Below are positions 1 to 64,000 of a stretch of DNA of 64,000 nucleotides, piece after piece. The notes under the pieces are model-generated. The model saw only the letters and a list, made by a program, of their open reading frames with translations. It was not told the origin of the DNA and did no database searches. Location of the stretch: the NCBI GenBank assembly GCA_902537215.1, contig CACBAM010000003.1:124001-188000 (forward strand), written 5' to 3'. Both the position numbers and the translations under genes were made by a program. Source of the stretch: an uncultured Alphaproteobacteria bacterium. GTDB taxonomy: Bacteria > Pseudomonadota > Alphaproteobacteria > Rhodobacterales > Rhodobacteraceae. The stretch's first letter is position 1; every line of letters starts with the position of its first letter.

Positions 1-227
1 GTACCAGCTATCAAGAGGGTGGATAATCCAAAGCGACGACCAAAAATGCCAGCCATAAAATTTGTAATAACACCCATAAATTCGTAGAGTAGAAATATAT
101 AAGCGAGAGTAAAAGGAGAATAGCCTTTATCATGAAAATGCATTAGCACTAACATTCGTAAAGCACCATCGGTCAGCATCAAAAACCAATAAATAATCGA
201 TACATTTATAAATGGATTGAATATCAA
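1..227 (-). CDS. arsJ: ArsJ-type MFS efflux permease, N-terminal part (cut by window edge)
   Basis: Reverse-strand translation from about position 227 to the window edge reads as the start of a major-facilitator protein, with the strings TDGALRMLVLMHFHDKGYSP and LLYEFMGVITNFMAG, which I recognise as the conserved N-terminus of ArsJ. ArsJ exports 1-arseno-3-phosphoglycerate made by a partner GAPDH. That partner lies immediately upstream (240-1244) on the same strand, the classical gapdh-arsJ order. No ATG precedes the conserved part; a TTG at 225-227 (or CTG at 228-230) is the likely start. It is in the same frame as the GAPDH stop codon, only four codons later. The rest of the gene lies outside the window, so its integrity cannot be judged. 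Confidence 0.82.
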   Translation of the reverse strand, partial: MIFNPFINVSIIYWFLMLTDGALRMLVLMHFHDKGYSPFTLAYIFLLYEFMGVITNFMAGIFGRRFGLSTLLIAG

Positions 228-239
228 CAGGAGGAAAGC

Positions 240-1244
240 CTAGTCTCGGATTAATTTAGATAAGATGTCAACCATTCTACAGGCGTATCCCCATTCATTA
301 TCATACCAGGCATATATCTTAAGCTGGGTTTTATTTACGACCATAGTTGAAAGAGAGTCGATAATTGCTGAGTGGGGATTATTAACATAATCAGATGACA
401 CCAAGGGTTTTTCTTCATAAGATAAGATATCTCTCAAATAGGTATTTGAAGCTTCGTTAAAAAGTTGATTAATCTTATCAACTTCTACATTCTGTTTCAT
501 CTCAAAAACACAATCAGTCAATGATGCGTTCAAGAGAGGAACTCTTACAGCATGACCATTCAGCCTTCCTTTAAGCTCTGGATAAATTAATGAAATTGCC
601 CTAGCTGAGCCCGTGGTCGTGGGGATTAATGAGTTAATTCCGGATCTCGATCGCCTTAAATTATTTTTTGGAGCATCAACAATAGTTTGAGAGTTTGTAA
701 TGTTATGGATAGTTGTAATTGACCCATGCTTTATTCCAATATTTTCTTCGAGAACTTTTACAATAGGCGCGAGGCAATTAGTGGTACAGCTTGCGGCTGT
801 AAATATTTTATAAGCACTAGTGTCTATGGATTGATGATTTATTCCATAAACAATATTCTGGACATTGGATGATTCTATAGGGGCAGAAATTAATACGTAT
901 GATGCCTTTCTTTCGAAGTATGGCTCAAGTAATTTTTCTGATTTATTCACGCCAGTGCAATCTACTACCAGAAACTTTTCAGATTTAGGAAAACTAATAC
1001 TCTCTATAGACCCCTCTGTCATCACAGCTATAGAATGATCTTTGTAATTAAGACAACCATTTTCAAAACAAAGGTCATCACCCCAAGTCCCATGAACGGT
1101 GTCATATCTTAAAAAATACTCTTGGTCAGAAGCAGACCCTGCTTTCTCATTCACCATTAAAATATTTTTATGGAGGTTCTCATCGCATAGTCTTCTAAAG
1201 ACAAGCTTCCCAATTCTTCCTAACCCGTTAATAATTATTTTCAT
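240..1244 (-). CDS. Glyceraldehyde-3-phosphate dehydrogenase, arsenate-detoxification partner of ArsJ
   Basis: 334 residues, full length for the GAPDH family. The Rossmann glycine motif NGLGRIG is at residues 6-12, the catalytic cysteine is Cys153 in ASCTTNC, and a likely catalytic histidine is His180. Next to arsJ, this class of GAPDH joins arsenate to glyceraldehyde 3-phosphate to give unstable 1-arseno-3-phosphoglycerate, which ArsJ exports. A housekeeping glycolytic role cannot be excluded from sequence alone, but the arsJ neighbour and the Pho-box-like array 33 bp upstream favour arsenate tolerance when arsenate enters through derepressed phosphate uptake. A GAGG ribosome site lies seven bases before the ATG. 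Confidence 0.9.
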   Translation of the reverse strand: MKIIINGLGRIGKLVFRRLCDENLHKNILMVNEKAGSASDQEYFLRYDTVHGTWGDDLCFENGCLNYKDHSIAVMTEGSIESISFPKSEKFLVVDCTGVNKSEKLLEPYFERKASYVLISAPIESSNVQNIVYGINHQSIDTSAYKIFTAASCTTNCLAPIVKVLEENIGIKHGSITTIHNITNSQTIVDAPKNNLRRSRSGINSLIPTTTGSARAISLIYPELKGRLNGHAVRVPLLNASLTDCVFEMKQNVEVDKINQLFNEASNTYLRDILSYEEKPLVSSDYVNNPHSAIIDSLSTMVVNKTQLKIYAWYDNEWGYACRMVDILSKLIRD

Positions 1245-1276
1245 AATAGACCTCGGATAGACGTTACAAAAAAATT

Positions 1277-1294
1277 ATGACAAAAATATGTAAG
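1277..1294 (-). promoter_or_regulatory. Pho-box-like repeat upstream of the GAPDH-arsJ unit
   Basis: On the reverse strand the sequence reads CTTACAT-N4-TTGTCAT, two 7-bp half sites with the 11-bp period of PhoB sites (consensus CTGTCAT-N4-CTGTCAT). It ends 33 bp before the GAPDH ATG, which leaves room for a -10 element and a short leader. The half sites match the consensus at about 5/7 and 6/7. The assignment is inferred from pattern. Confidence 0.55.
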
Positions 1295-1347
1295 AAAATA
1301 CAATTAATTGTCTATAGTTGAGGATAGAAAAATCACGGATTAAAAAA

Positions 1348-2772
1348 ATGGAAAAGTTAAAAAAATTTTTTATTAATGGGACGTGGGTAAACCCAAGATC
1401 AGACGAAACAATGGCTGTGATAAGCCCATCGGATTTAAGACAAATCGGGACTGTGTCACTAGGAAATGAACAGGATGTCAATGATGCAGTTCAGTCGGCG
1501 AAAAAAGCATTTACAAGCTTTTCCAAAACGAAAAAGAAAGAAAGAATAGATCTCTTGAAGGATCTCAAGAGAATAACAGAGAGAAGGTTCGAAGATTTAG
1601 CCCAGGCCATGCGCGAAGAGATGGGTGCACCTATATCAATGGCACGATCTGCCCAAGCGGATGCAGCTGTAGGGCACTTGGAATCATTTATTGGTGCGCT
1701 GGCAGAGCTTAAGGAAAGAACACTTTTGGATAGTGGGGATATTCTTTTAAAAGAACCGGTAGGGATTTGTGGACTGATAACACCTTGGAACTGGCCTGTA
1801 AATCAAATCGCACTGAAGGTTATACCAGCTTTAGCAACTGGCTGTACCTGTATCTTGAAACCGTCAGAGTACACACCCTTATCTGCGATGGTTTATACCG
1901 AAATCATTGAGGAGGCCGGCTACCCAGCCGGTGTTTTTAATTTGGTTAACGGTGTCGGAGATACGGTGGGAAGGGTAATGTCAAAGCATCCAGAAATAGA
2001 TATGATGTCTTTCACTGGATCGACAAGAGCCGGAATCATGGTAACCAAAGATTCTTCTGAGACCATTAAAAGAGTTACTTTGGAACTTGGTGGAAAATCA
2101 CCTAACATTGTATTTTCGGATGCAAATCTAGAAAGGGATATAAAATATTCGATCAATGAGTGCATGTTCAATACGGGTCAATCTTGTGATGCACCGACGA
2201 GGCTACTAGTTGAACACTCTTGTTACGAAGAGGTTTTAAAAATAGCAAAGAAGTCAGCAGAAGAAATTTTAATCGGAGATCCAACTAAAGAGGGAGATCA
2301 CATAGGGCCCTTATTTGATAAAATACAATTCGATCGAGTTCAAAATATGATTGATTTGGGAATAAAAGAAGGAGCCTCCGTCTTAACGGGAGGTTTAGGT
2401 AAGCCTCACGGTTTAGAAAAGGGTTGGTTTGTTAAACCAACAATTTTTTATAATGTTAGAAATACTATGAGGATCGCTAGAGAAGAAATTTTCGGACCAG
2501 TTTTAGTTATAATACCATTCAAGAATGAGCAGGAAGCGATATCTATAGCAAATGACTCGCCCTATGGCTTAGCGGCCTATGTGCAAACGTCTGACATTAA
2601 AAAAGCAGAGCGTGTTAGTTCACAATTGAGAGTCGGGGCAGTTCACATAAATGGAGGTGGATACAATTATGGAACACCTTTTGGTGGATACAAACAATCC
2701 GGCAATGGCAGAGAGGGTGGTTTAATGGGTTTGGAGGATTATTTGGAAACTAAATCGTTACATGGGCTTTGA
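1348..2772 (+). CDS. NAD(P)-dependent aldehyde dehydrogenase
   Basis: 474 residues from the ATG at 1348; an upstream TTG at 1318 is in frame but lacks a ribosome site and would add residues before the normal family start. ALDH signatures are present: oxyanion Asn148 in TPWNWP, NAD-binding SFTGSTRAG, general base Glu246 in LELGGK, and nucleophile Cys280 in NTGQSC. It oxidises an aldehyde to an acid in the cytoplasm. The substrate cannot be read from sequence. Its position beside phosphonate and arsenate genes allows phosphonoacetaldehyde dehydrogenase (PhnY-like) as a guess, but generic or betaine aldehyde activity is equally possible. The gene is divergent from GAPDH and its 3' end overlaps the convergent permease gene by 15 bp. 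Confidence 0.9.
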   Translation: MEKLKKFFINGTWVNPRSDETMAVISPSDLRQIGTVSLGNEQDVNDAVQSAKKAFTSFSKTKKKERIDLLKDLKRITERRFEDLAQAMREEMGAPISMARSAQADAAVGHLESFIGALAELKERTLLDSGDILLKEPVGICGLITPWNWPVNQIALKVIPALATGCTCILKPSEYTPLSAMVYTEIIEEAGYPAGVFNLVNGVGDTVGRVMSKHPEIDMMSFTGSTRAGIMVTKDSSETIKRVTLELGGKSPNIVFSDANLERDIKYSINECMFNTGQSCDAPTRLLVEHSCYEEVLKIAKKSAEEILIGDPTKEGDHIGPLFDKIQFDRVQNMIDLGIKEGASVLTGGLGKPHGLEKGWFVKPTIFYNVRNTMRIAREEIFGPVLVIIPFKNEQEAISIANDSPYGLAAYVQTSDIKKAERVSSQLRVGAVHINGGGYNYGTPFGGYKQSGNGREGGLMGLEDYLETKSLHGL

Positions 2773-3684
2773 TATGTATTTTGTCGACTTGCTAAATAGT
2801 ATCTCAATAAAGCCGGCTATAACAATTGCAAGTGCTCCAAGCCATTGAATTAAAGTCATTCTTTCCTCTGGAAGTAAAATACTAGCCGTAACAACAGCAA
2901 CTATGATCTCTGACATAAGGAGAATAGCTACGCGTCCAGGAAACAAAGTCTGTGAGACTTTAAAGACAACCATAAAGCTTGGCATAAATATAATTGTAGA
3001 CCATAGAAAAACATAAGGGAAAAAATCAATTACAGTCTTTTTTGGTATTTCAGTCTGGCCGACGAAAAAAAATACCAATGCTAATGCGCCTGCACTGGTG
3101 AATGCATAAACGAAGAACGTTAGAGGAAATATTTTTATTCTTGGCGAGCGCTTCAACAATCCCGATCCAATAGCAAAAAGAAGGCCTGATAAAAAACCGA
3201 AAAAGTCACCTATCTTCAATGTAAAATTTGAAGTATCTTTATTTGATAGAAGCAAAAAAATCCCGAACAAAGCAAAAATAATTGCAATTGTCCGTCTGAC
3301 GGTAAATCTCTCCGATAAAAAAATCGTGCCGAAAATAGTTCCCCAGATCGGGCTAAGATAAAACAAGAGGGTTGCCCTGACAACGGTAGTCTCTAAAATC
3401 GCGCCTGCGTAAAGCGTGAAAGCAAGTCCTATAGTAAGACCAGATAATAGAGTGGACCAATCTGTAAATTTAAATTGATTGATCTTGAAAAGTGCCATTG
3501 GGAATAGAACTAGAAGTGGGCAAGCATTTATAAAAAAGATACTCCAATAGCTATCCAATCCTGCCAATGACAGTTCCCTTATTGGTATCCAATAAAGACC
3601 CCATAAGCCTCCGCTAATTAAAAGCGCTAAGCTTAAAGATGTATCTGAGTATTTTGGCTCTACAGTGATTCTTTCAAGTATCAT
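2758..3684 (-). CDS. EamA/DMT-family inner-membrane transporter
   Basis: 308 residues with about ten hydrophobic segments arranged as two halves of five, the layout of drug/metabolite transporters (two EamA domains). The N-terminal half has the small-residue string LLISGGLWGLYWIPIRELS. The substrate is unknown; family members move amino acids, nucleosides or other small metabolites. It is divergent from the iron alcohol dehydrogenase (gap about 106 bp) and its 3' end overlaps the aldehyde dehydrogenase by 15 bp, so the two transcripts converge. Confidence 0.8.
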   Translation of the reverse strand: MILERITVEPKYSDTSLSLALLISGGLWGLYWIPIRELSLAGLDSYWSIFFINACPLLVLFPMALFKINQFKFTDWSTLLSGLTIGLAFTLYAGAILETTVVRATLLFYLSPIWGTIFGTIFLSERFTVRRTIAIIFALFGIFLLLSNKDTSNFTLKIGDFFGFLSGLLFAIGSGLLKRSPRIKIFPLTFFVYAFTSAGALALVFFFVGQTEIPKKTVIDFFPYVFLWSTIIFMPSFMVVFKVSQTLFPGRVAILLMSEIIVAVVTASILLPEERMTLIQWLGALAIVIAGFIEILFSKSTKYISKPM

Positions 3685-3790
3685 TAACAGCTTCTCAATG
3701 TTTTAGTGTTCCACAACCACTTAAAAGTTTTTTACAAACCTTTCCTAAAACAATCTATTCTGTAAAAAGAAAACAGTAAATTGAGAAAAA

Positions 3791-4966
3791 ATGTTTATAG
3801 AGGATGAAAAAATTTTAACACCACAGGATTGGGTATTCCCAATACCAATAGCTTATGGACCTGGACGCATTTGGGAGGTAGGTGATTATTGCACAAAATA
3901 TGGTATTTCAAATCCTTTAATTGTCACTGATAAAGGAAGCAAAAACCTATCATTTATAGATATTTTAAAAAAGGCTTTGAAAAAGAAAAATGTTTCTTTT
4001 GGTTTTTACAGCGGTATAGCGCCTAACCCAAATGATAAAGATTTAGAAATGGGGTGCGACCAGTTCTCAAAAGACAAACATGATGGGATAATAGCAATTG
4101 GTGGAGGCAGCGCATTGGATGGAGGTAAAGCCATTGGCTTGACTGTTAATAGTGGTAAAGATCTCTGGAGATTTGACTACGAGAAAAATCCTCCCAAAAT
4201 AGACAATAATAGTGTGTTCCCAAAGCTTATTACCATTCCGACAACAGCGGGTACTGGAGCGGAAACCGAAAGTACCGCGATGGTAACGCATTCAAAAAAA
4301 CTAATGAAGTTCTGTGTTTGGCATCCGATGTACAAGCCCTGCCAAACAATATTAGACCCAATGGTAACACTGGATCTCCCTTTTAATTTAACCGCATGGA
4401 CTGGATTGGATGCTCTTACGCATGCAATTGAAGCGTATTTGGTTCCTGACTTTAACCCTATCTATGATGCAATGGCATTGGAATCGTTACACCTCATATG
4501 GAAATATTTGCCAAGAGCATGTGATAATCTTAATGACTTGAACGCAAGATCGGGAATGCTTATAGGGTCATGTATGGCCGGTGTGTCATTTTTAAAGGGT
4601 CTGGGGTTGGTTCATGCAATATCTCACATGATTGGCGCGGAGTTTAACACTCATCACGGCTTGACCAATGCTATTATTTTGCCAACGGTCTTAGATTTTA
4701 ACTTGGTGAATATGGGTGAAAAGACAAATAGAATAACCAAATCACTTGGTTTAAAGGAAGATACCCAGCATCATTTAATTTCATGTATTAAACAATTATT
4801 AACACAATTAGAAATCCCGGAGTCACTCTCAGAAATTGGAGTCCCTGATAGCTGTGCCAAAAGGATTGCAAAAAAAGCTATGTTTGACACAGCTACGTCA
4901 ACAAATCCGGTTAAGGTGATCGTTACCGACATTGAAAAATTAATAAACGCGTCAATTATTAGTTAA
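3791..4966 (+). CDS. Iron-containing (group III) alcohol dehydrogenase
   Basis: 391 residues, usual length for the family. The NAD-binding GGGSALDGGKAIG string lies about residues 104-116. The metal-binding histidines are in the C-terminal half, within GLDALTHAIEAYLVP and HMIGAEFNTHHGLTNA. It reduces or oxidises an unidentified alcohol/aldehyde pair. With the nearby aldehyde dehydrogenase it could form an alcohol-aldehyde-acid route, and some family members act on phosphonoacetaldehyde, but this is inference. An imperfect inverted repeat CTGT-N9-ACAG at 3760-3776, just before the ATG, may be an operator. The phnC promoter array begins 19 bp after the stop, so phosphonate import is probably transcribed independently. 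Confidence 0.88.
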   Translation: MFIEDEKILTPQDWVFPIPIAYGPGRIWEVGDYCTKYGISNPLIVTDKGSKNLSFIDILKKALKKKNVSFGFYSGIAPNPNDKDLEMGCDQFSKDKHDGIIAIGGGSALDGGKAIGLTVNSGKDLWRFDYEKNPPKIDNNSVFPKLITIPTTAGTGAETESTAMVTHSKKLMKFCVWHPMYKPCQTILDPMVTLDLPFNLTAWTGLDALTHAIEAYLVPDFNPIYDAMALESLHLIWKYLPRACDNLNDLNARSGMLIGSCMAGVSFLKGLGLVHAISHMIGAEFNTHHGLTNAIILPTVLDFNLVNMGEKTNRITKSLGLKEDTQHHLISCIKQLLTQLEIPESLSEIGVPDSCAKRIAKKAMFDTATSTNPVKVIVTDIEKLINASIIS

Positions 4967-4984
4967 AGAATTCATATTTTTAAC

Positions 4985-5024
4985 CTGTTATTTTTCTTTC
5001 ACAAATGTGAAATCATTCTGTCAC
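4985..5024 (+). promoter_or_regulatory. Four-repeat Pho-box array of the phnCDE1 operon
   Basis: The half sites CTGTTAT, CTTTCAC, GTGAAAT and CTGTCAC start at 4985, 4996, 5007 and 5018, an exact 11-bp period. The first, second and fourth fit the PhoB half-site consensus well. A -10-like TATACA at 5035-5040 begins ten bp after the array, as in classical PhoB promoters, placing transcription start near 5047. This spacing decides the phnC start: the in-frame ATG at 5007 lies inside the array and would not be transcribed. Confidence 0.75.
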
Positions 5025-5060
5025 TTTGCTGATCTATACATGTGTTCAGAAAGTGAAATC

Positions 5061-5867
5061 ATGCATCTACAAGTATCAAAACTTAAAAAAGAATTTGGTT
5101 CGACAGTCGCAATAGATAGTGTTTCTTTTGAATCTACTAAAAATGAGTTCATAGGTATCATCGGTCGTTCTGGCGCAGGAAAGTCAACGCTCCTCCGGGT
5201 TTTAAATAGACTGACTACTGAAACTGAAGGGAAAGTGTTTGCCGGGAGCATAAATATTCTGGAGCTCAAGGGTTCAGAGAAAAGGCAATGGCAATCTCAA
5301 TGCGCAATGATTTTCCAGCAATTTAATTTAGTGCCTCGCTTGGACGTGATCACAAACGTCATATTGGGTCGCTTGTTCTACCAGTCTACCTTGCGGTCAA
5401 CACTCAGATTTTTTACAAAAGAAGAGCGTTCGGATGCCCTTGATTTGATGAATCGTTTCGGTGTCGCTCCTACAGCTTTGCAAAGAGCAGAAACTTTATC
5501 TGGAGGTCAGCAACAGAGGGTAGCGATCTGTAGAGCGATGATGCAAAATCCAAAAATAATTTTAGCAGATGAGCCAATTGCATCCTTGGATCCATTAAAC
5601 GCACGGCTAGTGATGGAAGCACTGCAATCAATTAATTCGAACGAAAAAATCAAAGTGATATGTAATTTGCACACTTTAGATACAGCAAGAACATATTGCG
5701 ACAGGATTATTGGAATGCGGTCTGGAGAGATAGTATTTGACGGCAAGCCGAGTGAATTGAGCGATGCGAAAGCGAGAGAAATTTACGGTGTTGAGACTGA
5801 CGAGGCATTCGAAGCGTCAATAACCTCAACGTCCTTAAATAAACCCCACATAGGGATTGCAAGTTAA
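5061..5867 (+). CDS. phnC: Phosphonate ABC importer ATPase PhnC
   Basis: 268 residues from the ATG at 5061, chosen because the upstream ATG at 5007 lies inside the Pho-box array and because PhnC proteins begin just before the beta strand of the nucleotide-binding fold. Walker A GRSGAGKST is about residues 35-43, signature LSGGQQQR at 146-153, and Walker B ILADEP at 167-172. It powers import of phosphonates, and possibly phosphate esters or phosphite, through PhnE1/PhnE2 with binding protein PhnD. First gene of a PhoB-type operon, 22 bp before phnD. Confidence 0.93.
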   Translation: MHLQVSKLKKEFGSTVAIDSVSFESTKNEFIGIIGRSGAGKSTLLRVLNRLTTETEGKVFAGSINILELKGSEKRQWQSQCAMIFQQFNLVPRLDVITNVILGRLFYQSTLRSTLRFFTKEERSDALDLMNRFGVAPTALQRAETLSGGQQQRVAICRAMMQNPKIILADEPIASLDPLNARLVMEALQSINSNEKIKVICNLHTLDTARTYCDRIIGMRSGEIVFDGKPSELSDAKAREIYGVETDEAFEASITSTSLNKPHIGIAS

Positions 5868-5889
5868 TTTTTAAAATGAGGAGTTCAAG

Positions 5890-6843
5890 ATGTTAAAGAA
5901 GTTTATTTTAGTATCTACTTTGTTGCTATTTTTTGGAGCAACCTATGCTGAGCCTAATCCAAACTATAAGGGTCCAACATACGATCTAAGTAAAATACAA
6001 CCAGAGTTTAGAATTGGTTTTTTAGGGGATGAAGCCGCACAAGATATAATTGCAAGGAACCAGTGCTTGCCACCGTACTTTGAAGCTGCGTATGGAGTTC
6101 CAGCAAAAATGTTTACGTTTACTGACTACGCCGGAACGATGGAGTCAATGCTAGGTGGTAATATAGATTATGCATGGTTTGGTGCATCAGGCTATGCTGG
6201 AATGTACTTAGCAGATCCTGACGCAGCCGTCCCAGTGTTGACAAGAATGCAACCAACTGGAGATACAGGCTATTATTCAATAATGGTAACCTTAAAGGAT
6301 TCAGGGATAAACAATCTTGATGATATGAAAGGTAAAGTGCTAGGCTTCGCAGATCCGAATTCAACTTCAGGATATTTAATCCCATCAGTGGAATTACCTG
6401 ACATTTACAATATAAATATGGATGAGTATTTTAAAGATACTCCATTCATGGGAGGGCACGAAAATGGAGTGCTCGGCGTACTGAACGGTGACGTGGATGC
6501 CGCAGTAACTTGGGTGTCTGGCGTCGGTGAATGGGACGAGGGCTACTCTTCAGGTAACTTAAGAAGAATGGTTGAAAAAGGTCTTCTTAATATGGACGAT
6601 ATAAAGCAAATATGGTCATCAAAGCTTATCCCGAACGGTCCAATGGTTATGCGAAAAGCTATACCAAAAGAAGCAAGAGACGTAATGGTTGGCATGAAGC
6701 AGTGGATTCACGAAAACGACCCGAAGTGTAGCGAAAATATTGCAAACGGTATAGTAAGAGCGTGGGTTCCTGTTGATCACTCCTTTTATGAGGTGGTTGT
6801 GAAGGCCAGAAAGGCTAAGCTCGAAGCTAAGAAGAAAAACTAA
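5890..6843 (+). CDS. phnD: Periplasmic phosphonate-binding protein PhnD
   Basis: 317 residues with a Sec signal peptide (basic MLKK, hydrophobic core, cleavage likely after about residue 20 at TYA-E). The body matches PhnD-type binding proteins, with typical strings such as FGASGYAGMYL and FADPNSTSGYLIPSVEL where the phosphonate head group is bound. It differs clearly from the second PhnD at 27333, so the two importers probably have different ligands. A strong hairpin follows the stop codon and may raise the level of this mRNA segment over the permease genes. GAGGAG lies just upstream of the ATG. Confidence 0.93.
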   Translation: MLKKFILVSTLLLFFGATYAEPNPNYKGPTYDLSKIQPEFRIGFLGDEAAQDIIARNQCLPPYFEAAYGVPAKMFTFTDYAGTMESMLGGNIDYAWFGASGYAGMYLADPDAAVPVLTRMQPTGDTGYYSIMVTLKDSGINNLDDMKGKVLGFADPNSTSGYLIPSVELPDIYNINMDEYFKDTPFMGGHENGVLGVLNGDVDAAVTWVSGVGEWDEGYSSGNLRRMVEKGLLNMDDIKQIWSSKLIPNGPMVMRKAIPKEARDVMVGMKQWIHENDPKCSENIANGIVRAWVPVDHSFYEVVVKARKAKLEAKKKN

Positions 6844-6866
6844 GTACTGTATAGTAATGATTTTTT

Positions 6867-6893
6867 AATGTGCCTCTAAAAAAGGGGCACATT
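6867..6893 (+). terminator. Intercistronic hairpin after phnD
   Basis: A perfect-register inverted repeat: AATGTGCCTC pairs with GGGGCACATT (one G-U pair) around a 7-nt A-rich loop. No long T run follows, so it is more likely an mRNA-stabilising or partial-attenuation structure between phnD and phnE1 than a full terminator. Binding-protein genes of ABC operons often carry such a structure. Confidence 0.7.
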
Positions 6894-6918
6894 ACTCCTT
6901 TTAAAAAAGAATTATTTT

Positions 6919-7773
6919 ATGTCACAAAACGCAATAACAATCGAAAGTCTTGAAGAAAATCTAAAAGTTTTAGCAAGACAAAGAGCGATTTATTCGGTCC
7001 TCTTTATCGGTGCTATAATTTTTATAGTTGTGAGTGGTGTTGGTGTTGCCAATCAATATAATGCTGGAAGTTTTACAAGAGGAGTCGAGAATTTTTTTGA
7101 CTACCCGGCGGATCTTTTCAGTGATGCCTTTGAGGCTGGTTGGGGATGGTTTGGTATAGTCTTAAGTTTTATCCCTGCTTTATTCGAGACTTTTTCCGCT
7201 GCAGTGTTTTCTACCGTAGTTGGTGCTTCGATCGCATTAATCCTATGTCCCTTGGCCACCATTAACCTTTCGCCAAATCAGGTTACCGTACAGATCGTAA
7301 GAAGGACCTTTGATATTCTCAGATCTTTTCCAGAGTTAGTTTTTGCGTTAATATTATTATATCTCATGGGAAAATCGATCGTTCCCGCCATTATAGCGGT
7401 AACTCTTCATACAATTGGAGCGATGGGTAAACTTTTTTCGGAAGCTATAGAAAATATTGATATGAAACCAGTAGATGGTCTCAAATCAGTGGGAGCTCGC
7501 TGGTACCAGATTATTTGCTTTGCTGTTTATCCTCAGGTATTACCGTTGGTTCTCTCCTACTCTCTTTTAAGATTGGAGATAAATGTCAGGGCCTCTACTA
7601 TTTTAGGTTTTGTAGGAGCTGGGGGAATAGGAGCATATTTAACAGCATCACTTCAATGGAGATATGGAGATGAAGTATTAGCAATTATGTTTCTACTAGT
7701 GGCAACAATAACTGCTTTAGATTATTTTTCATCATATGTTCGACATAAGCTTATCGGGAAGATTTCAGCATGA
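6919..7773 (+). CDS. phnE: Phosphonate ABC importer permease PhnE1
   Basis: 284 residues with one N-terminal transmembrane helix (about residues 25-43) and a five- to six-helix binding-protein-dependent permease domain. The EAA-like coupling loop is visible as EAIENIDMKPVDGLKSVGA. It forms the membrane channel with PhnE2. The stop overlaps the PhnE2 start by four bases (ATGA), showing translational coupling. The start follows the post-phnD hairpin by 25 bp. Confidence 0.92.
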   Translation: MSQNAITIESLEENLKVLARQRAIYSVLFIGAIIFIVVSGVGVANQYNAGSFTRGVENFFDYPADLFSDAFEAGWGWFGIVLSFIPALFETFSAAVFSTVVGASIALILCPLATINLSPNQVTVQIVRRTFDILRSFPELVFALILLYLMGKSIVPAIIAVTLHTIGAMGKLFSEAIENIDMKPVDGLKSVGARWYQIICFAVYPQVLPLVLSYSLLRLEINVRASTILGFVGAGGIGAYLTASLQWRYGDEVLAIMFLLVATITALDYFSSYVRHKLIGKISA

Positions 7774-9152
7774 GCATAGCGGTATATGATAGAGAGGTTT
7801 CTTTTCAAGAGATCTATCAAAGCGTTGAAAAAAAAGCACACTACCAGAAGTTAATTACCCTGGTGTCCATAGGAGCGATTCTATTATATTTTGTTTTTTC
7901 GATTATTCAGTTTGATTTAGGCAGTATATCGAGAAAATGGAGTCCAGAGAGAGCATCGCGATTATTTTTGGATACATACGCGCACAAAGACCATGTGGTA
8001 ATGAACTGGAAGGACACTTCGAAGATATCTGTTAATTTTGAAGGAGATTATAGATATCAGTACCCTAGTTTCCCTGAGTGGTTAGAACGCATAGGAGATG
8101 GGAAAGACATCGCTATCCTTACTTTTAACAGTGGTAGCAAGGCAATCTTTAGAGACGATAAAATAATTTTCGAACAAAGTAAGAGTGAAGATAGAAAATT
8201 TATTTTTGGAATAGGGAACAACGGAAAGCCTTACGCAGAAGCTTATGATAACGATGGAAACGAAAAAGATCTTCCTAACTGGATAAGAGTTACTGAGTCA
8301 AAGGTAGAAGTAAGACCATCACTTTACGAGAGGATTCAAATATATAAGAGAAAGGTGGAAGTACATAGATATGAATTCGGATGGAAGTATTTTTGGTTCG
8401 ATTTTTTCAGCCCACTGAAAGATTATTCGCTTCCAGAGGCCTTATCGCTCATTTTTAGTAATGAAAGAATAGAACCTGACAAAACTAATTTTGAATTAGT
8501 TTTCTCTGAAATCAGTGATAACGAACAATGGATGCACGGTACAGTCCTGTTCTCGATCTTGGAAACATTGCTTATGGCTGTTTTGGGCACGCTTTTGGCG
8601 TCTTTGCTCGGTTTGCCGCTCGCATTTCTGGCAGCATATAATATAACACCCTTCAAATTTGTTCGATTCTCGCTTCGTAGACTTTTTGATATGCTACGAG
8701 GAATAGACATGATCATTTGGTGCTTAATATTTGTAAGATCATTTGGCCCCGGTCTTTTCACAGGAATATTTGCGATAGCTTTCACCGATACAGGAACGTT
8801 GGGAAAGTTGATGTCGGAAGCAATAGAAAACGCTGATAATAAACAGCAGGAGGGTGTCAAATCTACTGGAGCATCAACTATACTCCAGCATAGATTTGGT
8901 ATTATTCCCCAGATAATGCCTGTTTTTATATCTCAGTCACTGTACTATCTGGAATCCAACACAAGAGGAGCGGTTATATTAGGTGCTATGGGCGCTGGAG
9001 GTATAGGCCTTCAACTTCTTGGGGCTATAAGAACGGGTAATGATTTTGAAAACGTTGGTTATATGGCAGTGTTAATTGTGCTACTGGTAACAGTCATGGA
9101 TCAAATGTCAGCATTTTTGAGACGTTTTTTAATTGGAATAGAAAAAAATTAA
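7770..9152 (+). CDS. phnE: Phosphonate ABC importer permease PhnE2 with long extracytoplasmic insert
   Basis: 460 residues, much longer than PhnE1. After a first membrane helix (about residues 27-47) comes a soluble, charged stretch of roughly 190 residues with no membrane segments, then a permease domain of about 200 residues with the coupling loop EAIENADNKQQEGVKSTGA. Paired short and long PhnE proteins occur in alphaproteobacterial phn operons. The insert is probably periplasmic and might meet PhnD or the outer periplasm; its role is unknown. It overlaps PhnE1 by four bases and is followed 12 bp later by a secreted unknown protein. Confidence 0.9.
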   Translation: MSIAVYDREVSFQEIYQSVEKKAHYQKLITLVSIGAILLYFVFSIIQFDLGSISRKWSPERASRLFLDTYAHKDHVVMNWKDTSKISVNFEGDYRYQYPSFPEWLERIGDGKDIAILTFNSGSKAIFRDDKIIFEQSKSEDRKFIFGIGNNGKPYAEAYDNDGNEKDLPNWIRVTESKVEVRPSLYERIQIYKRKVEVHRYEFGWKYFWFDFFSPLKDYSLPEALSLIFSNERIEPDKTNFELVFSEISDNEQWMHGTVLFSILETLLMAVLGTLLASLLGLPLAFLAAYNITPFKFVRFSLRRLFDMLRGIDMIIWCLIFVRSFGPGLFTGIFAIAFTDTGTLGKLMSEAIENADNKQQEGVKSTGASTILQHRFGIIPQIMPVFISQSLYYLESNTRGAVILGAMGAGGIGLQLLGAIRTGNDFENVGYMAVLIVLLVTVMDQMSAFLRRFLIGIEKN

Positions 9153-9164
9153 AAGGAGGTTTGG

Positions 9165-9587
9165 ATGAAGGTTTTACTGACATTTTTTGTGTTATTTTGT
9201 AGTGTCACTCTCGGTTTCGGTCAGGAACAGAAGGCTGGCAATGAGGCCAGTAGAAATACAGAGGAAACGTTTCAAAAGATAATAGACCAATGTGATAATA
9301 CAGAGATTTTAGTTCTTAGAGCAAAAATTAGACTTGAAATCAGTAGAGCTACTGAGTCCGCTGGGAAAGACGCAATGGGAATGTTAGAAAGTGCATACAA
9401 AGTTTGTGGTGAAGGACAAGTTGAAAAAGCTGTTGAAATGGCAAAAAATGCTTATGAAATTGCTCGACAAGGAGTTACGGATAAATTTGGTCAGGTGGGA
9501 GATAATGCGGTGACTGAAGTTCAAAAAAACAGTGAGGATAAAAAAGTTAATAAGGAAGAACAAAAACCTTGGTGGAAGTTTTGGTGA
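9165..9587 (+). CDS. Small secreted protein of the phosphonate operon, unknown function
   Basis: 140 residues with a clear Sec signal peptide (MKVLLTFFVLFCSVTLGFG, cleavage near residue 19-20). The mature part is polar and helical with two cysteines (in DQCDN and YKVCGEG) that could form a disulfide, and it ends in an aromatic/basic tail KPWWKFW. I recognise no family. An AAAAGGAGG ribosome site precedes it and it lies 12 bp after phnE2, so it is surely co-transcribed with the importer. A periplasmic accessory role in uptake or envelope remodelling is a guess from context. Confidence 0.75.
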   Translation: MKVLLTFFVLFCSVTLGFGQEQKAGNEASRNTEETFQKIIDQCDNTEILVLRAKIRLEISRATESAGKDAMGMLESAYKVCGEGQVEKAVEMAKNAYEIARQGVTDKFGQVGDNAVTEVQKNSEDKKVNKEEQKPWWKFW

Positions 9588-9609
9588 ATTAGAATTTCAA
9601 GACCAAAGC

Positions 9610-10227
9610 ATGACAAAAAATCTCTCAATCGAAAAACCGCTTATACACCAAGAGTGCAGCATAAAGAATAGCAACTTTGGACGCTTTGTAGAGATTGGAA
9701 TGGGTACGCATCTTCTAAATGCGTTTGTCGGTGATTACTCTTACTGTGCAAGATATTGTGATTTTGCGAATGTTGAGATAGGGAAATTCTCTAATATAGC
9801 AAGCTTCGTTAGGATCGGTCCAACAGACCATCCTATGGATAAAGCATCTTTGCACCATTTTCTTTACCGCTCTAATGATTACTGGAAGGACCAGAAAGAG
9901 GATCACGAATTTTTTGCTGCCCGAGAAGCAAGAATGGCTAATGTTGGCCATGATACCTGGTTAGGCCATGGCTCAATTATTAAACCAGAAGTAATTATTG
10001 GACATGGCTCAATTATTGGAGCAGGAAGTGTTGTTACAAAAAATATTAAACCATATTCAATAGTGGCAGGAAATCCTGCAAGGCTTATAAGAATGCGATT
10101 TAACGATAAAGTTGTTGATCAACTTATGGAAATGTCTTGGTGGGATTGGGATCATGATACGATAGGTCAACGGTTAAAGGATTTTAGAGAACTTTCAGTA
10201 GAGAGCTTCATAGAGAAGTTTTCTTAA
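9610..10227 (+). CDS. Phosphonate-associated left-handed beta-helix (hexapeptide) acyltransferase
   Basis: 205 residues from the ATG at 9610; the open frame extends upstream into the preceding gene but the family start fits here. Hexapeptide repeats fold as in xenobiotic/chloramphenicol-type acetyltransferases, with VGHDTWLGHGSIIKPEVIIG and the terminal GAGSVVTKNIKPYSIVAGNP. A candidate catalytic histidine lies in GPTDHPMDKASLHHF. Members found in phosphonate operons are thought to acetylate aminophosphonates or related intermediates; the actual acceptor is unknown. It ends four bases into the 3' end of the convergent phnM gene. Confidence 0.82.
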   Translation: MTKNLSIEKPLIHQECSIKNSNFGRFVEIGMGTHLLNAFVGDYSYCARYCDFANVEIGKFSNIASFVRIGPTDHPMDKASLHHFLYRSNDYWKDQKEDHEFFAAREARMANVGHDTWLGHGSIIKPEVIIGHGSIIGAGSVVTKNIKPYSIVAGNPARLIRMRFNDKVVDQLMEMSWWDWDHDTIGQRLKDFRELSVESFIEKFS

Positions 10228-11381
10228 GCAGCGCTTAAACTACCCACGAGCTCATCAGACACAAAAAAAGGAATTCCCCTACAGAAGACAGCGACAATTT
10301 TTCTATTATCGGGGTTTAATATCAGTAAGTCAGCTCGGGCATTATCTACTAACTCTCCTCTATCAGCTAAATTTAAAAGCCTAGCTGGATTAGTCGAGAT
10401 CATCTTATACGAGTTCTCAAATGACCTAACCTTCATATCAGCCATCTTCCATACCGACTCTAAGAGCGCTGGGTAGTAGTAATCAGAAACCAAGCAGTCA
10501 ACTAGATCACTTTTAACTAAATTTATTGCATCTATGTTTCCAGCTTGTGATCCTCCTCTCATGATATTTGGTGCTCCCATTATGACACCGTTGTTATTTT
10601 TCTTTGCTGCCTCAGCCGCTTGCAAAGTTGTTGGAAATTCGCAGATGTAAGCCCCGAGTGAATTATAATACTCTCTGTCTGAAGGGCTATCGTCATCATG
10701 TGATCCAAGGGTAATGTTTCTTCTTTTCAGTTCTCCTGAGAGTTCTTCAAGAAACCCCTTAACTCTCACATTATTCTTCAAGTAACCCTTTACAATGTTC
10801 ATATGTTGCTCGCCAGTTCTACCTGTTTGACCAGCCCAAGCCTCGATCCTCGGTTTATCGTTTTCCCACTTTTTAATTGCCTCAGGCAAATGGTTATTAA
10901 AGACTAAGTAATCAATATTAAATTGATCTATAAGATCAATAAGATATTTTTTCTCGTCAATCAGGTGTGTTTCAAATCTTATTTGAAGCCGTAGATCGGG
11001 CATAAAGTCATTTTTTAGTATTTTTAAAGACGTTAGCAATTCAGTAGTAAACTCAGGACTTCTGTATCCACCTTCCCAAGAATAGCATTGGGCTAAATAG
11101 GCAGTGGTAATTCCATTATATATTAATTCGTTACTTAAATTTTTGAGGGCTATTGTATGTTTTACCGGAGCAGAAGGTCTTGGGAATAAGTGGCGTTCGA
11201 AGCCATCCCCATGAAGATCTATTATTCCGGGAAGAACGTAGAAATTCCCCATGTTATAATGCCTGTATGGGCTACTCTCCCTATCTAATTGAATTTTACC
11301 TTGTTCAATGGTTAAGCTTCCCTTTTGAAGTTTGCCATCAATTAAAACGTTAGAGCTAGAGAAAGAAAAATCAGAACACAT
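10224..11381 (-). CDS. phnM: PhnM-like ribosyl-phosphonate triphosphate diphosphatase, first copy
   Basis: 385 residues, amidohydrolase fold. The metal-binding His-x-Asp is His57-Gly-Asp59 in IDLHGDGFERH. Further family strings are LGSHDDDSPSD, CEFPTTLQAAEA and MGAPNIMRGGSQAGN. PhnM hydrolyses alpha-D-ribose 1-methylphosphonate 5-triphosphate to the 5-phosphate and diphosphate before C-P cleavage. A second, more canonical PhnM is at 19500. The two are clearly divergent, so this one may have a different ribosyl-phosphonate substrate. It sits outside the main C-P lyase operon, transcribed towards the importer, with its own triple Pho-box array 23 bp before the ATG; the short distance suggests a very short or absent leader. 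Confidence 0.87.
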   Translation of the reverse strand: MCSDFSFSSSNVLIDGKLQKGSLTIEQGKIQLDRESSPYRHYNMGNFYVLPGIIDLHGDGFERHLFPRPSAPVKHTIALKNLSNELIYNGITTAYLAQCYSWEGGYRSPEFTTELLTSLKILKNDFMPDLRLQIRFETHLIDEKKYLIDLIDQFNIDYLVFNNHLPEAIKKWENDKPRIEAWAGQTGRTGEQHMNIVKGYLKNNVRVKGFLEELSGELKRRNITLGSHDDDSPSDREYYNSLGAYICEFPTTLQAAEAAKKNNNGVIMGAPNIMRGGSQAGNIDAINLVKSDLVDCLVSDYYYPALLESVWKMADMKVRSFENSYKMISTNPARLLNLADRGELVDNARADLLILNPDNRKIVAVFCRGIPFFVSDELVGSLSAA

Positions 11382-11403
11382 AGTATCGGTTTACATTTAA
11401 ATT

Positions 11404-11432
11404 ATGACAAGAATGTTACAAAAAGTTTACAA
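11404..11432 (-). promoter_or_regulatory. Triple Pho-box array upstream of the first phnM
   Basis: On the reverse strand the half sites read TTGTAAA-N4-TTGTAAC-N4-TTGTCAT, three 7-mers with an 11-bp period, the last matching the PhoB consensus at 6/7. It lies 23 bp before the phnM ATG. A -10-like TGTAAA about eight bp after the array would start transcription within a few bases of the start codon. Confidence 0.65.
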
Positions 11433-11485
11433 AAATTTCTCAAATTTTAAGGTTACTTTCCTAATACTACTGATATCGTCATAGG

Positions 11486-12706
11486 ATGACTTTGTGGAAG
11501 ATTTTCATTACATTTCTTTCTTTAGGCTTTACATCCTTTGGAGGACCTACCGCCCATATAGGTTTTTTTAGAGAAAAGTTTGTAGAGCGGATGAAGATTA
11601 TCGATGATATGAGATTCACGCATTTACTATCGATAACACAAGCATTGCCAGGACCAACTTCGAGTCAATTAGCATTAGCTATTGGGCTGCAGCAAGGAGG
11701 GATTATTAGTGGTCACCTAGCCTTATTAGCATTCAGCCTACCATCAACTTTTATAATGATTGCTTTTGCTCTATTTATATCCAACGATTTGGTGGTTTTA
11801 AGTTCCTTAACTATTGTTGGATTATCGTCCATCTCTATTCCTATCGTGGGGAAGGCGGTCTATTCAATGTTTAAGATGTTTTGTAATGATAAAATGGACA
11901 AAATAGGGTTTATAATTTTTTCCGGTATTTTAATTTTTACTAACTTATTACTATACCCTATCGCGATTCTTCTTATTGGCTGGATATATGGTGTGCTTTC
12001 AACCAATGACACTGTTAAAGGACCAAACTTTTCTAACCAGTTGAAAATAGGGAACAGTATACATTCTATTCTCTGTCTTTTTATTCTTGTGATTTTATTA
12101 ATTTTTTCGAATGTTATCAGTTTAGAAGGCGTTCCTGCAATATGCCGGGACTTTTTCAATATGAGTTTTTTGGTTTTTGGAGGTGGTCACGTTGTGCTCC
12201 CGTTGTTAGAGGGTGTAGTTGTCCAGAATGGCTTTATATCTTCGGAAGATTTTATGCTTGGCTATGGAATGGCCCAAGCTATTCCTGGACCACTATTTTC
12301 TTTTGCTGCGTATCTTGGTGCTCTATTAGGCGACGTGTCAGATCAGAAAAAGCTCTTGTACTCATTAATTCTACTAATTTCTCTTTATGGCTCCACCTTA
12401 CTTCTCGTAGCTCCTGCAATAAACTTTTGGAATGTTCTTCAAAGACATAGAGTTTTTCTGCGGGGAATAAGGGGAGTAAATGTAGCTGTAACCTCAATTC
12501 TATTTGTAAGTTTTTTGGCTTTTGTTATACCATCGATAGCTACATCAGAAACATCGATTATTTTAATTCTAATTTCTTTCATCCTGATTTTTTATCTACG
12601 GATGTCACCTTGGCTATCTCTTATTTTTTTAGGCCTTATGGGCGCTTGCTTCACTCAACTTAAACATTACGGATTGGATTTAAATACATTAACGAATATT
12701 ATTTAA
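11486..12706 (+). CDS. chrA: Chromate-transporter (CHR) family membrane protein
   Basis: 406 residues, two homologous halves typical of long-chain CHR proteins. The N-terminal signature is recognisable in FTSFGGPTAHIGFFREKFV and in QALPGPTSSQLA, repeated in the second half as MAQAIPGPLFSFAAYLG. About ten membrane helices are seen. Family members export chromate or move other oxyanions; in this phosphorus-related setting another anion may be the true substrate, but nothing in the sequence shows this. It is divergent from the first phnM and followed by a rho-independent-like hairpin at 12741-12774. Confidence 0.86.
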   Translation: MTLWKIFITFLSLGFTSFGGPTAHIGFFREKFVERMKIIDDMRFTHLLSITQALPGPTSSQLALAIGLQQGGIISGHLALLAFSLPSTFIMIAFALFISNDLVVLSSLTIVGLSSISIPIVGKAVYSMFKMFCNDKMDKIGFIIFSGILIFTNLLLYPIAILLIGWIYGVLSTNDTVKGPNFSNQLKIGNSIHSILCLFILVILLIFSNVISLEGVPAICRDFFNMSFLVFGGGHVVLPLLEGVVVQNGFISSEDFMLGYGMAQAIPGPLFSFAAYLGALLGDVSDQKKLLYSLILLISLYGSTLLLVAPAINFWNVLQRHRVFLRGIRGVNVAVTSILFVSFLAFVIPSIATSETSIILILISFILIFYLRMSPWLSLIFLGLMGACFTQLKHYGLDLNTLTNII

Positions 12707-12857
12707 ACCCAGATCTATTGACGTGAACCGTGTTAGATATAAGAAGGCCTTGCCTGATTTTCTCGGCCTTTTTTACTTTTCCTAAAGCGTAAGCTTTCAA
12801 TAGCTTAATTTGCTTTTTTCTGAAAAAATCCTCTGACTTTACTGTTCGAAACCTCAT
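12699..12857 (-). CDS. Possible 52-residue basic protein
   Basis: A short reverse-strand frame with a strong ribosome site (GAGGGG five bases before the ATG). It encodes a lysine- and arginine-rich peptide beginning MRFRTVKSEDFFRKKQIKLL and ending in NRSGFK. It overlaps the last eight bases of chrA and covers the hairpin assigned as the chrA terminator, which weakens the case. I recognise no family. It is divergent from the Sel1 gene. Confidence 0.4.
   Translation of the reverse strand: MRFRTVKSEDFFRKKQIKLLKAYALGKVKKAEKIRQGLLISNTVHVNRSGFK
12741..12774 (+). terminator. Rho-independent-like terminator of chrA
   Basis: AAGAAGGCC pairs with GGCCTTTTT (one G-U pair) across a 15-nt loop, followed directly by further T residues. 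It lies 34 bp after the chrA stop. Confidence 0.55.
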
Positions 12858-12934
12858 TTTTCCCCTCAATTCGCCTATTTTTTAATTTATGATACATATA
12901 AATATAAAAAAATCAACAATAATAATGCTTTACT

Positions 12935-12963
12935 TAGTCATATTTCTGTCATATAAATGTCAT
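12935..12963 (+). promoter_or_regulatory. Triple Pho-box array at the Sel1-repeat gene
   Basis: The half sites TAGTCAT-N4-CTGTCAT-N4-ATGTCAT start at 12935, 12946 and 12957 (exact 11-bp period); the middle one is a perfect consensus. A -10-like TATTAT follows at 12971-12976, seven bp after the last half site, so transcription would begin near 12983, inside the longest open frame. Confidence 0.72.
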
Positions 12964-12967
12964 CATA

Positions 12968-13735
12968 ATGTATTATAAAAAAAAATACGCTAAGAAATCC
13001 CCATACATTTTAGTATTCATAGCATTTGTCTCGCTTTTAGTGATCGATTTAACTGGTAAAAAAAAAGAGAAAGATGATATTAGTTTCACGGAGCTCAGCT
13101 TCAATAAGGTAATGGCCTATTCGGGCCATCCGGAATATCAATACAAATTAGGAAGGGCGTATGATAAAGGGCTGTTGGTGTTACAAAATAATGAAGTGGC
13201 TATAAAATGGTATAAAAAAGCAGCAAAAAAAAAGCACCCTAAAGCTATGACTAACTTGGCATATTTTTATGATCAAGGATTAGTGCTAGAAAAAAACAAA
13301 GGTAGAGCTCTTGACCTTTATTTGGATGCTGCAAGGTTAGGTAATTCGGTGGCTCAATACAATGTGGCTCTCATGTACGAGAGTGGAGAAGGCTCTCCAG
13401 TAAATATTACAAGAGCAAAATATTGGTACCTTGTGGCTGCCGAGGGTGGAGATTATCATGCACAATATAACTTGGCGCTATTACTTGAAAAAGGTAAATG
13501 CATCAAGCAAGACCTCAAGAGAGCTCTTTATTGGTATGAAAAAGCTGCCTTATCAGGCTTAGTAGAGGCACAATTTAATTTAGGCTACATGCATCATATG
13601 GGAATCGGCACGAAGCAAAGCTTTTCCGAGGCAATGAAGTGGTATTTGTCGGCTGCTGATAATGGTGATAATGATGCAAAGTTCAATTTGGAGCAAATAA
13701 GGATTTTTCTTAAAGAAAAAGCTCATAGAACTTAA
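12968..13735 (+). CDS. Sel1-like tetratricopeptide repeat protein
   Basis: 255 residues from the first ATG: a basic N-terminus, one membrane helix (about residues 13-27), then from about residue 50 five or six Sel1-type repeats of about 36 residues (for example YQYKLGRAYDKG, AQYNVALMYESGEG, AQYNLALLLEKGK, AQFNLGYMHHMGIG). Sel1 proteins are protein-interaction scaffolds; the partner is unknown. The Pho-box array ends five bp before this ATG and its predicted -10 lies inside the frame, so translation may start later, for example at Met48 just before the repeats, giving a soluble protein, or the mRNA may come from another promoter. It directly precedes the C-P lyase operon. Confidence 0.8.
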   Translation: MYYKKKYAKKSPYILVFIAFVSLLVIDLTGKKKEKDDISFTELSFNKVMAYSGHPEYQYKLGRAYDKGLLVLQNNEVAIKWYKKAAKKKHPKAMTNLAYFYDQGLVLEKNKGRALDLYLDAARLGNSVAQYNVALMYESGEGSPVNITRAKYWYLVAAEGGDYHAQYNLALLLEKGKCIKQDLKRALYWYEKAALSGLVEAQFNLGYMHHMGIGTKQSFSEAMKWYLSAADNGDNDAKFNLEQIRIFLKEKAHRT

Positions 13736-13736
13736 T

Positions 13737-13754
13737 CTGTCATGTTCTTGTCAT
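13737..13754 (+). promoter_or_regulatory. Pho box of the C-P lyase operon
   Basis: CTGTCAT-N4-TTGTCAT at 13737-13754, 13/14 matches to the PhoB consensus, 69 bp before the phnG ATG and one bp after the Sel1 gene stop. An AT-rich -10-like stretch follows about ten bp later. Confidence 0.78.
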
Positions 13755-13823
13755 AATTTTCAAATAAATATCCAATTACAGGTTAGTTTGAAACCGATTT
13801 AATTATAAACCGTATGGGTAAGC

Positions 13824-14270
13824 ATGTCACTAGTCAGGTCTAAATGGTTGAGCTATTTAGCAAAATCATCTGAATCCGATCTCGTTGGGTTGTATGAGTC
13901 TACTGGGTTAGATCCGAGCTATACTTATCTGAGAAAACCGGAAATAGGCACAATTATGGCGACAGCGAGGATTGGAAACACTGGGCAAAAATTTAATGCA
14001 GGCGAAATTTCCGTTACGCGATGCTCTATTCAATTAGAAGACGGTAAGTTAGTTGGTCATGGATATGTGCAAGGTAGAAGTAAAAAGAAGTCGACAGTTG
14101 CTGCGCTATGTGACGCTTTAATGCAAAGCGATAAAAGGACCTTAATTGAAAGTAAAATAGTAATAAAACTAAAAGAAATTGAGAAAAAAAGACATGACTT
14201 AATTAAAAGAAAAGCAGAAAAAACAAAGGTGGATTTTTTTACTCTTGTGCGTGGAGAAGACGAAAAATGA
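13824..14270 (+). CDS. phnG: C-P lyase core subunit PhnG
   Basis: 148 residues, normal length. Family strings are visible: ARIGNTGQKFNAGEISVTRC, HGYVQGRSKKK, CDALMQSD and the C-terminal KVDFFTLVRGEDE. PhnG is part of the PhnGHIJ core complex and assists PhnI in coupling phosphonate to ribose 5-triphosphate from ATP. First gene of the phnGHIJKLN operon; its TGA overlaps the phnH ATG (ATGA). Expression is predicted from the Pho box at 13737. Confidence 0.95.
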   Translation: MSLVRSKWLSYLAKSSESDLVGLYESTGLDPSYTYLRKPEIGTIMATARIGNTGQKFNAGEISVTRCSIQLEDGKLVGHGYVQGRSKKKSTVAALCDALMQSDKRTLIESKIVIKLKEIEKKRHDLIKRKAEKTKVDFFTLVRGEDEK

Positions 14271-14830
14271 CAAATCCGCTTCCCTTCTTCCAAGACCAGT
14301 CCAAGGATGCTGCTAGAGCTTTTAGGATAGCGTTGAAAGCGATGGCAATGCCAGGAAAAATTCAGAATTTTCAGGTCATTGATGGACTTCCCACCCCTCT
14401 ATCTATCGCTGGTGCAACGCTTATATTAGTTTTTTGTGATTTTAATACTAAGATTTTTTTAGGAGAGACCTTTCGAAATAAAAATGTCGAGGATTGGATA
14501 AATTTTTATACCGGTGCAAAAATTTCTGGCGATAAAAATGTTGATTTCGCAGTGGGGCATATAGAGGAAGTACTACCTTTTCACGAATTTCCTATTGGTA
14601 CGGACGAGTATCCTGACAGGTCGGCCAATATTGTGATTGAAAACACAAGCAATGATGTAAAAAGTTTTTCTATAAATGGACCAGGGATTAAAGAGACGCT
14701 TCATGTAGATCTCCCGGAAAAGATTATTGAAAGAGAAAGTGCTATTAGTTTTCCTTTAGGAATTGATATTTTTTTGACAAAAGAAAATTTGGTTATGGGA
14801 CTGCCTAGAACAACAATTGTAGAGACATAA
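14267..14830 (+). CDS. phnH: C-P lyase core subunit PhnH
   Basis: 187 residues, typical length. Strings typical of PhnH include FRIALKAMAMPGKI near the N-terminus and the C-terminal FPLGIDIFLTKENLVMGLPR. PhnH is a structural subunit of the core complex with a PLP-transferase-like fold lacking catalysis. Overlaps phnG by four bases and is followed after one base by phnI. Confidence 0.95.
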   Translation: MTNPLPFFQDQSKDAARAFRIALKAMAMPGKIQNFQVIDGLPTPLSIAGATLILVFCDFNTKIFLGETFRNKNVEDWINFYTGAKISGDKNVDFAVGHIEEVLPFHEFPIGTDEYPDRSANIVIENTSNDVKSFSINGPGIKETLHVDLPEKIIERESAISFPLGIDIFLTKENLVMGLPRTTIVET

Positions 14831-14831
14831 T

Positions 14832-15917
14832 ATGTATGTAGCGGTAAAAGGAGGCGAAAGAGCGATTGATAATGCACATCGGTGGCTGGAGGATGAGCGT
14901 CGAGGAGACAGAAAAGTCACAGATTTGAGTGTCGATCAAATAAAGACTCAATTATCTTTATCAATAGCAAAAGTGATGGCTGAAGGTTCGCTATTTGATC
15001 CTGAGCTTGCGTCTTTAGCAATAAAGCAAGCTAGAGGAGATTTAATCGAAGCGATTTTTTTAATAAGAGCATACCGAACAACCTTACCAAGATTTGGAGT
15101 TGGGAAGCCTATAAATACGGACAAAATGATTGCTAAAAGAAGAATATCAGCGACGTTTAAGGACATTCCAGGAGGCCAGCTTCTTGGACCGACTTTTGAT
15201 TACACTCATCGACTTTTAGATTTCAAACTATTAGCTGATGGCAGCATCGATGAATTTGAGCCTGGAAAAGACACTGAACAAATGTTCCAACACGTCACTC
15301 AGTTCCTAAATAATGAAGGAATTATTGAGACAGAAGAGACATCATCTAGTGAAGCGGACTCGCCTGATCTCACTCGACAGCCTTTGGAAATTCCGGCTAA
15401 TAGAGCATTGCGGCTACAGGCTCTTACTCGAAGCGATGAAGGGTTTTTATTAGGTATGGCATACTCAACCCAAAGGGGGTTCGGAAGAAATCATCCATTC
15501 GTTGGTGAGCTAAGAATAGGACTTATATCTGTCGAATTTGAAATCCCAGAGCTAGGGTTTAATATAGAGATAGCTGAGATAGAGATCTCAGAATGCGAGA
15601 CGGTTAATCAATTTCTGGGCTCGAAGATCCATCCCCCTAAATTCACTAGAGGCTATGGTTTTGTTTTTGGTCAATCGGAGAGAAAAGCGATATCGATGGC
15701 TTTAGTTGATCGCGCTTTACGTTGGAAAGAATTGGGAGAGGTTAGCGATGGTGCCCCTGCACAAGATGAAGAGTTTGTTCTATATCATGGAGATAATATT
15801 CAAGCGACTGGTTTTGTAGAGCATATCAAACTTCCTCATTACGTCGATTTTCAGGCAGAACTAGAGCTAATTAGAAAGATAAGAAAGACAGCTTTTGAGG
15901 CAAAAAAAGATGAGTAA
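14832..15917 (+). CDS. phnI: C-P lyase subunit PhnI (purine ribonucleoside triphosphate:phosphonate transferase)
   Basis: 361 residues. Conserved strings: MYVAVKGGERAIDNAHRWL, ARGDLIEAIFLIRAYRTTLP, and GGQLLGPTFDYTHRLLDF. With PhnG, PhnH and PhnL it replaces the adenine of ATP by the phosphonate. The last eight bases overlap the phnJ start. Confidence 0.96.
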   Translation: MYVAVKGGERAIDNAHRWLEDERRGDRKVTDLSVDQIKTQLSLSIAKVMAEGSLFDPELASLAIKQARGDLIEAIFLIRAYRTTLPRFGVGKPINTDKMIAKRRISATFKDIPGGQLLGPTFDYTHRLLDFKLLADGSIDEFEPGKDTEQMFQHVTQFLNNEGIIETEETSSSEADSPDLTRQPLEIPANRALRLQALTRSDEGFLLGMAYSTQRGFGRNHPFVGELRIGLISVEFEIPELGFNIEIAEIEISECETVNQFLGSKIHPPKFTRGYGFVFGQSERKAISMALVDRALRWKELGEVSDGAPAQDEEFVLYHGDNIQATGFVEHIKLPHYVDFQAELELIRKIRKTAFEAKKDE

Positions 15918-16746
15918 CTCAGAAGAGGATTTCAATTTTGCATACCTTGATGAGCAAACCAAGAGAATGATAAGAAGGGCTCTAATAAAAGCGATATGCA
16001 TTCCAGGATATCAGGTGCCCTTTGCAAGTAGGGAAATGCCAATGCCTTATGGTTGGGGTACTGGCGGCGTTCAGGTCACAGCAGCATGCTTGCAAGAAAC
16101 AGATGTATTGAAGGTCATAGATCAGGGTTCAGATGACACAACCAACGCAGTCTCTATAAGAAAATTTTTTGAAAGAGTGGCTGGTGTAAAAACTACTGAA
16201 AACACTGGAAAAGCATCTGTAATTCAAACCAGACACCGCATTCCCGAACAAGTTTTATCAGAAGATCAAATACTTGTTTATCAAGTTCCAATCCCAGAGC
16301 CCTTAAGATTTTTAGAGCCTAGAGAGACCGAAACAAGGGTTATGCACGCATTAGAAGAATATGGCTTGATGCATGTTAAATTATATGAAGACATATCTAT
16401 TAACGGGGAGATTTCGACAGCATACGCTTATCCAGTAAAAGTAAATGATCGTTATATAATGGATCCATCACCTACACCAAAATTTGATAACCCAAAAATG
16501 AATTTTTGCCCGGCAATTCAGCTTTTTGGAGCTGGGAGAGAACAAAGGATTTACGCAGTTCCTCCATATACTAAGGTTATAAGTCTTGATTTTGAAGATT
16601 ATCCATTTGAAGCCTCAAGAGCCGAGAAGACTTGTGAAATATGTGGTGCCACCAATACATATCTCGATGAAGTAGTTATTGATGATAAGGGAACTAGAAT
16701 GTTTTCATGTTCAGATAGTGATTACTGCAATAGTAGAAAAAGTTAA
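15910..16746 (+). CDS. phnJ: C-P lyase catalytic subunit PhnJ (radical SAM)
   Basis: 278 residues from the ATG at 15910, preceded by GAGG; an in-frame TTG at 15895 is rejected because it adds residues not seen in PhnJ. The four conserved cysteines near the C-terminus are Cys242, Cys245, Cys267 and Cys273, one residue off the E. coli numbering, and bind the 4Fe-4S cluster and do the thiyl chemistry. The glycyl-radical glycine is Gly33 in IPGYQVPF. It cleaves the carbon-phosphorus bond to release a hydrocarbon (methane from methylphosphonate) and the 1,2-cyclic ribose phosphate. All catalytic residues I can identify are present, so the enzyme looks functional. Confidence 0.97.
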   Translation: MSNSEEDFNFAYLDEQTKRMIRRALIKAICIPGYQVPFASREMPMPYGWGTGGVQVTAACLQETDVLKVIDQGSDDTTNAVSIRKFFERVAGVKTTENTGKASVIQTRHRIPEQVLSEDQILVYQVPIPEPLRFLEPRETETRVMHALEEYGLMHVKLYEDISINGEISTAYAYPVKVNDRYIMDPSPTPKFDNPKMNFCPAIQLFGAGREQRIYAVPPYTKVISLDFEDYPFEASRAEKTCEICGATNTYLDEVVIDDKGTRMFSCSDSDYCNSRKS

Positions 16747-16749
16747 ACA

Positions 16750-17520
16750 ATGGAACAGATTTTAAAAGCTAAGGCTATAGATAAGAAATTTGGCAGTGTA
16801 TATGCTTGCGACAACTTAAGTATAGAGCTTTATACTGGTGAGGTCGTTGGAATTGTTGGAGAGTCTGGCTCTGGCAAATCAACTCTTCTAAATTGCTTGT
16901 CTGGAAGCTTGGTACCAGATGGTGGTAATATAACATATTTGGATAGAGATAATAATTGGTTGGATCTACTGTCTTTGCCGGAACCCAGAAAAAGAAACCT
17001 ACTGAGAACCGAGTGGGCCTTTGTCCACCAAAACCCTCGAGATGGTCTTAGAATGGCAGTGAGTGCTGGAGGGAACATTGGCGAAAGACTAATGGCAATA
17101 GGTTATAGAAATTACTCCCAAATTAGGGCTGAAGCCACCGAATGGATCGAAAAGGTTGAAATAGATGCAATCAGACTGGATGACAAACCGAGTATTTTTT
17201 CTGGTGGAATGCAACAAAGACTTCAGATTGCTAAAAATCTTATAACGAAACCTAGGCTAATATTTATGGATGAACCTACAGGTGGGCTTGATGTATCTGT
17301 CCAAGCAAGATTACTTGATCTCATAAGATCTTTGGTTAGAGAATTAGGATTGTCAGTAATAATCGTAACGCATGATCTTGCAGTTGCGAGGTTCATGGCA
17401 AATAGATTGATTGTTATGAAAAATGGTAAAATAGTTGAAACTGGATTAACCGACCAAGTTTTGGATGATCCACAGCATTCCTACACGCAGTTACTTGTCT
17501 CCTCAATACTAAAGGTGTAA
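16750..17520 (+). CDS. phnK: C-P lyase ABC-type ATPase PhnK
   Basis: 256 residues. Walker A GESGSGKST, signature SGGMQQRLQ and Walker B LIFMDEPTGGLD are all present. PhnK binds the core complex at PhnJ and is needed in vivo, but it is not a transport ATPase despite its fold. Three bases separate it from phnJ and two from phnL. Confidence 0.95.
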   Translation: MEQILKAKAIDKKFGSVYACDNLSIELYTGEVVGIVGESGSGKSTLLNCLSGSLVPDGGNITYLDRDNNWLDLLSLPEPRKRNLLRTEWAFVHQNPRDGLRMAVSAGGNIGERLMAIGYRNYSQIRAEATEWIEKVEIDAIRLDDKPSIFSGGMQQRLQIAKNLITKPRLIFMDEPTGGLDVSVQARLLDLIRSLVRELGLSVIIVTHDLAVARFMANRLIVMKNGKIVETGLTDQVLDDPQHSYTQLLVSSILKV

Positions 17521-17522
17521 AA

Positions 17523-18197
17523 ATGTTGGAAGTAAAAAATGTTGCAAAATCCTTCAATCTAAAGAACTTAGACAAAGGGAAATTTTCAGTTATTAGAGAT
17601 GCTTGCTTTAATGTTAATTCGGGGGAATGTGTTGCATTGATAGGTAACTCTGGTTGTGGCAAATCAACTTTAATGAGAATGATTTACGGTAATTATGTAT
17701 GTGCAGTTGGAAAGATTTATATAGATAAGGAAAATATCCTTGATTTAAAAGCCATTGAAATGTCGATATTAAGAAAACAAAAAATGGGGTATGTAAGTCA
17801 ATTTTTAAGAGTTTTACCGAGAGTAAGCACCATAGATTTGGTTATGGAACCTCTTCTTGATCAATTTGAAAGTCGCGCCAGAGCGAAGGATATCGCTGAG
17901 ACATTATTGTCTAGGCTAAATTTAAGCTCTAAGTTATGGCACCTCTCGCCACTGACTTTTTCAGGAGGGGAACAACAAAGGGTAAATATTGCTATTGGCT
18001 TTTCTAAAGACTACAAGTTGCTTCTTTTGGATGAGCCGACGGCAAGCCTCGATCGTGAAAACAAAAGAATTGTTATGGATATGATTTCAGAAAAAAAAGA
18101 AAAAGGGTCGGCGATACTTGGTATCTTTCATGACAAAGAAGTAAGAGATAAAGTGTGTGATCGAGAAATAGATGTAAGCAACTTTTCAGCAAGCTGA
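17523..18197 (+). CDS. phnL: C-P lyase ABC-type ATPase PhnL
   Basis: 224 residues, the usual PhnL length. Walker A GNSGCGKST, signature FSGGEQQR, Walker B LLLLDEPTASLD. It works with PhnGHI in forming the ribosyl phosphonate. Tightly packed between phnK and phnN. Confidence 0.94.
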   Translation: MLEVKNVAKSFNLKNLDKGKFSVIRDACFNVNSGECVALIGNSGCGKSTLMRMIYGNYVCAVGKIYIDKENILDLKAIEMSILRKQKMGYVSQFLRVLPRVSTIDLVMEPLLDQFESRARAKDIAETLLSRLNLSSKLWHLSPLTFSGGEQQRVNIAIGFSKDYKLLLLDEPTASLDRENKRIVMDMISEKKEKGSAILGIFHDKEVRDKVCDREIDVSNFSAS

Positions 18198-18209
18198 GAG
18201 AAATCTATT

Positions 18210-18734
18210 ATGCGTAAAGGAACATTATTTACAGTGGTAGGCCCTTCTGGAGTGGGGAAAGATTCAATTCTTAATGCTGCTAAGAATAAAGTCGATGCAT
18301 ATTTTCCTAAAAGATATATTTCTAGAAGTGCTGAGGTCGACAACGAAGACTTTATTAAAGTGGATCAGTCTCAAATAGATATTTTATTAAAAGAAAAAAG
18401 AGTAGCTATTCATTGGTATGCGCATAATAACTTTTATGGGATACCTATTGATATTATATATCACCTTAATAAGGGAACAAACGTAATTTTCAATGGATCT
18501 AGACATGCTATTAAGGAATATAAGCAGCAATTTCCAGAGTTGAAAATAATTTACATTGATGCTAAAGAAGAAATCGTTCTGGAAAGATTGAAAAAAAGAG
18601 CTAGAGAAAATGCAAAGGATATTCAACTAAGGTTAAAAAGGGCGAAATTTGATATTCCAACGGGCTCAATTATTATCAACAATGAGGATGATCTAGATAA
18701 AGCAGTTATTCAATTATTATCTGTAATGCATTAA
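18210..18734 (+). CDS. phnN: Ribose 1,5-bisphosphokinase PhnN
   Basis: 174 residues, guanylate-kinase-like P-loop fold with Walker A GPSGVGKDS at about residues 10-18. It phosphorylates ribose 1,5-bisphosphate to PRPP, returning the ribose carrier of the C-P lyase pathway to nucleotide metabolism. Last gene of the operon; its 3' end overlaps the convergent DUF1045 gene by four bases. Confidence 0.93.
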   Translation: MRKGTLFTVVGPSGVGKDSILNAAKNKVDAYFPKRYISRSAEVDNEDFIKVDQSQIDILLKEKRVAIHWYAHNNFYGIPIDIIYHLNKGTNVIFNGSRHAIKEYKQQFPELKIIYIDAKEEIVLERLKKRARENAKDIQLRLKRAKFDIPTGSIIINNEDDLDKAVIQLLSVMH

Positions 18735-19423
18735 AGCAGCGAAAATCTTTTCAGTTCACAAAAATACCTATCATCCCTTTGCCCAAAAAGACAGATATCT
18801 AAAAAAGGTAAAGGATATCCGATAACTTCTTGAAAATTTAATTCTATTGTGTCTCGAATATTTTTCTCTTCACCCAACCTTATTTCTCCGGTTAATGTAA
18901 TATGAAATTTATATCTACTAAAGACATATGGATAACCCCACTTCTTTAAGTTTTCCTCCTCTTCAAAGTCAAGTCCACTAGCTCTTCTTTTTTCTAGTTC
19001 TGTGGATGTGGGAGGTTCTCTAAACTTATCTAGAGTTAAAACGCAATCATCTGCTAAAGATTTTAGTGCCTTAGGGCTTCTTTCAGGGACTAAAGCATAA
19101 AATCGGCCAAGCTTTTTCAAGACTGGATTTTGGATTATAAACCTACTATGTCGCTTTGAAATTAATTCCACATCGCTAATGAGATCATTGTATGAATACT
19201 TATCTTTTAGGACAAATGGTGCTTTGAGCGTGCCATGCAAGCCATATATCCTTGCTTTTTCCGTGATAGACTTTAAGTCAACAAATTTTGGGTTTTTTAT
19301 TTTCTTGTGATTGGTAATCTTACCTTTCTTTGGATTCCAGCCTAACCATTGAGACCCAACTTTATCGAGAAATGTATCTGGATAGGGAGAAAAATAAATT
19401 GCGTATCTGGAATAATTTGTCAT
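18731..19423 (-). CDS. DUF1045 phosphonate-operon protein with 2H phosphoesterase motifs
   Basis: 230 residues. Two H-x-T motifs, His63-Gly-Thr65 in YGLHGTLKAPF and His174-Ile-Thr176 in YKFHITLTG, mark the 2H phosphoesterase superfamily, whose members open cyclic phosphates or ligate RNA. This family (DUF1045) recurs in alphaproteobacterial C-P lyase loci. No phnP is visible here, so a role in opening 5-phosphoribosyl 1,2-cyclic phosphate is an attractive inference, not shown. Convergent with phnN (4-bp overlap) and divergent from the second phnM. Confidence 0.85.
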   Translation of the reverse strand: MTNYSRYAIYFSPYPDTFLDKVGSQWLGWNPKKGKITNHKKIKNPKFVDLKSITEKARIYGLHGTLKAPFVLKDKYSYNDLISDVELISKRHSRFIIQNPVLKKLGRFYALVPERSPKALKSLADDCVLTLDKFREPPTSTELEKRRASGLDFEEEENLKKWGYPYVFSRYKFHITLTGEIRLGEEKNIRDTIELNFQEVIGYPLPFLDICLFGQRDDRYFCELKRFSLL

Positions 19424-19499
19424 AAAAATGTCCTAATAACAGAGTACAAAAAATTTGGAATATTTATATGAAACTTTTAAGTCAAGAGTATGAATTTAT

Positions 19500-20666
19500 A
19501 TGCATGAATTTATTTTAAGCAATGCACGTCTCGTTCTGGAGAACGAAGTAGTAAACGGAAGCATCAGGGTAGCGGATGGGGTCATTAAAGAGGTTAACTC
19601 TGGAAAAGGATTTATACGTGGTTCTTTCGATTGTAATGAAAATTATTTATCACCAGGCCTGATTGAACTACACACAGACAATTTGGAAAGACATATGCAA
19701 CCAAGAGCAAATGTTAAATGGCCAATAAAGGCTGCGATTTTATCACATGATAGAGAACTAGAAAGTGCTGGTATTACGACTGTTTTTGACGCATTGCGAG
19801 TTGGTTCGATAGTGTCAGATAAAAGGGGTAACTATCTTAAATATGCTAGGCAAGTTACGGACACCATTAAGGAGCTCAGAGCAGAGAAAAGCCTGAAAAT
19901 AAGTCATTTTACGCATCTTAGAGCAGAAGTTTGTTCTGAAACTTTGGAAATCGAATTGGAAGAGTTTACCCCAGAAGACCGAGTTGGAATAGTTAGTTTA
20001 ATGGATCATACTCCGGGCCAAAAGCAATTTAGAGACTTAGATAAAATGGCAGAGTATTTAAAGGGAAAATACTCTATGAGTCCAAAAGATTTGGAAGATC
20101 ATTTTGAACGTCTTTATAAAATAAAAAAGGCTTGGGGAGATAGAAACCATGCCGCAACTTTAAGTGCGAATAAAAGACTTGGCGCTATTCTCGCAAGTCA
20201 TGACGACACGACAGAGAATGATGCAATTACATCAATTGAAAATGGATGTAAAATCGCCGAGTTTCCAACAACTGTTGAAGCTTCAAAGGTATTAAATCGA
20301 TCATCAATTAATATTATCATGGGAGGACCAAACATTCTGAGAGGGGAGTCCCACTCCGGAAACGTCGCGGCTAAGGACCTTGTTTCCATGGGTTGCTGTA
20401 ACATTCTTTCATCGGATTATATGCCTTCTTCACTGCTAATGGGAGCGGTAAAACTTGGAGATATTTTGGGAGATTTTGCAAAGGGAATAAAGGCGGTTAC
20501 TGAGACACCAGCAAAAGCAGCTAATCTAAATGATCGTGGTTTGATTAAGATTGGTATGCGAGCTGATTTACTTCTTTTTGATGTAAAAAATAATTTTCCT
20601 ATAATTCAAAGGGTGTGGACTCCTAATTCTACTCAAAGCCCACATATCTTTCATGAACGCCGGTGA
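19500..20666 (+). CDS. phnM: Ribosyl-phosphonate triphosphate diphosphatase PhnM, canonical copy
   Basis: 388 residues, amidohydrolase fold. The metal pair is His58-Thr-Asp60 in SPGLIELHTDNLERH, the classic PhnM string, with LASHDDTTENDAI, AEFPTTVEAS, MGGPNILRGESHSGN and SSDYMPSSLL further on. It removes diphosphate from ribose 1-phosphonate 5-triphosphate ahead of PhnJ. Divergent from the DUF1045 gene with a 76-bp shared upstream region where I see no convincing Pho box. Confidence 0.94.
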   Translation: MHEFILSNARLVLENEVVNGSIRVADGVIKEVNSGKGFIRGSFDCNENYLSPGLIELHTDNLERHMQPRANVKWPIKAAILSHDRELESAGITTVFDALRVGSIVSDKRGNYLKYARQVTDTIKELRAEKSLKISHFTHLRAEVCSETLEIELEEFTPEDRVGIVSLMDHTPGQKQFRDLDKMAEYLKGKYSMSPKDLEDHFERLYKIKKAWGDRNHAATLSANKRLGAILASHDDTTENDAITSIENGCKIAEFPTTVEASKVLNRSSINIIMGGPNILRGESHSGNVAAKDLVSMGCCNILSSDYMPSSLLMGAVKLGDILGDFAKGIKAVTETPAKAANLNDRGLIKIGMRADLLLFDVKNNFPIIQRVWTPNSTQSPHIFHERR

Positions 20667-20943
20667 AAAGGGATTTTAGTATCTGCGATATACCATAGGT
20701 TATTTTCAGTATCATATCTGGTCACATATTCGAATTATATTACTACCGGGTTTCATTTGACAGTAGATATCATTAATTCAATTTTCCAACTTCTTCAAAA
20801 GGGCCTAGACAATAAATTTAAGCTGCAGACTAAATCGTAGACCAATGGATCTATCTTTTGTAAAATGCAACTTTAGAAGAGCTATAGAGTCACGTCGTGG
20901 GTGGGGCGGACATTTAGACCAATAAATTTTTCGAGAGCTAAAA

Positions 20944-21717
20944 ATGAAAAAAATCATAGTCTTTTCAGATATTCACTTAAACTCTGCTGATGAACCAAGT
21001 TTAAAAAAATCATCTCAAAAACTTGAGAAAGCTATACTGCACTTGCAAGGCAATCATAATGATTTTGATACGCTAGTCTTTACAGGCGACTTAGCGGATA
21101 GTGGTAAAATTGAAGAATATAGTGCCTTAAGAAATTTGGTCTCGGTAATAAATAGACCCATAAAATTTATGCTTGGAAATCACGATAACCGAAAGAACTT
21201 CCTCGATGTATTTCCATACTACCAACCAGATCATAATGGATTCTTACAGAGTAGTGAGGCTTATGAAAATCTTGATTTTATATTCTTAGATACGCTTAAA
21301 GATCCTCACGATGACATACCCAAAAGCTGTGGTTACTTATGTGAAAAAAGACTCGACTGGTTGAGTCAAAAACTTAAAGAAGCGGATCATAAAAAAGTAA
21401 TTTTGTTTATGCACCATCCCGCTTTTACAACGGGAATGCAGGCTATGGACTTACTAAGACTAAAAAATTCCCACGATTTTTTTTCAACTATAAAAAATTT
21501 CAATAATGTAAACCATCTAATATCTGGTCACATACATCGAAGTATGTGTGGTCTTTACGAAGGATATAATTTCTCCACGTTCAAAAGCATAAATCAGCAA
21601 ATGGTCCTAAAGTTCAAAGCTGATCGAGTAGAATATGCCAAAGGTGAAAATTCGGGATATGGCATTATCCTACTGGATGGTAAAAACTATACCATCCATA
21701 ACGAAGAGGTAAATTAA
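20944..21717 (+). CDS. Calcineurin-like metallophosphoesterase (CpdA-like)
   Basis: 257 residues with all five metallophosphoesterase blocks in order: SDIHLN, GDLADSG, LGNHDN, MHHPAF and SGHIHRS. It binds two metals and cleaves a phosphodiester or phosphomonoester. Closest visible type is the class III cyclic nucleotide phosphodiesterase. Its position just after the C-P lyase genes allows roles in phosphodiester or cyclic-phosphate turnover during phosphonate use; substrate unknown. The 277-bp upstream region has no gene. Confidence 0.82.
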   Translation: MKKIIVFSDIHLNSADEPSLKKSSQKLEKAILHLQGNHNDFDTLVFTGDLADSGKIEEYSALRNLVSVINRPIKFMLGNHDNRKNFLDVFPYYQPDHNGFLQSSEAYENLDFIFLDTLKDPHDDIPKSCGYLCEKRLDWLSQKLKEADHKKVILFMHHPAFTTGMQAMDLLRLKNSHDFFSTIKNFNNVNHLISGHIHRSMCGLYEGYNFSTFKSINQQMVLKFKADRVEYAKGENSGYGIILLDGKNYTIHNEEVN

Positions 21718-22105
21718 TCCTTTGAAAAACCTTTTTTGCGATGCTAAACAATTGTCAGAATAAACGGGAAACGACTTGGGCTATGTGAAAACTTTAATAA
21801 AGATGGAAGAGTTTATAGCAGAAGAAGTATTACATTAATTCAAGAAATAACTATTAAATAATTTAACAAAGCAGAAGGTTGAAATTCTTTGTTTAGTGGA
21901 TTTTCAGCAATATAGTTGTTTAGTACCTTTTGTGATATCCCAACAATCATATCTGCCATATTCTTTCTCGTGAAACCCCGTTTCTATAATTGCAAATACC
22001 GAGCTTGCTGAAATCACTTGCTAAGTTATTTTTTTAGTTAGTCGCATTTATGTAATAATTTTATGATATCGCCAAATCAATTTATAAAAAATCGAGGCAA
22101 TGTTG
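21718..22105 (+). other. Gene-poor interval, possibly decayed
   Basis: No convincing gene. Short, mutually inconsistent coding-like fragments occur on both strands: one plus-strand run around 21776-21860, and two overlapping minus-strand runs around 21850-22015, one with a helix-turn-helix-like string MADMIVGISQKVLNNYI. None has both a good start and a family match. I read this as degenerate sequence. Confidence 0.35.
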
Positions 22106-22327
22106 ATGAAAAATTATTTTTTGTTAAATGTTTTAGATAACGAGCCGTTTGATGAAGGCAAAGAGTATTGTGCTGCGGCGGAGTATTTTCAATATTTATG
22201 CGATTATTACTCGAAATTTCAAAAAGAAAACCCAGATGAATATGTATTTCTTTATGGAGATAGATTTCCAGAAGAGTTGGCCTACTTCGAACTCGATAAA
22301 GGAATGCAAGATGATATTGTCCATTAA
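22106..22327 (+). CDS. Small acidic protein, unknown function
   Basis: 73 residues from the ATG at 22106. GAGG at 22094-22097 sits eight bases before this ATG, a better spacing than the in-frame ATG at 22100. The peptide is rich in Asp, Glu, Phe and Tyr (for example EYFQYLCDYYSKF and ELAYFELDKG) and lacks a signal peptide or membrane helix. No family recognised. It stands alone in a region otherwise decaying. Confidence 0.5.
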   Translation: MKNYFLLNVLDNEPFDEGKEYCAAAEYFQYLCDYYSKFQKENPDEYVFLYGDRFPEELAYFELDKGMQDDIVH

Positions 22328-22725
22328 TTTTGAGTAAAATTCATAATTTTGCCATTACCTATAGCTACCGCTTGGTCTAGCCTTTCAACGCATGGGACGC
22401 ATGGGATGCTCATGTAGCATGTTCTTGGAGTGAAGCAGCAGATGGTAAGTTACTTTAATGTATCAAAAAGAAAACGGCCCAGTGGGAAGGGAAATACACG
22501 CGACTGTTTGGGTATTATCTATCTTATTAATGTTAAGATTTATTACATTCAGATAAAAATTTTTTAAACCATCACTTGAGTTAATAATTTTCATTCAATC
22601 TAAATTAATTGAAAAAATATAGATAGAATCTGAGAACTTTCTTACGTACAAGTCATTAATTTTTCATAAATTCATCAATAATTTGTTGCATATTTTTTTC
22701 ATTTTATAAGGCAAAGGAGTCGGCT
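22328..22725 (+). other. Non-coding interval containing direct repeat copy A
   Basis: No gene seen. The interval starts with short tandem CGCATGGGA-type repeats near 22388-22407 and then carries the first of two divergent copies of a roughly 240-bp sequence (22457-22691). Confidence 0.5.
22457..22691 (+). repeat. Divergent direct repeat, copy A
   Basis: About 235 bp matching 23716-23968 in the same orientation. Shared blocks include AATGTATCAAAAAGAAAA, CGGCCCAGT, GAGTTAATAATTTT, and GTCATTAATTTTTCATAAAT. Copy A lacks the 17-18 bp left arm and loop of a hairpin present in copy B. The ends show no target-site duplication or transposase. Confidence 0.75.
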
Positions 22726-23079
22726 ATGAATTTTAAGAAACTTGAAGCAATGTTTGAAACCGCAAATAATGGAGACGTATCTCTTCTTAAAAAATATTTG
22801 TCTGAAAATTTTTTTTGGCGATCAATAACTCAATCAAGTCTTACAAAAAATAAACGTGATAAGTCGGAAACTATCGCCTGGTTCGAAGAACAGCCAAGAT
22901 CAAATATTGGAAAAATAACTTGTCATTTCGAAAACGATAAAATTATAGTTTACCAACACTCGGTTCCAGATCATGTCGAACCTGATGGAGTGATCTTGGG
23001 GTTTGTAAAAATTGAGAAGAATGAAATTATAGAAATGTCTCATGCAAGGGGTAAAAGACCTTTAAGCAAGAAAGGGTAG
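22726..23079 (+). CDS. SnoaL/NTF2-like small protein
   Basis: 117 residues with the alpha-plus-beta cone pattern of NTF2-like proteins: N-terminal helices, a strand-rich centre (KITCHFENDKIIVYQHSV, then VILGFVKIEKNEIIEM) and a short tail. A strong AAAGGAG lies before the ATG. The family spans isomerases, hydrolases and binding proteins, so no function is assigned. It is flanked by the two divergent repeat copies. Confidence 0.6.
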   Translation: MNFKKLEAMFETANNGDVSLLKKYLSENFFWRSITQSSLTKNKRDKSETIAWFEEQPRSNIGKITCHFENDKIIVYQHSVPDHVEPDGVILGFVKIEKNEIIEMSHARGKRPLSKKG

Positions 23080-23157
23080 TCTTGAACTCAGTCCAGTCTG
23101 TAGTTCTAGTCGTGAGTTTCTTTATGCTGCCAATACCAAAGATGGTATTAGGATTAT

Positions 23158-23579
23158 TCACCTTGAAAAAAGCAGATACAAGTCGGGATTGTCTATCAAC
23201 AGCATGGCAACTGCAGTACCACATATCGCGGATCCAATCATTAGTGCTCTGTCGCTCCATTGCATGCCGACATATATCCATCCGATGGCACTAAAGAAAT
23301 AACACAATTGCCCCAAAATATACATTTTTCCTGATGTAAGAAATACTCCTAATACACACAATAGCATGGCTCCCCATTTAACATACCAATCTCTTGTACC
23401 AGTAGGCGTAAGAGGTTTAATGTCATCGTATTCGCCTTGTAATTCTTCTAGCTCTTGAGCAAGCCTCTTTTTTCAGACGCTAACTCCATTGCTAGTCTTC
23501 CTGCTTTAGTAGTTATATTATGTAATTTTCCGTCTTCACCTAATTCAGTGATGGTATCAGCGTCTTTTTCCGTCGACAT
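23158..23579 (-). pseudogene. Frameshifted two-domain small membrane protein
   Basis: The first frame starts at ATG 23579 with a good AAGGAAA site (MSTEKDADTITELGEDGKLH) and stops early after GLLKS. The -1 frame carries on directly with AQELEELQGEYDDIKPLTPT, then DWYVKWGAM and two or three membrane helices, ending in LLIDNPDLYLLFSR. One extra A in the A6 run (T tract at about 23468-23473) would restore a single protein of about 140 residues: a coiled-coil-like N-terminus plus a membrane hairpin. Either a recent inactivating indel or a sequence error. Function unknown. Confidence 0.6.
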
Positions 23580-23715
23580 TTTATTTCCTTTTGAGGATTT
23601 AATTTCAATCGCGCCAAAATTTAGCAATACTAATAATTTAGTCAAATAAAAATTAAAAATAGTCTTACAACACGCTTCTAAAGTCCAATTTTATATATTG
23701 ATTAGCTGTTACATC

Positions 23716-23968
23716 AATGTATCAAAAAGAAAAGGGCCGTCTGCTTACAACGGCCCAGTTGGGAGGGAAATACATGCGTGTATTTACAGATTGTCTAACT
23801 TTTAAATGTTAAAGATTGATGACAATTTGATGAAAATTTTAAATCATCATTTGAGTTAATAATTTTATTATTCAATCTAAATTTGTTGAAAAAGTACAAT
23901 CAAAATTTGAGAACTTACTCACGTGGATGTCATTAATTTTTCATAAATTCATCAATTATTTGTTACAT
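23716..23968 (+). repeat. Divergent direct repeat, copy B
   Basis: About 253 bp, homologous to 22457-22691. Contains a 7-bp hairpin at 23734-23756 (GGGCCGT / ACGGCCC, loop 9 nt) that copy A lacks; read on the minus strand it is followed by a T-rich run and could terminate transcription. The repeat reaches into the nominal 5' end of the acyltransferase frame, showing that the true gene start lies after it. Confidence 0.75.
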
Positions 23969-23995
23969 CTTTTAACTATCAACAGGATAGGATTA

Positions 23996-24844
23996 TTGAT
24001 TTTGCAAAATAGCAGTCAGACACACCCTGTGTTTTCATTCGCCGACGGAGAAATGGGTGTAATTCCCAACAAAATAATCCGCTACTTAGAAAAATTAACG
24101 GGTCAACCGCGTATAGAAAAACTGTATTTTGACTATGTAAATGACAATCTAAATCCAGAATATTTTTGGTCAGATGCACTTGACCGACTGCGTATCGAAC
24201 TAGATGTTCGTCGAGAGGTTTCAAATGGAATAATGGCATCCATACCGTCTACTGGACGGGTCGTGACCATCGCTAATCATCCATATGGAGTCATAGATGG
24301 ACTTGCCTTGTGTTCAATTATGGCCGAGGTGCGGCATGACTATAAAATCATTACCCACAGGGTATTGAGACAGGCACCAGCGGTAATGGATAAAATTCTG
24401 CCAATAGATTTTGCAGAGACTAAAATTGCGCTTAAAACAAATATGGAGTCTCGTCGCAGAGCGTTGGAGCATCTCAGAAATGGCGGAGCACTTATCATCT
24501 TCCCAGCAGGTGCCATATCATTGGCGCCAAATATATTTGGGACTGCGAGTGATGCGCCGTGGAAAACATTTGTTGCGAAATTAGCATTGCAGCCTGACAC
24601 AACTACTATTCCGTTCTTCTTCGAGGGACGTAATTCAGCGTTATTTCAAATTGCAAGAAGAGTAAGCTTTACTCTTGGTTATTCTCTGATGTTTAGAGAA
24701 ATTTGTAGAAGAATTGGGACAAATTTAACGGTCACGATGCGCCCCCCCATACACAGTTCCGAACTAGCTGAAATGGAAAACCGGAATGTGGTCACAGAAT
24801 ATCTCAGGCGCCAAACCTATAATTGGTCTTATAAGGCTTTTTAG
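23996..24844 (+). CDS. Lysophospholipid acyltransferase-like protein
   Basis: About 282 residues from a TTG at 23996 with AGGA upstream; a TTG at 24002 and ATG at 24053 are alternatives. The open frame to 23927 is rejected because it runs into a repeated non-coding block. Acyltransferase motif I is NHPYGVIDG (His-x5-Asp), motif III is FPAGAIS. Related to haemolysin-type PlsC acyltransferases. Convergent with, and overlapping by 41 bp, the glycosyltransferase-PlcP unit, suggesting a role in membrane lipid renovation under phosphate stress (inference). Confidence 0.8.
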   Translation: MILQNSSQTHPVFSFADGEMGVIPNKIIRYLEKLTGQPRIEKLYFDYVNDNLNPEYFWSDALDRLRIELDVRREVSNGIMASIPSTGRVVTIANHPYGVIDGLALCSIMAEVRHDYKIITHRVLRQAPAVMDKILPIDFAETKIALKTNMESRRRALEHLRNGGALIIFPAGAISLAPNIFGTASDAPWKTFVAKLALQPDTTTIPFFFEGRNSALFQIARRVSFTLGYSLMFREICRRIGTNLTVTMRPPIHSSELAEMENRNVVTEYLRRQTYNWSYKAF

Positions 24845-25916
24845 ATATCTGATACCTGTCTACAATCTTGTGAGCATTGGTTAGATGGCTAAAAAATATA
24901 TCCGTTGCCGACTTCCATGAGAATTTCTCCGCATGCATACGAACAATTTTTCGGTCAATTTTTAGGGCAGCTAGACAGCCTTTCTTTAAGTCATTGTCCA
25001 AGATGCCTGCACCAGATTCACCTACGACATCTATTGGACCCGTGACTGGAAAAGCTGCTACAGGCAGACCGCAACCCATTGCTTCTAACAGAACAAGGCC
25101 AAAAGTATCTGTTCGACTAGGAAACACAAAAACATCCGCGCGATTGTAGAATGCCGGTAAGTTCTCCGTTGGATGCGCATCATGAAAAATAACTTTGGGA
25201 TATTTTTTCTTCAGTGTTTTAAGAGCGGGCCCTTCTCCAACAACATGTTTTTCACCTGGTAGATCCAAATCTAAAAATCCACTAAGATTTTTCTCAACAG
25301 CTACTCGCCCAACATAAATAAAAACAGGTTTCGTTGCGTTATCCAGTTTTGCGATACTCGCGTTTAGCTTTTCGATGTTTCCAGTGGGTTTCTTAACGTT
25401 TCTGTTACATGGATTAAAAATGGTAAGATCAACCCCTCGCGGCCACAATACAGGGTTTCCGATTTGCCATTTTTCTAGGTCTCTTATAACAGTGTTGGTT
25501 GGTGCCATCACATTTTTAGCCGGACTGTGAAACCAACGCAAGAGTGCGTATGTAGCTCCAAGCGGCAATTTAGTCCTAGAACGTATATACTCTGGAAAAC
25601 GGGTGTGGAATGCAGTTGTGAAATCTAAATTATGTGAAGTTGCGTAACGCCGGGCAGCCAGACCAAGCGGCCCCTCAGTTGCAATATGAATTGCGTCTGG
25701 TTGAGACACCTGAATTTTTTCAGCAATCTTTTTTCCTGGAAAAATTGAAAGTCTAATTTCCGGATAAGTTGGACAAGGAATCGTACGAAACGATTCAGGG
25801 GTAATAAGTTCAGCTTTATGCCCCATCTGGACCAAATGATCGCGTGTTTTTGTTAGTGTTTGTACAACTCCATTGACTTGTGGGTACCACGCATCTGTGA
25901 TAATTAAAATTTTCAC
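24804..25916 (-). CDS. GT4 glycosyltransferase, likely diacylglycerol glycosyltransferase (Agt-like)
   Basis: 370 residues, GT-B fold family 4. The N-terminal acceptor domain starts MKILIITDAWYPQVNGVVQT, and the donor site has the E-x7-E type stretch FPSRTDTFGLVLLEAMGCGL. In marine alphaproteobacteria the gene paired with plcP (agt) adds a sugar or uronic acid to diacylglycerol made by PlcP, replacing phospholipids by glycolipids. Here the ATG overlaps the plcP stop (ATGA), fitting that pairing. The sugar donor cannot be read from sequence. Confidence 0.85.
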   Translation of the reverse strand: MKILIITDAWYPQVNGVVQTLTKTRDHLVQMGHKAELITPESFRTIPCPTYPEIRLSIFPGKKIAEKIQVSQPDAIHIATEGPLGLAARRYATSHNLDFTTAFHTRFPEYIRSRTKLPLGATYALLRWFHSPAKNVMAPTNTVIRDLEKWQIGNPVLWPRGVDLTIFNPCNRNVKKPTGNIEKLNASIAKLDNATKPVFIYVGRVAVEKNLSGFLDLDLPGEKHVVGEGPALKTLKKKYPKVIFHDAHPTENLPAFYNRADVFVFPSRTDTFGLVLLEAMGCGLPVAAFPVTGPIDVVGESGAGILDNDLKKGCLAALKIDRKIVRMHAEKFSWKSATDIFFSHLTNAHKIVDRYQISKKPYKTNYRFGA

Positions 25917-26773
25917 GGACTGTTACTCTTGCTAAGTAGTTCACCAAGCGCTGCTGTTGGCCCCCCATCAATCCCGTCTTTCACTGATGATACATCAGCC
26001 ACTGAAGCAATATTTTTTGAAATTTTATCCCAATTTAGTAATTCCAATTTACCGTCGTAATGCTCTACCAGTGCAGAGCGAGATTCTACCCAATCACCGT
26101 CATTTCCGTATATGATTCCGTCTGTAATTTTTAACTCTGGTTTGTGTATATGCCCGCATATAATTCCGCTACATCCGCGCCTTCGAGTTTCTGTTACCAT
26201 TGCATGTTCAAATGCAGAAATGAATGAAACTGCCAATTTGACTTTAAGTTTTAAGTATTGAGAAAACGACCAATAAGGCAGTTTGAATGCGTCACGCCAA
26301 ATATTTAGCCAGCGATTCACGCGAAGCAAAATCTGATAAGCTTTGTCACCAATATACGCTAACCAGCGCGCATGTTGAATGACATGGTCAAAAAGATCAC
26401 CATGCACGATCCACAGTCTCTTACCGTCAGCAGTTTCATGGATGTAGTCAAGGCATATTTTGATCTCACCAAAGGTCACATTAACAAATTGACGCGCTGC
26501 CTCATCATGGTTTCCTGGAATAAACACTACATTCGTACCATGACGAGCTTTTCTGAGGAGTTTTTGCACGATGTCATTGTGAGCTTGTGGCCAATACCAA
26601 CGCTTTTTCAATTGCCAACCGTCGATGATATCTCCGACCAAAAACAAATTTTCAGATCGCGTACACTTTAAAAAATGCAGAAGTTGATCTGTACTGGCGC
26701 CAGGAGTACCAAGATGTATATCTGAAATCCAGATACTTCTATAGATCTTGAGGCCATCAAACCGATTATCCAC
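25913..26773 (-). CDS. plcP: PlcP-type phospholipase C (metallophosphoesterase) for lipid renovation
   Basis: 286 residues. Metallophosphoesterase blocks in order: ISDIHLG, VGDIIDG, PGNHDE, VHGD and CGHIHKP. This UDP-2,3-diacylglucosamine-hydrolase-like group includes PlcP, which cleaves phospholipid head groups to release phosphate and diacylglycerol under phosphorus starvation. The overlapping glycosyltransferase gene downstream is the diagnostic partner. A Pho-box-like triple repeat lies 57 bp upstream. A lipid A function (LpxH) is less likely because of the agt pairing and setting. Confidence 0.85.
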   Translation of the reverse strand: MDNRFDGLKIYRSIWISDIHLGTPGASTDQLLHFLKCTRSENLFLVGDIIDGWQLKKRWYWPQAHNDIVQKLLRKARHGTNVVFIPGNHDEAARQFVNVTFGEIKICLDYIHETADGKRLWIVHGDLFDHVIQHARWLAYIGDKAYQILLRVNRWLNIWRDAFKLPYWSFSQYLKLKVKLAVSFISAFEHAMVTETRRRGCSGIICGHIHKPELKITDGIIYGNDGDWVESRSALVEHYDGKLELLNWDKISKNIASVADVSSVKDGIDGGPTAALGELLSKSNSP

Positions 26774-26829
26774 GAACCTGCCTTCTACTCTTAATCATCT
26801 AGATTACATCCAAAGTTTTTTTCAAAAAT

Positions 26830-26858
26830 ATTTCAGATTAGTAACATTTTTGTGAATA
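26830..26858 (-). promoter_or_regulatory. Weak Pho-box-like array upstream of plcP
   Basis: On the reverse strand: TATTCAC-N4-ATGTTAC-N4-CTGAAAT, an 11-bp period with half sites of four to five matches each to CTGTCAT. Weaker than the other arrays, but in the right place and orientation for plcP-agt. Confidence 0.35.
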
Positions 26859-27171
26859 GAAAAACCTTAAAAAAAATACCGACATTTAGTTGATCTCAAA
26901 TCTTCGACGCAAAAATAAAGCGGAGCTCAGCACAGAGCCCAATAACCAGTCTTTGATGAACAAAAACCTAAATAAAATGTTATTAAAGTAGACTAATCTA
27001 AATCAGATTAAGGAGATACCTGCTTTCTCTTTTAGCCATTTACCCATGCAACCAAGCGCTTCTGACCACTTGAACTTTGGATTGGATGAGAAAACTGATG
27101 ACTAAAAAAATTCATAATAATGTTATCTTTTTGTATTATTTATTTGAATACAATTAGATCTCGTTTCCCTC
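26859..27171 (+). other. Gene-free interval before an orphan terminator
   Basis: No annotated gene. A minus-strand coding-like fragment ends at 27003 (NPKFKWSEALGCMGKWL) but has an in-frame stop upstream and no recognised family. A TTGTATT / AATACAA inverted repeat lies near 27131-27153. The terminator that follows suggests that a small RNA or short transcript may end here. Confidence 0.35.
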
Positions 27172-27210
27172 AAAGGGAGAATCTAGTGCCTGTAGAGTTC
27201 TCCCTTTTTT
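27172..27210 (+). terminator. Strong rho-independent terminator without an obvious gene
   Basis: AAAGGGAGAATCTA pairs with TAGA(G)TTCTCCCTTT (one bulged G) around a 7-nt loop, followed by a T run to 27210. It points to the plus strand but no plus-strand gene precedes it; it also insulates the phnD2 promoter 45 bp downstream. Confidence 0.8.
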
Positions 27211-27254
27211 CTGAAAAAGAAATAATATCGTGGATCTCTTATGAGAGTATAAAG

Positions 27255-27294
27255 TTGTCAAAAATTTATTAGGTTTCTGTCACAAAAGCGTTAA
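27255..27294 (+). promoter_or_regulatory. Pho-box array of the second phosphonate importer
   Basis: TTGTCAA at 27255, a weak TTATTAG at 27266, CTGTCAC at 27277 and a weak GCGTTAA at 27288 share an 11-bp period; the first and third are near-consensus PhoB half sites. A -10-like TTTAAT follows at 27302-27307, before the phnD2 ribosome site AAGGAG. Confidence 0.6.
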
Positions 27295-27332
27295 TGAACT
27301 TTTTAATAATTGGGAAAAGCAAGGAGTGAATT

Positions 27333-28211
27333 ATGAAATTTGTTATTAAAACTTTATTGTTAATTTGCTTATCCCTAGGGATAGGCTCAGTAGTTTCAGC
27401 GAAAAATTACAAAATGGCTGTTACTGATATTGAAGGAATGGATGCTCTTATCTCTGAGTGGGGACCATTCAAGGACGCTTTAGAAAAAGCCACTGGTGAT
27501 ACTTTTGAATTTTTTGCCGTAAGCAATCAAACTGCAACAGCAGAGGCATTGAGAGGAAAGAAATTAGATTTTGCAATAACAGGTCCTGCAGAGTATGTGG
27601 CAATTAACAAGCTTACAAACTCTCAAGCAATGATTGCGATTGCGAGACCAGATTATTACTGCGGTATTGTCGTTAAGACAGGAGTAGGAATAATGAAGAT
27701 GGAAGATTTAAAAGGTAAAGCAGTCTCTTTTGCTAAGCCTGGGTCGACATCTGGACATTTTTGTCCGATGCAAGTGATGATGGACCATGGAGTAGACCCA
27801 ATGAAAGACATCAAAGTAATCCATACAAAGAAGGCATTGCAACATGCTGGGCTAGAGAGAGGTGATACAGCGGCAATTGGTGTCCGAATTAGCTCTTGGA
27901 TCAAATATAATAGAACGCCCGAAAATCAAGGTCAGTTCAAGGTGTTAGCTAGGTCAGGTGATCTGCCCTACGATATGATGATGGGTGGAGGTCATTTAAC
28001 GCAGGCTGAAATAGATAAAGTAACCAAGGCAATGAAAGATAATGAAGATTCGCTGATTGCTGGAATTTTAGCTGGGCTTGATGATAAAGGTAAGCCAGCC
28101 AATGATAAATATATTGGCACAAGATTGCTGGAAGTTAATGATTCGGACTATGATGTAGTAAGAGCCATGTACAGGACAGCTGGATTGCCCGAATTTGATA
28201 TTCAAGACTAA
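27333..28211 (+). CDS. phnD: Periplasmic phosphonate/phosphite-type binding protein, second PhnD
   Basis: 292 residues with a Sec signal (MKFVIKTLLLICLSLGIGSVVSA). PhnD-type features are FAITGPAEYVAIN and FAKPGSTSGHFCPMQ. It is clearly different from PhnD at 5890 (shorter, different ligand-site loops), implying another ligand: another phosphonate, phosphite or a phosphate ester are all possible. First gene of a phnD-phnC-phnE unit, in contrast to the phnC-first order of importer 1. AAGGAG before the ATG; Pho-box array upstream. Confidence 0.9.
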   Translation: MKFVIKTLLLICLSLGIGSVVSAKNYKMAVTDIEGMDALISEWGPFKDALEKATGDTFEFFAVSNQTATAEALRGKKLDFAITGPAEYVAINKLTNSQAMIAIARPDYYCGIVVKTGVGIMKMEDLKGKAVSFAKPGSTSGHFCPMQVMMDHGVDPMKDIKVIHTKKALQHAGLERGDTAAIGVRISSWIKYNRTPENQGQFKVLARSGDLPYDMMMGGGHLTQAEIDKVTKAMKDNEDSLIAGILAGLDDKGKPANDKYIGTRLLEVNDSDYDVVRAMYRTAGLPEFDIQD

Positions 28212-28212
28212 T

Positions 28213-28254
28213 CCATAGATGTATGGAGAGCGCTCTATGCTAGTATAGGGCGCT
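28213..28254 (+). terminator. Tandem hairpins between phnD2 and phnC2
   Basis: A small CCATA-GATG-TATGG stem (28213-28226) is followed by a strong one: AGCGCTCTAT pairs with ATAGGGCGCT (one G-U) around a 6-nt loop (28229-28254). It ends six bases before the phnC2 ATG, so it may both stabilise phnD2 mRNA and mask the phnC2 ribosome site. There is no T tail. Confidence 0.7.
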
Positions 28255-28260
28255 TGATAT

Positions 28261-29028
28261 ATGATTGATTTAGAAATAAAAGATTTAAAAAAAAGCTTCG
28301 GTAGCGAATCTGTATTAAAAGGTCTTTCTTTTAGCGTTAATTCGCAAAGTTTATTAGCGATAATTGGTTCTAATGGAGCAGGTAAATCTACCTTGCTGAG
28401 ATGTTGCAGCCGCTTAATTGAGCCATCGAGTGGAAGTATCAAAGTTTTTGACAAGGAAATAACAAATTTAAATAGTCATCGGCTACGACAAATACGAAGA
28501 GATGTAGGGTTTATTTTTCAACGGCATAATCTAGTTCCTCGACTGAGTGTGTTGTCTAATGTTATTCATGGAGATTTTGGAAATATCACTAGCGGTTTAA
28601 AGGGAGTAACACGATGGTTTCATTTTCTGGCACCCCAAGCTTCTAGGTCAAGGGCAATGGATTGCCTACGGAAGGTGAATTTATCTCACCTTGCGATGAA
28701 ACGAGTTGACACCCTTTCAGGAGGGCAATCTCAAAGAGTTGCAATAGCAAGAGTTCTGATGCAAAAACCCAAATTATTACTTGCTGATGAGCCAGTCGCT
28801 AGCCTTGACCCAGTAGCTGCAAAAACAGTTATGGAGCTTCTCATAGAACTATGTAAAAAAGAAAAGATGACAGTCATATTTACCTCCCACAATGTTGAAG
28901 ATGCAGTAAAATATTCTGACAAAGTTTTAGCTTTAAAAGACGGTGAAATAAGTTTCTTCAAAGCAAGTAAAACGATAGATCAAAAAAAATTAATTGCACA
29001 ATACGACAGCTCTGTAAGATTCGTTTAA
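28261..29028 (+). CDS. phnC: Phosphonate ABC importer ATPase, second PhnC
   Basis: 255 residues. Walker A GSNGAGKST, signature LSGGQSQR, Walker B LLLADEPVASLD. It energises importer 2. The start lies right after a stable hairpin, so translation may be limited relative to phnD2. Five bp before phnE3. Confidence 0.92.
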   Translation: MIDLEIKDLKKSFGSESVLKGLSFSVNSQSLLAIIGSNGAGKSTLLRCCSRLIEPSSGSIKVFDKEITNLNSHRLRQIRRDVGFIFQRHNLVPRLSVLSNVIHGDFGNITSGLKGVTRWFHFLAPQASRSRAMDCLRKVNLSHLAMKRVDTLSGGQSQRVAIARVLMQKPKLLLADEPVASLDPVAAKTVMELLIELCKKEKMTVIFTSHNVEDAVKYSDKVLALKDGEISFFKASKTIDQKKLIAQYDSSVRFV

Positions 29029-29033
29029 TTGAT

Positions 29034-29879
29034 ATGAACCAGAAAATGAAAACCCCAAAAAGATTTGAACAAATCTCATCCTTTCAATATATGTCCATTA
29101 TTGTTTTCTTTTTGATTATGGTGTGGGCTCTTGATGGCTCCGGTTTTTCCTTTAGCAAATTATTTGGAAGCAGTGAGTACATTGGTAGGTTTCTCAGTGA
29201 AGCCTTTCCTCCTATTAGCGAGCATAGATTAAGCTGGAATGATTTTAACAGGTATATTTTGCTCTTAATTGAGACGGCTCAAATGGCAATTTTTGGTACG
29301 TTTTTAGGAATAATTGTAGGTTTTTTATTTGCGCTGATGGCCTCAAGAGGCTTATTCGGAAATAGCATCCCGGCAAGAATGCTTCAAGTAGTTGCAAAGT
29401 TTCTAATAACATTTATGCGAACAATACCTGATTTAGTATGGGCAATAATATTTGTAATGGTTGTAGGGCTTGGAGCTTTTGCAGGCACATTAACGATTGC
29501 AATAGACACAATAGGATTTGTAGGTAGATTTTTTGCTGAAGAGATGGAGGATGTTGAAAGGAGTGCAGCTGAAGGTATAGAGAGTAGTGGAGCGTCAAAG
29601 CTAGACAGTACTTTTTCAGCAATTATTCCTGCCGCCATGCCTGGCTTTATAACGACATCGCTTTTCGCCTTAGAAAAGTCTGTAAGAGGATCAGTGGTGT
29701 TAGGTCTAGTTGGTGCTGGTGGAATCGGAATGGAATTAAACAGTCTTTTTAATTGGATGGCTTACGATAGAGCTGTTGTAGTAATAGGCTTAATGTTTGT
29801 TTTAATATTGTTCGTAGAACAAATTAGCAGTTATGCTCGCTTAAAGATACTTGATGGATCTGTTAAGAGTGGGAAATAA
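29034..29879 (+). CDS. phnE: Phosphonate ABC importer permease, second system (PhnE)
   Basis: 281 residues, about six membrane helices, with coupling loop EEMEDVERSAAEGIESSGA and the terminal signature LGLVGAGGIGMEL typical of PhnE. Unlike importer 1 there is only one permease gene, so a homodimer is expected. Downstream by 26 bp comes a methyltransferase gene that is probably in the same operon. Confidence 0.92.
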   Translation: MNQKMKTPKRFEQISSFQYMSIIVFFLIMVWALDGSGFSFSKLFGSSEYIGRFLSEAFPPISEHRLSWNDFNRYILLLIETAQMAIFGTFLGIIVGFLFALMASRGLFGNSIPARMLQVVAKFLITFMRTIPDLVWAIIFVMVVGLGAFAGTLTIAIDTIGFVGRFFAEEMEDVERSAAEGIESSGASKLDSTFSAIIPAAMPGFITTSLFALEKSVRGSVVLGLVGAGGIGMELNSLFNWMAYDRAVVVIGLMFVLILFVEQISSYARLKILDGSVKSGK

Positions 29880-29905
29880 CGCATTTGGAAAAGAAAGGTA
29901 GAAAA

Positions 29906-30571
29906 ATGTCAAAAACAGATACGGCGTATCAGTATTGGAATACTGAATGGGATAATAAAATTGTTACCGAGAAATGGACTGTAGCTGAGCCAGAGGTGCT
30001 CGCAACTTTCGAAAATATCGGGCCATCTAAAAAGGTTTTAGATCTCGGTGCCGGGGTAGGCCGGCATAGCCTTCCTTTTGCGGAAAACGGTTGTGAGGTT
30101 ACTGCTTTTGATGCAGCAGAAAGTGGACTTGCTTCTATTGAGCAGTTAGGAAAAGAAAAAAGTGTTTCTATAAAAACAGTACTTGGAAAAATGGATCAAT
30201 TACCCTTCGCTAATGAGTACTTCGATCACGTGTTATCGTGGAATGTGATTTACCATGGTAATCACAATATTTTAATTGATACTGTAAATGAGATAAAAAG
30301 AGTACTTAAACCTGGAGGCACGTTTCATGGAACCATGCTCCCTAAGAAAAGAATTGACCTTTTAAAAAGTGAATTCGATTGCAAAGAGATTTCCACAAAC
30401 ACTTGGATAGTCAATTCAGACTCTGAAAGCGATAAGGCTCATCCTCATTATTATTGTACTGCCAACGAATTAACGTCGATATTTAAGGATTTTGAGTTTA
30501 ATAGTCTTACTATGCAGGAACATGATAAACCAAACTCATGGCATTGGCATCTAATGATCGAAAAGCTGTAG
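29906..30571 (+). CDS. Class I SAM-dependent methyltransferase
   Basis: 221 residues from the ATG at 29906 (AAAGG upstream); a TTG at 29885 is in frame but less likely. SAM motif I is VLDLGAGVGRHSLPFAENG, then TAFDAAESGL, and LKPGGTFHGTML. It resembles TehB/thiopurine-type small-molecule methyltransferases. The cysteine set of arsenite methyltransferase ArsM is not seen. Linked to importer 2, so it may modify an imported or released metabolite; the substrate is unknown. Confidence 0.82.
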   Translation: MSKTDTAYQYWNTEWDNKIVTEKWTVAEPEVLATFENIGPSKKVLDLGAGVGRHSLPFAENGCEVTAFDAAESGLASIEQLGKEKSVSIKTVLGKMDQLPFANEYFDHVLSWNVIYHGNHNILIDTVNEIKRVLKPGGTFHGTMLPKKRIDLLKSEFDCKEISTNTWIVNSDSESDKAHPHYYCTANELTSIFKDFEFNSLTMQEHDKPNSWHWHLMIEKL

Positions 30572-30645
30572 CTTAAATGAGTAAATTAGGGCGCCTTTTT
30601 ATAGTATACAAACATAAGAGATCCGCCTAATTCAACCGCATAACA

Positions 30646-31302
30646 TCATTTCCTACCATTTTCAATTAGGTTACAAACAGCAAGTGCAGAAACTCCACCT
30701 AATATTTGAAATAATATAAAAAAGGGAAGATCAGAGAAATTAATGCCTGAAAATGTATCCGTCAAGGTCCTAGCGAATGTTACTGCTGGGTTAGCAAAAC
30801 TGGTAGAAGAGGTGAACCAATAAGCACCTGTTATATATAAGCCTACTAATGCGGGTACCTTTCTGGGACTATATCTTGATCCTAGCAATATAGTAAAAAT
30901 TAGGCCAAAAGTCGCAACGAACTCGGCAATATAAATTGGTGAGCCCGTTCTTATCTTTGACGAAAATTGTATGATACTTACATCAAACATAAAATGAGCA
31001 ACCCAGGTTCCAAAAACTGATCCCGCTATTTGGGAAAGTAAGTATGTAGAAAGCTCAACATTATTAAGATTCCCTCTTAAACGCATAACTAGTGATACAG
31101 CTGGATTGAAGTGAGCGCCCGAAACTGGAGCTAGAATTGTGATCATAACAAATAAAATCGCCCCTGTAGCTATGGTATTTCCTAATAAAGCCAAAGACTC
31201 AATTCCTGCTGAAAGCCTTTCACTCATTATGCCTGAGCCGACTATCGTCCCTAATAAAAAAGAGGTACCTATAAACTCTGCTATGTTTTTTTTATATGTC
31301 AT
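30646..31302 (-). CDS. Aquaporin/glycerol facilitator (MIP) family channel
   Basis: 218 residues, six membrane helices with two NPA boxes: GAHFNPAVSLVMR and TSFANPAVTFAR. Short MIP proteins of this type include AqpS, an arsenite channel of rhizobial ars operons, as well as water and glycerol channels. Given arsJ at the far end of the island an arsenite role is possible, but the distance (30 kb) makes it only a suggestion. Convergent with the methyltransferase. Confidence 0.88.
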   Translation of the reverse strand: MTYKKNIAEFIGTSFLLGTIVGSGIMSERLSAGIESLALLGNTIATGAILFVMITILAPVSGAHFNPAVSLVMRLRGNLNNVELSTYLLSQIAGSVFGTWVAHFMFDVSIIQFSSKIRTGSPIYIAEFVATFGLIFTILLGSRYSPRKVPALVGLYITGAYWFTSSTSFANPAVTFARTLTDTFSGINFSDLPFFILFQILGGVSALAVCNLIENGRK

Positions 31303-31472
31303 TCAAATCCGCTGTCACTTTTTGCTCTTTTACTTTTCAAGTCTTTAAACATGATATCAGATTATTAAACCTTATCTTCTTTTAAGCTTACTTATTAATA
31401 ATTTTTATTTTACAAAAGAGCATGGCAAAGTCCCAATCTACAATTTTTAAATGTCGGACATAAGTAGCATCA

Positions 31473-32324
31473 ATGGATTTAGAAAATATAGTTGTATCAC
31501 TGGCAAAAAATAAGAGTGAAGATGTCCAAGGAAACTTAATAAAGATGGTTGGTGGCCACTCTAATCATGTTTGGAGGTATAAAGGAGCGCAGGAGATTGT
31601 GTTGAAAAAATATCTCAAGGTTCCTCTAGGATCTTTGTTTGAAAATTCATTACAGGAAGAAGAAAAGGCACTTAAAACTGTTAAGAAAATAAATATTGCA
31701 CCTAAATTTGTGAAATCATGGCCTGATCTTTCTATTATTGCCTACAGATATGTTGAGGGTATTCCTTGGCAAAATGACATCAAGGCAGTGGCAGAGCTTA
31801 TTTTGGAAAAAGAGAGGATCAATCCAGAAAAATTTAAGGAGGTCAGTTGTGAACCAGAGGAACTTTTGAAACAGGGAGATGTGTTTCTGGCAAAGTGCCA
31901 AAAATTGCCTAAAGTGAAAAGACCGCACCCGGAGCAGATCCCACCACTTAAAAAATTTTCACTCTTACATAGAGATATAAGGCAGAATTTGATAAGTGAA
32001 TTTAGAGGAGGCATAAAGTTAATTGATTGGCAAACACCAGCAAAAGGGGACATCTGTGAGGATATATTTTCATTTATTTCACCAGGTTTCCAGATACTCG
32101 CTAACGGAACACCTTTCTCCGCAAAAGACTTTAATAGTTTTTGGAAATTTGTTGAACGGCCTGATTTATATGAGCGTTATAGAAAAATTAGGGCAGCTTT
32201 TGCATGGAGACATGGGTCATATTGTTGGTGGAAGTCGACAATTGTTGAAAGTAAATATTTAAGAACCAAGTATAGGTCAGCTTCCCTTGCAGAATTTGAT
32301 TACTCTACCTCGAATAGTTTGTAA
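31473..32324 (+). CDS. APH/choline-kinase-like phosphotransferase
   Basis: 283 residues, protein-kinase-like fold. The catalytic loop is LLHRDIRQNLI (H-x-D with downstream Asn) and the metal-binding site is KLIDWQTP. An N-terminal lobe contains the lysine in IVLKKYL. Family members phosphorylate small alcohols, aminoglycosides or sugars. Substrate unknown; not in an obvious operon with its neighbours. Confidence 0.75.
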   Translation: MDLENIVVSLAKNKSEDVQGNLIKMVGGHSNHVWRYKGAQEIVLKKYLKVPLGSLFENSLQEEEKALKTVKKINIAPKFVKSWPDLSIIAYRYVEGIPWQNDIKAVAELILEKERINPEKFKEVSCEPEELLKQGDVFLAKCQKLPKVKRPHPEQIPPLKKFSLLHRDIRQNLISEFRGGIKLIDWQTPAKGDICEDIFSFISPGFQILANGTPFSAKDFNSFWKFVERPDLYERYRKIRAAFAWRHGSYCWWKSTIVESKYLRTKYRSASLAEFDYSTSNSL

Positions 32325-32445
32325 TTGTCGAAATTATTAGTTAAAGCTCGACTTGGAACCTTAATGTTTTACACTTGTCGGAATTATTGCTACTTGGAAA
32401 AATTTCAATTGGTTTAAGAAATTAATAAAAGAAATTGATAAAAAA

Positions 32446-32958
32446 ATGAAATCTCTATCCTTTATACGTCATGCTAAATCAGACTGGACCTCTCCGTTGG
32501 TGTCTGATCATGACCGTAGATTGGCAGATAGAGGACAAAGAGCGTCAACAATTATGAAAGATTTCTTTGAATCAACCAATAAGAATTTCGATAGTGTATT
32601 CTCATCAACCGCTTTAAGAGCAGTGGAGACAATTGAGATCATTAAACCCTCCATTAAGGATACAGAGATAATCTACAAAAAAGATCTCTATACCTTTGAC
32701 GATCATATGATGCTTGATTTTATATCTAAAATAACAGATGACATATCATCAGTACTTATTGTTGGGCATAATCCCGCTATACAGGAGACGGTTCTGCGTC
32801 TCTCAGACACCGATCAAAACTCGAATTTACTGAATAGAGTCGAACACAAGTATCCTACTGCCGCTTTCTGTACTCTTACATCCACAATAGACAAGTGGTC
32901 ACACACGGGTGATACAATGTTTAAGATAAAAGAATTCATTTGTCCAAAGGAACTATAA
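32446..32958 (+). CDS. SixA-like histidine-phosphatase-superfamily protein
   Basis: 170 residues. The catalytic RHG-type motif is FIRHAKSDW near the N-terminus and the second histidine is in VLIVGHNPAIQE. SixA dephosphorylates phosphohistidine in phosphorelay proteins; related enzymes act on small phosphates. Stands between the phosphotransferase and a convergent hydrolase. Confidence 0.85.
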   Translation: MKSLSFIRHAKSDWTSPLVSDHDRRLADRGQRASTIMKDFFESTNKNFDSVFSSTALRAVETIEIIKPSIKDTEIIYKKDLYTFDDHMMLDFISKITDDISSVLIVGHNPAIQETVLRLSDTDQNSNLLNRVEHKYPTAAFCTLTSTIDKWSHTGDTMFKIKEFICPKEL

Positions 32959-32967
32959 AATACCTTA

Positions 32968-33660
32968 TCAGATTTCGATTGGGCTCATAATTACTGGCTC
33001 AACAACTATGTTTGAGCCCACTTCTTCTATTAGAACATCTGCATTTTGTTCGAGCAGAGGAAATGTTTTGTAATGACAGGGGATTAGTTTCTCAAAGTTA
33101 AAATATTTTTTTGCTGCATAGGCTGCCCTTTTCATATCCATAGTGAAGTGTCCACCACAGGATAGAATGCCAATATTTGGTTTGTGAAGGTCGTTAATTA
33201 TTTCCATGTCAGCCATGACGTCGGTATCCCCAGAAAAATAAATTGTGTTATTTTCACCCTCAATTACAAAGCCAGCTTCAGCACCAGTGTACATTATCTG
33301 GCCATTTTTTATCATAGATGAGCTGTGAACAGCATTTACCATAGTAACTTTAACGTTTCCAAGATTAACAGTTCCACCTTTATTAAATCCAGTTGTAGTT
33401 ACTCCTTCACTCTCTTCCCAATACGACATTAAATCTGCTATTCCATAAATGGGGACATTAGTTTCTTTGGCTATTTCTATGGTATCATTCGTATGGTCAA
33501 AGTGTCCGTGAGAGATTAGAATATCGGTTATGCCGTGTAATGCTTCTTGTCTTTTTTCCGCGGGGAATAATGGGTTGCCATTCATCCAAGGATCTATAAG
33601 CATAACCCGATCTTCAATTTCTATTCTAAAGCTTCCATGCCCTAGCCAAATAATTTTCAT
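32968..33660 (-). CDS. Metallo-beta-lactamase-fold hydrolase (UPF0173 type)
   Basis: 230 residues. N-terminal MKIIWLGHGSFRIE and metal motif SHGHFDHTND, then HSSSMI, YFSGDTDV and a C-terminal PCHYKTF; this pattern is typical of UPF0173/UlaG-like proteins. Substrate unknown. Last gene of the minus-strand run that contains the peptide importer, 9 bp after the ATPase gene, so probably co-transcribed. It is not an obvious PhnP. Confidence 0.83.
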   Translation of the reverse strand: MKIIWLGHGSFRIEIEDRVMLIDPWMNGNPLFPAEKRQEALHGITDILISHGHFDHTNDTIEIAKETNVPIYGIADLMSYWEESEGVTTTGFNKGGTVNLGNVKVTMVNAVHSSSMIKNGQIMYTGAEAGFVIEGENNTIYFSGDTDVMADMEIINDLHKPNIGILSCGGHFTMDMKRAAYAAKKYFNFEKLIPCHYKTFPLLEQNADVLIEEVGSNIVVEPVIMSPIEI

Positions 33661-33669
33661 ATTAATCTC

Positions 33670-35283
33670 CTAATAATTTCGCGCTTTCAATAGATCCGTT
33701 AGCCAATCTGGATCCATTTCGGGCACGGAGGATAGTAGTAATTCTGTATATTCTGGATGTGGTGGTGAAAATATTTCACTTTTTAAACCCTGTTCAACAA
33801 CTTCTCCTTCATTCATAACGACAACCTCGTCTGATATTGCCTTAACCGTAGCGATGTCATGAGTTATGAAAATATAAGAGAGGTTCAAGTCTTTCTGCAA
33901 TCGTCCTAAAAGCTTAAGAATTCCCTCTTGGACGATCTGATCTAATGCTGAAGTCACCTCATCGCATATTACTACCTCTGGATTAGCGGCTAAAGCCCTC
34001 GCTATACATATGCGTTGTTTTTGCCCACCAGATAATTCACTTGGATATCTGTCTATAAAACTTTCATCCAGATCTATTTGCTCTAAGAGTTCAACTACTC
34101 TTTTTCGTAAATTAGCAGCCGTTAAGCCAGCAAAAAAGCTAGCAGGCCGACTGATAATATCATAAACGGTCTGCTTAGGGTTCATTGCAACATCAGCCAT
34201 CTGATAGATCATTTGAATTTTTTGAAGTTGGTCTTTAGTTCTTCCCTTCAGAGATGGAGGCAATTCACGATTTTTGAATTTTACAGAACCTATTTTTGGC
34301 TCCAGTAATCCAGTAATCACTCGGGCCACCGTTGATTTCCCTGACCCACTTTCACCGACCAATGCCACCGTCCGGCCCAAGGGTAATTTTATATTAATAT
34401 TTTTCAATACATGAAAACTTCCATAGAACGCATCTACATTTTTAACCTCTAAAATAATGTCTTTACTTTTTTTCTCAGGCTTTTGAATAGATCGAACAGA
34501 CCAAAGGCTTTTTGTATAATCTTCTTTTGGAGACTTTAACATTTTTCGTGTCATCGCTTCCTCCACTTCTTCACCGTATCTCAAAACCTTAATTCTATCC
34601 GCCATTTGCGCAACAACGGAAAGGTCATGTGTTATATATATTGCTGCCGTGCCATAGGTTTTAACGATATCACGCATTGCGGCAAGAACCTCAACTTGGG
34701 TAGTTACATCAAGTGCAGTGGTAGGCTCATCAAACACAATTAAATCAGGATTAGGTGACATAGCCATAGCTGTCATTATTCGCTGAAGCTGCCCACCCGA
34801 GACTTGGTGTGGATATCTTTCACCAATAGTTTCTGGATTGGGCAGATTAAGAGCATCATAAAGAGCGCGTGCCTCATCAAATGCCTCATTTTGCTTTTTT
34901 AGGCCAGCCCTGATTGTTGACTCAGTAGTTTGATTAATTAAACGATGAGCTGGATTGAATGAAGCGGCAGCTGATTGAGCTACGTACGTCATTCTATTGC
35001 CCCAATACTTTCTTTTTTCTGAGTCAGTACGCTTTGTAAGATCAACACCGTCAAAATTAATTTGACCTCCTGTAATACGACATCCAGGTTGTGTATAGCC
35101 CATGGCTGCGAGACCTAGCGTGGACTTTCCAGCCCCAGACTCACCAATAAGTCCGAGCACCTCTCCCCTTTTTAGCTCTAAATTCACCCCTTTAATGATT
35201 TTATGCCATCTTTCATCGGAAAAACCTTCAATCTTTAAGTCTTTGATTTGAAGCAGAGTAGTATTGTCTTTTTTATTTTTCAT
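33670..35283 (-). CDS. Fused dual-ATPase subunit of a peptide/nickel-type ABC importer
   Basis: 537 residues from the ATG at 35283, whose start overlaps the permease stop by 11 bp. Two complete ATPase domains: Walker A GESGAGKST with signature VSGGQLQR, then GESGSGKST with LSGGQKQR; Walker B strings IVFDEPTTALD and VICDEVTSALD. It combines the DppD and DppF roles in one chain. Note the second Walker B ends in Asp-Glu-Val rather than Asp-Glu-Pro, a common variant. Confidence 0.92.
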   Translation of the reverse strand: MKNKKDNTTLLQIKDLKIEGFSDERWHKIIKGVNLELKRGEVLGLIGESGAGKSTLGLAAMGYTQPGCRITGGQINFDGVDLTKRTDSEKRKYWGNRMTYVAQSAAASFNPAHRLINQTTESTIRAGLKKQNEAFDEARALYDALNLPNPETIGERYPHQVSGGQLQRIMTAMAMSPNPDLIVFDEPTTALDVTTQVEVLAAMRDIVKTYGTAAIYITHDLSVVAQMADRIKVLRYGEEVEEAMTRKMLKSPKEDYTKSLWSVRSIQKPEKKSKDIILEVKNVDAFYGSFHVLKNINIKLPLGRTVALVGESGSGKSTVARVITGLLEPKIGSVKFKNRELPPSLKGRTKDQLQKIQMIYQMADVAMNPKQTVYDIISRPASFFAGLTAANLRKRVVELLEQIDLDESFIDRYPSELSGGQKQRICIARALAANPEVVICDEVTSALDQIVQEGILKLLGRLQKDLNLSYIFITHDIATVKAISDEVVVMNEGEVVEQGLKSEIFSPPHPEYTELLLSSVPEMDPDWLTDLLKARNY

Positions 35284-36193
35284 CTTTAATTCCACTGGTT
35301 TTATGTAAAAACCAATCAACCACAAAATTGACGGCTACTGTAAGAAGAGCAATTGCTGCAGCGGGTAAAAGTGGTGTCATCGCTGCCTTTAAATCATATT
35401 GGGCAAACTGTATGAGAGAAGCATTTTCTCTAACCATGGAACCCCAGTCCGCAGTTGGTGGTTGAATGCCAACTCCTAAAAAAGAGAGCGCAGCAATGGA
35501 TAGGAATACAAAGCAAAAACGAAGACCAAACTCCGCTATCAAAGGTGGGAGAATGTTTGGTAAAATTTCCTTTCGCATCACCCAGCTTATATTTTCTCCA
35601 CGCAATTTAGCAACCTCTACATAATCCATAACGACAACATTAAGAGAAACTGCTCTCGTAAGGCGAAATACGCGGGTAGAATCCAACACCGCGATTATTA
35701 TGATCAAGTTTATAATTGTAGAGCCGAAGATGGATAGCAAAACCAATGCAAAAATGAGCTGAGGGATAGCCATTAAAACATCTACTGTTCTACTTAAAAA
35801 AAGATCCAGATAAGATCTATTAATAGCTGCAGCCAAGCCCAATGCACCTCCTATTAAAAAAGCAAGAATTGTTGTAGCAAAAGCAACACCAACAGTATTT
35901 CGTGCCCCGAATATCAATCTTGAAAATATATCCCGGCCGATCTGGTCGGTTCCAAATATATGATTTGCATTCCAAGGTGCGTAAGGCTCAGGAAAGACTT
36001 CAGCCTCTCCATAAGGTGCTATTAGGGGAGCAAAAATAGCCAACCCTACAAAAACAATTATTATAAAAATGCCAAATTTTGCGGTAAGTGGAGCTTTATT
36101 AAGTTCAATCTTTAGTCTTGTGAAAGTTGAACGGCTCTCCAGAACGGAGCCCACTTCGCCAGCAGCGGAATATGTGTTGGTATCTTTATTCAT
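35273..36193 (-). CDS. Peptide/nickel-type ABC permease (DppC-like)
   Basis: 306 residues with an N-terminal helix followed by the five-helix permease domain. DppC-type strings are HIFGTDQIGRDIFSRLIFGA and FLGVGIQPPTADWGSMV. The ATG overlaps the DppB-like stop by four bases. Confidence 0.92.
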   Translation of the reverse strand: MNKDTNTYSAAGEVGSVLESRSTFTRLKIELNKAPLTAKFGIFIIIVFVGLAIFAPLIAPYGEAEVFPEPYAPWNANHIFGTDQIGRDIFSRLIFGARNTVGVAFATTILAFLIGGALGLAAAINRSYLDLFLSRTVDVLMAIPQLIFALVLLSIFGSTIINLIIIIAVLDSTRVFRLTRAVSLNVVVMDYVEVAKLRGENISWVMRKEILPNILPPLIAEFGLRFCFVFLSIAALSFLGVGIQPPTADWGSMVRENASLIQFAQYDLKAAMTPLLPAAAIALLTVAVNFVVDWFLHKTSGIKDEK

Positions 36194-37170
36194 TTAGGAT
36201 GCAGTAATCTTGGGTTAGTAACTATACCGATTATATCTGCTATAAGATTTAATAGAATGTAGGTAACAGCGAATATAAGAGCACATCCCTGTACAACAGG
36301 TATGTCACGTGTCCTTACAGCATCAACCATCAATTGACCAACGCCAGGGTATACAAAAACGACCTCTACGACCACCACGCCTACAACAAGATACGCTAGA
36401 TTGAAGGCTATTACAGTTGCGATTGGAGCCCAAGCATTGGGTAACGCATGTTTAAGAATAATTTCTGTTTGAGAGGCGCCTGATAGTTTGGCCATCTGAA
36501 TGTAAGGACTAGCAAGTAAGTTTATTATCGCTGCTCGTGTCATTCTCATCATGTGAGCGACGATCACTAATGTTAACGTGAAAGCAGGTAGCGCTGTACG
36601 GTAAATTCTTTCACCAAAATTTGTATCAGGATCAACGTTTGCCAGAGATGGAAATATCTGATTAAGCGAGGCAAAAAATAAAATCAAGATGTAAGCAACA
36701 AAGAATTCAGGAAATGAAATTGTTGTCAAGGTAGCTGTGTTTACAGACCTGTCAAAAAACGAGTTGCGGTAGAGGGCCGTTAATATCCCTAATATTAAAG
36801 ATAGAGGAACGGCAATAAGAGCTGCCATTGAAGCCAGAAACAGTGTATTCCATAATCTTGGAGCGATTTTATCTACCACTTCAGCGGATCTGTCGGCGCC
36901 AGAAGCATTACGTCCAGAAAAAGAAGTTCCAAGATCCCCTTGTATTGCACCTAATGCCCAGTCGAAGTATCGAATATATGCAGGTTTATCAAGTCCTAAT
37001 TCCTGTCGGAAAGCAGCCACTGTTTCGGGTAATGCTGCTTGACCGAGTATTGCTTGTCCAAAGTCTCCGGGAAGCATTTCAATTGCTGAGAAAATGATTA
37101 TAGAAACAAAGAAAAGGGTGGCCAAGCCCAACCCCAAACGCTCAAGAACTGTTTTAACTACAGGATGCAA
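36190..37170 (-). CDS. Peptide/nickel-type ABC permease (DppB-like)
   Basis: 326 residues. An N-terminal helix, a periplasmic loop with RQELGLDKPAYIRYFDW, and the permease domain ending VVVEVVFVYPGVGQLMVDAV, a DppB hallmark. It follows the binding-protein gene after a strong hairpin. Confidence 0.92.
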   Translation of the reverse strand: MHPVVKTVLERLGLGLATLFFVSIIIFSAIEMLPGDFGQAILGQAALPETVAAFRQELGLDKPAYIRYFDWALGAIQGDLGTSFSGRNASGADRSAEVVDKIAPRLWNTLFLASMAALIAVPLSLILGILTALYRNSFFDRSVNTATLTTISFPEFFVAYILILFFASLNQIFPSLANVDPDTNFGERIYRTALPAFTLTLVIVAHMMRMTRAAIINLLASPYIQMAKLSGASQTEIILKHALPNAWAPIATVIAFNLAYLVVGVVVVEVVFVYPGVGQLMVDAVRTRDIPVVQGCALIFAVTYILLNLIADIIGIVTNPRLLHPK

Positions 37171-37189
37171 AGAAATATCTATTTTTTTA

Positions 37190-37213
37190 GAAGGGCAGAT
37201 AATTCTGCCCTTC
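37190..37213 (-). terminator. Hairpin between binding-protein and permease genes
   Basis: A perfect 9-bp stem GAAGGGCAG / CTGCCCTTC with a 6-nt loop, 24 bp after the binding-protein stop. On the minus strand only an A-rich run follows, so it looks like an mRNA-protecting or partial-stop structure that raises binding-protein levels. Confidence 0.75.
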
Positions 37214-37236
37214 CTATTTAAATTAACCTTTAAATA

Positions 37237-38829
37237 TTATGCAAACCACCAACGCTCAACACACTTGGCGCCATCGCTATCCCAGTTGGCTGCTATTTTG
37301 CCATGGGCAATTTTCTTGCTGTTTGCGCTTACGTAACTGTTAAAGAGAGGGCAGAGCAATCCGCCATCATCATAAATTAAACGCTGGCATTCATAAAGAA
37401 TATCCCGCTTCTTGCTCTCATCGAGTTCTTTCCTAGCGTCTTTAACAAGTTGATTAAACTTAACAGCAGAGTCGGTTGTTTTCCACATTGTGTCATTCCA
37501 TTTTGACTCGGCGACATAAGCGGCTGAGAACATCATAGTCTCAGCGGGTCGTCCACCCCAGTAACATGCACACCAGCCTTTTGCGTCATTATTCCACACA
37601 TTAGACCAATATCCATCGTTAGGCTCACGGACCACTTCGATGTCAATTCCAGCTTTTTTCGCAGAGTTTGCCATTAATTGGGCAGCATCTACTGCACCAG
37701 CGAATGCGGCATCAGCGGCTGATAATTGTATTTTTCCGGAGTGACCTGATTTTTTGTAGTGAAAAGCCGCTTTATCAGCATCAAATTCTCTTTGAGGTAA
37801 GTCCGAGTTATGGAAATAATTCGCAGTACCGATTGGAATATCGTTACCTACTGCTCCATAACCAAGGAGGATCTTGTCAACAAGCTCTTGACGATCCACA
37901 GCCCATTTCAAGGCCATCCTCAAGTCGTAATCACCAAAAGGATCAACATTTAGTCGCATTGGAAAGGTGTAGTGAGCCGTTCCTGTTGCCTGCATAATGT
38001 TTATATTTGGGTTACGCTTCATCAAATTGATAGTTTTTAGATCAACTCTATCCATCGCATCAATTTCACCACTTATCAAAGCAGTTTGTCTAGCATTTGG
38101 GTCAACAATTGATAATAATTCGACCTCATCAAAGTGTGCTGCACCTTCTTTCCAGTAATTTGGATTTCTCTTCAATACAGACTTTACGCCTGGTTCGAAG
38201 GATTGAACGATGTATCCACCTGTACCAACTCCTGAGGTCATATCACCAGCAGGTCTGATAGAGATGTGATAATCACTTACAATGTAAGGAAAGTCAGTAT
38301 CAGGACTGTCTAATTCCATTATTACTTTATATTTTCCATCAGCTTTTATACTCTTTACAGGTGATAGTGATCCCTTTGCAGCAGAAGTTGACTTTTCGCC
38401 CATATGATGCTCGTAAGACGCTAAAACATCTTCTGATGTCATTGTTTTTCCGTTGTGAAATTCAACACCTTTTCTTAAGTTAAATACCCAAGTTTTACCA
38501 TCATCTGACTCAAAGGTTTCAGCTAATTCGCCAACAAGCTTTCCTTCATTATTGATTTCGGTTAGATGATTTCCAAAGGTGTACCCATTCACAAGAGTAA
38601 AATGGTTTTCCGATGTTCCTGAGTCGAGCGTATCTGTAGTCGAGCCGTGCCCTAAACCCATTCTAAATTTTCCACCTTTCTTTGGTGTTGCCGCAATTGC
38701 ATCACTAGCCAATGACAAGGCTGTTGGTATTGCTATACCCGCAGCGATTGCCGATGTCATAAACTGTCGTCGATCAATTGCTCCAAGCGTCAATTTCTCT
38801 TGTTGAGCTTTTATGAATTTATCTTTCAC
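37237..38829 (-). CDS. Family 5 extracellular solute-binding protein with Tat-like signal
   Basis: 530 residues. The N-terminus has a twin-arginine motif DRRQFMTSA followed by a hydrophobic stretch and ALSLASDAIAA, so export through Tat is likely. The body is a DppA/OppA-like binding protein (for example WVFNLRKGVEFHNGKTMTSE, FPMRLNVDPFGDYDLRMALK). The ligand may be a peptide, opine or other amine; unknown. First gene of the importer unit. Confidence 0.92.
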   Translation of the reverse strand: MKDKFIKAQQEKLTLGAIDRRQFMTSAIAAGIAIPTALSLASDAIAATPKKGGKFRMGLGHGSTTDTLDSGTSENHFTLVNGYTFGNHLTEINNEGKLVGELAETFESDDGKTWVFNLRKGVEFHNGKTMTSEDVLASYEHHMGEKSTSAAKGSLSPVKSIKADGKYKVIMELDSPDTDFPYIVSDYHISIRPAGDMTSGVGTGGYIVQSFEPGVKSVLKRNPNYWKEGAAHFDEVELLSIVDPNARQTALISGEIDAMDRVDLKTINLMKRNPNINIMQATGTAHYTFPMRLNVDPFGDYDLRMALKWAVDRQELVDKILLGYGAVGNDIPIGTANYFHNSDLPQREFDADKAAFHYKKSGHSGKIQLSAADAAFAGAVDAAQLMANSAKKAGIDIEVVREPNDGYWSNVWNNDAKGWCACYWGGRPAETMMFSAAYVAESKWNDTMWKTTDSAVKFNQLVKDARKELDESKKRDILYECQRLIYDDGGLLCPLFNSYVSANSKKIAHGKIAANWDSDGAKCVERWWFA

Positions 38830-38910
38830 TTTAATTTCTCCCCTAAATTTTTGAGTAAATCTATCCGTTATGGAAAGATTTTTTTAATTTATTGTAAAGA
38901 TTAGGTTAAA

Positions 38911-38922
38911 TGTTAAGTAACA
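38911..38922. promoter_or_regulatory. Candidate operator between divergent genes
   Basis: The palindrome TGTTA-AG-TAACA, loosely extended by AAA/TTT, lies midway between the binding-protein gene (minus) and the hydrolase gene (plus). It could serve a GntR- or LysR-type regulator. Weak evidence only. Confidence 0.35.
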
Positions 38923-38983
38923 ATTTACACTATGACAAGAGAAAACATTACTATTTCAAAGATTGACCCTACGTAACCAGAGA

Positions 38984-39898
38984 ATGAAAATGAGCCCAAA
39001 ATACGAAAAGTTGTTCGATGAAGAAATAAAAGAATTTATACGTATTTCTGAAACTTTCGCACAAGAAGATGTAGGGGATTCAGTAGAAAAGCTACGGCAA
39101 GGCTATAATGAAATGGTGAAACATTTTAGACAAGTTAGACCTCCAAACGTACAAGTTGAAGATAAAAAAGTAGCCTTCAAAGAGAGGTCTTTGATATATC
39201 GACAGTACTCTAAGGGCTCCGACAATAAGTCTGATCTCATATATTTCCATGGGGGGGGCTTTGTTGTCGGGGGACTTGAGAGTCATGACGATATATGTGC
39301 TGAAATTTGTGAAAGCACAGGGTGTAACGTTTTCTCATTAGACTATTCACTTGCTCCAGAAGTTACATACCCAGAGTTTTTTCTAGACGCCATTCGTTTT
39401 TATTACTTTATTAAAAATCCTGAGAGACGACTAATTTTGGTCGGGGATAGTGCAGGAGGTACTTTAGCAGGTTTTGTGGCAAACAAGGTTAGAAATGTTT
39501 CAATTCGCCCAGAAGCCCAAGTTCTCATCTATCCTGATTTGGCTGGTGAGATCAGTGGAGCTAATAAGAGAAAGTTTTATGATGCGCCGCTTTTAACACA
39601 AGATGATATAGTTTTTTATCATAAACGTGCTGGCCTTCCATTAAAAATGGGGCTTCATGATCTCATTAGAAATTTTGATAATGATAATATGCCTAAGACA
39701 TTACTGGTCAGTGCTGAAATAGACCCTTTAGCGGATGATTGTCAGTTTTATGTAGAAAGTCTAAAGCAATACGGATGCGATATAACTTATCTAGAAGGCT
39801 TAGGTTTGCCCCATGGTTTTCTTAGAGCACGTCATTTATCCAAAAAAGCCAGAATGGTTTTTGATGAGATTATAAGATTTATAAATCAAACAATATAA
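38984..39898 (+). CDS. Alpha/beta hydrolase of the hormone-sensitive-lipase family
   Basis: 304 residues from the ATG at 38984 (38990 and a TTG at 38963 are alternatives). Oxyanion motif FHGGGFVVGG, nucleophile elbow GDSAGG, then acid in EIDPLADD and base in GLPHGF. An esterase or amidase; substrate unknown. It is divergent from the ABC importer and may act on its cargo. Confidence 0.88.
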   Translation: MKMSPKYEKLFDEEIKEFIRISETFAQEDVGDSVEKLRQGYNEMVKHFRQVRPPNVQVEDKKVAFKERSLIYRQYSKGSDNKSDLIYFHGGGFVVGGLESHDDICAEICESTGCNVFSLDYSLAPEVTYPEFFLDAIRFYYFIKNPERRLILVGDSAGGTLAGFVANKVRNVSIRPEAQVLIYPDLAGEISGANKRKFYDAPLLTQDDIVFYHKRAGLPLKMGLHDLIRNFDNDNMPKTLLVSAEIDPLADDCQFYVESLKQYGCDITYLEGLGLPHGFLRARHLSKKARMVFDEIIRFINQTI

Positions 39899-39905
39899 AA
39901 AAGGC

Positions 39906-40826
39906 TCAGTAATCATAGATTGGATTTGTCCAAGCCTTCTTTCCCTTATTATCAACGATGGTAACTCTTAGCCATTTTTTTTGGGGAAGTAGTCCTAAAT
40001 TAAAAACTGCAGACACCATAGAAGTTTTATTCTTATATATGCTTGCTGATCCGTATCCACTAACGATAATTTTTTCAACAGGTGAGCATAACACTTCTAA
40101 ACGGCCCTTTTGGACCTTTACATTTTTGAAATCAGGACCTTGAGATGAATAGTAGTGACCGTTTTTAAGAGCTTCAAGTATCGCCTCTTTGCTATTAATC
40201 TCTGACTTTACCATAACCCAGCCTCCAAACGCATCATCGATATGAAAATGGGAGTCGTCGGTGGCTATTATATTAATTTCTTTCCCATAGTTAAGAACCT
40301 GATCCAGTACTGCTACCCCTGACCCTCTGTCACATTCAATGGCACAGCTATGATTATAAATCTCTATAGCGTGCGCTTTGTTGATATTAAGTGTGTCTTT
40401 TAGCGTCATTCCATTCCATTCTGGGTGTGTAAGTGACACAAAGGCTCCTGCATCGAAAAGACGTGAGCTAAGGTTTTCAATATACTCTGATTTAGTGTTT
40501 ATCAAAAAGTTAGGTTGGTCAGGTGGTTTAAACTTGTCATTCAAACCCAAAGCGAGCAAATGCCAAAGTTCTCCATTTTCCATCTTGCTTGTATGTAACT
40601 CAGCTCCAGGTATAACTGTAAAATTTTTTATCTTTAATTCAGGCGATGTTATCGGATAGTTAAACATTTTGAGGAAGTGGTCTGTTATAGAGATAAAGTC
40701 ATACCCTTTTTCAATATATGCGTTACACACTTCTTCTGGCGCTAGCTTTCCGTCGGAGTAATTGCTGTGCCCATGCAGATTACCTTTAAAAAAGTTTCCC
40801 TTATTACTAAAAAATTCAAAAGGCAT
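39906..40826 (-). CDS. PHP-domain metal-dependent phosphoesterase
   Basis: 306 residues from the ATG at 40826 (GGGAG upstream); longer starts are rejected because the PHP motif normally lies near the N-terminus. Metal motif GNLHGHSNYSDG, then SITDHF and LTHPEW, and TDDSHF. PHP proteins hydrolyse phosphoesters; some cleave cyclic phosphodiesters such as the C-P lyase product, but this one lies 20 kb from the phn genes. Convergent with the alpha/beta hydrolase, 7 bp apart. Confidence 0.8.
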   Translation of the reverse strand: MPFEFFSNKGNFFKGNLHGHSNYSDGKLAPEEVCNAYIEKGYDFISITDHFLKMFNYPITSPELKIKNFTVIPGAELHTSKMENGELWHLLALGLNDKFKPPDQPNFLINTKSEYIENLSSRLFDAGAFVSLTHPEWNGMTLKDTLNINKAHAIEIYNHSCAIECDRGSGVAVLDQVLNYGKEINIIATDDSHFHIDDAFGGWVMVKSEINSKEAILEALKNGHYYSSQGPDFKNVKVQKGRLEVLCSPVEKIIVSGYGSASIYKNKTSMVSAVFNLGLLPQKKWLRVTIVDNKGKKAWTNPIYDY

Positions 40827-41005
40827 AGAGTTGAACTCCCTTTTAATTAGGCACCGATTACCGAGATAAACCATCAAAAGTTTATTTTCTCAATACTTTG
40901 GCAAATTTAAAATAAAAAAATTAACTAATGTGACTTGTACTAATATAATTGAGATGACTTCTATTAGTGCTTGCAATTGAATTAGAATCTTTGTGTTATG
41001 ATTTT

Positions 41006-42298
41006 ATGATAGATATTGCTTCAAGAGTATATAACCATAATTGGAAAATTGATCCAATAGTACGGTCTTTGCTGGATATAGATTTTTACAAATTATTGAT
41101 GGCTCAATTTGTGTTAAGAAATGCGCCTGACGTAACTGTTAAGTTTTCCGTTTTAAATAGATCAAGTAAAATACTCCTCGCAAACGTGATAGATGAAGAA
41201 GAATTAAGGGAGCAATTGGACCATATAAGAGATTTATCCTTAAGTAAGGGAGAGTCCACTTGGTTAAGAGGAAATTTATTCTATGGAAAGCGCGCTATAT
41301 TCCGACCATCATTTATTGATTGGTTAGAAAAACTAAAGTTACCAGAATATGAGATCAGAAAAAAAGATGGGCAGTTTGAAATTAGTTTCGAAGGGCCATG
41401 GGCCGAGGTTATGTTTTGGGAGGTTCCAGTATTATCCGTATTGACAGAGTTGAGATCTAAAGCTGTTTTAAAGAATATGGGGCGTTTCGAGTTACAGGTT
41501 CTTTATGCTAGGGCGATGACAAAGCTGTGGGAAAAAATAGAGCAGTTGAAGCCTTTCGATGGCATGAGAATAGCTGACTTTGGAACTAGAAGGCGGCATA
41601 GTTTTCTCTGGCAAGATTGGTGTGTGCAGGCAATGTGTGAAGGCATGGGGTCAAAGTTTATTGGCACCTCGAATTGCCTCATCGCTATGCGACGTGAGCT
41701 TGAAGCCATAGGAACCAATGCCCATGAGCTACCCATGATCTTTTCAGCTTTAGCAAAATCGGAGAAGGAATTAAAACAGGCACCGTATAAGGTTTTAGAG
41801 GATTGGCATGAAGAGCATGATGGGAATTTAAGGGTTATATTACCTGATACGTATGGCACCCAAAATTTTTTAAATAATGCGCCTGACTGGCTTGCTTCAT
41901 GGACCGGAGTAAGAATCGACTCAGGTGATCCTGTGTTGGGAGCCCAGTGTGCCATTGACTGGTGGCAAAACAAGGGTGAAGATACCAAAGAAAAATTGAT
42001 AATTTTTTCAGATGGACTGGACACAAAAAAAATTATTGAGCTTTATAAAAAATTTAACCAAAGGGTTCAAATAGGTTTCGGCTGGGGAACTTTATTAACA
42101 AATGATTTTAGAGGTTTGATTGATAATGGGGCATTGGACCCCTTTTCCTTGGTCTGTAAAGCTGTTTCTGCCAATGGACAACCGACCGTGAAATTGTCAG
42201 ACAATTCTAATAAGGCAATGGGGCCAGAAAATAAAATAAAACAATACAAAAAAACTTTTGGATTATCTGAACAGAGTAAAGAAACTTTAATTGTCTGA
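41006..42298 (+). CDS. pncB: Nicotinate phosphoribosyltransferase
   Basis: 430 residues from the ATG at 41006 (an upstream TTG at 40967 is in frame). Signature strings: DIDFYKLLMAQFVLRN and FGTRRRHSF with the phosphorylated histidine, then RIDSGDP and FGWGTLLTND. It forms nicotinate mononucleotide from nicotinate and PRPP for NAD salvage. Its stop overlaps the TauE-like gene by eight bases. Confidence 0.94.
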   Translation: MIDIASRVYNHNWKIDPIVRSLLDIDFYKLLMAQFVLRNAPDVTVKFSVLNRSSKILLANVIDEEELREQLDHIRDLSLSKGESTWLRGNLFYGKRAIFRPSFIDWLEKLKLPEYEIRKKDGQFEISFEGPWAEVMFWEVPVLSVLTELRSKAVLKNMGRFELQVLYARAMTKLWEKIEQLKPFDGMRIADFGTRRRHSFLWQDWCVQAMCEGMGSKFIGTSNCLIAMRRELEAIGTNAHELPMIFSALAKSEKELKQAPYKVLEDWHEEHDGNLRVILPDTYGTQNFLNNAPDWLASWTGVRIDSGDPVLGAQCAIDWWQNKGEDTKEKLIIFSDGLDTKKIIELYKKFNQRVQIGFGWGTLLTNDFRGLIDNGALDPFSLVCKAVSANGQPTVKLSDNSNKAMGPENKIKQYKKTFGLSEQSKETLIV

Positions 42299-43076
42299 TT
42301 TATCCACCTTTTTTAATGATGATATCTCGAGTTATTTTATTTTCGTAACTGCTGTTGTTTTTTTAATTGCTGGAATAGTCAAGGGTAGCATAGGGATGGG
42401 ACTACCTATCGTTTCAATAACACTTCTTAGCCTTTATACCTCACCGAGACTTGCAATGATGATGATAATTATACCAACGTTGGTTACGAACTTTTTACAG
42501 TATTATAGGTCAACTGATAAGGTTGATATGGTTTTTTCAAATAAATATCTGTTAGTATCCCTTTTTGTTTGTACTTTCAGTTTCAGTTATTTTTCATTTT
42601 CATTAGAGCAGAAAACACTTTCCTTTTTACTGGGCTTAATGATTTTCATTTTTATAATTTATCGCTGGACGGGCTTTTCTTTATCTTTTGGTCTAGGGTT
42701 TGATAAAATAATACAAGTTGTATCAGGAGCCATTATAGGTACAGCTGCAGGATTCACCCATGTTTGGGCGCCAACAATTGCTGTACTTCTTCTTATAAGG
42801 AAAACCAACAAAGACCAATTCGTTGGTCTTACAGGTCTTTACATATTCGTTGGCTCACTAGGACTTTTTTCTACTCACTATTTCTTCGAATTATTGGATA
42901 GTCAAACCTTAATACTGTCTACTTTAATGATATTTCCTTCGGTTTTTGGGTTTTTATTGGGAGAAAAAATAAGATCATTCATATCCGAGAAGTTGTTTGA
43001 AACGTTTCTTATGATTTTTCTACTTTTTGCTTCTATTAATCTTTTGTATAAATCAGATTTTTTCCCATTATATTAA
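42291..43076 (+). CDS. TauE/SafE family membrane permease
   Basis: 261 residues with about eight membrane helices; starts at a TTG overlapping the pncB end. N-terminal FLIAGIVKGSIGMGLPIVSI is the family signature. Members export sulfite, sulfoacetate or related anions. Convergent with a cysteine-synthase-like gene, which may hint at sulfur metabolism. Confidence 0.85.
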   Translation: MSDLSTFFNDDISSYFIFVTAVVFLIAGIVKGSIGMGLPIVSITLLSLYTSPRLAMMMIIIPTLVTNFLQYYRSTDKVDMVFSNKYLLVSLFVCTFSFSYFSFSLEQKTLSFLLGLMIFIFIIYRWTGFSLSFGLGFDKIIQVVSGAIIGTAAGFTHVWAPTIAVLLLIRKTNKDQFVGLTGLYIFVGSLGLFSTHYFFELLDSQTLILSTLMIFPSVFGFLLGEKIRSFISEKLFETFLMIFLLFASINLLYKSDFFPLY

Positions 43077-44096
43077 AACGTTCGGTAAGTCTTGATTTTC
43101 GCTTTTAAACCAAACAGGAATAGGTAAATTTTTTTCTTTTAGAAATTCAATATTAAAAAGTTTGGACTTATATCTCTGGCTATGATCACACAGTATCGTA
43201 ACAATGGTGTGGCCGGGTCCAAGCTCTTTAGCCATTTTAATCGCTCCACAGATGTTTATCCCAGATGATGTGCCAAGGCTCAGACCCTCTTCAATTATAA
43301 GAGCGTAAATGATTTTTAGCGCTTCATCATCTTTAATATTATAGCTGAAGTCAGGTTTTAGACCTTCTAAATTTTTAGTAATACGTCCTTGACCAATACC
43401 CTCAGTAATTGATGAACCTTCAGATTTTAAAATTCCATCAGTATAATGTTTAAAGAGAGCTGATCCGTCGGGATCAGCCAATCCAATTTTTATATTGGAG
43501 TTTCTCTGTTTCAATCCAATGCTAACACCTGCTAAGGTTCCTCCGGTTCCAACAGAACAGATAAAACCGTCAATCTTCCCATTTGTTTGCTCAAAAATTT
43601 CCTGACTTGTATTTTTGATATGTGCTTTTCTATTGTTTAAGTTATCAAATTGATTTGCCCAAAAAGCGCCTGTCTTTGAAATCTTATTTAATTCAGAGGC
43701 TAATCGTTCGGAGTATCTGATATAATTATTTGGGTCGCTATATGGCTTTGCAGGTACCTCTACCAATTTAGCACCTAGCATTTTCAAGGCTTCTTTTTTT
43801 TCTTCCGATTGTGTTTCTGGTATGACTATTACCGATTTAAAACCATAGAAACTAGCTACGAGAGAAAGACCAATCCCGGTATTCCCCGCTGTTCCTTCAA
43901 CTATTGATCCACCTGGACCAATATCTTTAGAGGCAATTGCTTGTTTTATTATTTCCAAGGCGGCTCTATCTTTGACCGATTGGCCTGGGTTTAAAAATTC
44001 TGCTTTACCAAAAATATTACAACCAGTTTCTTCTGATGCCTTTTCAAGTTTTATAAGAGGTGTATTACCGATGAGGTCTACAACTTGTCTTTTCAT
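43068..44096 (-). CDS. Cysteine synthase-like PLP enzyme
   Basis: 342 residues from the ATG at 44096. PLP lysine in PGQSVKDRAA, substrate loop EGTAGNTGIGLS, and phosphate-binding VGTGGTLAG. It makes cysteine from O-acetylserine and sulfide or carries out a related beta-replacement. The sequence is nearer to the CysK side than to cystathionine beta-synthase. Overlaps the TauE-like gene at the 3' end by nine bases. Confidence 0.9.
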   Translation of the reverse strand: MKRQVVDLIGNTPLIKLEKASEETGCNIFGKAEFLNPGQSVKDRAALEIIKQAIASKDIGPGGSIVEGTAGNTGIGLSLVASFYGFKSVIVIPETQSEEKKEALKMLGAKLVEVPAKPYSDPNNYIRYSERLASELNKISKTGAFWANQFDNLNNRKAHIKNTSQEIFEQTNGKIDGFICSVGTGGTLAGVSIGLKQRNSNIKIGLADPDGSALFKHYTDGILKSEGSSITEGIGQGRITKNLEGLKPDFSYNIKDDEALKIIYALIIEEGLSLGTSSGINICGAIKMAKELGPGHTIVTILCDHSQRYKSKLFNIEFLKEKNLPIPVWFKSENQDLPNVLI

Positions 44097-44153
44097 CAAA
44101 CCCAAACTCCCGTATTTTTATAAAATATACAAATCATTACATATTATTTTTAA

Positions 44154-47500
<3,347 letters not shown>

Positions 47501-47526
47501 CTAAATCAATTTTGGACAGATTTTTA

Positions 47527-47817
47527 TTAAGAGTTAATTACGTCTTTCAGAGCTTTTGCAATAGTGACTTTAACTACCCTATCAGCCGGTTTTTTCATTT
47601 GCTCGCCTGTAGCAGGATTCCTAACCATTCTTTCAGGTCTAGCTCTACAAAAAAACTTTCCAACACTTGGAACTGTTACTGCACCACCTGCGGCTACCTC
47701 TTTGGTAATAATGCCTGATAATGCATCTAACATTCTGTTGGAAGATGCCTTATCGGATCCTGTCGCGTCTGCTAACGCCGATACAAGCTGTGCCTTTGTC
47801 ATCGGTTTTTGTGTCAT
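47527..47817 (-). CDS. hup: Nucleoid protein HU
   Basis: 96 residues. Strings KAQLVSALADATGSDKA and the DNA-binding arm FFCRARPERMVRNPATGEQM. The arm has an RNPATG core, as in HU. Binds and bends DNA as a dimer. Single gene here, with a possible downstream EamA cotranscript. Confidence 0.93.
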   Translation of the reverse strand: MTQKPMTKAQLVSALADATGSDKASSNRMLDALSGIITKEVAAGGAVTVPSVGKFFCRARPERMVRNPATGEQMKKPADRVVKVTIAKALKDVINS

Positions 47818-47893
47818 AATGTACCCTTAAAGTTATATTTATATCAAAGAATCAAACCATCTTTTTGACCAAAAATCAAATAATATCAAAAAA

Positions 47894-47922
47894 AAACCCA
47901 CTCGTTAAAAACGAGTGGGTTT
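47894..47922 (-). terminator. Terminator of the glnK-amtB operon
   Basis: A 13-bp stem AAACCCACTCGTT / AACGAGTGGGTTT with a 3-nt loop, 25 bp after the amtB stop; on the minus strand a long T run follows. Strong intrinsic terminator; the A/T symmetry could also serve plus-strand transcripts. Confidence 0.88.
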
Positions 47923-47946
47923 AGGAGGAGAAACTATTTCTTAAGA

Positions 47947-49263
47947 TTACTTAGAAAAATCTGGATAAGCTTCGATTCCTAGCTCAGTCTTATCAAGTCC
48001 TTCTACTTCACTCTCTTCACTTACTTTTGCGCCCATCAGCATATCTAAAATCATCCATGCAATATATGAAACGACGAAAGTGAACAGGCAGATGGATACC
48101 GTACCAAGTAATTGGGTGCCAAACGAAGCATCCGAATTAGAAAGAACCACAGCAAGGGTTCCCCAAATTCCGGCTATACCGTGTACTGATATTGCGCCTA
48201 CTACATCGTCTATCTTTAGTCTATCGAGTAGCGGTACTGAGAATACAATTATTACTCCACCGATAGCACCTATAATTGTAGCAAGCCCTAACGAAGGCAT
48301 TAGAGGCTCAGCGGTTATAGATACAAGACCTGCTAACGCGCCGTTTAATACCATGGTTAAGTCAGCTTTGCCGTACATAATTTGGGTTAAAATGAGAGCT
48401 GCGACTGCACCTCCAGCAGCTGCAGTATTGGTGTTCGCAAATATTCTGGATACATCAGCAACATCACCAATTGTTCCCATAGCTAATTGTGAGCCGCCAT
48501 TGAAACCAAACCATCCTAACCAGAGGATAAACATCCCTAGCGTTGCAAGTGGCAAGTTTGAACCAGGCATTGGTATGACAGATCCATCATCTTTATATCT
48601 TCCATGTCTGGCACCAATCACCATTGCACCGGCTAAAGCAGCTGCCGCACCCGTTGCGTGCACGACTGTTGATCCAGCAAAATCTGAAAAGCCAGCTTCT
48701 GATAGCCAACCGCCACCCCACTGCCATGAAGCGCTTATTGGGTAGAAGATTCCCGTTAACACTATGGTGAAGATCAAAAAGGGCCAAAGCTTTACACGTT
48801 CTGCTACTGTACCAGAAACTATTGAGGCAGTAGCGGCACAAAACATTAATTGAAAGAAAAAATCAGACCCAACCGACGCATATGTTAGGTCCACGCCGTC
48901 AGCACCAACACCAGCAGGCTCTAGACCCGTTAGCGAGAAACCTCCCATCCATCCGTTGATAATCCAACCATCGCCAGGATACATTAAGTTAAATCCGACA
49001 ATGAAATATGCGATTGAGGCGAGAGAGAACAGCGCAACATTCTTTAAAAGTTGTGTAGATGCATTCTTCGATCTTACCAATCCCGTTTCCAGCATTGCAA
49101 AACCAGCGGCCATCCACATCACCAAAAAGCCGCCTATTAGGAATAACAACGTATTAAATATAAAATACCCAGACTCGCTGTAGTCTTGGGTATGTCCATC
49201 TGCGAACAATGTTGTCGAAGATAAACCTAGCACAGCAGTGCTCAAAAATAATAATTTAGACAT
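47947..49263 (-). CDS. amtB: Ammonium transporter AmtB
   Basis: 438 residues from the ATG at 49263, with a cleavable signal (LLFLSTAVLGLSSTTLFADG) and eleven expected helices. Strings: MWMAAGFAMLETGLVRSKN, DFAGSTVVHATGAAAALAGA and WLGWFGFNGGSQ. Conducts ammonium across the inner membrane. Lies 28 bp after glnK, the usual pairing, so GlnK blocks it when nitrogen is ample. Confidence 0.96.
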   Translation of the reverse strand: MSKLLFLSTAVLGLSSTTLFADGHTQDYSESGYFIFNTLLFLIGGFLVMWMAAGFAMLETGLVRSKNASTQLLKNVALFSLASIAYFIVGFNLMYPGDGWIINGWMGGFSLTGLEPAGVGADGVDLTYASVGSDFFFQLMFCAATASIVSGTVAERVKLWPFLIFTIVLTGIFYPISASWQWGGGWLSEAGFSDFAGSTVVHATGAAAALAGAMVIGARHGRYKDDGSVIPMPGSNLPLATLGMFILWLGWFGFNGGSQLAMGTIGDVADVSRIFANTNTAAAGGAVAALILTQIMYGKADLTMVLNGALAGLVSITAEPLMPSLGLATIIGAIGGVIIVFSVPLLDRLKIDDVVGAISVHGIAGIWGTLAVVLSNSDASFGTQLLGTVSICLFTFVVSYIAWMILDMLMGAKVSEESEVEGLDKTELGIEAYPDFSK

Positions 49264-49291
49264 TATTTGCTCTTTCTTTTTAAACATAGGG

Positions 49292-49630
49292 TTAAATTGC
49301 GTCATCATTTTTTTCGTCAGTCCTTATACGCAGGGCAGACTCAATGGGAGAAACAAAAATTTTACCATCGCCTATCTTTCCTGTTTTGGCGACCTCACTA
49401 ATGGTCTCAACAGTTTTGGAGGCATCCTTATCTGCTACCACTATTTCTAATTTTAATTTTGGAACAAAGCTAACGGTATATTCCGCACCTCTGTAAACCT
49501 CGGAATGGCCATCTTGCCTTCCGTAACCTTTTACTTCTGAAACCATAAGGCCCTGGATGCCTATATCTTTCAATGCATCACGAACCTCTTCCAGTTTGAA
49601 AGGTTTAATAACTGCTATTATAAGTTTCAT
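49292..49630 (-). CDS. glnK: Nitrogen regulatory protein PII (GlnK)
   Basis: 112 residues from the ATG at 49630 (AAGGAG upstream), exactly the PII length; the open frame beyond is not used. T-loop GYGRQDGHSEVYRGAEYTVS with the uridylylated tyrosine, and B-loop KTGKIGDGKIFV. Senses 2-oxoglutarate and ATP/ADP and controls AmtB. Confidence 0.96.
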   Translation of the reverse strand: MKLIIAVIKPFKLEEVRDALKDIGIQGLMVSEVKGYGRQDGHSEVYRGAEYTVSFVPKLKLEIVVADKDASKTVETISEVAKTGKIGDGKIFVSPIESALRIRTDEKNDDAI

Positions 49631-49877
49631 TAAGTCTCCTTTCGCAATTACAATTTGTTGATGCAACTTTTAGGTGATGATTGAAAAATAGAAACGGCAA
49701 TTTTTTACATTGAAGCTGAATTTTCTAACAAATGTAGAAATTTGATTAATAATTGAGCAAAAAAATTCAATTGGTTAAAATTTAGGCAAAAAAAGTACGT
49801 TTTTTTATTAAATAGTCTTGGGTTTACAAAGATTTTTTCACAGGGTAATTGTTGTTAGACAAAAATTTAATTCAGTC

Positions 49878-51893
49878 ATGAGTACAATTTTAAGAAAAAC
49901 ATTAAAATACTTACTTTGGGTGTCCTTGAATGTGGCTATGATAGTTTTTTTAATGCTGTTTATAGCGGTAGTCAATTATGTAAATAAGCTACCACCAATT
50001 GCCACACTTTTAGATGATAGAAAAAGAGGGTCGGTAACACTTCTAGATAGAAATAATGATGTTTTTGCTTGGCGCGGAAACCAATTTGGTGGCATTTTAA
50101 AATCGAAAAGTTTGAATCGTGTTCTGCATGACGCAATAATATCTGTGGAGGATAGATCTTTCTACTCTCATTACGGAATTTCAATAAGGGGAATTCTGGG
50201 CGCAATAAGAATAAATTTAAGAGAGGGAAGAGGACCCTTTTCCGGTCATGGGGGTTCAACCATTACTCAACAAGTAGCGAAGATACTTTGCCTTTTACAA
50301 GGTGATTCCAATACTCAAAAACATTGCAGGCGATCAACTATTTCTAGAAAATTGCTTGAGATACCTTTTGCTTTAGCTTTAGAGTATGCATATTCTAAAG
50401 AAGATATTCTTTCCATTTACTTAAATAGAGTATATTTGGGTTCTGGTGCATATGGATTTGAGGCTGCATCAGAGAGATATTTTAATAAAAATTCATCTGA
50501 GCTTTCAATAGGTGAAGCTGCACTTTTAGCTGGTCTGTTAAAAGCTCCCTCAAGGTATTCGCCGATAAATAACAAAAAACTCTCACAAGCCAGAGCGCTT
50601 ACCGTATTAAAAATAATGAGAGATCAGAAATTGATTTCGATTAAAGATTTTAATAAGGCTGCAAAAGCGCTTCCTACAATAGAAAAGAATAACATCAATG
50701 AGATCGGTTCTTATTACGCTGATTGGATAATGCAAGATGCACCCCAAGAAATAACAAAACAAAGTAAAGAAGACATCATTATAAGAACATACTTTGACCC
50801 CAAAATTCAGAAAGAAGTAGATGATACAATATCGTCCTTCTTGGAAACACAAATTATGTCGGATTCGACAGCACAAATTGCAGTCGTTGTTATGTCTGCA
50901 GATGGACGTGTGAGAGCAATGAGTGGCGGAAGACCTTCAGAGAAAATTCCGGGACAATTTAATAGAGCTTATCAGGCTAAACGACAACCAGGATCAGCTT
51001 TTAAACCCTTCGTTTATGGAGCTGCTCTAGACCTTGGTATCTCGCCTAACACAGTGCTTATGGATGAGCCTGTGACAATCGTTTTTGGTAAAAACAATTA
51101 CAAGGAATATTCTCCTAAAAATTACGATAATAGGTATCTTGGCCCAGTTACTATGGAAGAAGCGTTTTCAAAATCTCTAAATACAGTTGCAGTAAAGGTA
51201 GGAGATAAAATTGGTATAAATAGAGTAAAAACTTTAGCTAAAGAGTTAGGGATAGAAACAGCTATACCCAATGAACCTTCAATAGCTTTGGGATCGTCTG
51301 AGGTAAATTTAATAGAGCTTACCTCTGCTTATGCAGGAATTTTAAATAATGGTATAAGAGTTTACCCCAAGGGATGGAGATACTTAAGTATCAAGGAAAC
51401 CAACGAGGTAATTATCAGGGAAGGTTCTGAGCCAGGGTTTCGAGTATTTTCCAAGCTGGCCGCGCAGACACTAAAATATCTTATGTTTTCGAGTGTAGAA
51501 AATGGAACAGGTAAAAATGCATCTGTTTCAGAATGGCAAATAGCTGGCAAAACAGGCACGAGTCAATCTTTCAGAGACGCATGGTTTGTTGGTTTTTCGA
51601 ATAATTATGTCATTGGTGTATGGATGGGCAATGATGACAATCAACCATTGAAAAACGTAAATGGGGGTGGTTTGCCAGCAAAGATATTTTCCAAGATAAT
51701 GACAAAAATAAGCTCCCAACTTTTTTCAAAAAAGGAAATAGCAATGATCTCACCTGATCAGTTTGATACGTTAAGAAATTATGATGAGACAACAACAAAA
51801 TTTCAGTTTCAATCTAAAGGTGATGCGGATCGAAAAACACAAAATTCTTCTCTTATCGGAGGCTTGATCAGGGCTCTTTTATGGGGTGACTAA
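49878..51893 (+). CDS. Class A penicillin-binding protein (PBP1-type)
   Basis: 671 residues from the ATG at 49878; an in-frame TTG at 49818 is disfavoured. One N-terminal membrane helix (about residues 10-35), a glycosyltransferase domain (VEDRSFYSHYGIS, HGGSTITQQVAK), and a transpeptidase domain with SxxK in GSAFKPF, SxN in SKSLNTVAVK, and KTG in AGKTGTSQ. It polymerises and cross-links peptidoglycan. All catalytic motifs are intact. Confidence 0.94.
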   Translation: MSTILRKTLKYLLWVSLNVAMIVFLMLFIAVVNYVNKLPPIATLLDDRKRGSVTLLDRNNDVFAWRGNQFGGILKSKSLNRVLHDAIISVEDRSFYSHYGISIRGILGAIRINLREGRGPFSGHGGSTITQQVAKILCLLQGDSNTQKHCRRSTISRKLLEIPFALALEYAYSKEDILSIYLNRVYLGSGAYGFEAASERYFNKNSSELSIGEAALLAGLLKAPSRYSPINNKKLSQARALTVLKIMRDQKLISIKDFNKAAKALPTIEKNNINEIGSYYADWIMQDAPQEITKQSKEDIIIRTYFDPKIQKEVDDTISSFLETQIMSDSTAQIAVVVMSADGRVRAMSGGRPSEKIPGQFNRAYQAKRQPGSAFKPFVYGAALDLGISPNTVLMDEPVTIVFGKNNYKEYSPKNYDNRYLGPVTMEEAFSKSLNTVAVKVGDKIGINRVKTLAKELGIETAIPNEPSIALGSSEVNLIELTSAYAGILNNGIRVYPKGWRYLSIKETNEVIIREGSEPGFRVFSKLAAQTLKYLMFSSVENGTGKNASVSEWQIAGKTGTSQSFRDAWFVGFSNNYVIGVWMGNDDNQPLKNVNGGGLPAKIFSKIMTKISSQLFSKKEIAMISPDQFDTLRNYDETTTKFQFQSKGDADRKTQNSSLIGGLIRALLWGD

Positions 51894-51896
51894 GGT

Positions 51897-52496
51897 CTAT
51901 TCGTTGGAAATAGCTTGAATAAGGTCATCAATAGACCCCTCAAATTTCTTTAATTTTGATCTGAATTCCTGTCTCTCAGTTGAAAGCATTGAAATCCCCT
52001 CTACTCTCAAGTCAACCAACTTTAAAGATCCACTTCCATCTGATACTTGCCACACTACTTTTAAAGAAGGATTGCCTGGCACTATAACTATTGAAGATAC
52101 AAGCACTCCAGCTTTTGTCAGAGTATCACGACTTTTCGTGATTTCTAGCGTAGTACCTTTAAATTCTGAAAATTGCCTTCCATATTTATTAGAAACATAT
52201 GTTTTAAATACACTAATAAATCGCTTTCTTTGATCGCTGTTAGCCTGACGCCAGCTTTTTCCTAGAACTGCCCTCGCTATGATAGGAATATCAACATATT
52301 TTTGAAAAAGGTTTTTAAGCTCTATTTTTTGCTCATCAATAGATAGCTCTTTCATTGATGTTGCAACTAAGTCGTTGTAAAGATTTCCAACCAACTGCTG
52401 TGATTGAATTATTCTATCTGCATATAATTTCTGGAAACTGAATAAATTCAAAAGAAATAGAACACAAAATAAAAATGATTTTAGTGAAATGTGCAT
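51897..52496 (-). CDS. mlaC: MlaC-type phospholipid-binding periplasmic protein
   Basis: 199 residues with a signal peptide (FLFCVLFLLNLFSFQKLYA). Core strings: AVLGKSWRQANSDQRKRFIS and VDLRVEGISMLSTERQEF, typical of the MlaC/Ttg2D fold. It ferries phospholipids across the periplasm. No mlaA, B, D, E or F is beside it in this window. Convergent with the PBP gene (3 bp gap). Confidence 0.87.
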   Translation of the reverse strand: MHISLKSFLFCVLFLLNLFSFQKLYADRIIQSQQLVGNLYNDLVATSMKELSIDEQKIELKNLFQKYVDIPIIARAVLGKSWRQANSDQRKRFISVFKTYVSNKYGRQFSEFKGTTLEITKSRDTLTKAGVLVSSIVIVPGNPSLKVVWQVSDGSGSLKLVDLRVEGISMLSTERQEFRSKLKKFEGSIDDLIQAISNE

Positions 52497-52522
52497 ATGA
52501 TTAGCTTATATACGAATTAAGT

Positions 52523-53404
52523 TTATTCTTTCTCTTTAAACTTTACGGGAACCTTTAGGTATGAAACTCCGTTACGTTCTGGTGGAGGCATTTCTCCTGC
52601 GCGCATGTTTACTTGTATCGATGGCACTATAAGTTTAGGTGCCCCAAGACGCGAGTCTTTCTCTTCTCTTATTTTTACAAACTCTTCTTCATTGATACCA
52701 TCTTTTACATGCGGGTTTAACTTTCTCTGTTTTTCCACGGTAGATTTCCATTGATAATTTTTTCGATTATCGGTCAAATAGTCATGACACATCCAAAGAT
52801 TTGTATTTTCAGGGTAATTTAAAATTCGTCTTATTGACTTAAAGAGATCACGAGCATTGCCTCCCGGAAAGTCGCATCTAGCAGTACCGAAATCATGCAT
52901 AAAAAGTGTATCACCCACAAAAATATTATCCTCGATTTTATAAGAACCACACGCTGGTGTATGGCCTGGTGTAAAAATATACTCACAATTTAAATTGCCA
53001 ATGCTAAACTTCTCACCATCTTCAAAAAGGTGATCAAACTGCGAACCATCTTTTCTAAAACCTCTCTCAGTATTATAAATAACACCAAAAGTATGCTGTA
53101 CCTTTGTTATATTTTTACCAATGGCAACTGGTACCTCGAACTTCTCCTTAAAGTATGGGGCTGCAGATAAATGGTCAGCATGTACATGTGTTTCGAGGAT
53201 CCAAGCAGGTTTTAAGTTTTCTGTTTGTATGTATTGTATTACAGAGTCAGCGTGTTCTGTGTCTAAACTACCGTCTGCATGATCATAGTCTAGACAACTA
53301 TCAATTATCGCAGCACGTTTTGTTTCATTGTCACTAACGACGTAGCAAATGGTATTTGTAGATTGATGGAAAAAAGCTTTAATCTCAGTGTTTGTATTTT
53401 TCAT
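52523..53404 (-). CDS. Metallo-beta-lactamase-fold protein, persulfide dioxygenase-like
   Basis: 293 residues. Metal motif ETHVHADHLSA, then TPGHTPACGSY and VGDTLFM, the pattern of ETHE1/BLH-type proteins that oxidise glutathione persulfide. It could also be a glyoxalase II relative. Upstream of it on the opposite strand is ridA. Confidence 0.82.
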   Translation of the reverse strand: MKNTNTEIKAFFHQSTNTICYVVSDNETKRAAIIDSCLDYDHADGSLDTEHADSVIQYIQTENLKPAWILETHVHADHLSAAPYFKEKFEVPVAIGKNITKVQHTFGVIYNTERGFRKDGSQFDHLFEDGEKFSIGNLNCEYIFTPGHTPACGSYKIEDNIFVGDTLFMHDFGTARCDFPGGNARDLFKSIRRILNYPENTNLWMCHDYLTDNRKNYQWKSTVEKQRKLNPHVKDGINEEEFVKIREEKDSRLGAPKLIVPSIQVNMRAGEMPPPERNGVSYLKVPVKFKEKE

Positions 53405-53497
53405 TAAATACCTTTTTGTTTATAAAGATTAAGGAATTATGTATAAATAGTTATCATTAGTATACCTAAACATTTGATTTTTTGAAAGGATTGAAAA

Positions 53498-53956
53498 ATG
53501 GACATCAATGCAACACTTATCGACAAAGGTATAGTATTACCCGACGCACCACCACCTGCTGCTAACTACATACCTTACGTAAAGATTGGCAAACTGGTTT
53601 TTGTATCTGGACAAGTGTCTCAAAATGAAAATGGCTTTATTAAAGGAGTTTTAGGTAAAGATCTTAATGTTAAAGAAGGATATGATGCAGCAAGACAATG
53701 CGCCATTTCGTTGCTGGCGCAATTGAAAAGTGCGGTAAATGGAGACTTAAATAAAGTGACCAAAGTTGTGAAGCTTGGTGGTTTTGTAAATTCTGCGCCA
53801 AATTTCACCGAGCAACCTAGCGTTATCAATGGAGCGTCTGATCTTTTAGTTGAATTATTAGGTGAGAAAGGAAGGCATGCTCGAACGGCGGTTGGCGCAA
53901 ATCTACCACTTGGAGTTGCGGTTGAAATCGATGGAATATTTGAAGTAGAATCCTAG
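53498..53956 (+). CDS. RidA-family enamine/imine deaminase
   Basis: 152 residues. Strings: YVKIGKLVFVSGQVSQ, VVKLGGFVNSAPNF and the arginine-containing HARTAVGANLPLGVAVEI, the RidA/YjgF active-site region. Hydrolyses reactive 2-aminoacrylate. First of a run of plus-strand genes closely spaced with the following phosphodiesterase. Confidence 0.9.
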   Translation: MDINATLIDKGIVLPDAPPPAANYIPYVKIGKLVFVSGQVSQNENGFIKGVLGKDLNVKEGYDAARQCAISLLAQLKSAVNGDLNKVTKVVKLGGFVNSAPNFTEQPSVINGASDLLVELLGEKGRHARTAVGANLPLGVAVEIDGIFEVES

Positions 53957-53958
53957 CC

Positions 53959-54726
53959 TTGAGGAACCCCCACAGCTTCTTGACTGAAAGGCCTTTTGCG
54001 CACCGAGGCTTTCATTCAAGGTCATTGAAAGGTTCTAAAACAGTTCCGGAAAACTCTCTGGAAGCGTTTAGGCTAGCTATTGCGAAAAACTACTCAATTG
54101 AAATGGACATACATTTTACCAAGGATTTTAAAATAATCGTTTTTCATGATTTTTTTCTTGGTCGGCTTACAACAAAAACGGGCTTTGTTTTTAATAAAAA
54201 TTTAAGTTACATAAAAAAAGCAAAGCTATCTAACAATGAAAAAGTGCCCACTATAGAAGAGGTCTTTAATTTAGTAAACGGCCGTGTGCCCATACTATTA
54301 GAAATCAAATACTCCAAGTACATTAAAAAAAACTTGAATATGTTCACAAGGGTTCTCGAAGAGAAACTTGAAAGCTACAAGGGCCCTGTTGCTCTGATGT
54401 CTTTCAATTCAGATCTAATAAAATACATCAGAAAAAGAAATGTGTTTGGAAGGTTCCCTATAGGTCTAACTACAAGTTTTCCAAAAATTGAGAGTATTAG
54501 TAGCAAGCTTAAAAATAACAAAATTGAAAATGAAATAGTTGCTAATAGCTTACAGTTTATCTCTCAGGATTGGAAGGGGATAAAAAATATCAGAGTTAAA
54601 AGGTTAAAAAAATTAAATATTGCAATTTTATCATGGACAATTACTTCAAGAGTGATCGAAGAGAGTCTGAAGGGATTAGCAGATAATATCACATTTGAAT
54701 ATTATGAGCCTGATCTAACAGAGTAA
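53959..54726 (+). CDS. Glycerophosphodiester phosphodiesterase
   Basis: 255 residues from a TTG two bases after the ridA stop. Catalytic HRGFHSRS, PENSLEAFRLA and EMDIHFTKDFKIIVFHD match GDPD enzymes; a later LLEIK strand is also present. It yields glycerol 3-phosphate from phospholipid head-group diesters. No signal peptide, so cytoplasmic. Possibly phosphorus salvage, though no Pho box is seen here. Confidence 0.88.
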   Translation: MRNPHSFLTERPFAHRGFHSRSLKGSKTVPENSLEAFRLAIAKNYSIEMDIHFTKDFKIIVFHDFFLGRLTTKTGFVFNKNLSYIKKAKLSNNEKVPTIEEVFNLVNGRVPILLEIKYSKYIKKNLNMFTRVLEEKLESYKGPVALMSFNSDLIKYIRKRNVFGRFPIGLTTSFPKIESISSKLKNNKIENEIVANSLQFISQDWKGIKNIRVKRLKKLNIAILSWTITSRVIEESLKGLADNITFEYYEPDLTE

Positions 54727-54745
54727 AGATTGCAAAGGTAAGATA

Positions 54746-55906
54746 TTGGAAACTGCAATTTGCACAACTATAAAGTCTATTTCAAGAGACGAATGGGAAG
54801 CATGCCGTTCTAGCAGGGCAGGTGGTGATCCTTTCCTGTCATATGATTTTTTTTTTCTTTTGGAAACTAGCAATTCTGTAGGACCTAAAACCGGTTGGAT
54901 TCCTTTTTACATAATTTTTAAAGAAAAAAATATCGTAGTAGGAATAATCATAAGTTTTTTAAAAAATCATTCCCAAGGAGAGTATGTTTTTGATCATAGT
55001 TGGGCAGATGCCTATGAGAGATCAGGGGGAAATTACTATCCAAAACTACAGGTAGCGGTACCATTTACTCCCGTTTCAGGGGAAAGAATATTAGTACAAA
55101 GTGAATACGAAGATAAGGTTGGTGAAATGATTTCATCAGCAAAGAGGCTCGTTGAGAAAAATAATCTTTCGTCATTACATATAACTTTCTGTAGCAGAAG
55201 CTTTGTTAGCGTTGCCAAAAAAAACAATCTGCTTGTAAGAGAAGGTATTCAATATCATTGGTCTAATAGAAACTATAAATCATTTGATGATTTCTTAGGA
55301 TCATTAACGTACCGCAAGAGGAAAAATATAACAAAGGAAAGAAAACAGGCAAAGAACTTTGGTGGTGAGATTAAATCTTTAACTGGAAGTCAACTAACAG
55401 ACCTCGAGCTGGAATCATTTTGGCATTTTTATCAAAATACTGGACAGAGAAAATGGGGTTATCCTTACCTTACTAAGAATTTTTTTATGGGTCTAAAGCA
55501 AAACCTTAAAGATAACATTCTACTGGTACTGGCAAAAAAAAATGATCAGTATGTAGCGGGCGCCTTGAATTTCATAGGATCAGATTGCTTGTATGGAAGA
55601 TATTGGGGTTGCAATCAGTTTTTTCCTGCAATGCACTTTGAGCTCTGTTACTATCAAGCTATAGATTTTGCTATCGAACGAGGTTTGAAAAGGGTAGAGG
55701 CTGGTGCTCAAGGAGACCATAAGATTGCGAGAGGATACGAAGCATGTATAACATACTCAAGCCATTGGTTCCCTCATAAAGGATTTATGAACGCTGTGGA
55801 TGATTTTTTGCAGGAAGAGAAAAAAATTGTTAGCCATAGCAGCGAACAAATACAGTTTATCAGCCCATTTAAAAAAGGAGAAAAAATAGATGCCAAGAAA
55901 ACTTAG
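54746..55906 (+). CDS. GNAT-superfamily acyltransferase (FemAB-like, peptidogalycan-biosynthesis type)
   Basis: 386 residues from a TTG at 54746. The N-terminal region (GGDPFLSYDFFFLLE, then VFDHSWADAYER and QVAVPFTPVSGERIL) and the C-terminal AGAQGDHKIARGYE match a family of about 380-400 residue proteins related to FemAB. Its acceptor is unknown. The stop overlaps the pterin dehydratase start by 17 bases. Confidence 0.8.
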   Translation: METAICTTIKSISRDEWEACRSSRAGGDPFLSYDFFFLLETSNSVGPKTGWIPFYIIFKEKNIVVGIIISFLKNHSQGEYVFDHSWADAYERSGGNYYPKLQVAVPFTPVSGERILVQSEYEDKVGEMISSAKRLVEKNNLSSLHITFCSRSFVSVAKKNNLLVREGIQYHWSNRNYKSFDDFLGSLTYRKRKNITKERKQAKNFGGEIKSLTGSQLTDLELESFWHFYQNTGQRKWGYPYLTKNFFMGLKQNLKDNILLVLAKKNDQYVAGALNFIGSDCLYGRYWGCNQFFPAMHFELCYYQAIDFAIERGLKRVEAGAQGDHKIARGYEACITYSSHWFPHKGFMNAVDDFLQEEKKIVSHSSEQIQFISPFKKGEKIDAKKT

Positions 55907-56183
55907 TGATAAAGAGTTAGATGAAAAGTTTGAACATTTGCTTTCAAAAGGATGGAGTTTTTCGGAGGATAAAATCTACATCCAAAAAACCTTTGTTTTT
56001 AAAAACTTTAAGGAGGCATTTTCATGGATGTGTCGGATCGCATTTATAGCGGAGGAGATTAACCACCATCCAAACTGGACTAATGTATTTAAAACGGTCG
56101 ATATATCCCTTTCAACACATGATGCAGGTGGGTTAACAGAGCTAGATCTTAATTTTGCCAATAAGGTGGAGATGGAAACTTAA
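55890..56183 (+). CDS. phhB: Pterin-4-alpha-carbinolamine dehydratase
   Basis: 97 residues, the family length. The active-site string EEINHHPNWTNVF and later STHDAGGLTELD are classic. Dehydrates carbinolamine tetrahydropterin; may act in pterin recycling or as a small coactivator. Overlaps the upstream gene by 17 bp and the convergent peroxiredoxin gene by four. Confidence 0.92.
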   Translation: MPRKLSDKELDEKFEHLLSKGWSFSEDKIYIQKTFVFKNFKEAFSWMCRIAFIAEEINHHPNWTNVFKTVDISLSTHDAGGLTELDLNFANKVEMET

Positions 56184-56674
56184 GTTATATCTTTCAAAAT
56201 AGTTTGTGCTGAAGTCATATCACAAACCCCGCGTTCTTTTTCAAAGTAAAGCCTTTCGATCTTTTTATCCCTTATTAAAGCGGTAAATCTCTGAAGCCTT
56301 CGTAATAAACCTGTACCCTTAACCGTAAATTCAAAGTCTAATGTTTCAGCAAGAATAGATAATGGATCGGTAATAATTTTTATCCCAGCTTTTGTTGCAC
56401 CAGTTGATTCACCCCAAACCTTTGCGACGTAAACATCATTTACTAAAACGCAAAAAATTTCATCAATTCCCAAGTCTCTAAATTTCTTAGCACTTTTAAT
56501 GAAACTAGGTAGGTGCATCATTGAGCAAGTAGGTGAAAATGCACCGGGCATCCCGATAAGTATAATGTTTTTGTTGTCAAAAAGCTCACCAGTTCCAGCT
56601 TTCTTGACTTCATTTTTTTCATCCATCCAGTTAAATATAACTTCTGGAAATTCGTCTCCTACAGAGTATTTCAT
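56180..56674 (-). CDS. Peroxiredoxin (Prx5/AhpC-TSA type)
   Basis: 164 residues. Peroxidatic cysteine in PGAFSPTCSMMHLPSF (about residue 49), preceded by NIILIGMPG. Reduces peroxides using thiols. A second conserved cysteine near the C-terminus, in GVCDMTSA, may resolve. Typical one- or two-cysteine mechanism cannot be told. Confidence 0.9.
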   Translation of the reverse strand: MKYSVGDEFPEVIFNWMDEKNEVKKAGTGELFDNKNIILIGMPGAFSPTCSMMHLPSFIKSAKKFRDLGIDEIFCVLVNDVYVAKVWGESTGATKAGIKIITDPLSILAETLDFEFTVKGTGLLRRLQRFTALIRDKKIERLYFEKERGVCDMTSAQTILKDIT

Positions 56675-56768
56675 AAAGGGCCTCTAGTGAATGTAAATTG
56701 GTACTTAATATATTATTGGGTTTAATACAACGTTAATTGATTTTTTTGAAGAACTTTCTTACAAATTT

Positions 56769-57989
56769 ATGATGATAGAGAAAATAGTAATTATAGGTGG
56801 CGGTCAGGCCTCTTTATCTTGTGCAAGCCAATTAAGGTCTCTTGGTTTCAAAGGTGATATTTGTATGATATGTGAAGAAAGTTATTATCCCTATCAAAGA
56901 CCACCACTGTCAAAAAAGTTTCTAACCGGACAATTTCTCGAAGAACGCCTTCTACTGAAAAAAGTTGACTATTACCAAATCAATAATATTAAGGTTCTTC
57001 TTTCGAAGAAGGCTACAAAAATTGATAGAGATACTAAAAAAGTTCATTTGCAAAGTGGAGAAAAAATTGATTACACAAAATTAGTTATCGCGATTGGAAG
57101 CAAAGCTAAAAAGGCTCCTCTAAGCGATTGTGATAATTATTCAAACGTTTACTATTTGCGAAATTTGCACGATGCTAAAAACTTAAAAAATCAGCTACAA
57201 ACAGGAAAAAAGATTTTGATAATTGGAGGCGGCTACTTGGGTTTGGAAGTTGCGTCGGTTTGTTCATCGTTTGGCATGAATACAACAGTTGTTGAAGGTG
57301 CTGACAGAATACTCAAAAGAGTGGCTGGGGAACCGACAGCAGCTTATTTAAGGAAGATCTTCTCAATAAAAGGAGTTAAAATTATTGAAAATGATTTTGT
57401 TAAAAAAATAAATAATACCGAAAGTGAAGTTACAAATGTTGAACTAGTTTCTGGAAGACTGATTGATGTGGATACTTTGCTAGTTGCCACTGGTGGATAC
57501 CCAGAAGTTGATCTTGCAAGAGATGCAAAATTGCAGATTGAAAACGGTATTAAAGTTAATGAAAGGCTAGAGACAAGTGACCCCTCAATATATGCAGCAG
57601 GAGACTGCGCTTCATTCGATCATAATGGAGGGTTTTTGCGACTTGAATCAGTTGGAAATGCCATCGATCAAGGTCAAACGGTTGCATCAAACATTGTTGG
57701 TAAAAAAACCAACTTCCATGCAAAGCCATGGTTTTGGACTGAGCAGTTCGATCAAAAGTTGCAAATAGCGGGTCTTTGTGACGGTTTTACTGACATTATT
57801 GAAAGAAAAGTAAAGAATAAAGTATCATTTTGGTATTATAGAAACGAGATTTTGCTGGCAGTTGACTCTTTTAATGACCCATATAGCTATATGATTGGTA
57901 AACGTTTGATTGAAGAAAAAAAATCTCCAAAAAAAGAAATTCTGCGTGATATTAACTTTGATATTAAAGACGCTCTAAATCTCAAATGA
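56769..57989 (+). CDS. FAD-dependent ferredoxin/rubredoxin reductase-like protein
   Basis: 406 residues. FAD site IIGGGQASLSCASQLR near the N-terminus, NAD site ILIIGGGYLGLEVASV, and second FAD motif SIYAAGDCASF. Resembles putidaredoxin reductase-type enzymes that feed [2Fe-2S] ferredoxins. The last four bases overlap rsmD. No ferredoxin gene is beside it. Confidence 0.88.
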   Translation: MMIEKIVIIGGGQASLSCASQLRSLGFKGDICMICEESYYPYQRPPLSKKFLTGQFLEERLLLKKVDYYQINNIKVLLSKKATKIDRDTKKVHLQSGEKIDYTKLVIAIGSKAKKAPLSDCDNYSNVYYLRNLHDAKNLKNQLQTGKKILIIGGGYLGLEVASVCSSFGMNTTVVEGADRILKRVAGEPTAAYLRKIFSIKGVKIIENDFVKKINNTESEVTNVELVSGRLIDVDTLLVATGGYPEVDLARDAKLQIENGIKVNERLETSDPSIYAAGDCASFDHNGGFLRLESVGNAIDQGQTVASNIVGKKTNFHAKPWFWTEQFDQKLQIAGLCDGFTDIIERKVKNKVSFWYYRNEILLAVDSFNDPYSYMIGKRLIEEKKSPKKEILRDINFDIKDALNLK

Positions 57990-58573
57990 GGGTTCTCAGT
58001 GGAAAACTAAAAGGCTTAAAGATCCTAACAAATGGCAAAAAATTAAAAGGTTCTGAGAGCTTCATTACTCGACCGACGTCAGATAGAGTTAAAGAAACAT
58101 TATTCAACATTTTGGAGTACGGTTTCAATATTGATTTTTCACAGATTTCGTTTTTTGACTGCTTTTCTGGATCAGGCGCTATTGGTATTGAGGCTATATC
58201 AAGAGGATCCTCAATCGTTACTTTTTTAGATAAAGATGGAGCAGCTTGTGAATGCATAAATAAAAATCTTGCAAAATTTAACCTCTATGAGAATGAACAT
58301 GTAAATTGCGCGGACGTAATTAACTGCGATTTTTTTAGTAAAAATTTATCAACTAGTAATAAGTTTGATGTTGTTTTTTTAGATCCACCATATGAGCTGA
58401 TAAAAGCTAGCAAAGTTTTTATGAGGTTAAAAGAGTTAAGAGTGACAAAGATCAATTCGTTAATTATATATGAGTGTAATAAAGAATTAGAAAAAATGGA
58501 TGGACTTGAACTCTTAAGAAGCAAAAAAATCGGAAAAACATATTTGAACTTCTTTAAAGGTTTCAATGAGTGA
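57986..58573 (+). CDS. rsmD: 16S rRNA guanine-966 N2-methyltransferase RsmD
   Basis: 195 residues. N-terminal MRVLSGKLKGLKI, RPTSDRVKETLFNIL, motif I DCFSGSGAIGIEAISRG and catalytic LDPPYE. Modifies 16S rRNA. Overlaps the reductase stop; 31 bp before ubiE. Confidence 0.94.
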   Translation: MRVLSGKLKGLKILTNGKKLKGSESFITRPTSDRVKETLFNILEYGFNIDFSQISFFDCFSGSGAIGIEAISRGSSIVTFLDKDGAACECINKNLAKFNLYENEHVNCADVINCDFFSKNLSTSNKFDVVFLDPPYELIKASKVFMRLKELRVTKINSLIIYECNKELEKMDGLELLRSKKIGKTYLNFFKGFNE

Positions 58574-58604
58574 AGCTGCTTGTTTATTGTTAGAAAAGTA
58601 AAAA

Positions 58605-59339
58605 ATGGAAAATTTTGGTTTCAAAAAAGTTAGTAAAAAAGAAAAGCCCAAGTTAGTAAATGAGGTTTTTGATAGTGTTGCTTATAAATATGATCTAATG
58701 AACGATCTGATGAGTGCGGGTTTGCATAGATTATGGAAAGATAGTTTTATCGATTGGCTCGCGCCTAGAAAAAGTACACACCTCCTCGACGTTGCAGGAG
58801 GAACTGGGGATATTGCTTTTCGATTTATTAAGAAAACTAAGAATCAAGCAAGGGTGACAATATTAGATAGAAACGAAAATATGCTCAAGGAGGGAAGAAA
58901 AAGATCGAGTGTTGGGCAAATAGATAAAGACTTAGAATGGGTGTGTGGTGATGCTATGAAATTACCTTTTGAGAATGAGGTTTTTGATTATTATACAATT
59001 TCCTTTGGAATAAGAAATGTATTGGACTTAAAAAAGTGTTTATCCGAAGCCTTTAGAGTTTTAAAGCCCGGAGGAAGAATTATGATCCTCGAATTTAGTA
59101 AAGTTGAAAATGAGACCTTAAACAAGATTTATGATGCATTCTCATTTAATATAGTTCCGAGGCTTGGGAAGTTGATAGCTAATGACGCTGAAAGCTATCA
59201 ATACTTAATTGAGAGTATAAGAAAATTTCCCTCTCAAGAAACACTTGCAAATCTAGTTGCTGAAGCTGGCTTCAGACAGGTTAAATACAGGAACTTAACT
59301 CAAGGAGTAGTTGCGATGCACAGCGGCTGGAAGATCTGA
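58605..59339 (+). CDS. ubiE: Ubiquinone/menaquinone C-methyltransferase UbiE
   Basis: 244 residues. VFDSVAYKYDLMNDLMSAG, motif I LDVAGGTGDIAFR, GGRIMILEFSKVE and a C-terminal LTQGVVAMHSGWK are diagnostic. Methylates the demethoxy benzoquinol in ubiquinone synthesis. The stop overlaps the ubiB ATG (TGATG). Confidence 0.96.
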   Translation: MENFGFKKVSKKEKPKLVNEVFDSVAYKYDLMNDLMSAGLHRLWKDSFIDWLAPRKSTHLLDVAGGTGDIAFRFIKKTKNQARVTILDRNENMLKEGRKRSSVGQIDKDLEWVCGDAMKLPFENEVFDYYTISFGIRNVLDLKKCLSEAFRVLKPGGRIMILEFSKVENETLNKIYDAFSFNIVPRLGKLIANDAESYQYLIESIRKFPSQETLANLVAEAGFRQVKYRNLTQGVVAMHSGWKI

Positions 59340-60778
59340 TGAAATGGTTTCATAACCCCTTTAGATTAGTTAGGGTGGTTGGAACTTTTTTTAGAACCGG
59401 TGCTGTTGAACAGGTCTTGAAAATTACCAAAGTTTCAAAGCTTATAAAATTCGGTATCTTGTTCATGGGGAAACCTTTAATTGTTTTTGGTATTAAAGGG
59501 CCATACAAGAAATCTCCAATTGTTAGAGCGCTTATTGCATTGGGACCTGCATATATTAAGTTTGGGCAATTGCTATCTACGAGGCCTGACATAGTGGGAG
59601 CTGACTTGGCTAATGAGCTTATGGTTCTACAAGATTCTTTAGACCCTTTCCCAACCTCAGAGGCAAAAAAAATCGTAAATGAGGAACTTGGAAGTCCCGT
59701 TGAGAGTATTTTTTCTTCTTTCTCAGATGCGGTTGCCGCTGCATCAATTGCTCAGGTTCATAAAGCAACTGTTAAGGAAACAAAGGAATTGGTAGCAGTG
59801 AAAATATTAAGACCTGATGTAGAAAAGGTTTTTCTTAAAGACTTAGCTGCTTTATTATTTTTAGCAAAATTCATTGAGATTATTATACCGAGCTTCAGGC
59901 GACTTAAGCCCACAGAAGTTATTAACCATTTTGAAAGACTGGTGCGTGAGGAGCTTGATTTAAGAATGGAGATATCAGCCGCAGCTGAATTTGCAGAAAA
60001 CACAAAAAGTGATCGTAATTTTTATGTTCCTAAAGTCATTTGGTCTCTTTCTGGTAGACGAGTTGTAACAACGGAGTGGGTAGATGGAATGTCGGTTGGA
60101 GATATAGAGAGAATAAAGAAGAGTGGAGTAGATATTGAGAGCTTTGCAAAAAGAATTATCAAGACTTTTTTGACACAAGCTTTACGGGATGGTTTTTTTC
60201 ATGGGGATATGCACCAAGGTAATCTGAAATGTAGTAGTGACGGTACTCTCATAGTGATGGATTTCGGCATAATGGGAAGAATAGACGAGTATACCAGAAA
60301 GACTTATGCGGAAATCCTTATAGGATTCTTAAGGCGTGATTATTTAAGAGTTGCAGAAGTACATTTTGAGGCAGGGTATGTTCCAGAAAATCAAAATGTG
60401 CAAGAATTTTCTCAAGCCCTTAGATCAGTGGGTGAGCCAATATTTGGTATGGAGGCCTCGGATATATCGATGGCTAGATTACTATCTAGATTATTTGAAG
60501 TAACTGAGCAATTTGGAATGGAAACTCGAACGGAGTTATTGCTATTGCAGAGGACAATGGTCGTAGTTGAAGGTGTTTCTAGAAGTTTAGATCCAAATAT
60601 AAATATGTGGGAAACAGCCCGACCTGTTGTTGAAAAATATATAGCTGCTACTTTGGGACCAAAAGCTATTTTGAGAGATTTTTTGAAGATAGCGCAAGTT
60701 TTGCGTAAGTTTGGTCCTCAAATCCCAAAGCTCTTAGAGGACTTCATTAGACAATATAAAAATGATGATAAAAATTGA
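59339..60778 (+). CDS. ubiB: ABC1/UbiB-family ubiquinone biosynthesis kinase-like protein
   Basis: 479 residues. The family's KxGQ motif is in ALGPAYIKFGQLLSTRPDIV, with AAASIAQVHKATV as the alanine-rich loop and DGFFHGDMHQGNL plus VMDFGIMGR for the metal-binding sites. C-terminal hydrophobic segments anchor it in the membrane. Needed for ubiquinone synthesis, probably via lipid-intermediate extraction. Ends two bp before the tRNA. Confidence 0.95.
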   Translation: MKWFHNPFRLVRVVGTFFRTGAVEQVLKITKVSKLIKFGILFMGKPLIVFGIKGPYKKSPIVRALIALGPAYIKFGQLLSTRPDIVGADLANELMVLQDSLDPFPTSEAKKIVNEELGSPVESIFSSFSDAVAAASIAQVHKATVKETKELVAVKILRPDVEKVFLKDLAALLFLAKFIEIIIPSFRRLKPTEVINHFERLVREELDLRMEISAAAEFAENTKSDRNFYVPKVIWSLSGRRVVTTEWVDGMSVGDIERIKKSGVDIESFAKRIIKTFLTQALRDGFFHGDMHQGNLKCSSDGTLIVMDFGIMGRIDEYTRKTYAEILIGFLRRDYLRVAEVHFEAGYVPENQNVQEFSQALRSVGEPIFGMEASDISMARLLSRLFEVTEQFGMETRTELLLLQRTMVVVEGVSRSLDPNINMWETARPVVEKYIAATLGPKAILRDFLKIAQVLRKFGPQIPKLLEDFIRQYKNDDKN

Positions 60779-60780
60779 AT

Positions 60781-60855
60781 TGGCGAACCCGCTAGGAATC
60801 GAACCTAGAACTAATCCTTAGGAGGGATTTGTTATATCCGTTTAACTACGGGTCC
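60781..60855 (-). tRNA. tRNA-Arg (anticodon CCU)
   Basis: A 75-nt cloverleaf on the minus strand including an encoded CCA: acceptor GGACCCG / CGGGTTC, D stem GTTA/TAAC, anticodon stem AATCC/GGATT with loop CTCCTAA (anticodon CCT, reading AGG), T arm CTAGG-TTCGATT-CCTAG. Discriminator base G. Lies convergent to ubiB with only two bp between. The gene is intact with no duplicated 3' end nearby. Confidence 0.95.
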
Positions 60856-61008
60856 GTTTAGGATAAATTATAGTGAATTCATGAATAATGTGAACAACAT
60901 GTTTTTATCTCGGAGGAATATGGGAAGAAACCGAACTTAAATACTGGAGAGATATTGGTTAAAAGTTTGCGTTTATTTAAGTTATATATTTTTAAAAGTT
61001 ATTCTATA

Positions 61009-61158
61009 TTATACTTCGTCGTCAATTTCGTTTTTTTCTCCACAATGAGGGCAGAATATTTTTTTCTTTGGTTGAAATTCATCACTTGACGCAAACGACC
61101 ACCAAAGTTTGCAAAAATCACAAGTAAAATGCCATATAGTTTCTTTAGTCAATTTCAT
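61009..61158 (-). CDS. 49-residue zinc-ribbon microprotein
   Basis: Starts at ATG 61158 with AGAGG six bases upstream and ends at 61009. Two Cys-x2-Cys pairs (FTCDFCKLWW and IFCPHCGEKN) 23-24 residues apart form a zinc ribbon; the tail is acidic (IDDEV). Role unknown; could be a nucleic-acid or protein adaptor. Solitary gene between tRNA-Arg and a small membrane protein. Confidence 0.72.
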   Translation of the reverse strand: MKLTKETIWHFTCDFCKLWWSFASSDEFQPKKKIFCPHCGEKNEIDDEV

Positions 61159-61288
61159 TGTTACCTCTTTTACTTTATTAACGATTGCATTATTATGTCA
61201 TCTAACTGGAAAACATTTTTAAAAAGGTATACTCTCATCAACTTTTAGTCACTAGAAACCGATGAGATAATATGAAGATTGGTAAGTT

Positions 61289-61531
61289 TTGGTAAAAAAG
61301 AATAAATCAGCAAGAGATCAGGATTTTAAAGCTGACATGCAAACAATAAAAAAAGAAGATGTAAGGAAGCTACAAGAAACTTTTAACCAATTTTTTGGAG
61401 ATAGTTCTGATGAAATGAGGAAAAACTCTTCAAAGCTAAAAAATAAAATTTATTTTTTCGGTTTTGTGGCCATTATATTTTTCGCGGTAGTATCATTTCT
61501 TACGAAAAATATGAATTTTGTCGGAATATGA
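61289..61531 (+). CDS. Small single-helix membrane protein, unknown
   Basis: About 80 residues from a TTG at 61289 (an ATG at 61337 would shorten it to 64). A charged, helical N-terminal half (KADMQTIKKEDVRKLQETFN) precedes one membrane helix near the C-terminus (IYFFGFVAIIFFAVVSFL). No family recognised. Convergent with the next gene. Confidence 0.55.
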   Translation: MVKKNKSARDQDFKADMQTIKKEDVRKLQETFNQFFGDSSDEMRKNSSKLKNKIYFFGFVAIIFFAVVSFLTKNMNFVGI

Positions 61532-61536
61532 ATATA

Positions 61537-61809
61537 TTACTTCATTTCCCGTAAAAGTCTTTTTAATTGTTTTTCTTCTAACTCCATTGCCATACATTGC
61601 TTGATTTTTTGAAAAACCGAGCCGCTCGTTACGAATGCTCCACCAAAAAACTCAACCATATTGTCTCCATCAAGCATTTTATTTTTCAAGGAGTTGAGGC
61701 ACTGTTTTTCTGTATTAAAAAATCGTGAGCTATCATTGACCGTTTCGGCAATTTTCACCTGAGAATTCTCCATCAGAAACATTACTGAAACTATTATCCA
61801 AACTTTCAT
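61537..61809 (-). CDS. Small exported-like protein, unknown
   Basis: 90 residues with a short hydrophobic N-terminus (MKVWIIVSVMFLM) that may act as a signal, then a helix-rich part with two cysteines (TEKQCLNSLKN and IKQCMAMELEE) and a very basic tail. No family recognised. Confidence 0.5.
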   Translation of the reverse strand: MKVWIIVSVMFLMENSQVKIAETVNDSSRFFNTEKQCLNSLKNKMLDGDNMVEFFGGAFVTSGSVFQKIKQCMAMELEEKQLKRLLREMK

Positions 61810-61961
61810 ATACGCTTACCATTTTTACCCATGAATTATTATTAACGAATAAATTTTTGATTATTTAAATTATTGCATACAAATTTACAGGTAAATGACC
61901 TTATTGACATGTAAAAATTAACCTTCAATTATAAAAATATGTTTTTTAAGGTTTAATTTAA

Positions 61962-62552
61962 TTGAAAGATTTTAAAGATTTAGGGGTTCACTGTGGAGTA
62001 GACGAGGTCGGCAGAGGCGCATGGTCCGGCCCGGTTGTGGCAGCTGCCGTAAGGTTTGATAAAAGCCATAATATTAGAGGGCTAGCTGACTCAAAAATTT
62101 TAAGCCCCCGTCAAAGAATTGAACTGTACTTTCAGATATTAGAAACTTTCTCAGTAGGGGTTTCTTTCTCCTCAGCTAAGGTGATTGATAGCTTTAATAT
62201 TTTGAGCAGTTCGTTATATGTAATGCAAAAGGCCGTTGAGAAAGTTGCCGAGACAAAAGATCGTTTATACTTTGATGGAAACACATTACCTGAACCATAT
62301 CGATATGCTTCAAGAGCCTACAGCATAATTAAAGGAGATAGTAAAATAGCGAGCATAGCCGCGGCTTCCATTGTTGCAAAAGTGTCACGCGACTTTCATA
62401 TGAAATCATTAAATATACGCTTTCCAGGTTATGGCTGGGAAAGGAATGTGGGATATGGAGTGGAGGAACATAAAGCCGCTATCTACAGGTTGGGTATTAA
62501 CACTGAGCATAGAAGATCTTTTAAACCCATATACAACATGTTGTGTTTATGA
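61962..62552 (+). CDS. rnhB: Ribonuclease HII
   Basis: 196 residues from a TTG. Catalytic signature GVDEVGRGAWSGPVVAAAV with Asp and Glu, the later acidic residues in LADSK and YFDGN, and SIVAKVSRD. Removes ribonucleotides from DNA. Followed 82 bp later by ccrM, a common alphaproteobacterial order. Confidence 0.94.
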   Translation: MKDFKDLGVHCGVDEVGRGAWSGPVVAAAVRFDKSHNIRGLADSKILSPRQRIELYFQILETFSVGVSFSSAKVIDSFNILSSSLYVMQKAVEKVAETKDRLYFDGNTLPEPYRYASRAYSIIKGDSKIASIAAASIVAKVSRDFHMKSLNIRFPGYGWERNVGYGVEEHKAAIYRLGINTEHRRSFKPIYNMLCL

Positions 62553-62598
62553 AAAATAAGTAACTGTTTTTAAATTAAAAATTTGACGCCTTTGATAA

Positions 62599-63744
<1,146 letters not shown>

Positions 63745-63746
63745 CA

Positions 63747-64000
63747 TTAAAACTTGATCGCTTTAGTGTACACCTTTCGCATTAGTGCTGGTAATGTCAT
63801 TAAGTCAAAACTTTGTTGTTCAACTGCCAAATATTTAGAACTATCAAACTTAGAGGTTACTTTTTCGCCTAACACAATTTCGAGTTCCAATTTAAAATGT
63901 GAAAATTGATGCGTAACTAATTGTTTGGTGAAAGTCCATTTCGCATTTAAAGGTAAAGTGGGCTTATTTTTTATTACCTCCCATTCAGTTGTGGGGAAAC
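63747..64000 (-). CDS. mutY: A/G-specific adenine glycosylase MutY, C-terminal part (cut by window edge)
   Basis: Reverse-strand translation from the window edge to the stop at 63747 gives FPTTEWEVI, then THQFSHFKLELEIVLG and LPALMRKVYTKAI, the MutY C-terminal Nudix-like domain that recognises 8-oxoguanine. About 84 residues are inside the window. Convergent with ccrM. Confidence 0.85.
   Translation of the reverse strand, partial: FPTTEWEVIKNKPTLPLNAKWTFTKQLVTHQFSHFKLELEIVLGEKVTSKFDSSKYLAVEQQSFDLMTLPALMRKVYTKAIKF

Follow-up and report, generated by a model that had tools for sequence, protein, structure and literature searches.

A probable PhoB-driven phosphorus-stress locus that includes an arsenate exporter in an uncultured marine alphaproteobacterium

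Gene content and extent of the locus

Does one regulator govern the phosphonate, arsenate and lipid genes that fill the first 31,302 nucleotides of a 64,000-nucleotide stretch of DNA (the window) from an uncultured marine alphaproteobacterium? The original prediction was that shared PHO-box arrays join them into a phosphorus-starvation island. We consider it very probable that they form, with their left-hand neighbours, a single PhoB-driven phosphorus-stress locus, arsenate exporter included. It would span about 40 kb, beginning at phoB, some 8 kb before the window starts, and ending with the MIP gene at 31302. The DNA immediately to the left of the window carries phoB, phoU, pstBACS, phoR and arsJ. 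Both PhoB and PhoR, as expected of a Pho regulon, are present, the former above its cut-off (312 bits vs. 296.2) and the latter, with phoR_proteo as best family, below (288.8 bits vs. 334.2). PhoU, PstB, PstA and PstC each exceed their own cut-offs and PstS falls below (150.7 bits vs. 206.6). A second plcP-agt-like pair adjoins phoB, and phoR comes after arsJ in the same orientation. The genes in the window are listed below, with substrates and operon borders as predicted.

1..227 (-) arsJ, start of gene; organoarsenical (1-arseno-3-phosphoglycerate) exporter; NF033734, 409.1 bits, cut-off 400
240..1244 (-) ArsJ-associated GAPDH (gapdh); NF033735, 470.8 bits, cut-off 450
1318..2772 (+) aldehyde dehydrogenase (aldh); PF00171
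2758..3684 (-) EamA transporter (eamA); PF00892
3791..4966 (+) iron-containing alcohol dehydrogenase (Fe-ADH); PF00465/PF25137
5061..9152 (+) phnC1, phnD1, phnE1a, phnE1b, phosphonate importer; TIGR02315 and TIGR03431 over cut-off, PF00528 in both permeases
9532..10227 (+) phosphonate-associated hexapeptide transferase; TIGR03308, 279 bits, cut-off 201.65
10224..11381 (-) phnM1; NF011987, 372.6 bits, cut-off 253
11486..12706 (+) ChrA-type transporter (chrA), divergent from phnM1; TIGR00937, 198.1 bits, cut-off 171.7
12968..13735 (+) Sel1-repeat protein; PF08238, 5 stretches
13824..18734 (+) phnG, H, I, J, K, L, N (C-P lyase); TIGR03293, TIGR03292, TIGR02323 and TIGR02324 over cut-off
18731..19423 (-) DUF1045 phosphonate-operon protein; PF06299, TIGR03223 below cut-off
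19500..20666 (+) phnM2; TIGR02318, 394.2 bits, cut-off 390.55
20944..21717 (+) metallophosphoesterase (mpe), SpdA-like; PF00149, NF050112 below cut-off
23927..24844 (+) acyltransferase related to the acyl domain of OlsF/GlsA; NF052615, 126.5 bits, below cut-off; PF19576
24804..25916 (-) agt, GT4 glycosyltransferase, named from context; PF00534/PF13439
25913..26773 (-) plcP-type metallophosphoesterase, named from its context with agt; PF00149
27333..29879 (+) phnD2, phnC2, phnE2 importer; TIGR02315 and TIGR01097 over cut-off, PhnD2 below cut-off, PF12974
29885..30571 (+) methyltransferase; PF13649
30646..31302 (-) MIP channel, aquaporin family (mip); PF00230

The arsJ gene runs leftward past the window edge to about C3:123001 (full extent G000:C3:123001-124212; start codon judged by eye). 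For phnC1 the ATG at 5061 is the likelier start, the GTG at 5007 falling within a PHO array, and the listed ATG of the acyltransferase also falls within one. That of the Sel1 gene lies upstream of the predicted -10, and the real start is probably further downstream. Alongside phnGHIJKL the C-P lyase genes include phnM and phnN; PhnG, PhnH, PhnK, PhnL and PhnM2 exceed their cut-offs and PhnN (153.2 bits) is just below its own of 156. An NCBIfam search at 1e-5 gave no match for PhnI or PhnJ; both match in 76/76 distant named phn loci, where PhnJ is 73-80% identical.

PHO arrays upstream of the genes

The consensus PHO half-site is CTGTCAT. The window was scanned with an E. coli PHO-box matrix, which was not derived from the host organism. 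Scores are those of the best two-unit match, and P values, from 2000 dinucleotide shuffles each, are uncorrected and given for the two-unit/three-unit statistics.

1266..1294 (-) array heading gapdh-arsJ; pair 1277-1294, 13.8 bits, P 0.0015/0.0035; -10 TAACGT 10 bp on
4985..5024 (+) four-unit array heading phnC1D1E1E1; 15.2 bits, P 0.005/0.0005; -10 TATACA 10 bp on
11404..11432 (-) three-unit array heading phnM1; 15.9 bits, P 0.0005/0.0005; -10 TAAACC
12935..12963 (+) three-unit array at the Sel1 gene; 16.9 bits, P 0.0005/0.0005; -10 TATAAA at 12974-12979
13737..13754 (+) box heading the C-P lyase operon (phnG); 19.6 bits, the window maximum, P 0.0005/0.0005; -10 TAAATA
19417..19434 (+) pair heading phnM2, overlapping the first DUF1045 codons; 11.3 bits, P 0.003 for a region extended once the site had been noticed (the strict gap, at 19424-19499, excludes the pair); -10 TACAAA
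23808..23836 (-) three-unit array, leftward, antisense to the acyltransferase; 15.3 bits; -10 TAGACA
23916..23966 (+) array heading the acyltransferase; 12.6 bits, P 0.007/0.005
26830..26858 (-) weak PHO-like array at plcP; 7.8 bits, P 0.0285/0.0015
27255..27283 (+) PHO-like array heading phnD2C2E2; 7.9 bits, P 0.0165/0.001; no -10 at the expected spacing

The 7-mers at an 11-bp period reported earlier are present in all seven stretches named, and at least two CTGTCAT-like units at this spacing stand upstream of the genes. The arrays at phnM2, at the acyltransferase, antisense to it and at pstS lie beyond that list; the one at pstS, left of the window, has three units (P 0.0005; P 0.017 as a pair). 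Downstream of the antisense array are just two short ORFs (23448-23645 and 23158-23367). The acyltransferase array has a -10, TATCAA, if 23960-23966 is its last unit; the systematic rule ends it at 23944 and misses this element. In the shuffle test no convincing own-strand array was found for aldh (P 0.15), eamA (P 0.14), Fe-ADH (P 0.07), chrA (P 0.11), mip (P 0.14), DUF1045 or mpe.

It is quite possible that PhoB controls only a core (pst, gapdh-arsJ, phnCDEE, phnM1 and C-P lyase), with plcP-agt, phnD2C2E2 and the genes lacking boxes under other control. The plcP and phnD2 arrays are weak as adjacent pairs, the two good units of phnD2 being 22 bp apart, arrays are weak or absent at aldh, eamA, Fe-ADH, chrA and mip, and agt-plcP was not found in the stretches examined of four related genomes (G005, G007, G009 and G013). 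Against this, the three-unit statistic backs both plcP and phnD2, and Pho boxes upstream of plcP-cluster genes have been published (PMC4796936). The proposed joining by shared arrays is supported for the arsenate-export, phosphonate-import and C-P lyase units and is weaker for plcP-agt and phnD2; since, in addition, seven genes have no own-strand array, a common response need not cover every gene.

Within the genus, intergenic comparison is largely uninformative because these regions are often near-identical. At phnG the PHO box varies in a single spacer base among 10 sequences from the genus, against a diverging leader, and the antisense array keeps 15.3 bits in 8/9. The segment phoB-pst-phoR with aldh-eamA-FeADH is the common part across the genus. 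G008, G014 and G018 carry a different phnC-like and phnE-like block, and C-P lyase was not found in the stretches of them examined. The pst genes therefore hold one position between the same flanks while the cargo varies, as in a flexible island.

Control of arsenate export

ArsJ and its dedicated GAPDH are adjacent, both over cut-off, as in ArsJ-GAPDH efflux systems. A PHO box was found at 13/13 gapdh promoters examined in the genus; in G008 and G018 it is kept, in other letters, though ArsJ is only 54-66% identical. G018 has an in-frame stop in both gapdh and arsJ. Outside the genus an ArsR-ArsC fusion precedes gapdh at 34/40 loci, and a PHO pair of at least 11 bits was found at none of these 34. 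ArsR (PF01022) was found in none of the 12 genus genomes searched, that of the host included, and in all 34 family genomes searched; its absence may partly reflect genome reduction, because the ArsR-bearing family genomes are mostly twice as large. No ArsR-ArsC fusion was found in 22 genus genomes, the fusion query matching the phosphatase half only, in nine of them. Searches of the host genome for PF03960 ArsC and for Acr3 found neither. In G077 a PHO-boxed gapdh is nested within the ArsR-controlled clade.

We favour, with some reserve, the view that control of arsenate export has shifted, in this genus of streamlined marine bacteria, from sensing arsenic (through ArsR, with an ArsC-type reductase) to sensing phosphate (through PhoB), such that cells would export when high-affinity phosphate uptake opens and not on meeting arsenic, and that the same swap occurred separately in G077. 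It is unlikely that the pump retains arsenic control through an unrecognised regulator, with PhoB as a second input only. An HTH_20-type ArsR would evade the PF01022 search, and HTH_20 was matched by 6/7 ArsR-ArsC fusions scanned; but no fusion occurs among the genus genomes searched, and the gene preceding gapdh is not an ArsR but the divergent aldehyde dehydrogenase.

Distribution of the arrays and identity of the regulator

The host genome (2.1 Mb, 92% complete) was sampled over 0.52 Mb, window and flanks included. Arrays of at least 11 bits were found at 6/21 island promoters vs. 2/203 elsewhere in the sample (Fisher 8e-6), and of at least 13 bits at 4/21 vs. 0/203; the E. coli matrix recovers the strong sites, and the equal density upstream of unrelated genes that would have told against the original prediction was not seen. 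When periods 7 to 16 were compared, only 11 stood out in the island. A strict pattern gave 5 matches in the whole genome, 3 of them in the window; alone it is not significant, since the reversed control gave 4.

A TA-starting -10 lies exactly 10 bp past the last unit in 7/9 island arrays and 0/10 outside (Fisher two-sided 0.0007), a rule first spotted by eye on the window itself; none was found at this spacing at pstS, phnD2, plcP or orf117. Among genus relatives 7/13 arrays follow the rule, equivalent to about four further independent promoters, since two (G001) are near-copies of those in the window and two (G014, G018) are homologous. In distant loci (n=71), 5/16 phnG promoters reaching 13 bits have the -10 at this offset, and other offsets 0-2.

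Could the arrays serve another OmpR-family regulator, or several, instead of PhoB? Direct-repeat binding is typical of this family, and the genome has three PF00486 response-regulator matches. We regard this as improbable, however, since the half-sites fit the CTGTCAT PHO consensus, the arrays crowd near phoB, pst and phn, and PhoB is the sole one of the three proteins encoded in the locus. That the arrays are AT-rich chance repeats, with other causes for the gene clustering, is very improbable: GC is 37%, the sample holds 10 arrays of at least 11 bits outside the island, comparable scores occur inside genes by chance (14.9 bits at 62382; 15.9 bits in pstB of L005) and the strict pattern barely exceeds its control, but promoter enrichment, period specificity, the shuffle P values, the -10 spacing and the persistence of boxes at diverged gapdh promoters all argue otherwise.

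Proposed mechanism

On the gene content, arrays, spacing and conservation established here, and with no ArsR or ArsR-ArsC fusion found, we infer PhoB binding and induction by phosphate limitation as follows. As flux through PstSCAB drops, PhoR would phosphorylate PhoB, whose dimers would bind the 11-bp-spaced half-sites in place of a -35 element and bring RNA polymerase to the -10 elements 10 bp downstream. This would switch on gapdh-arsJ, phnCDEE, phnM1, the Sel1 gene, the C-P lyase operon, phnM2 and the acyltransferase, probably also phnDCE2, pstS and plcP-agt, and perhaps phoR behind gapdh-arsJ. Arsenate is a phosphate mimic. We propose that PhoB induces the exporter along with the importers because Pst also admits arsenate; GAPDH would make 1-arseno-3-phosphoglycerate, which ArsJ would then export, and in the genus the pump would no longer adjoin an arsenic sensor.

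Comparison with known systems

HIMB59 (fGIp, fGIphn) and the Pelagibacterales (gMED) are described as having flexible islands for phosphate and phosphonate, and gMED reportedly carries pst, PhoR-PhoB and phn in a single island (PMC10734472). Several features described there recur in the present locus: pst, phoU and phoBR occupy a single genomic position whose cargo varies, C-P lyase is accompanied by phnDCE and phnCDEE, and there are genes for a methyltransferase, a glycerol facilitator, a phosphohistidine phosphatase, and LpxH-like and RfaG-like proteins. Unlike them, the host here is of another genus, probably in the Rhodobacteraceae, and ArsJ-GAPDH, chrA and PHO arrays belong to the locus; the terms "arsen", "chromate", "plcP" and "Pho box" are absent from the main text of that paper. 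In arsenic islands of 5-71 kb, arsenic resistance genes likewise have pst, pho and phn neighbours, but the core of those islands is described as the arsenite oxidase genes aioBA together with ars operons, and the phn operons in them as phnC, phnD and phnE transport genes; GAPDH goes unmentioned in the available part of that text (PMC3834237). The complete set was put forward as new; islands of both kinds are already in print, although the full set is not shown in the parts of these two papers available. The phosphate island as a kind is known (PMC10734472), and the novelty lies in arsenate export.

As in marine plcP-agt clusters, plcP is followed by agt with Pho boxes in the cluster; here, unlike there, the plcP box is weak and a second such pair lies beside phoB (PMC4796936, from whose text the term "phosphonate" is absent). 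The Vibrio cholerae var operon, arsR-varG-varH-arsJ, likewise uses GAPDH and ArsJ for arsenate resistance, but is described as arsenate-inducible and ArsR-repressed, whereas here there are PHO boxes and no adjacent ArsR (PMC9601151). In picocyanobacteria, chrA and an arsenate efflux pump are reported among genes enriched in low-phosphate waters; that pump is named ArsB, not ArsJ, and the phylum differs (PMC10119275).

An uncultured marine alphaproteobacterial genus thus appears to hold a broad phosphorus-stress programme and its regulator as one locus with interchangeable cargo. It offers a testable example of regulatory capture, in which the phosphate sensor has seemingly taken over the export of arsenate. 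If so, arsenate export in oceans poor in phosphate would follow phosphate scarcity, not arsenic dose.

Gene content of the locus

The contig carrying the locus (C3) is 197 kb long, the window occupying its bases 124001-188000, in a 2.1-Mb genome of 44 contigs that is 92% complete; the genus comparison set consists of this genome and 21 further ones. To judge from its closest PhnJ relatives, the family is probably Rhodobacteraceae. The phosphorus-stress island runs from phoB, left of the window, to the MIP channel gene ending at 31302.

Genes of the phosphorus-stress island
Left of the window, minus strand: phoB, phoU, pstB, pstA, pstC, pstS and phoR (profile matches)
After phoR and extending into the window, minus strand: arsJ (over curated cut-off)
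240-1244, minus strand: ArsJ-associated GAPDH gene, gapdh (over curated cut-off)
Window genes in order, first part: phnCDEE, phosphonate-type hexapeptide transferase, phnM1, ChrA-type transporter, Sel1 protein, phnGHIJKLN
Window genes in order, second part: DUF1045 protein, phnM2, metallophosphoesterase (mpe), acyltransferase, agt, plcP, phnDCE2, methyltransferase, MIP channel

Curated cut-offs were passed by PhoB, PhoU, PstB, PstA, PstC, ArsJ and the GAPDH, while PhoR and PstS had the correct best family at scores under the cut-off. The regulator genes are encoded in the same locus, outside the view of the original prediction. Islands of this type are already known in print (PMC10734472, PMC3834237, PMC4796936), and the locus is a variant of them; for the gMED group of the Pelagibacterales, a single island is described as combining phn genes with pst and PhoR-PhoB (PMC10734472).

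A second plcP-agt-like pair adjoins phoB (9825-11613 of L005, the stretch left of the window), is 63% and 49% identical to the window pair and has no PHO array; such a pair also adjoins phoB in G001, G002, G008, G011, G014, G018 and G021 of the genus. Genes for an aldehyde dehydrogenase (aldh) and an iron-containing alcohol dehydrogenase (Fe-ADH) (1318-4966) flank an EamA transporter, with no PHO array at any of them, and this block is retained in G008, G014 and G018, whose loci showed no C-P lyase as far as they were fetched. The ChrA-type transporter (11486-12706), which has no array on its own strand, recurs in phosphorus loci of the genus, as it does in those of picocyanobacteria.

PHO arrays

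Arrays of 7-bp units at an 11-bp period were scored with a matrix for the half-site that was based on E. coli PHO boxes, hence independent of the window and not derived from the host. Within the window the phnG, Sel1 and phnM1 sites ranked first to third, and the phnC1 and gapdh sites were also recovered; intragenic matches at 62382 (14.9 bits) and inside pstB (15.9 bits) are presumably chance. Among promoter-facing intergenic stretches, at least 11 bits were reached by 6 of 21 in the island versus 2 of 203 elsewhere (Fisher 8e-6), and at least 13 bits by 4 of 21 versus 0 of 203, the background being a 0.52-Mb sample of the 2.1 Mb that includes the window and its flanks. The period is specific as well: five island promoters reached at least 12.5 bits at period 11, versus 0 or 1 at each of nine other periods (7 to 16), and outside the island the biggest count across periods was 4, at period 15.

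All seven repeat stretches of the original prediction were borne out by shuffling (P 0.0005 to 0.0015 each on the better statistic). Its proposal that such arrays head every named unit holds strongly for gapdh, phnC1, phnM1, Sel1 and phnG and less well for plcP and phnD2, whose sites are poor as adjacent pairs. Further arrays were located at phnM2, at the acyltransferase gene, directed away from the acyltransferase gene, and at pstS. No convincing own-strand array was found at aldh, eamA, Fe-ADH, chrA, DUF1045, mpe, mip, orf283, phoR, phoB or the phoB-side plcP-like gene.

Two other searches were set aside. The exact pattern TGTMAY-N5-TGTMAY proved too blunt across the whole genome (five matches versus four for the reversed control); two of the five are in parts of the genome other than the island: C25:1939 falls within a called gene, and C19:23128 sits at the start of one such gene, shortly ahead of a second. 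An opposite-strand reading of the pstS array (17528-17545 of L005) gave P 0.12, versus 0.0005 for the three-unit array on the coding strand.

The left-directed array by the acyltransferase gene (23808-23836) is conserved, and downstream of it are just two short open reading frames (23158-23645), one with weak likeness to DUF6552, which are possibly one interrupted gene for a small membrane protein. The orf117 (22626-22725) and acyltransferase (23880-23980) promoter regions are almost duplicates, down to the array; in G005, G007, G009 and G013 the acyltransferase version was the sole one found.

A -10 element at fixed spacing

In PhoB-dependent promoters the box replaces the -35 element. The strong arrays are followed, exactly 10 bp past the last half-site, by a hexamer starting with TA, a spacing seen by eye first and afterwards tested by rule. 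TA occurs at +10 in seven of nine island arrays versus none of ten like-scoring arrays from the rest of the sampled genome (Fisher 0.0007); the count excludes the acyltransferase array, whose last unit was picked by eye, and the rule-based test omitted two fetched loci (L158 and L164). Genus relatives have it in 7 of 13 arrays, although two of the seven (G001) are near copies of those in the window and another two (G014, G018) form a homologous pair, leaving about four further promoters. Counts at the other offsets are 0 to 3. At distant phnG promoters, 16 of 71 reach 13 bits, and five of those 16 have TA at +10, versus 0 to 2 at other offsets. The hexamer was not found at pstS, phnD2, plcP or orf117. 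Judged from sequence, an array with a -10 element at 10 bp is the build of PhoB-dependent promoters.

At phnC1, Sel1 and the acyltransferase gene the listed start falls inside or just past the array, so all three starts appear to be too early. The ATG at 5061 is the likely start of phnC1, and the predicted -10 element of Sel1 (12974-12979) lies downstream of its listed ATG (12968), so that this start is probably later.

Conservation and interchangeable cargo

Across ten genus sequences the phnG box varies at a single spacer base, next to a leader that has diverged. Many other intergenic regions are near-identical among those genomes and carry little information. More telling is gapdh: in G008 and G018 (ArsJ 54-66% identical to our own), its promoter retains the box in different letters and the -10 element at the same spacing. 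In-frame stops occur in both gapdh and arsJ of G018 and in arsJ of G017 (G017:C1:89107-90319), and in these drafts may reflect either decay or assembly error. A PHO box is present in every one of the 13 gapdh promoters examined in the genus. Among the remaining nine genomes, gapdh is truncated at a contig end in G021 and the contig of G002 ends inside arsJ; G014 naturally lacks the pump, gapdh-arsJ being absent between aldh and phoR with the phoR-pst-phoUB order intact (L163); and the arsJ search found none in G009, G010, G011, G012, G015 or G019.

G008, G014 and G018 share both edges of the locus, phoB to Fe-ADH at one end (G014 having no gapdh-arsJ) and mpe, hisphos, mbl and dppD at the other. 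Between the edges lie chrA, a gene of about 280 amino acids, and phnC- and phnE-like genes, the phnC1 query used for relatives and distant loci indicating position only; the stretches fetched gave no sign of C-P lyase. The gene of about 280 amino acids is an EamA transporter (scanned in G008 and G018), and the first gene of the G008 and G018 transporter encodes a predicted phosphonate-binding protein (both scanned). Arrays accompany the EamA-type gene in all three genomes and the phnD-type gene in G018. The stretches fetched from G005, G007, G009 and G013 showed no agt-plcP. Varying cargo between shared edges has also been described for flexible phosphate islands in HIMB59 (PMC10734472), and the islands of that paper have in common with the genus locus a methyltransferase, a glycerol facilitator, a phosphohistidine phosphatase and LpxH- and RfaG-like genes.

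phnG was found in 11 of the 22 genus genomes, which are mostly incomplete. It shares a contig with arsJ in seven of the ten that have both (G000, the genome itself, G003-G007 and G013); G016, G017 and G020, with the two on separate contigs, are fragmented drafts. Outside the genus (phnG was sought in 61 genomes and arsJ in 121) both genes occur in five family genomes (G022, G023, G026, G029, G032), on separate contigs in all five. Only one of 76 distant named phn loci (L012-L087) contains arsJ, a count that says little, as flanks were 10 kb and our own arsJ lies farther than that from phnJ.

Control of the arsenate pump

The gapdh-arsJ operon of Vibrio cholerae is induced by arsenate and repressed by ArsR (PMC9601151). 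Outside the genus, 40 GAPDH matches exceeded the ArsJ-GAPDH cut-off; they come from 38 genomes, of which 34 belong to the same family and 4 to other families of the class. All 40 were surveyed, 32 loci first and then the remaining eight; L170 (G029) was left out of the first 32 because its contig ends inside gapdh, and L188 (G078) was chosen for its small AT-rich genome, its promoter having been inspected beforehand. At 34 of the 40, gapdh is closely preceded by a co-directional gene resembling an ArsR-ArsC fusion, and none of these 34 has a PHO pair of at least 11 bits. Among the six others, L213 has 17.7 bits with a -10 element, L216 13.1 bits without one, and L188 10.6 bits, just under the threshold, with one; both the -10 element and a PHO pair at 11 bits are missing from L169, L190 and L223. 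Pfam scans of seven fusions revealed the low-molecular-weight phosphatase domain in all and HTH_20 in six, the seventh having only an IclR-type helix-turn-helix match.

ArsR (PF01022) was found in all 34 family genomes searched (of 35 with an arsJ match, G067 being omitted) versus none of 12 genus genomes searched. Genome reduction may account for part of this absence, since the family genomes are mostly twice the size of those of the genus and G078, itself small, gave just one weak match. Neither ArsC (PF03960) nor Acr3 was found in our own genome, whose one low-molecular-weight phosphatase is a stand-alone gene, and with the fusion as query, matches in the genus were limited to the phosphatase half and came from 9 of the 22 genomes.

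The GAPDH tree (38 rows) has a midpoint root only, from which the older control state in the genus cannot be read. L213 (G077) is the one clearly nested PHO-boxed lineage, inside an ArsR-controlled clade (support 100/98), and its change of regulator is therefore recent and separate from the genus; L188, L216 and L190, on long branches, were not counted as nested. The PHO-boxed gapdh-arsJ of G077 (L181) adjoins a Rep3-type replication initiator, which suggests a plasmid location.

Proposed regulation

Low phosphate flux through Pst would lead PhoR to phosphorylate PhoB, which would bind the arrays, so that phosphate and phosphonate importers, C-P lyase and lipid-saving genes would go up together. 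Because gapdh, arsJ and phoR follow one another on one strand with little space between them, PhoB may raise phoR as well. For the ArsJ family it is established that GAPDH makes 1-arseno-3-phosphoglycerate and that ArsJ exports this product (as cited in PMC12607644). Among the matches listed from the open-access literature, we came across no account of arsJ under PHO control. The simplest reading of the sequences is that arsenate export was transferred from ArsR to PhoB control in the G077 lineage, and in the genus too provided that ArsR control came first there, the ArsR family searched for and not found in the genus being PF01022. The exporter would go up with the importers, since Pst admits arsenate.
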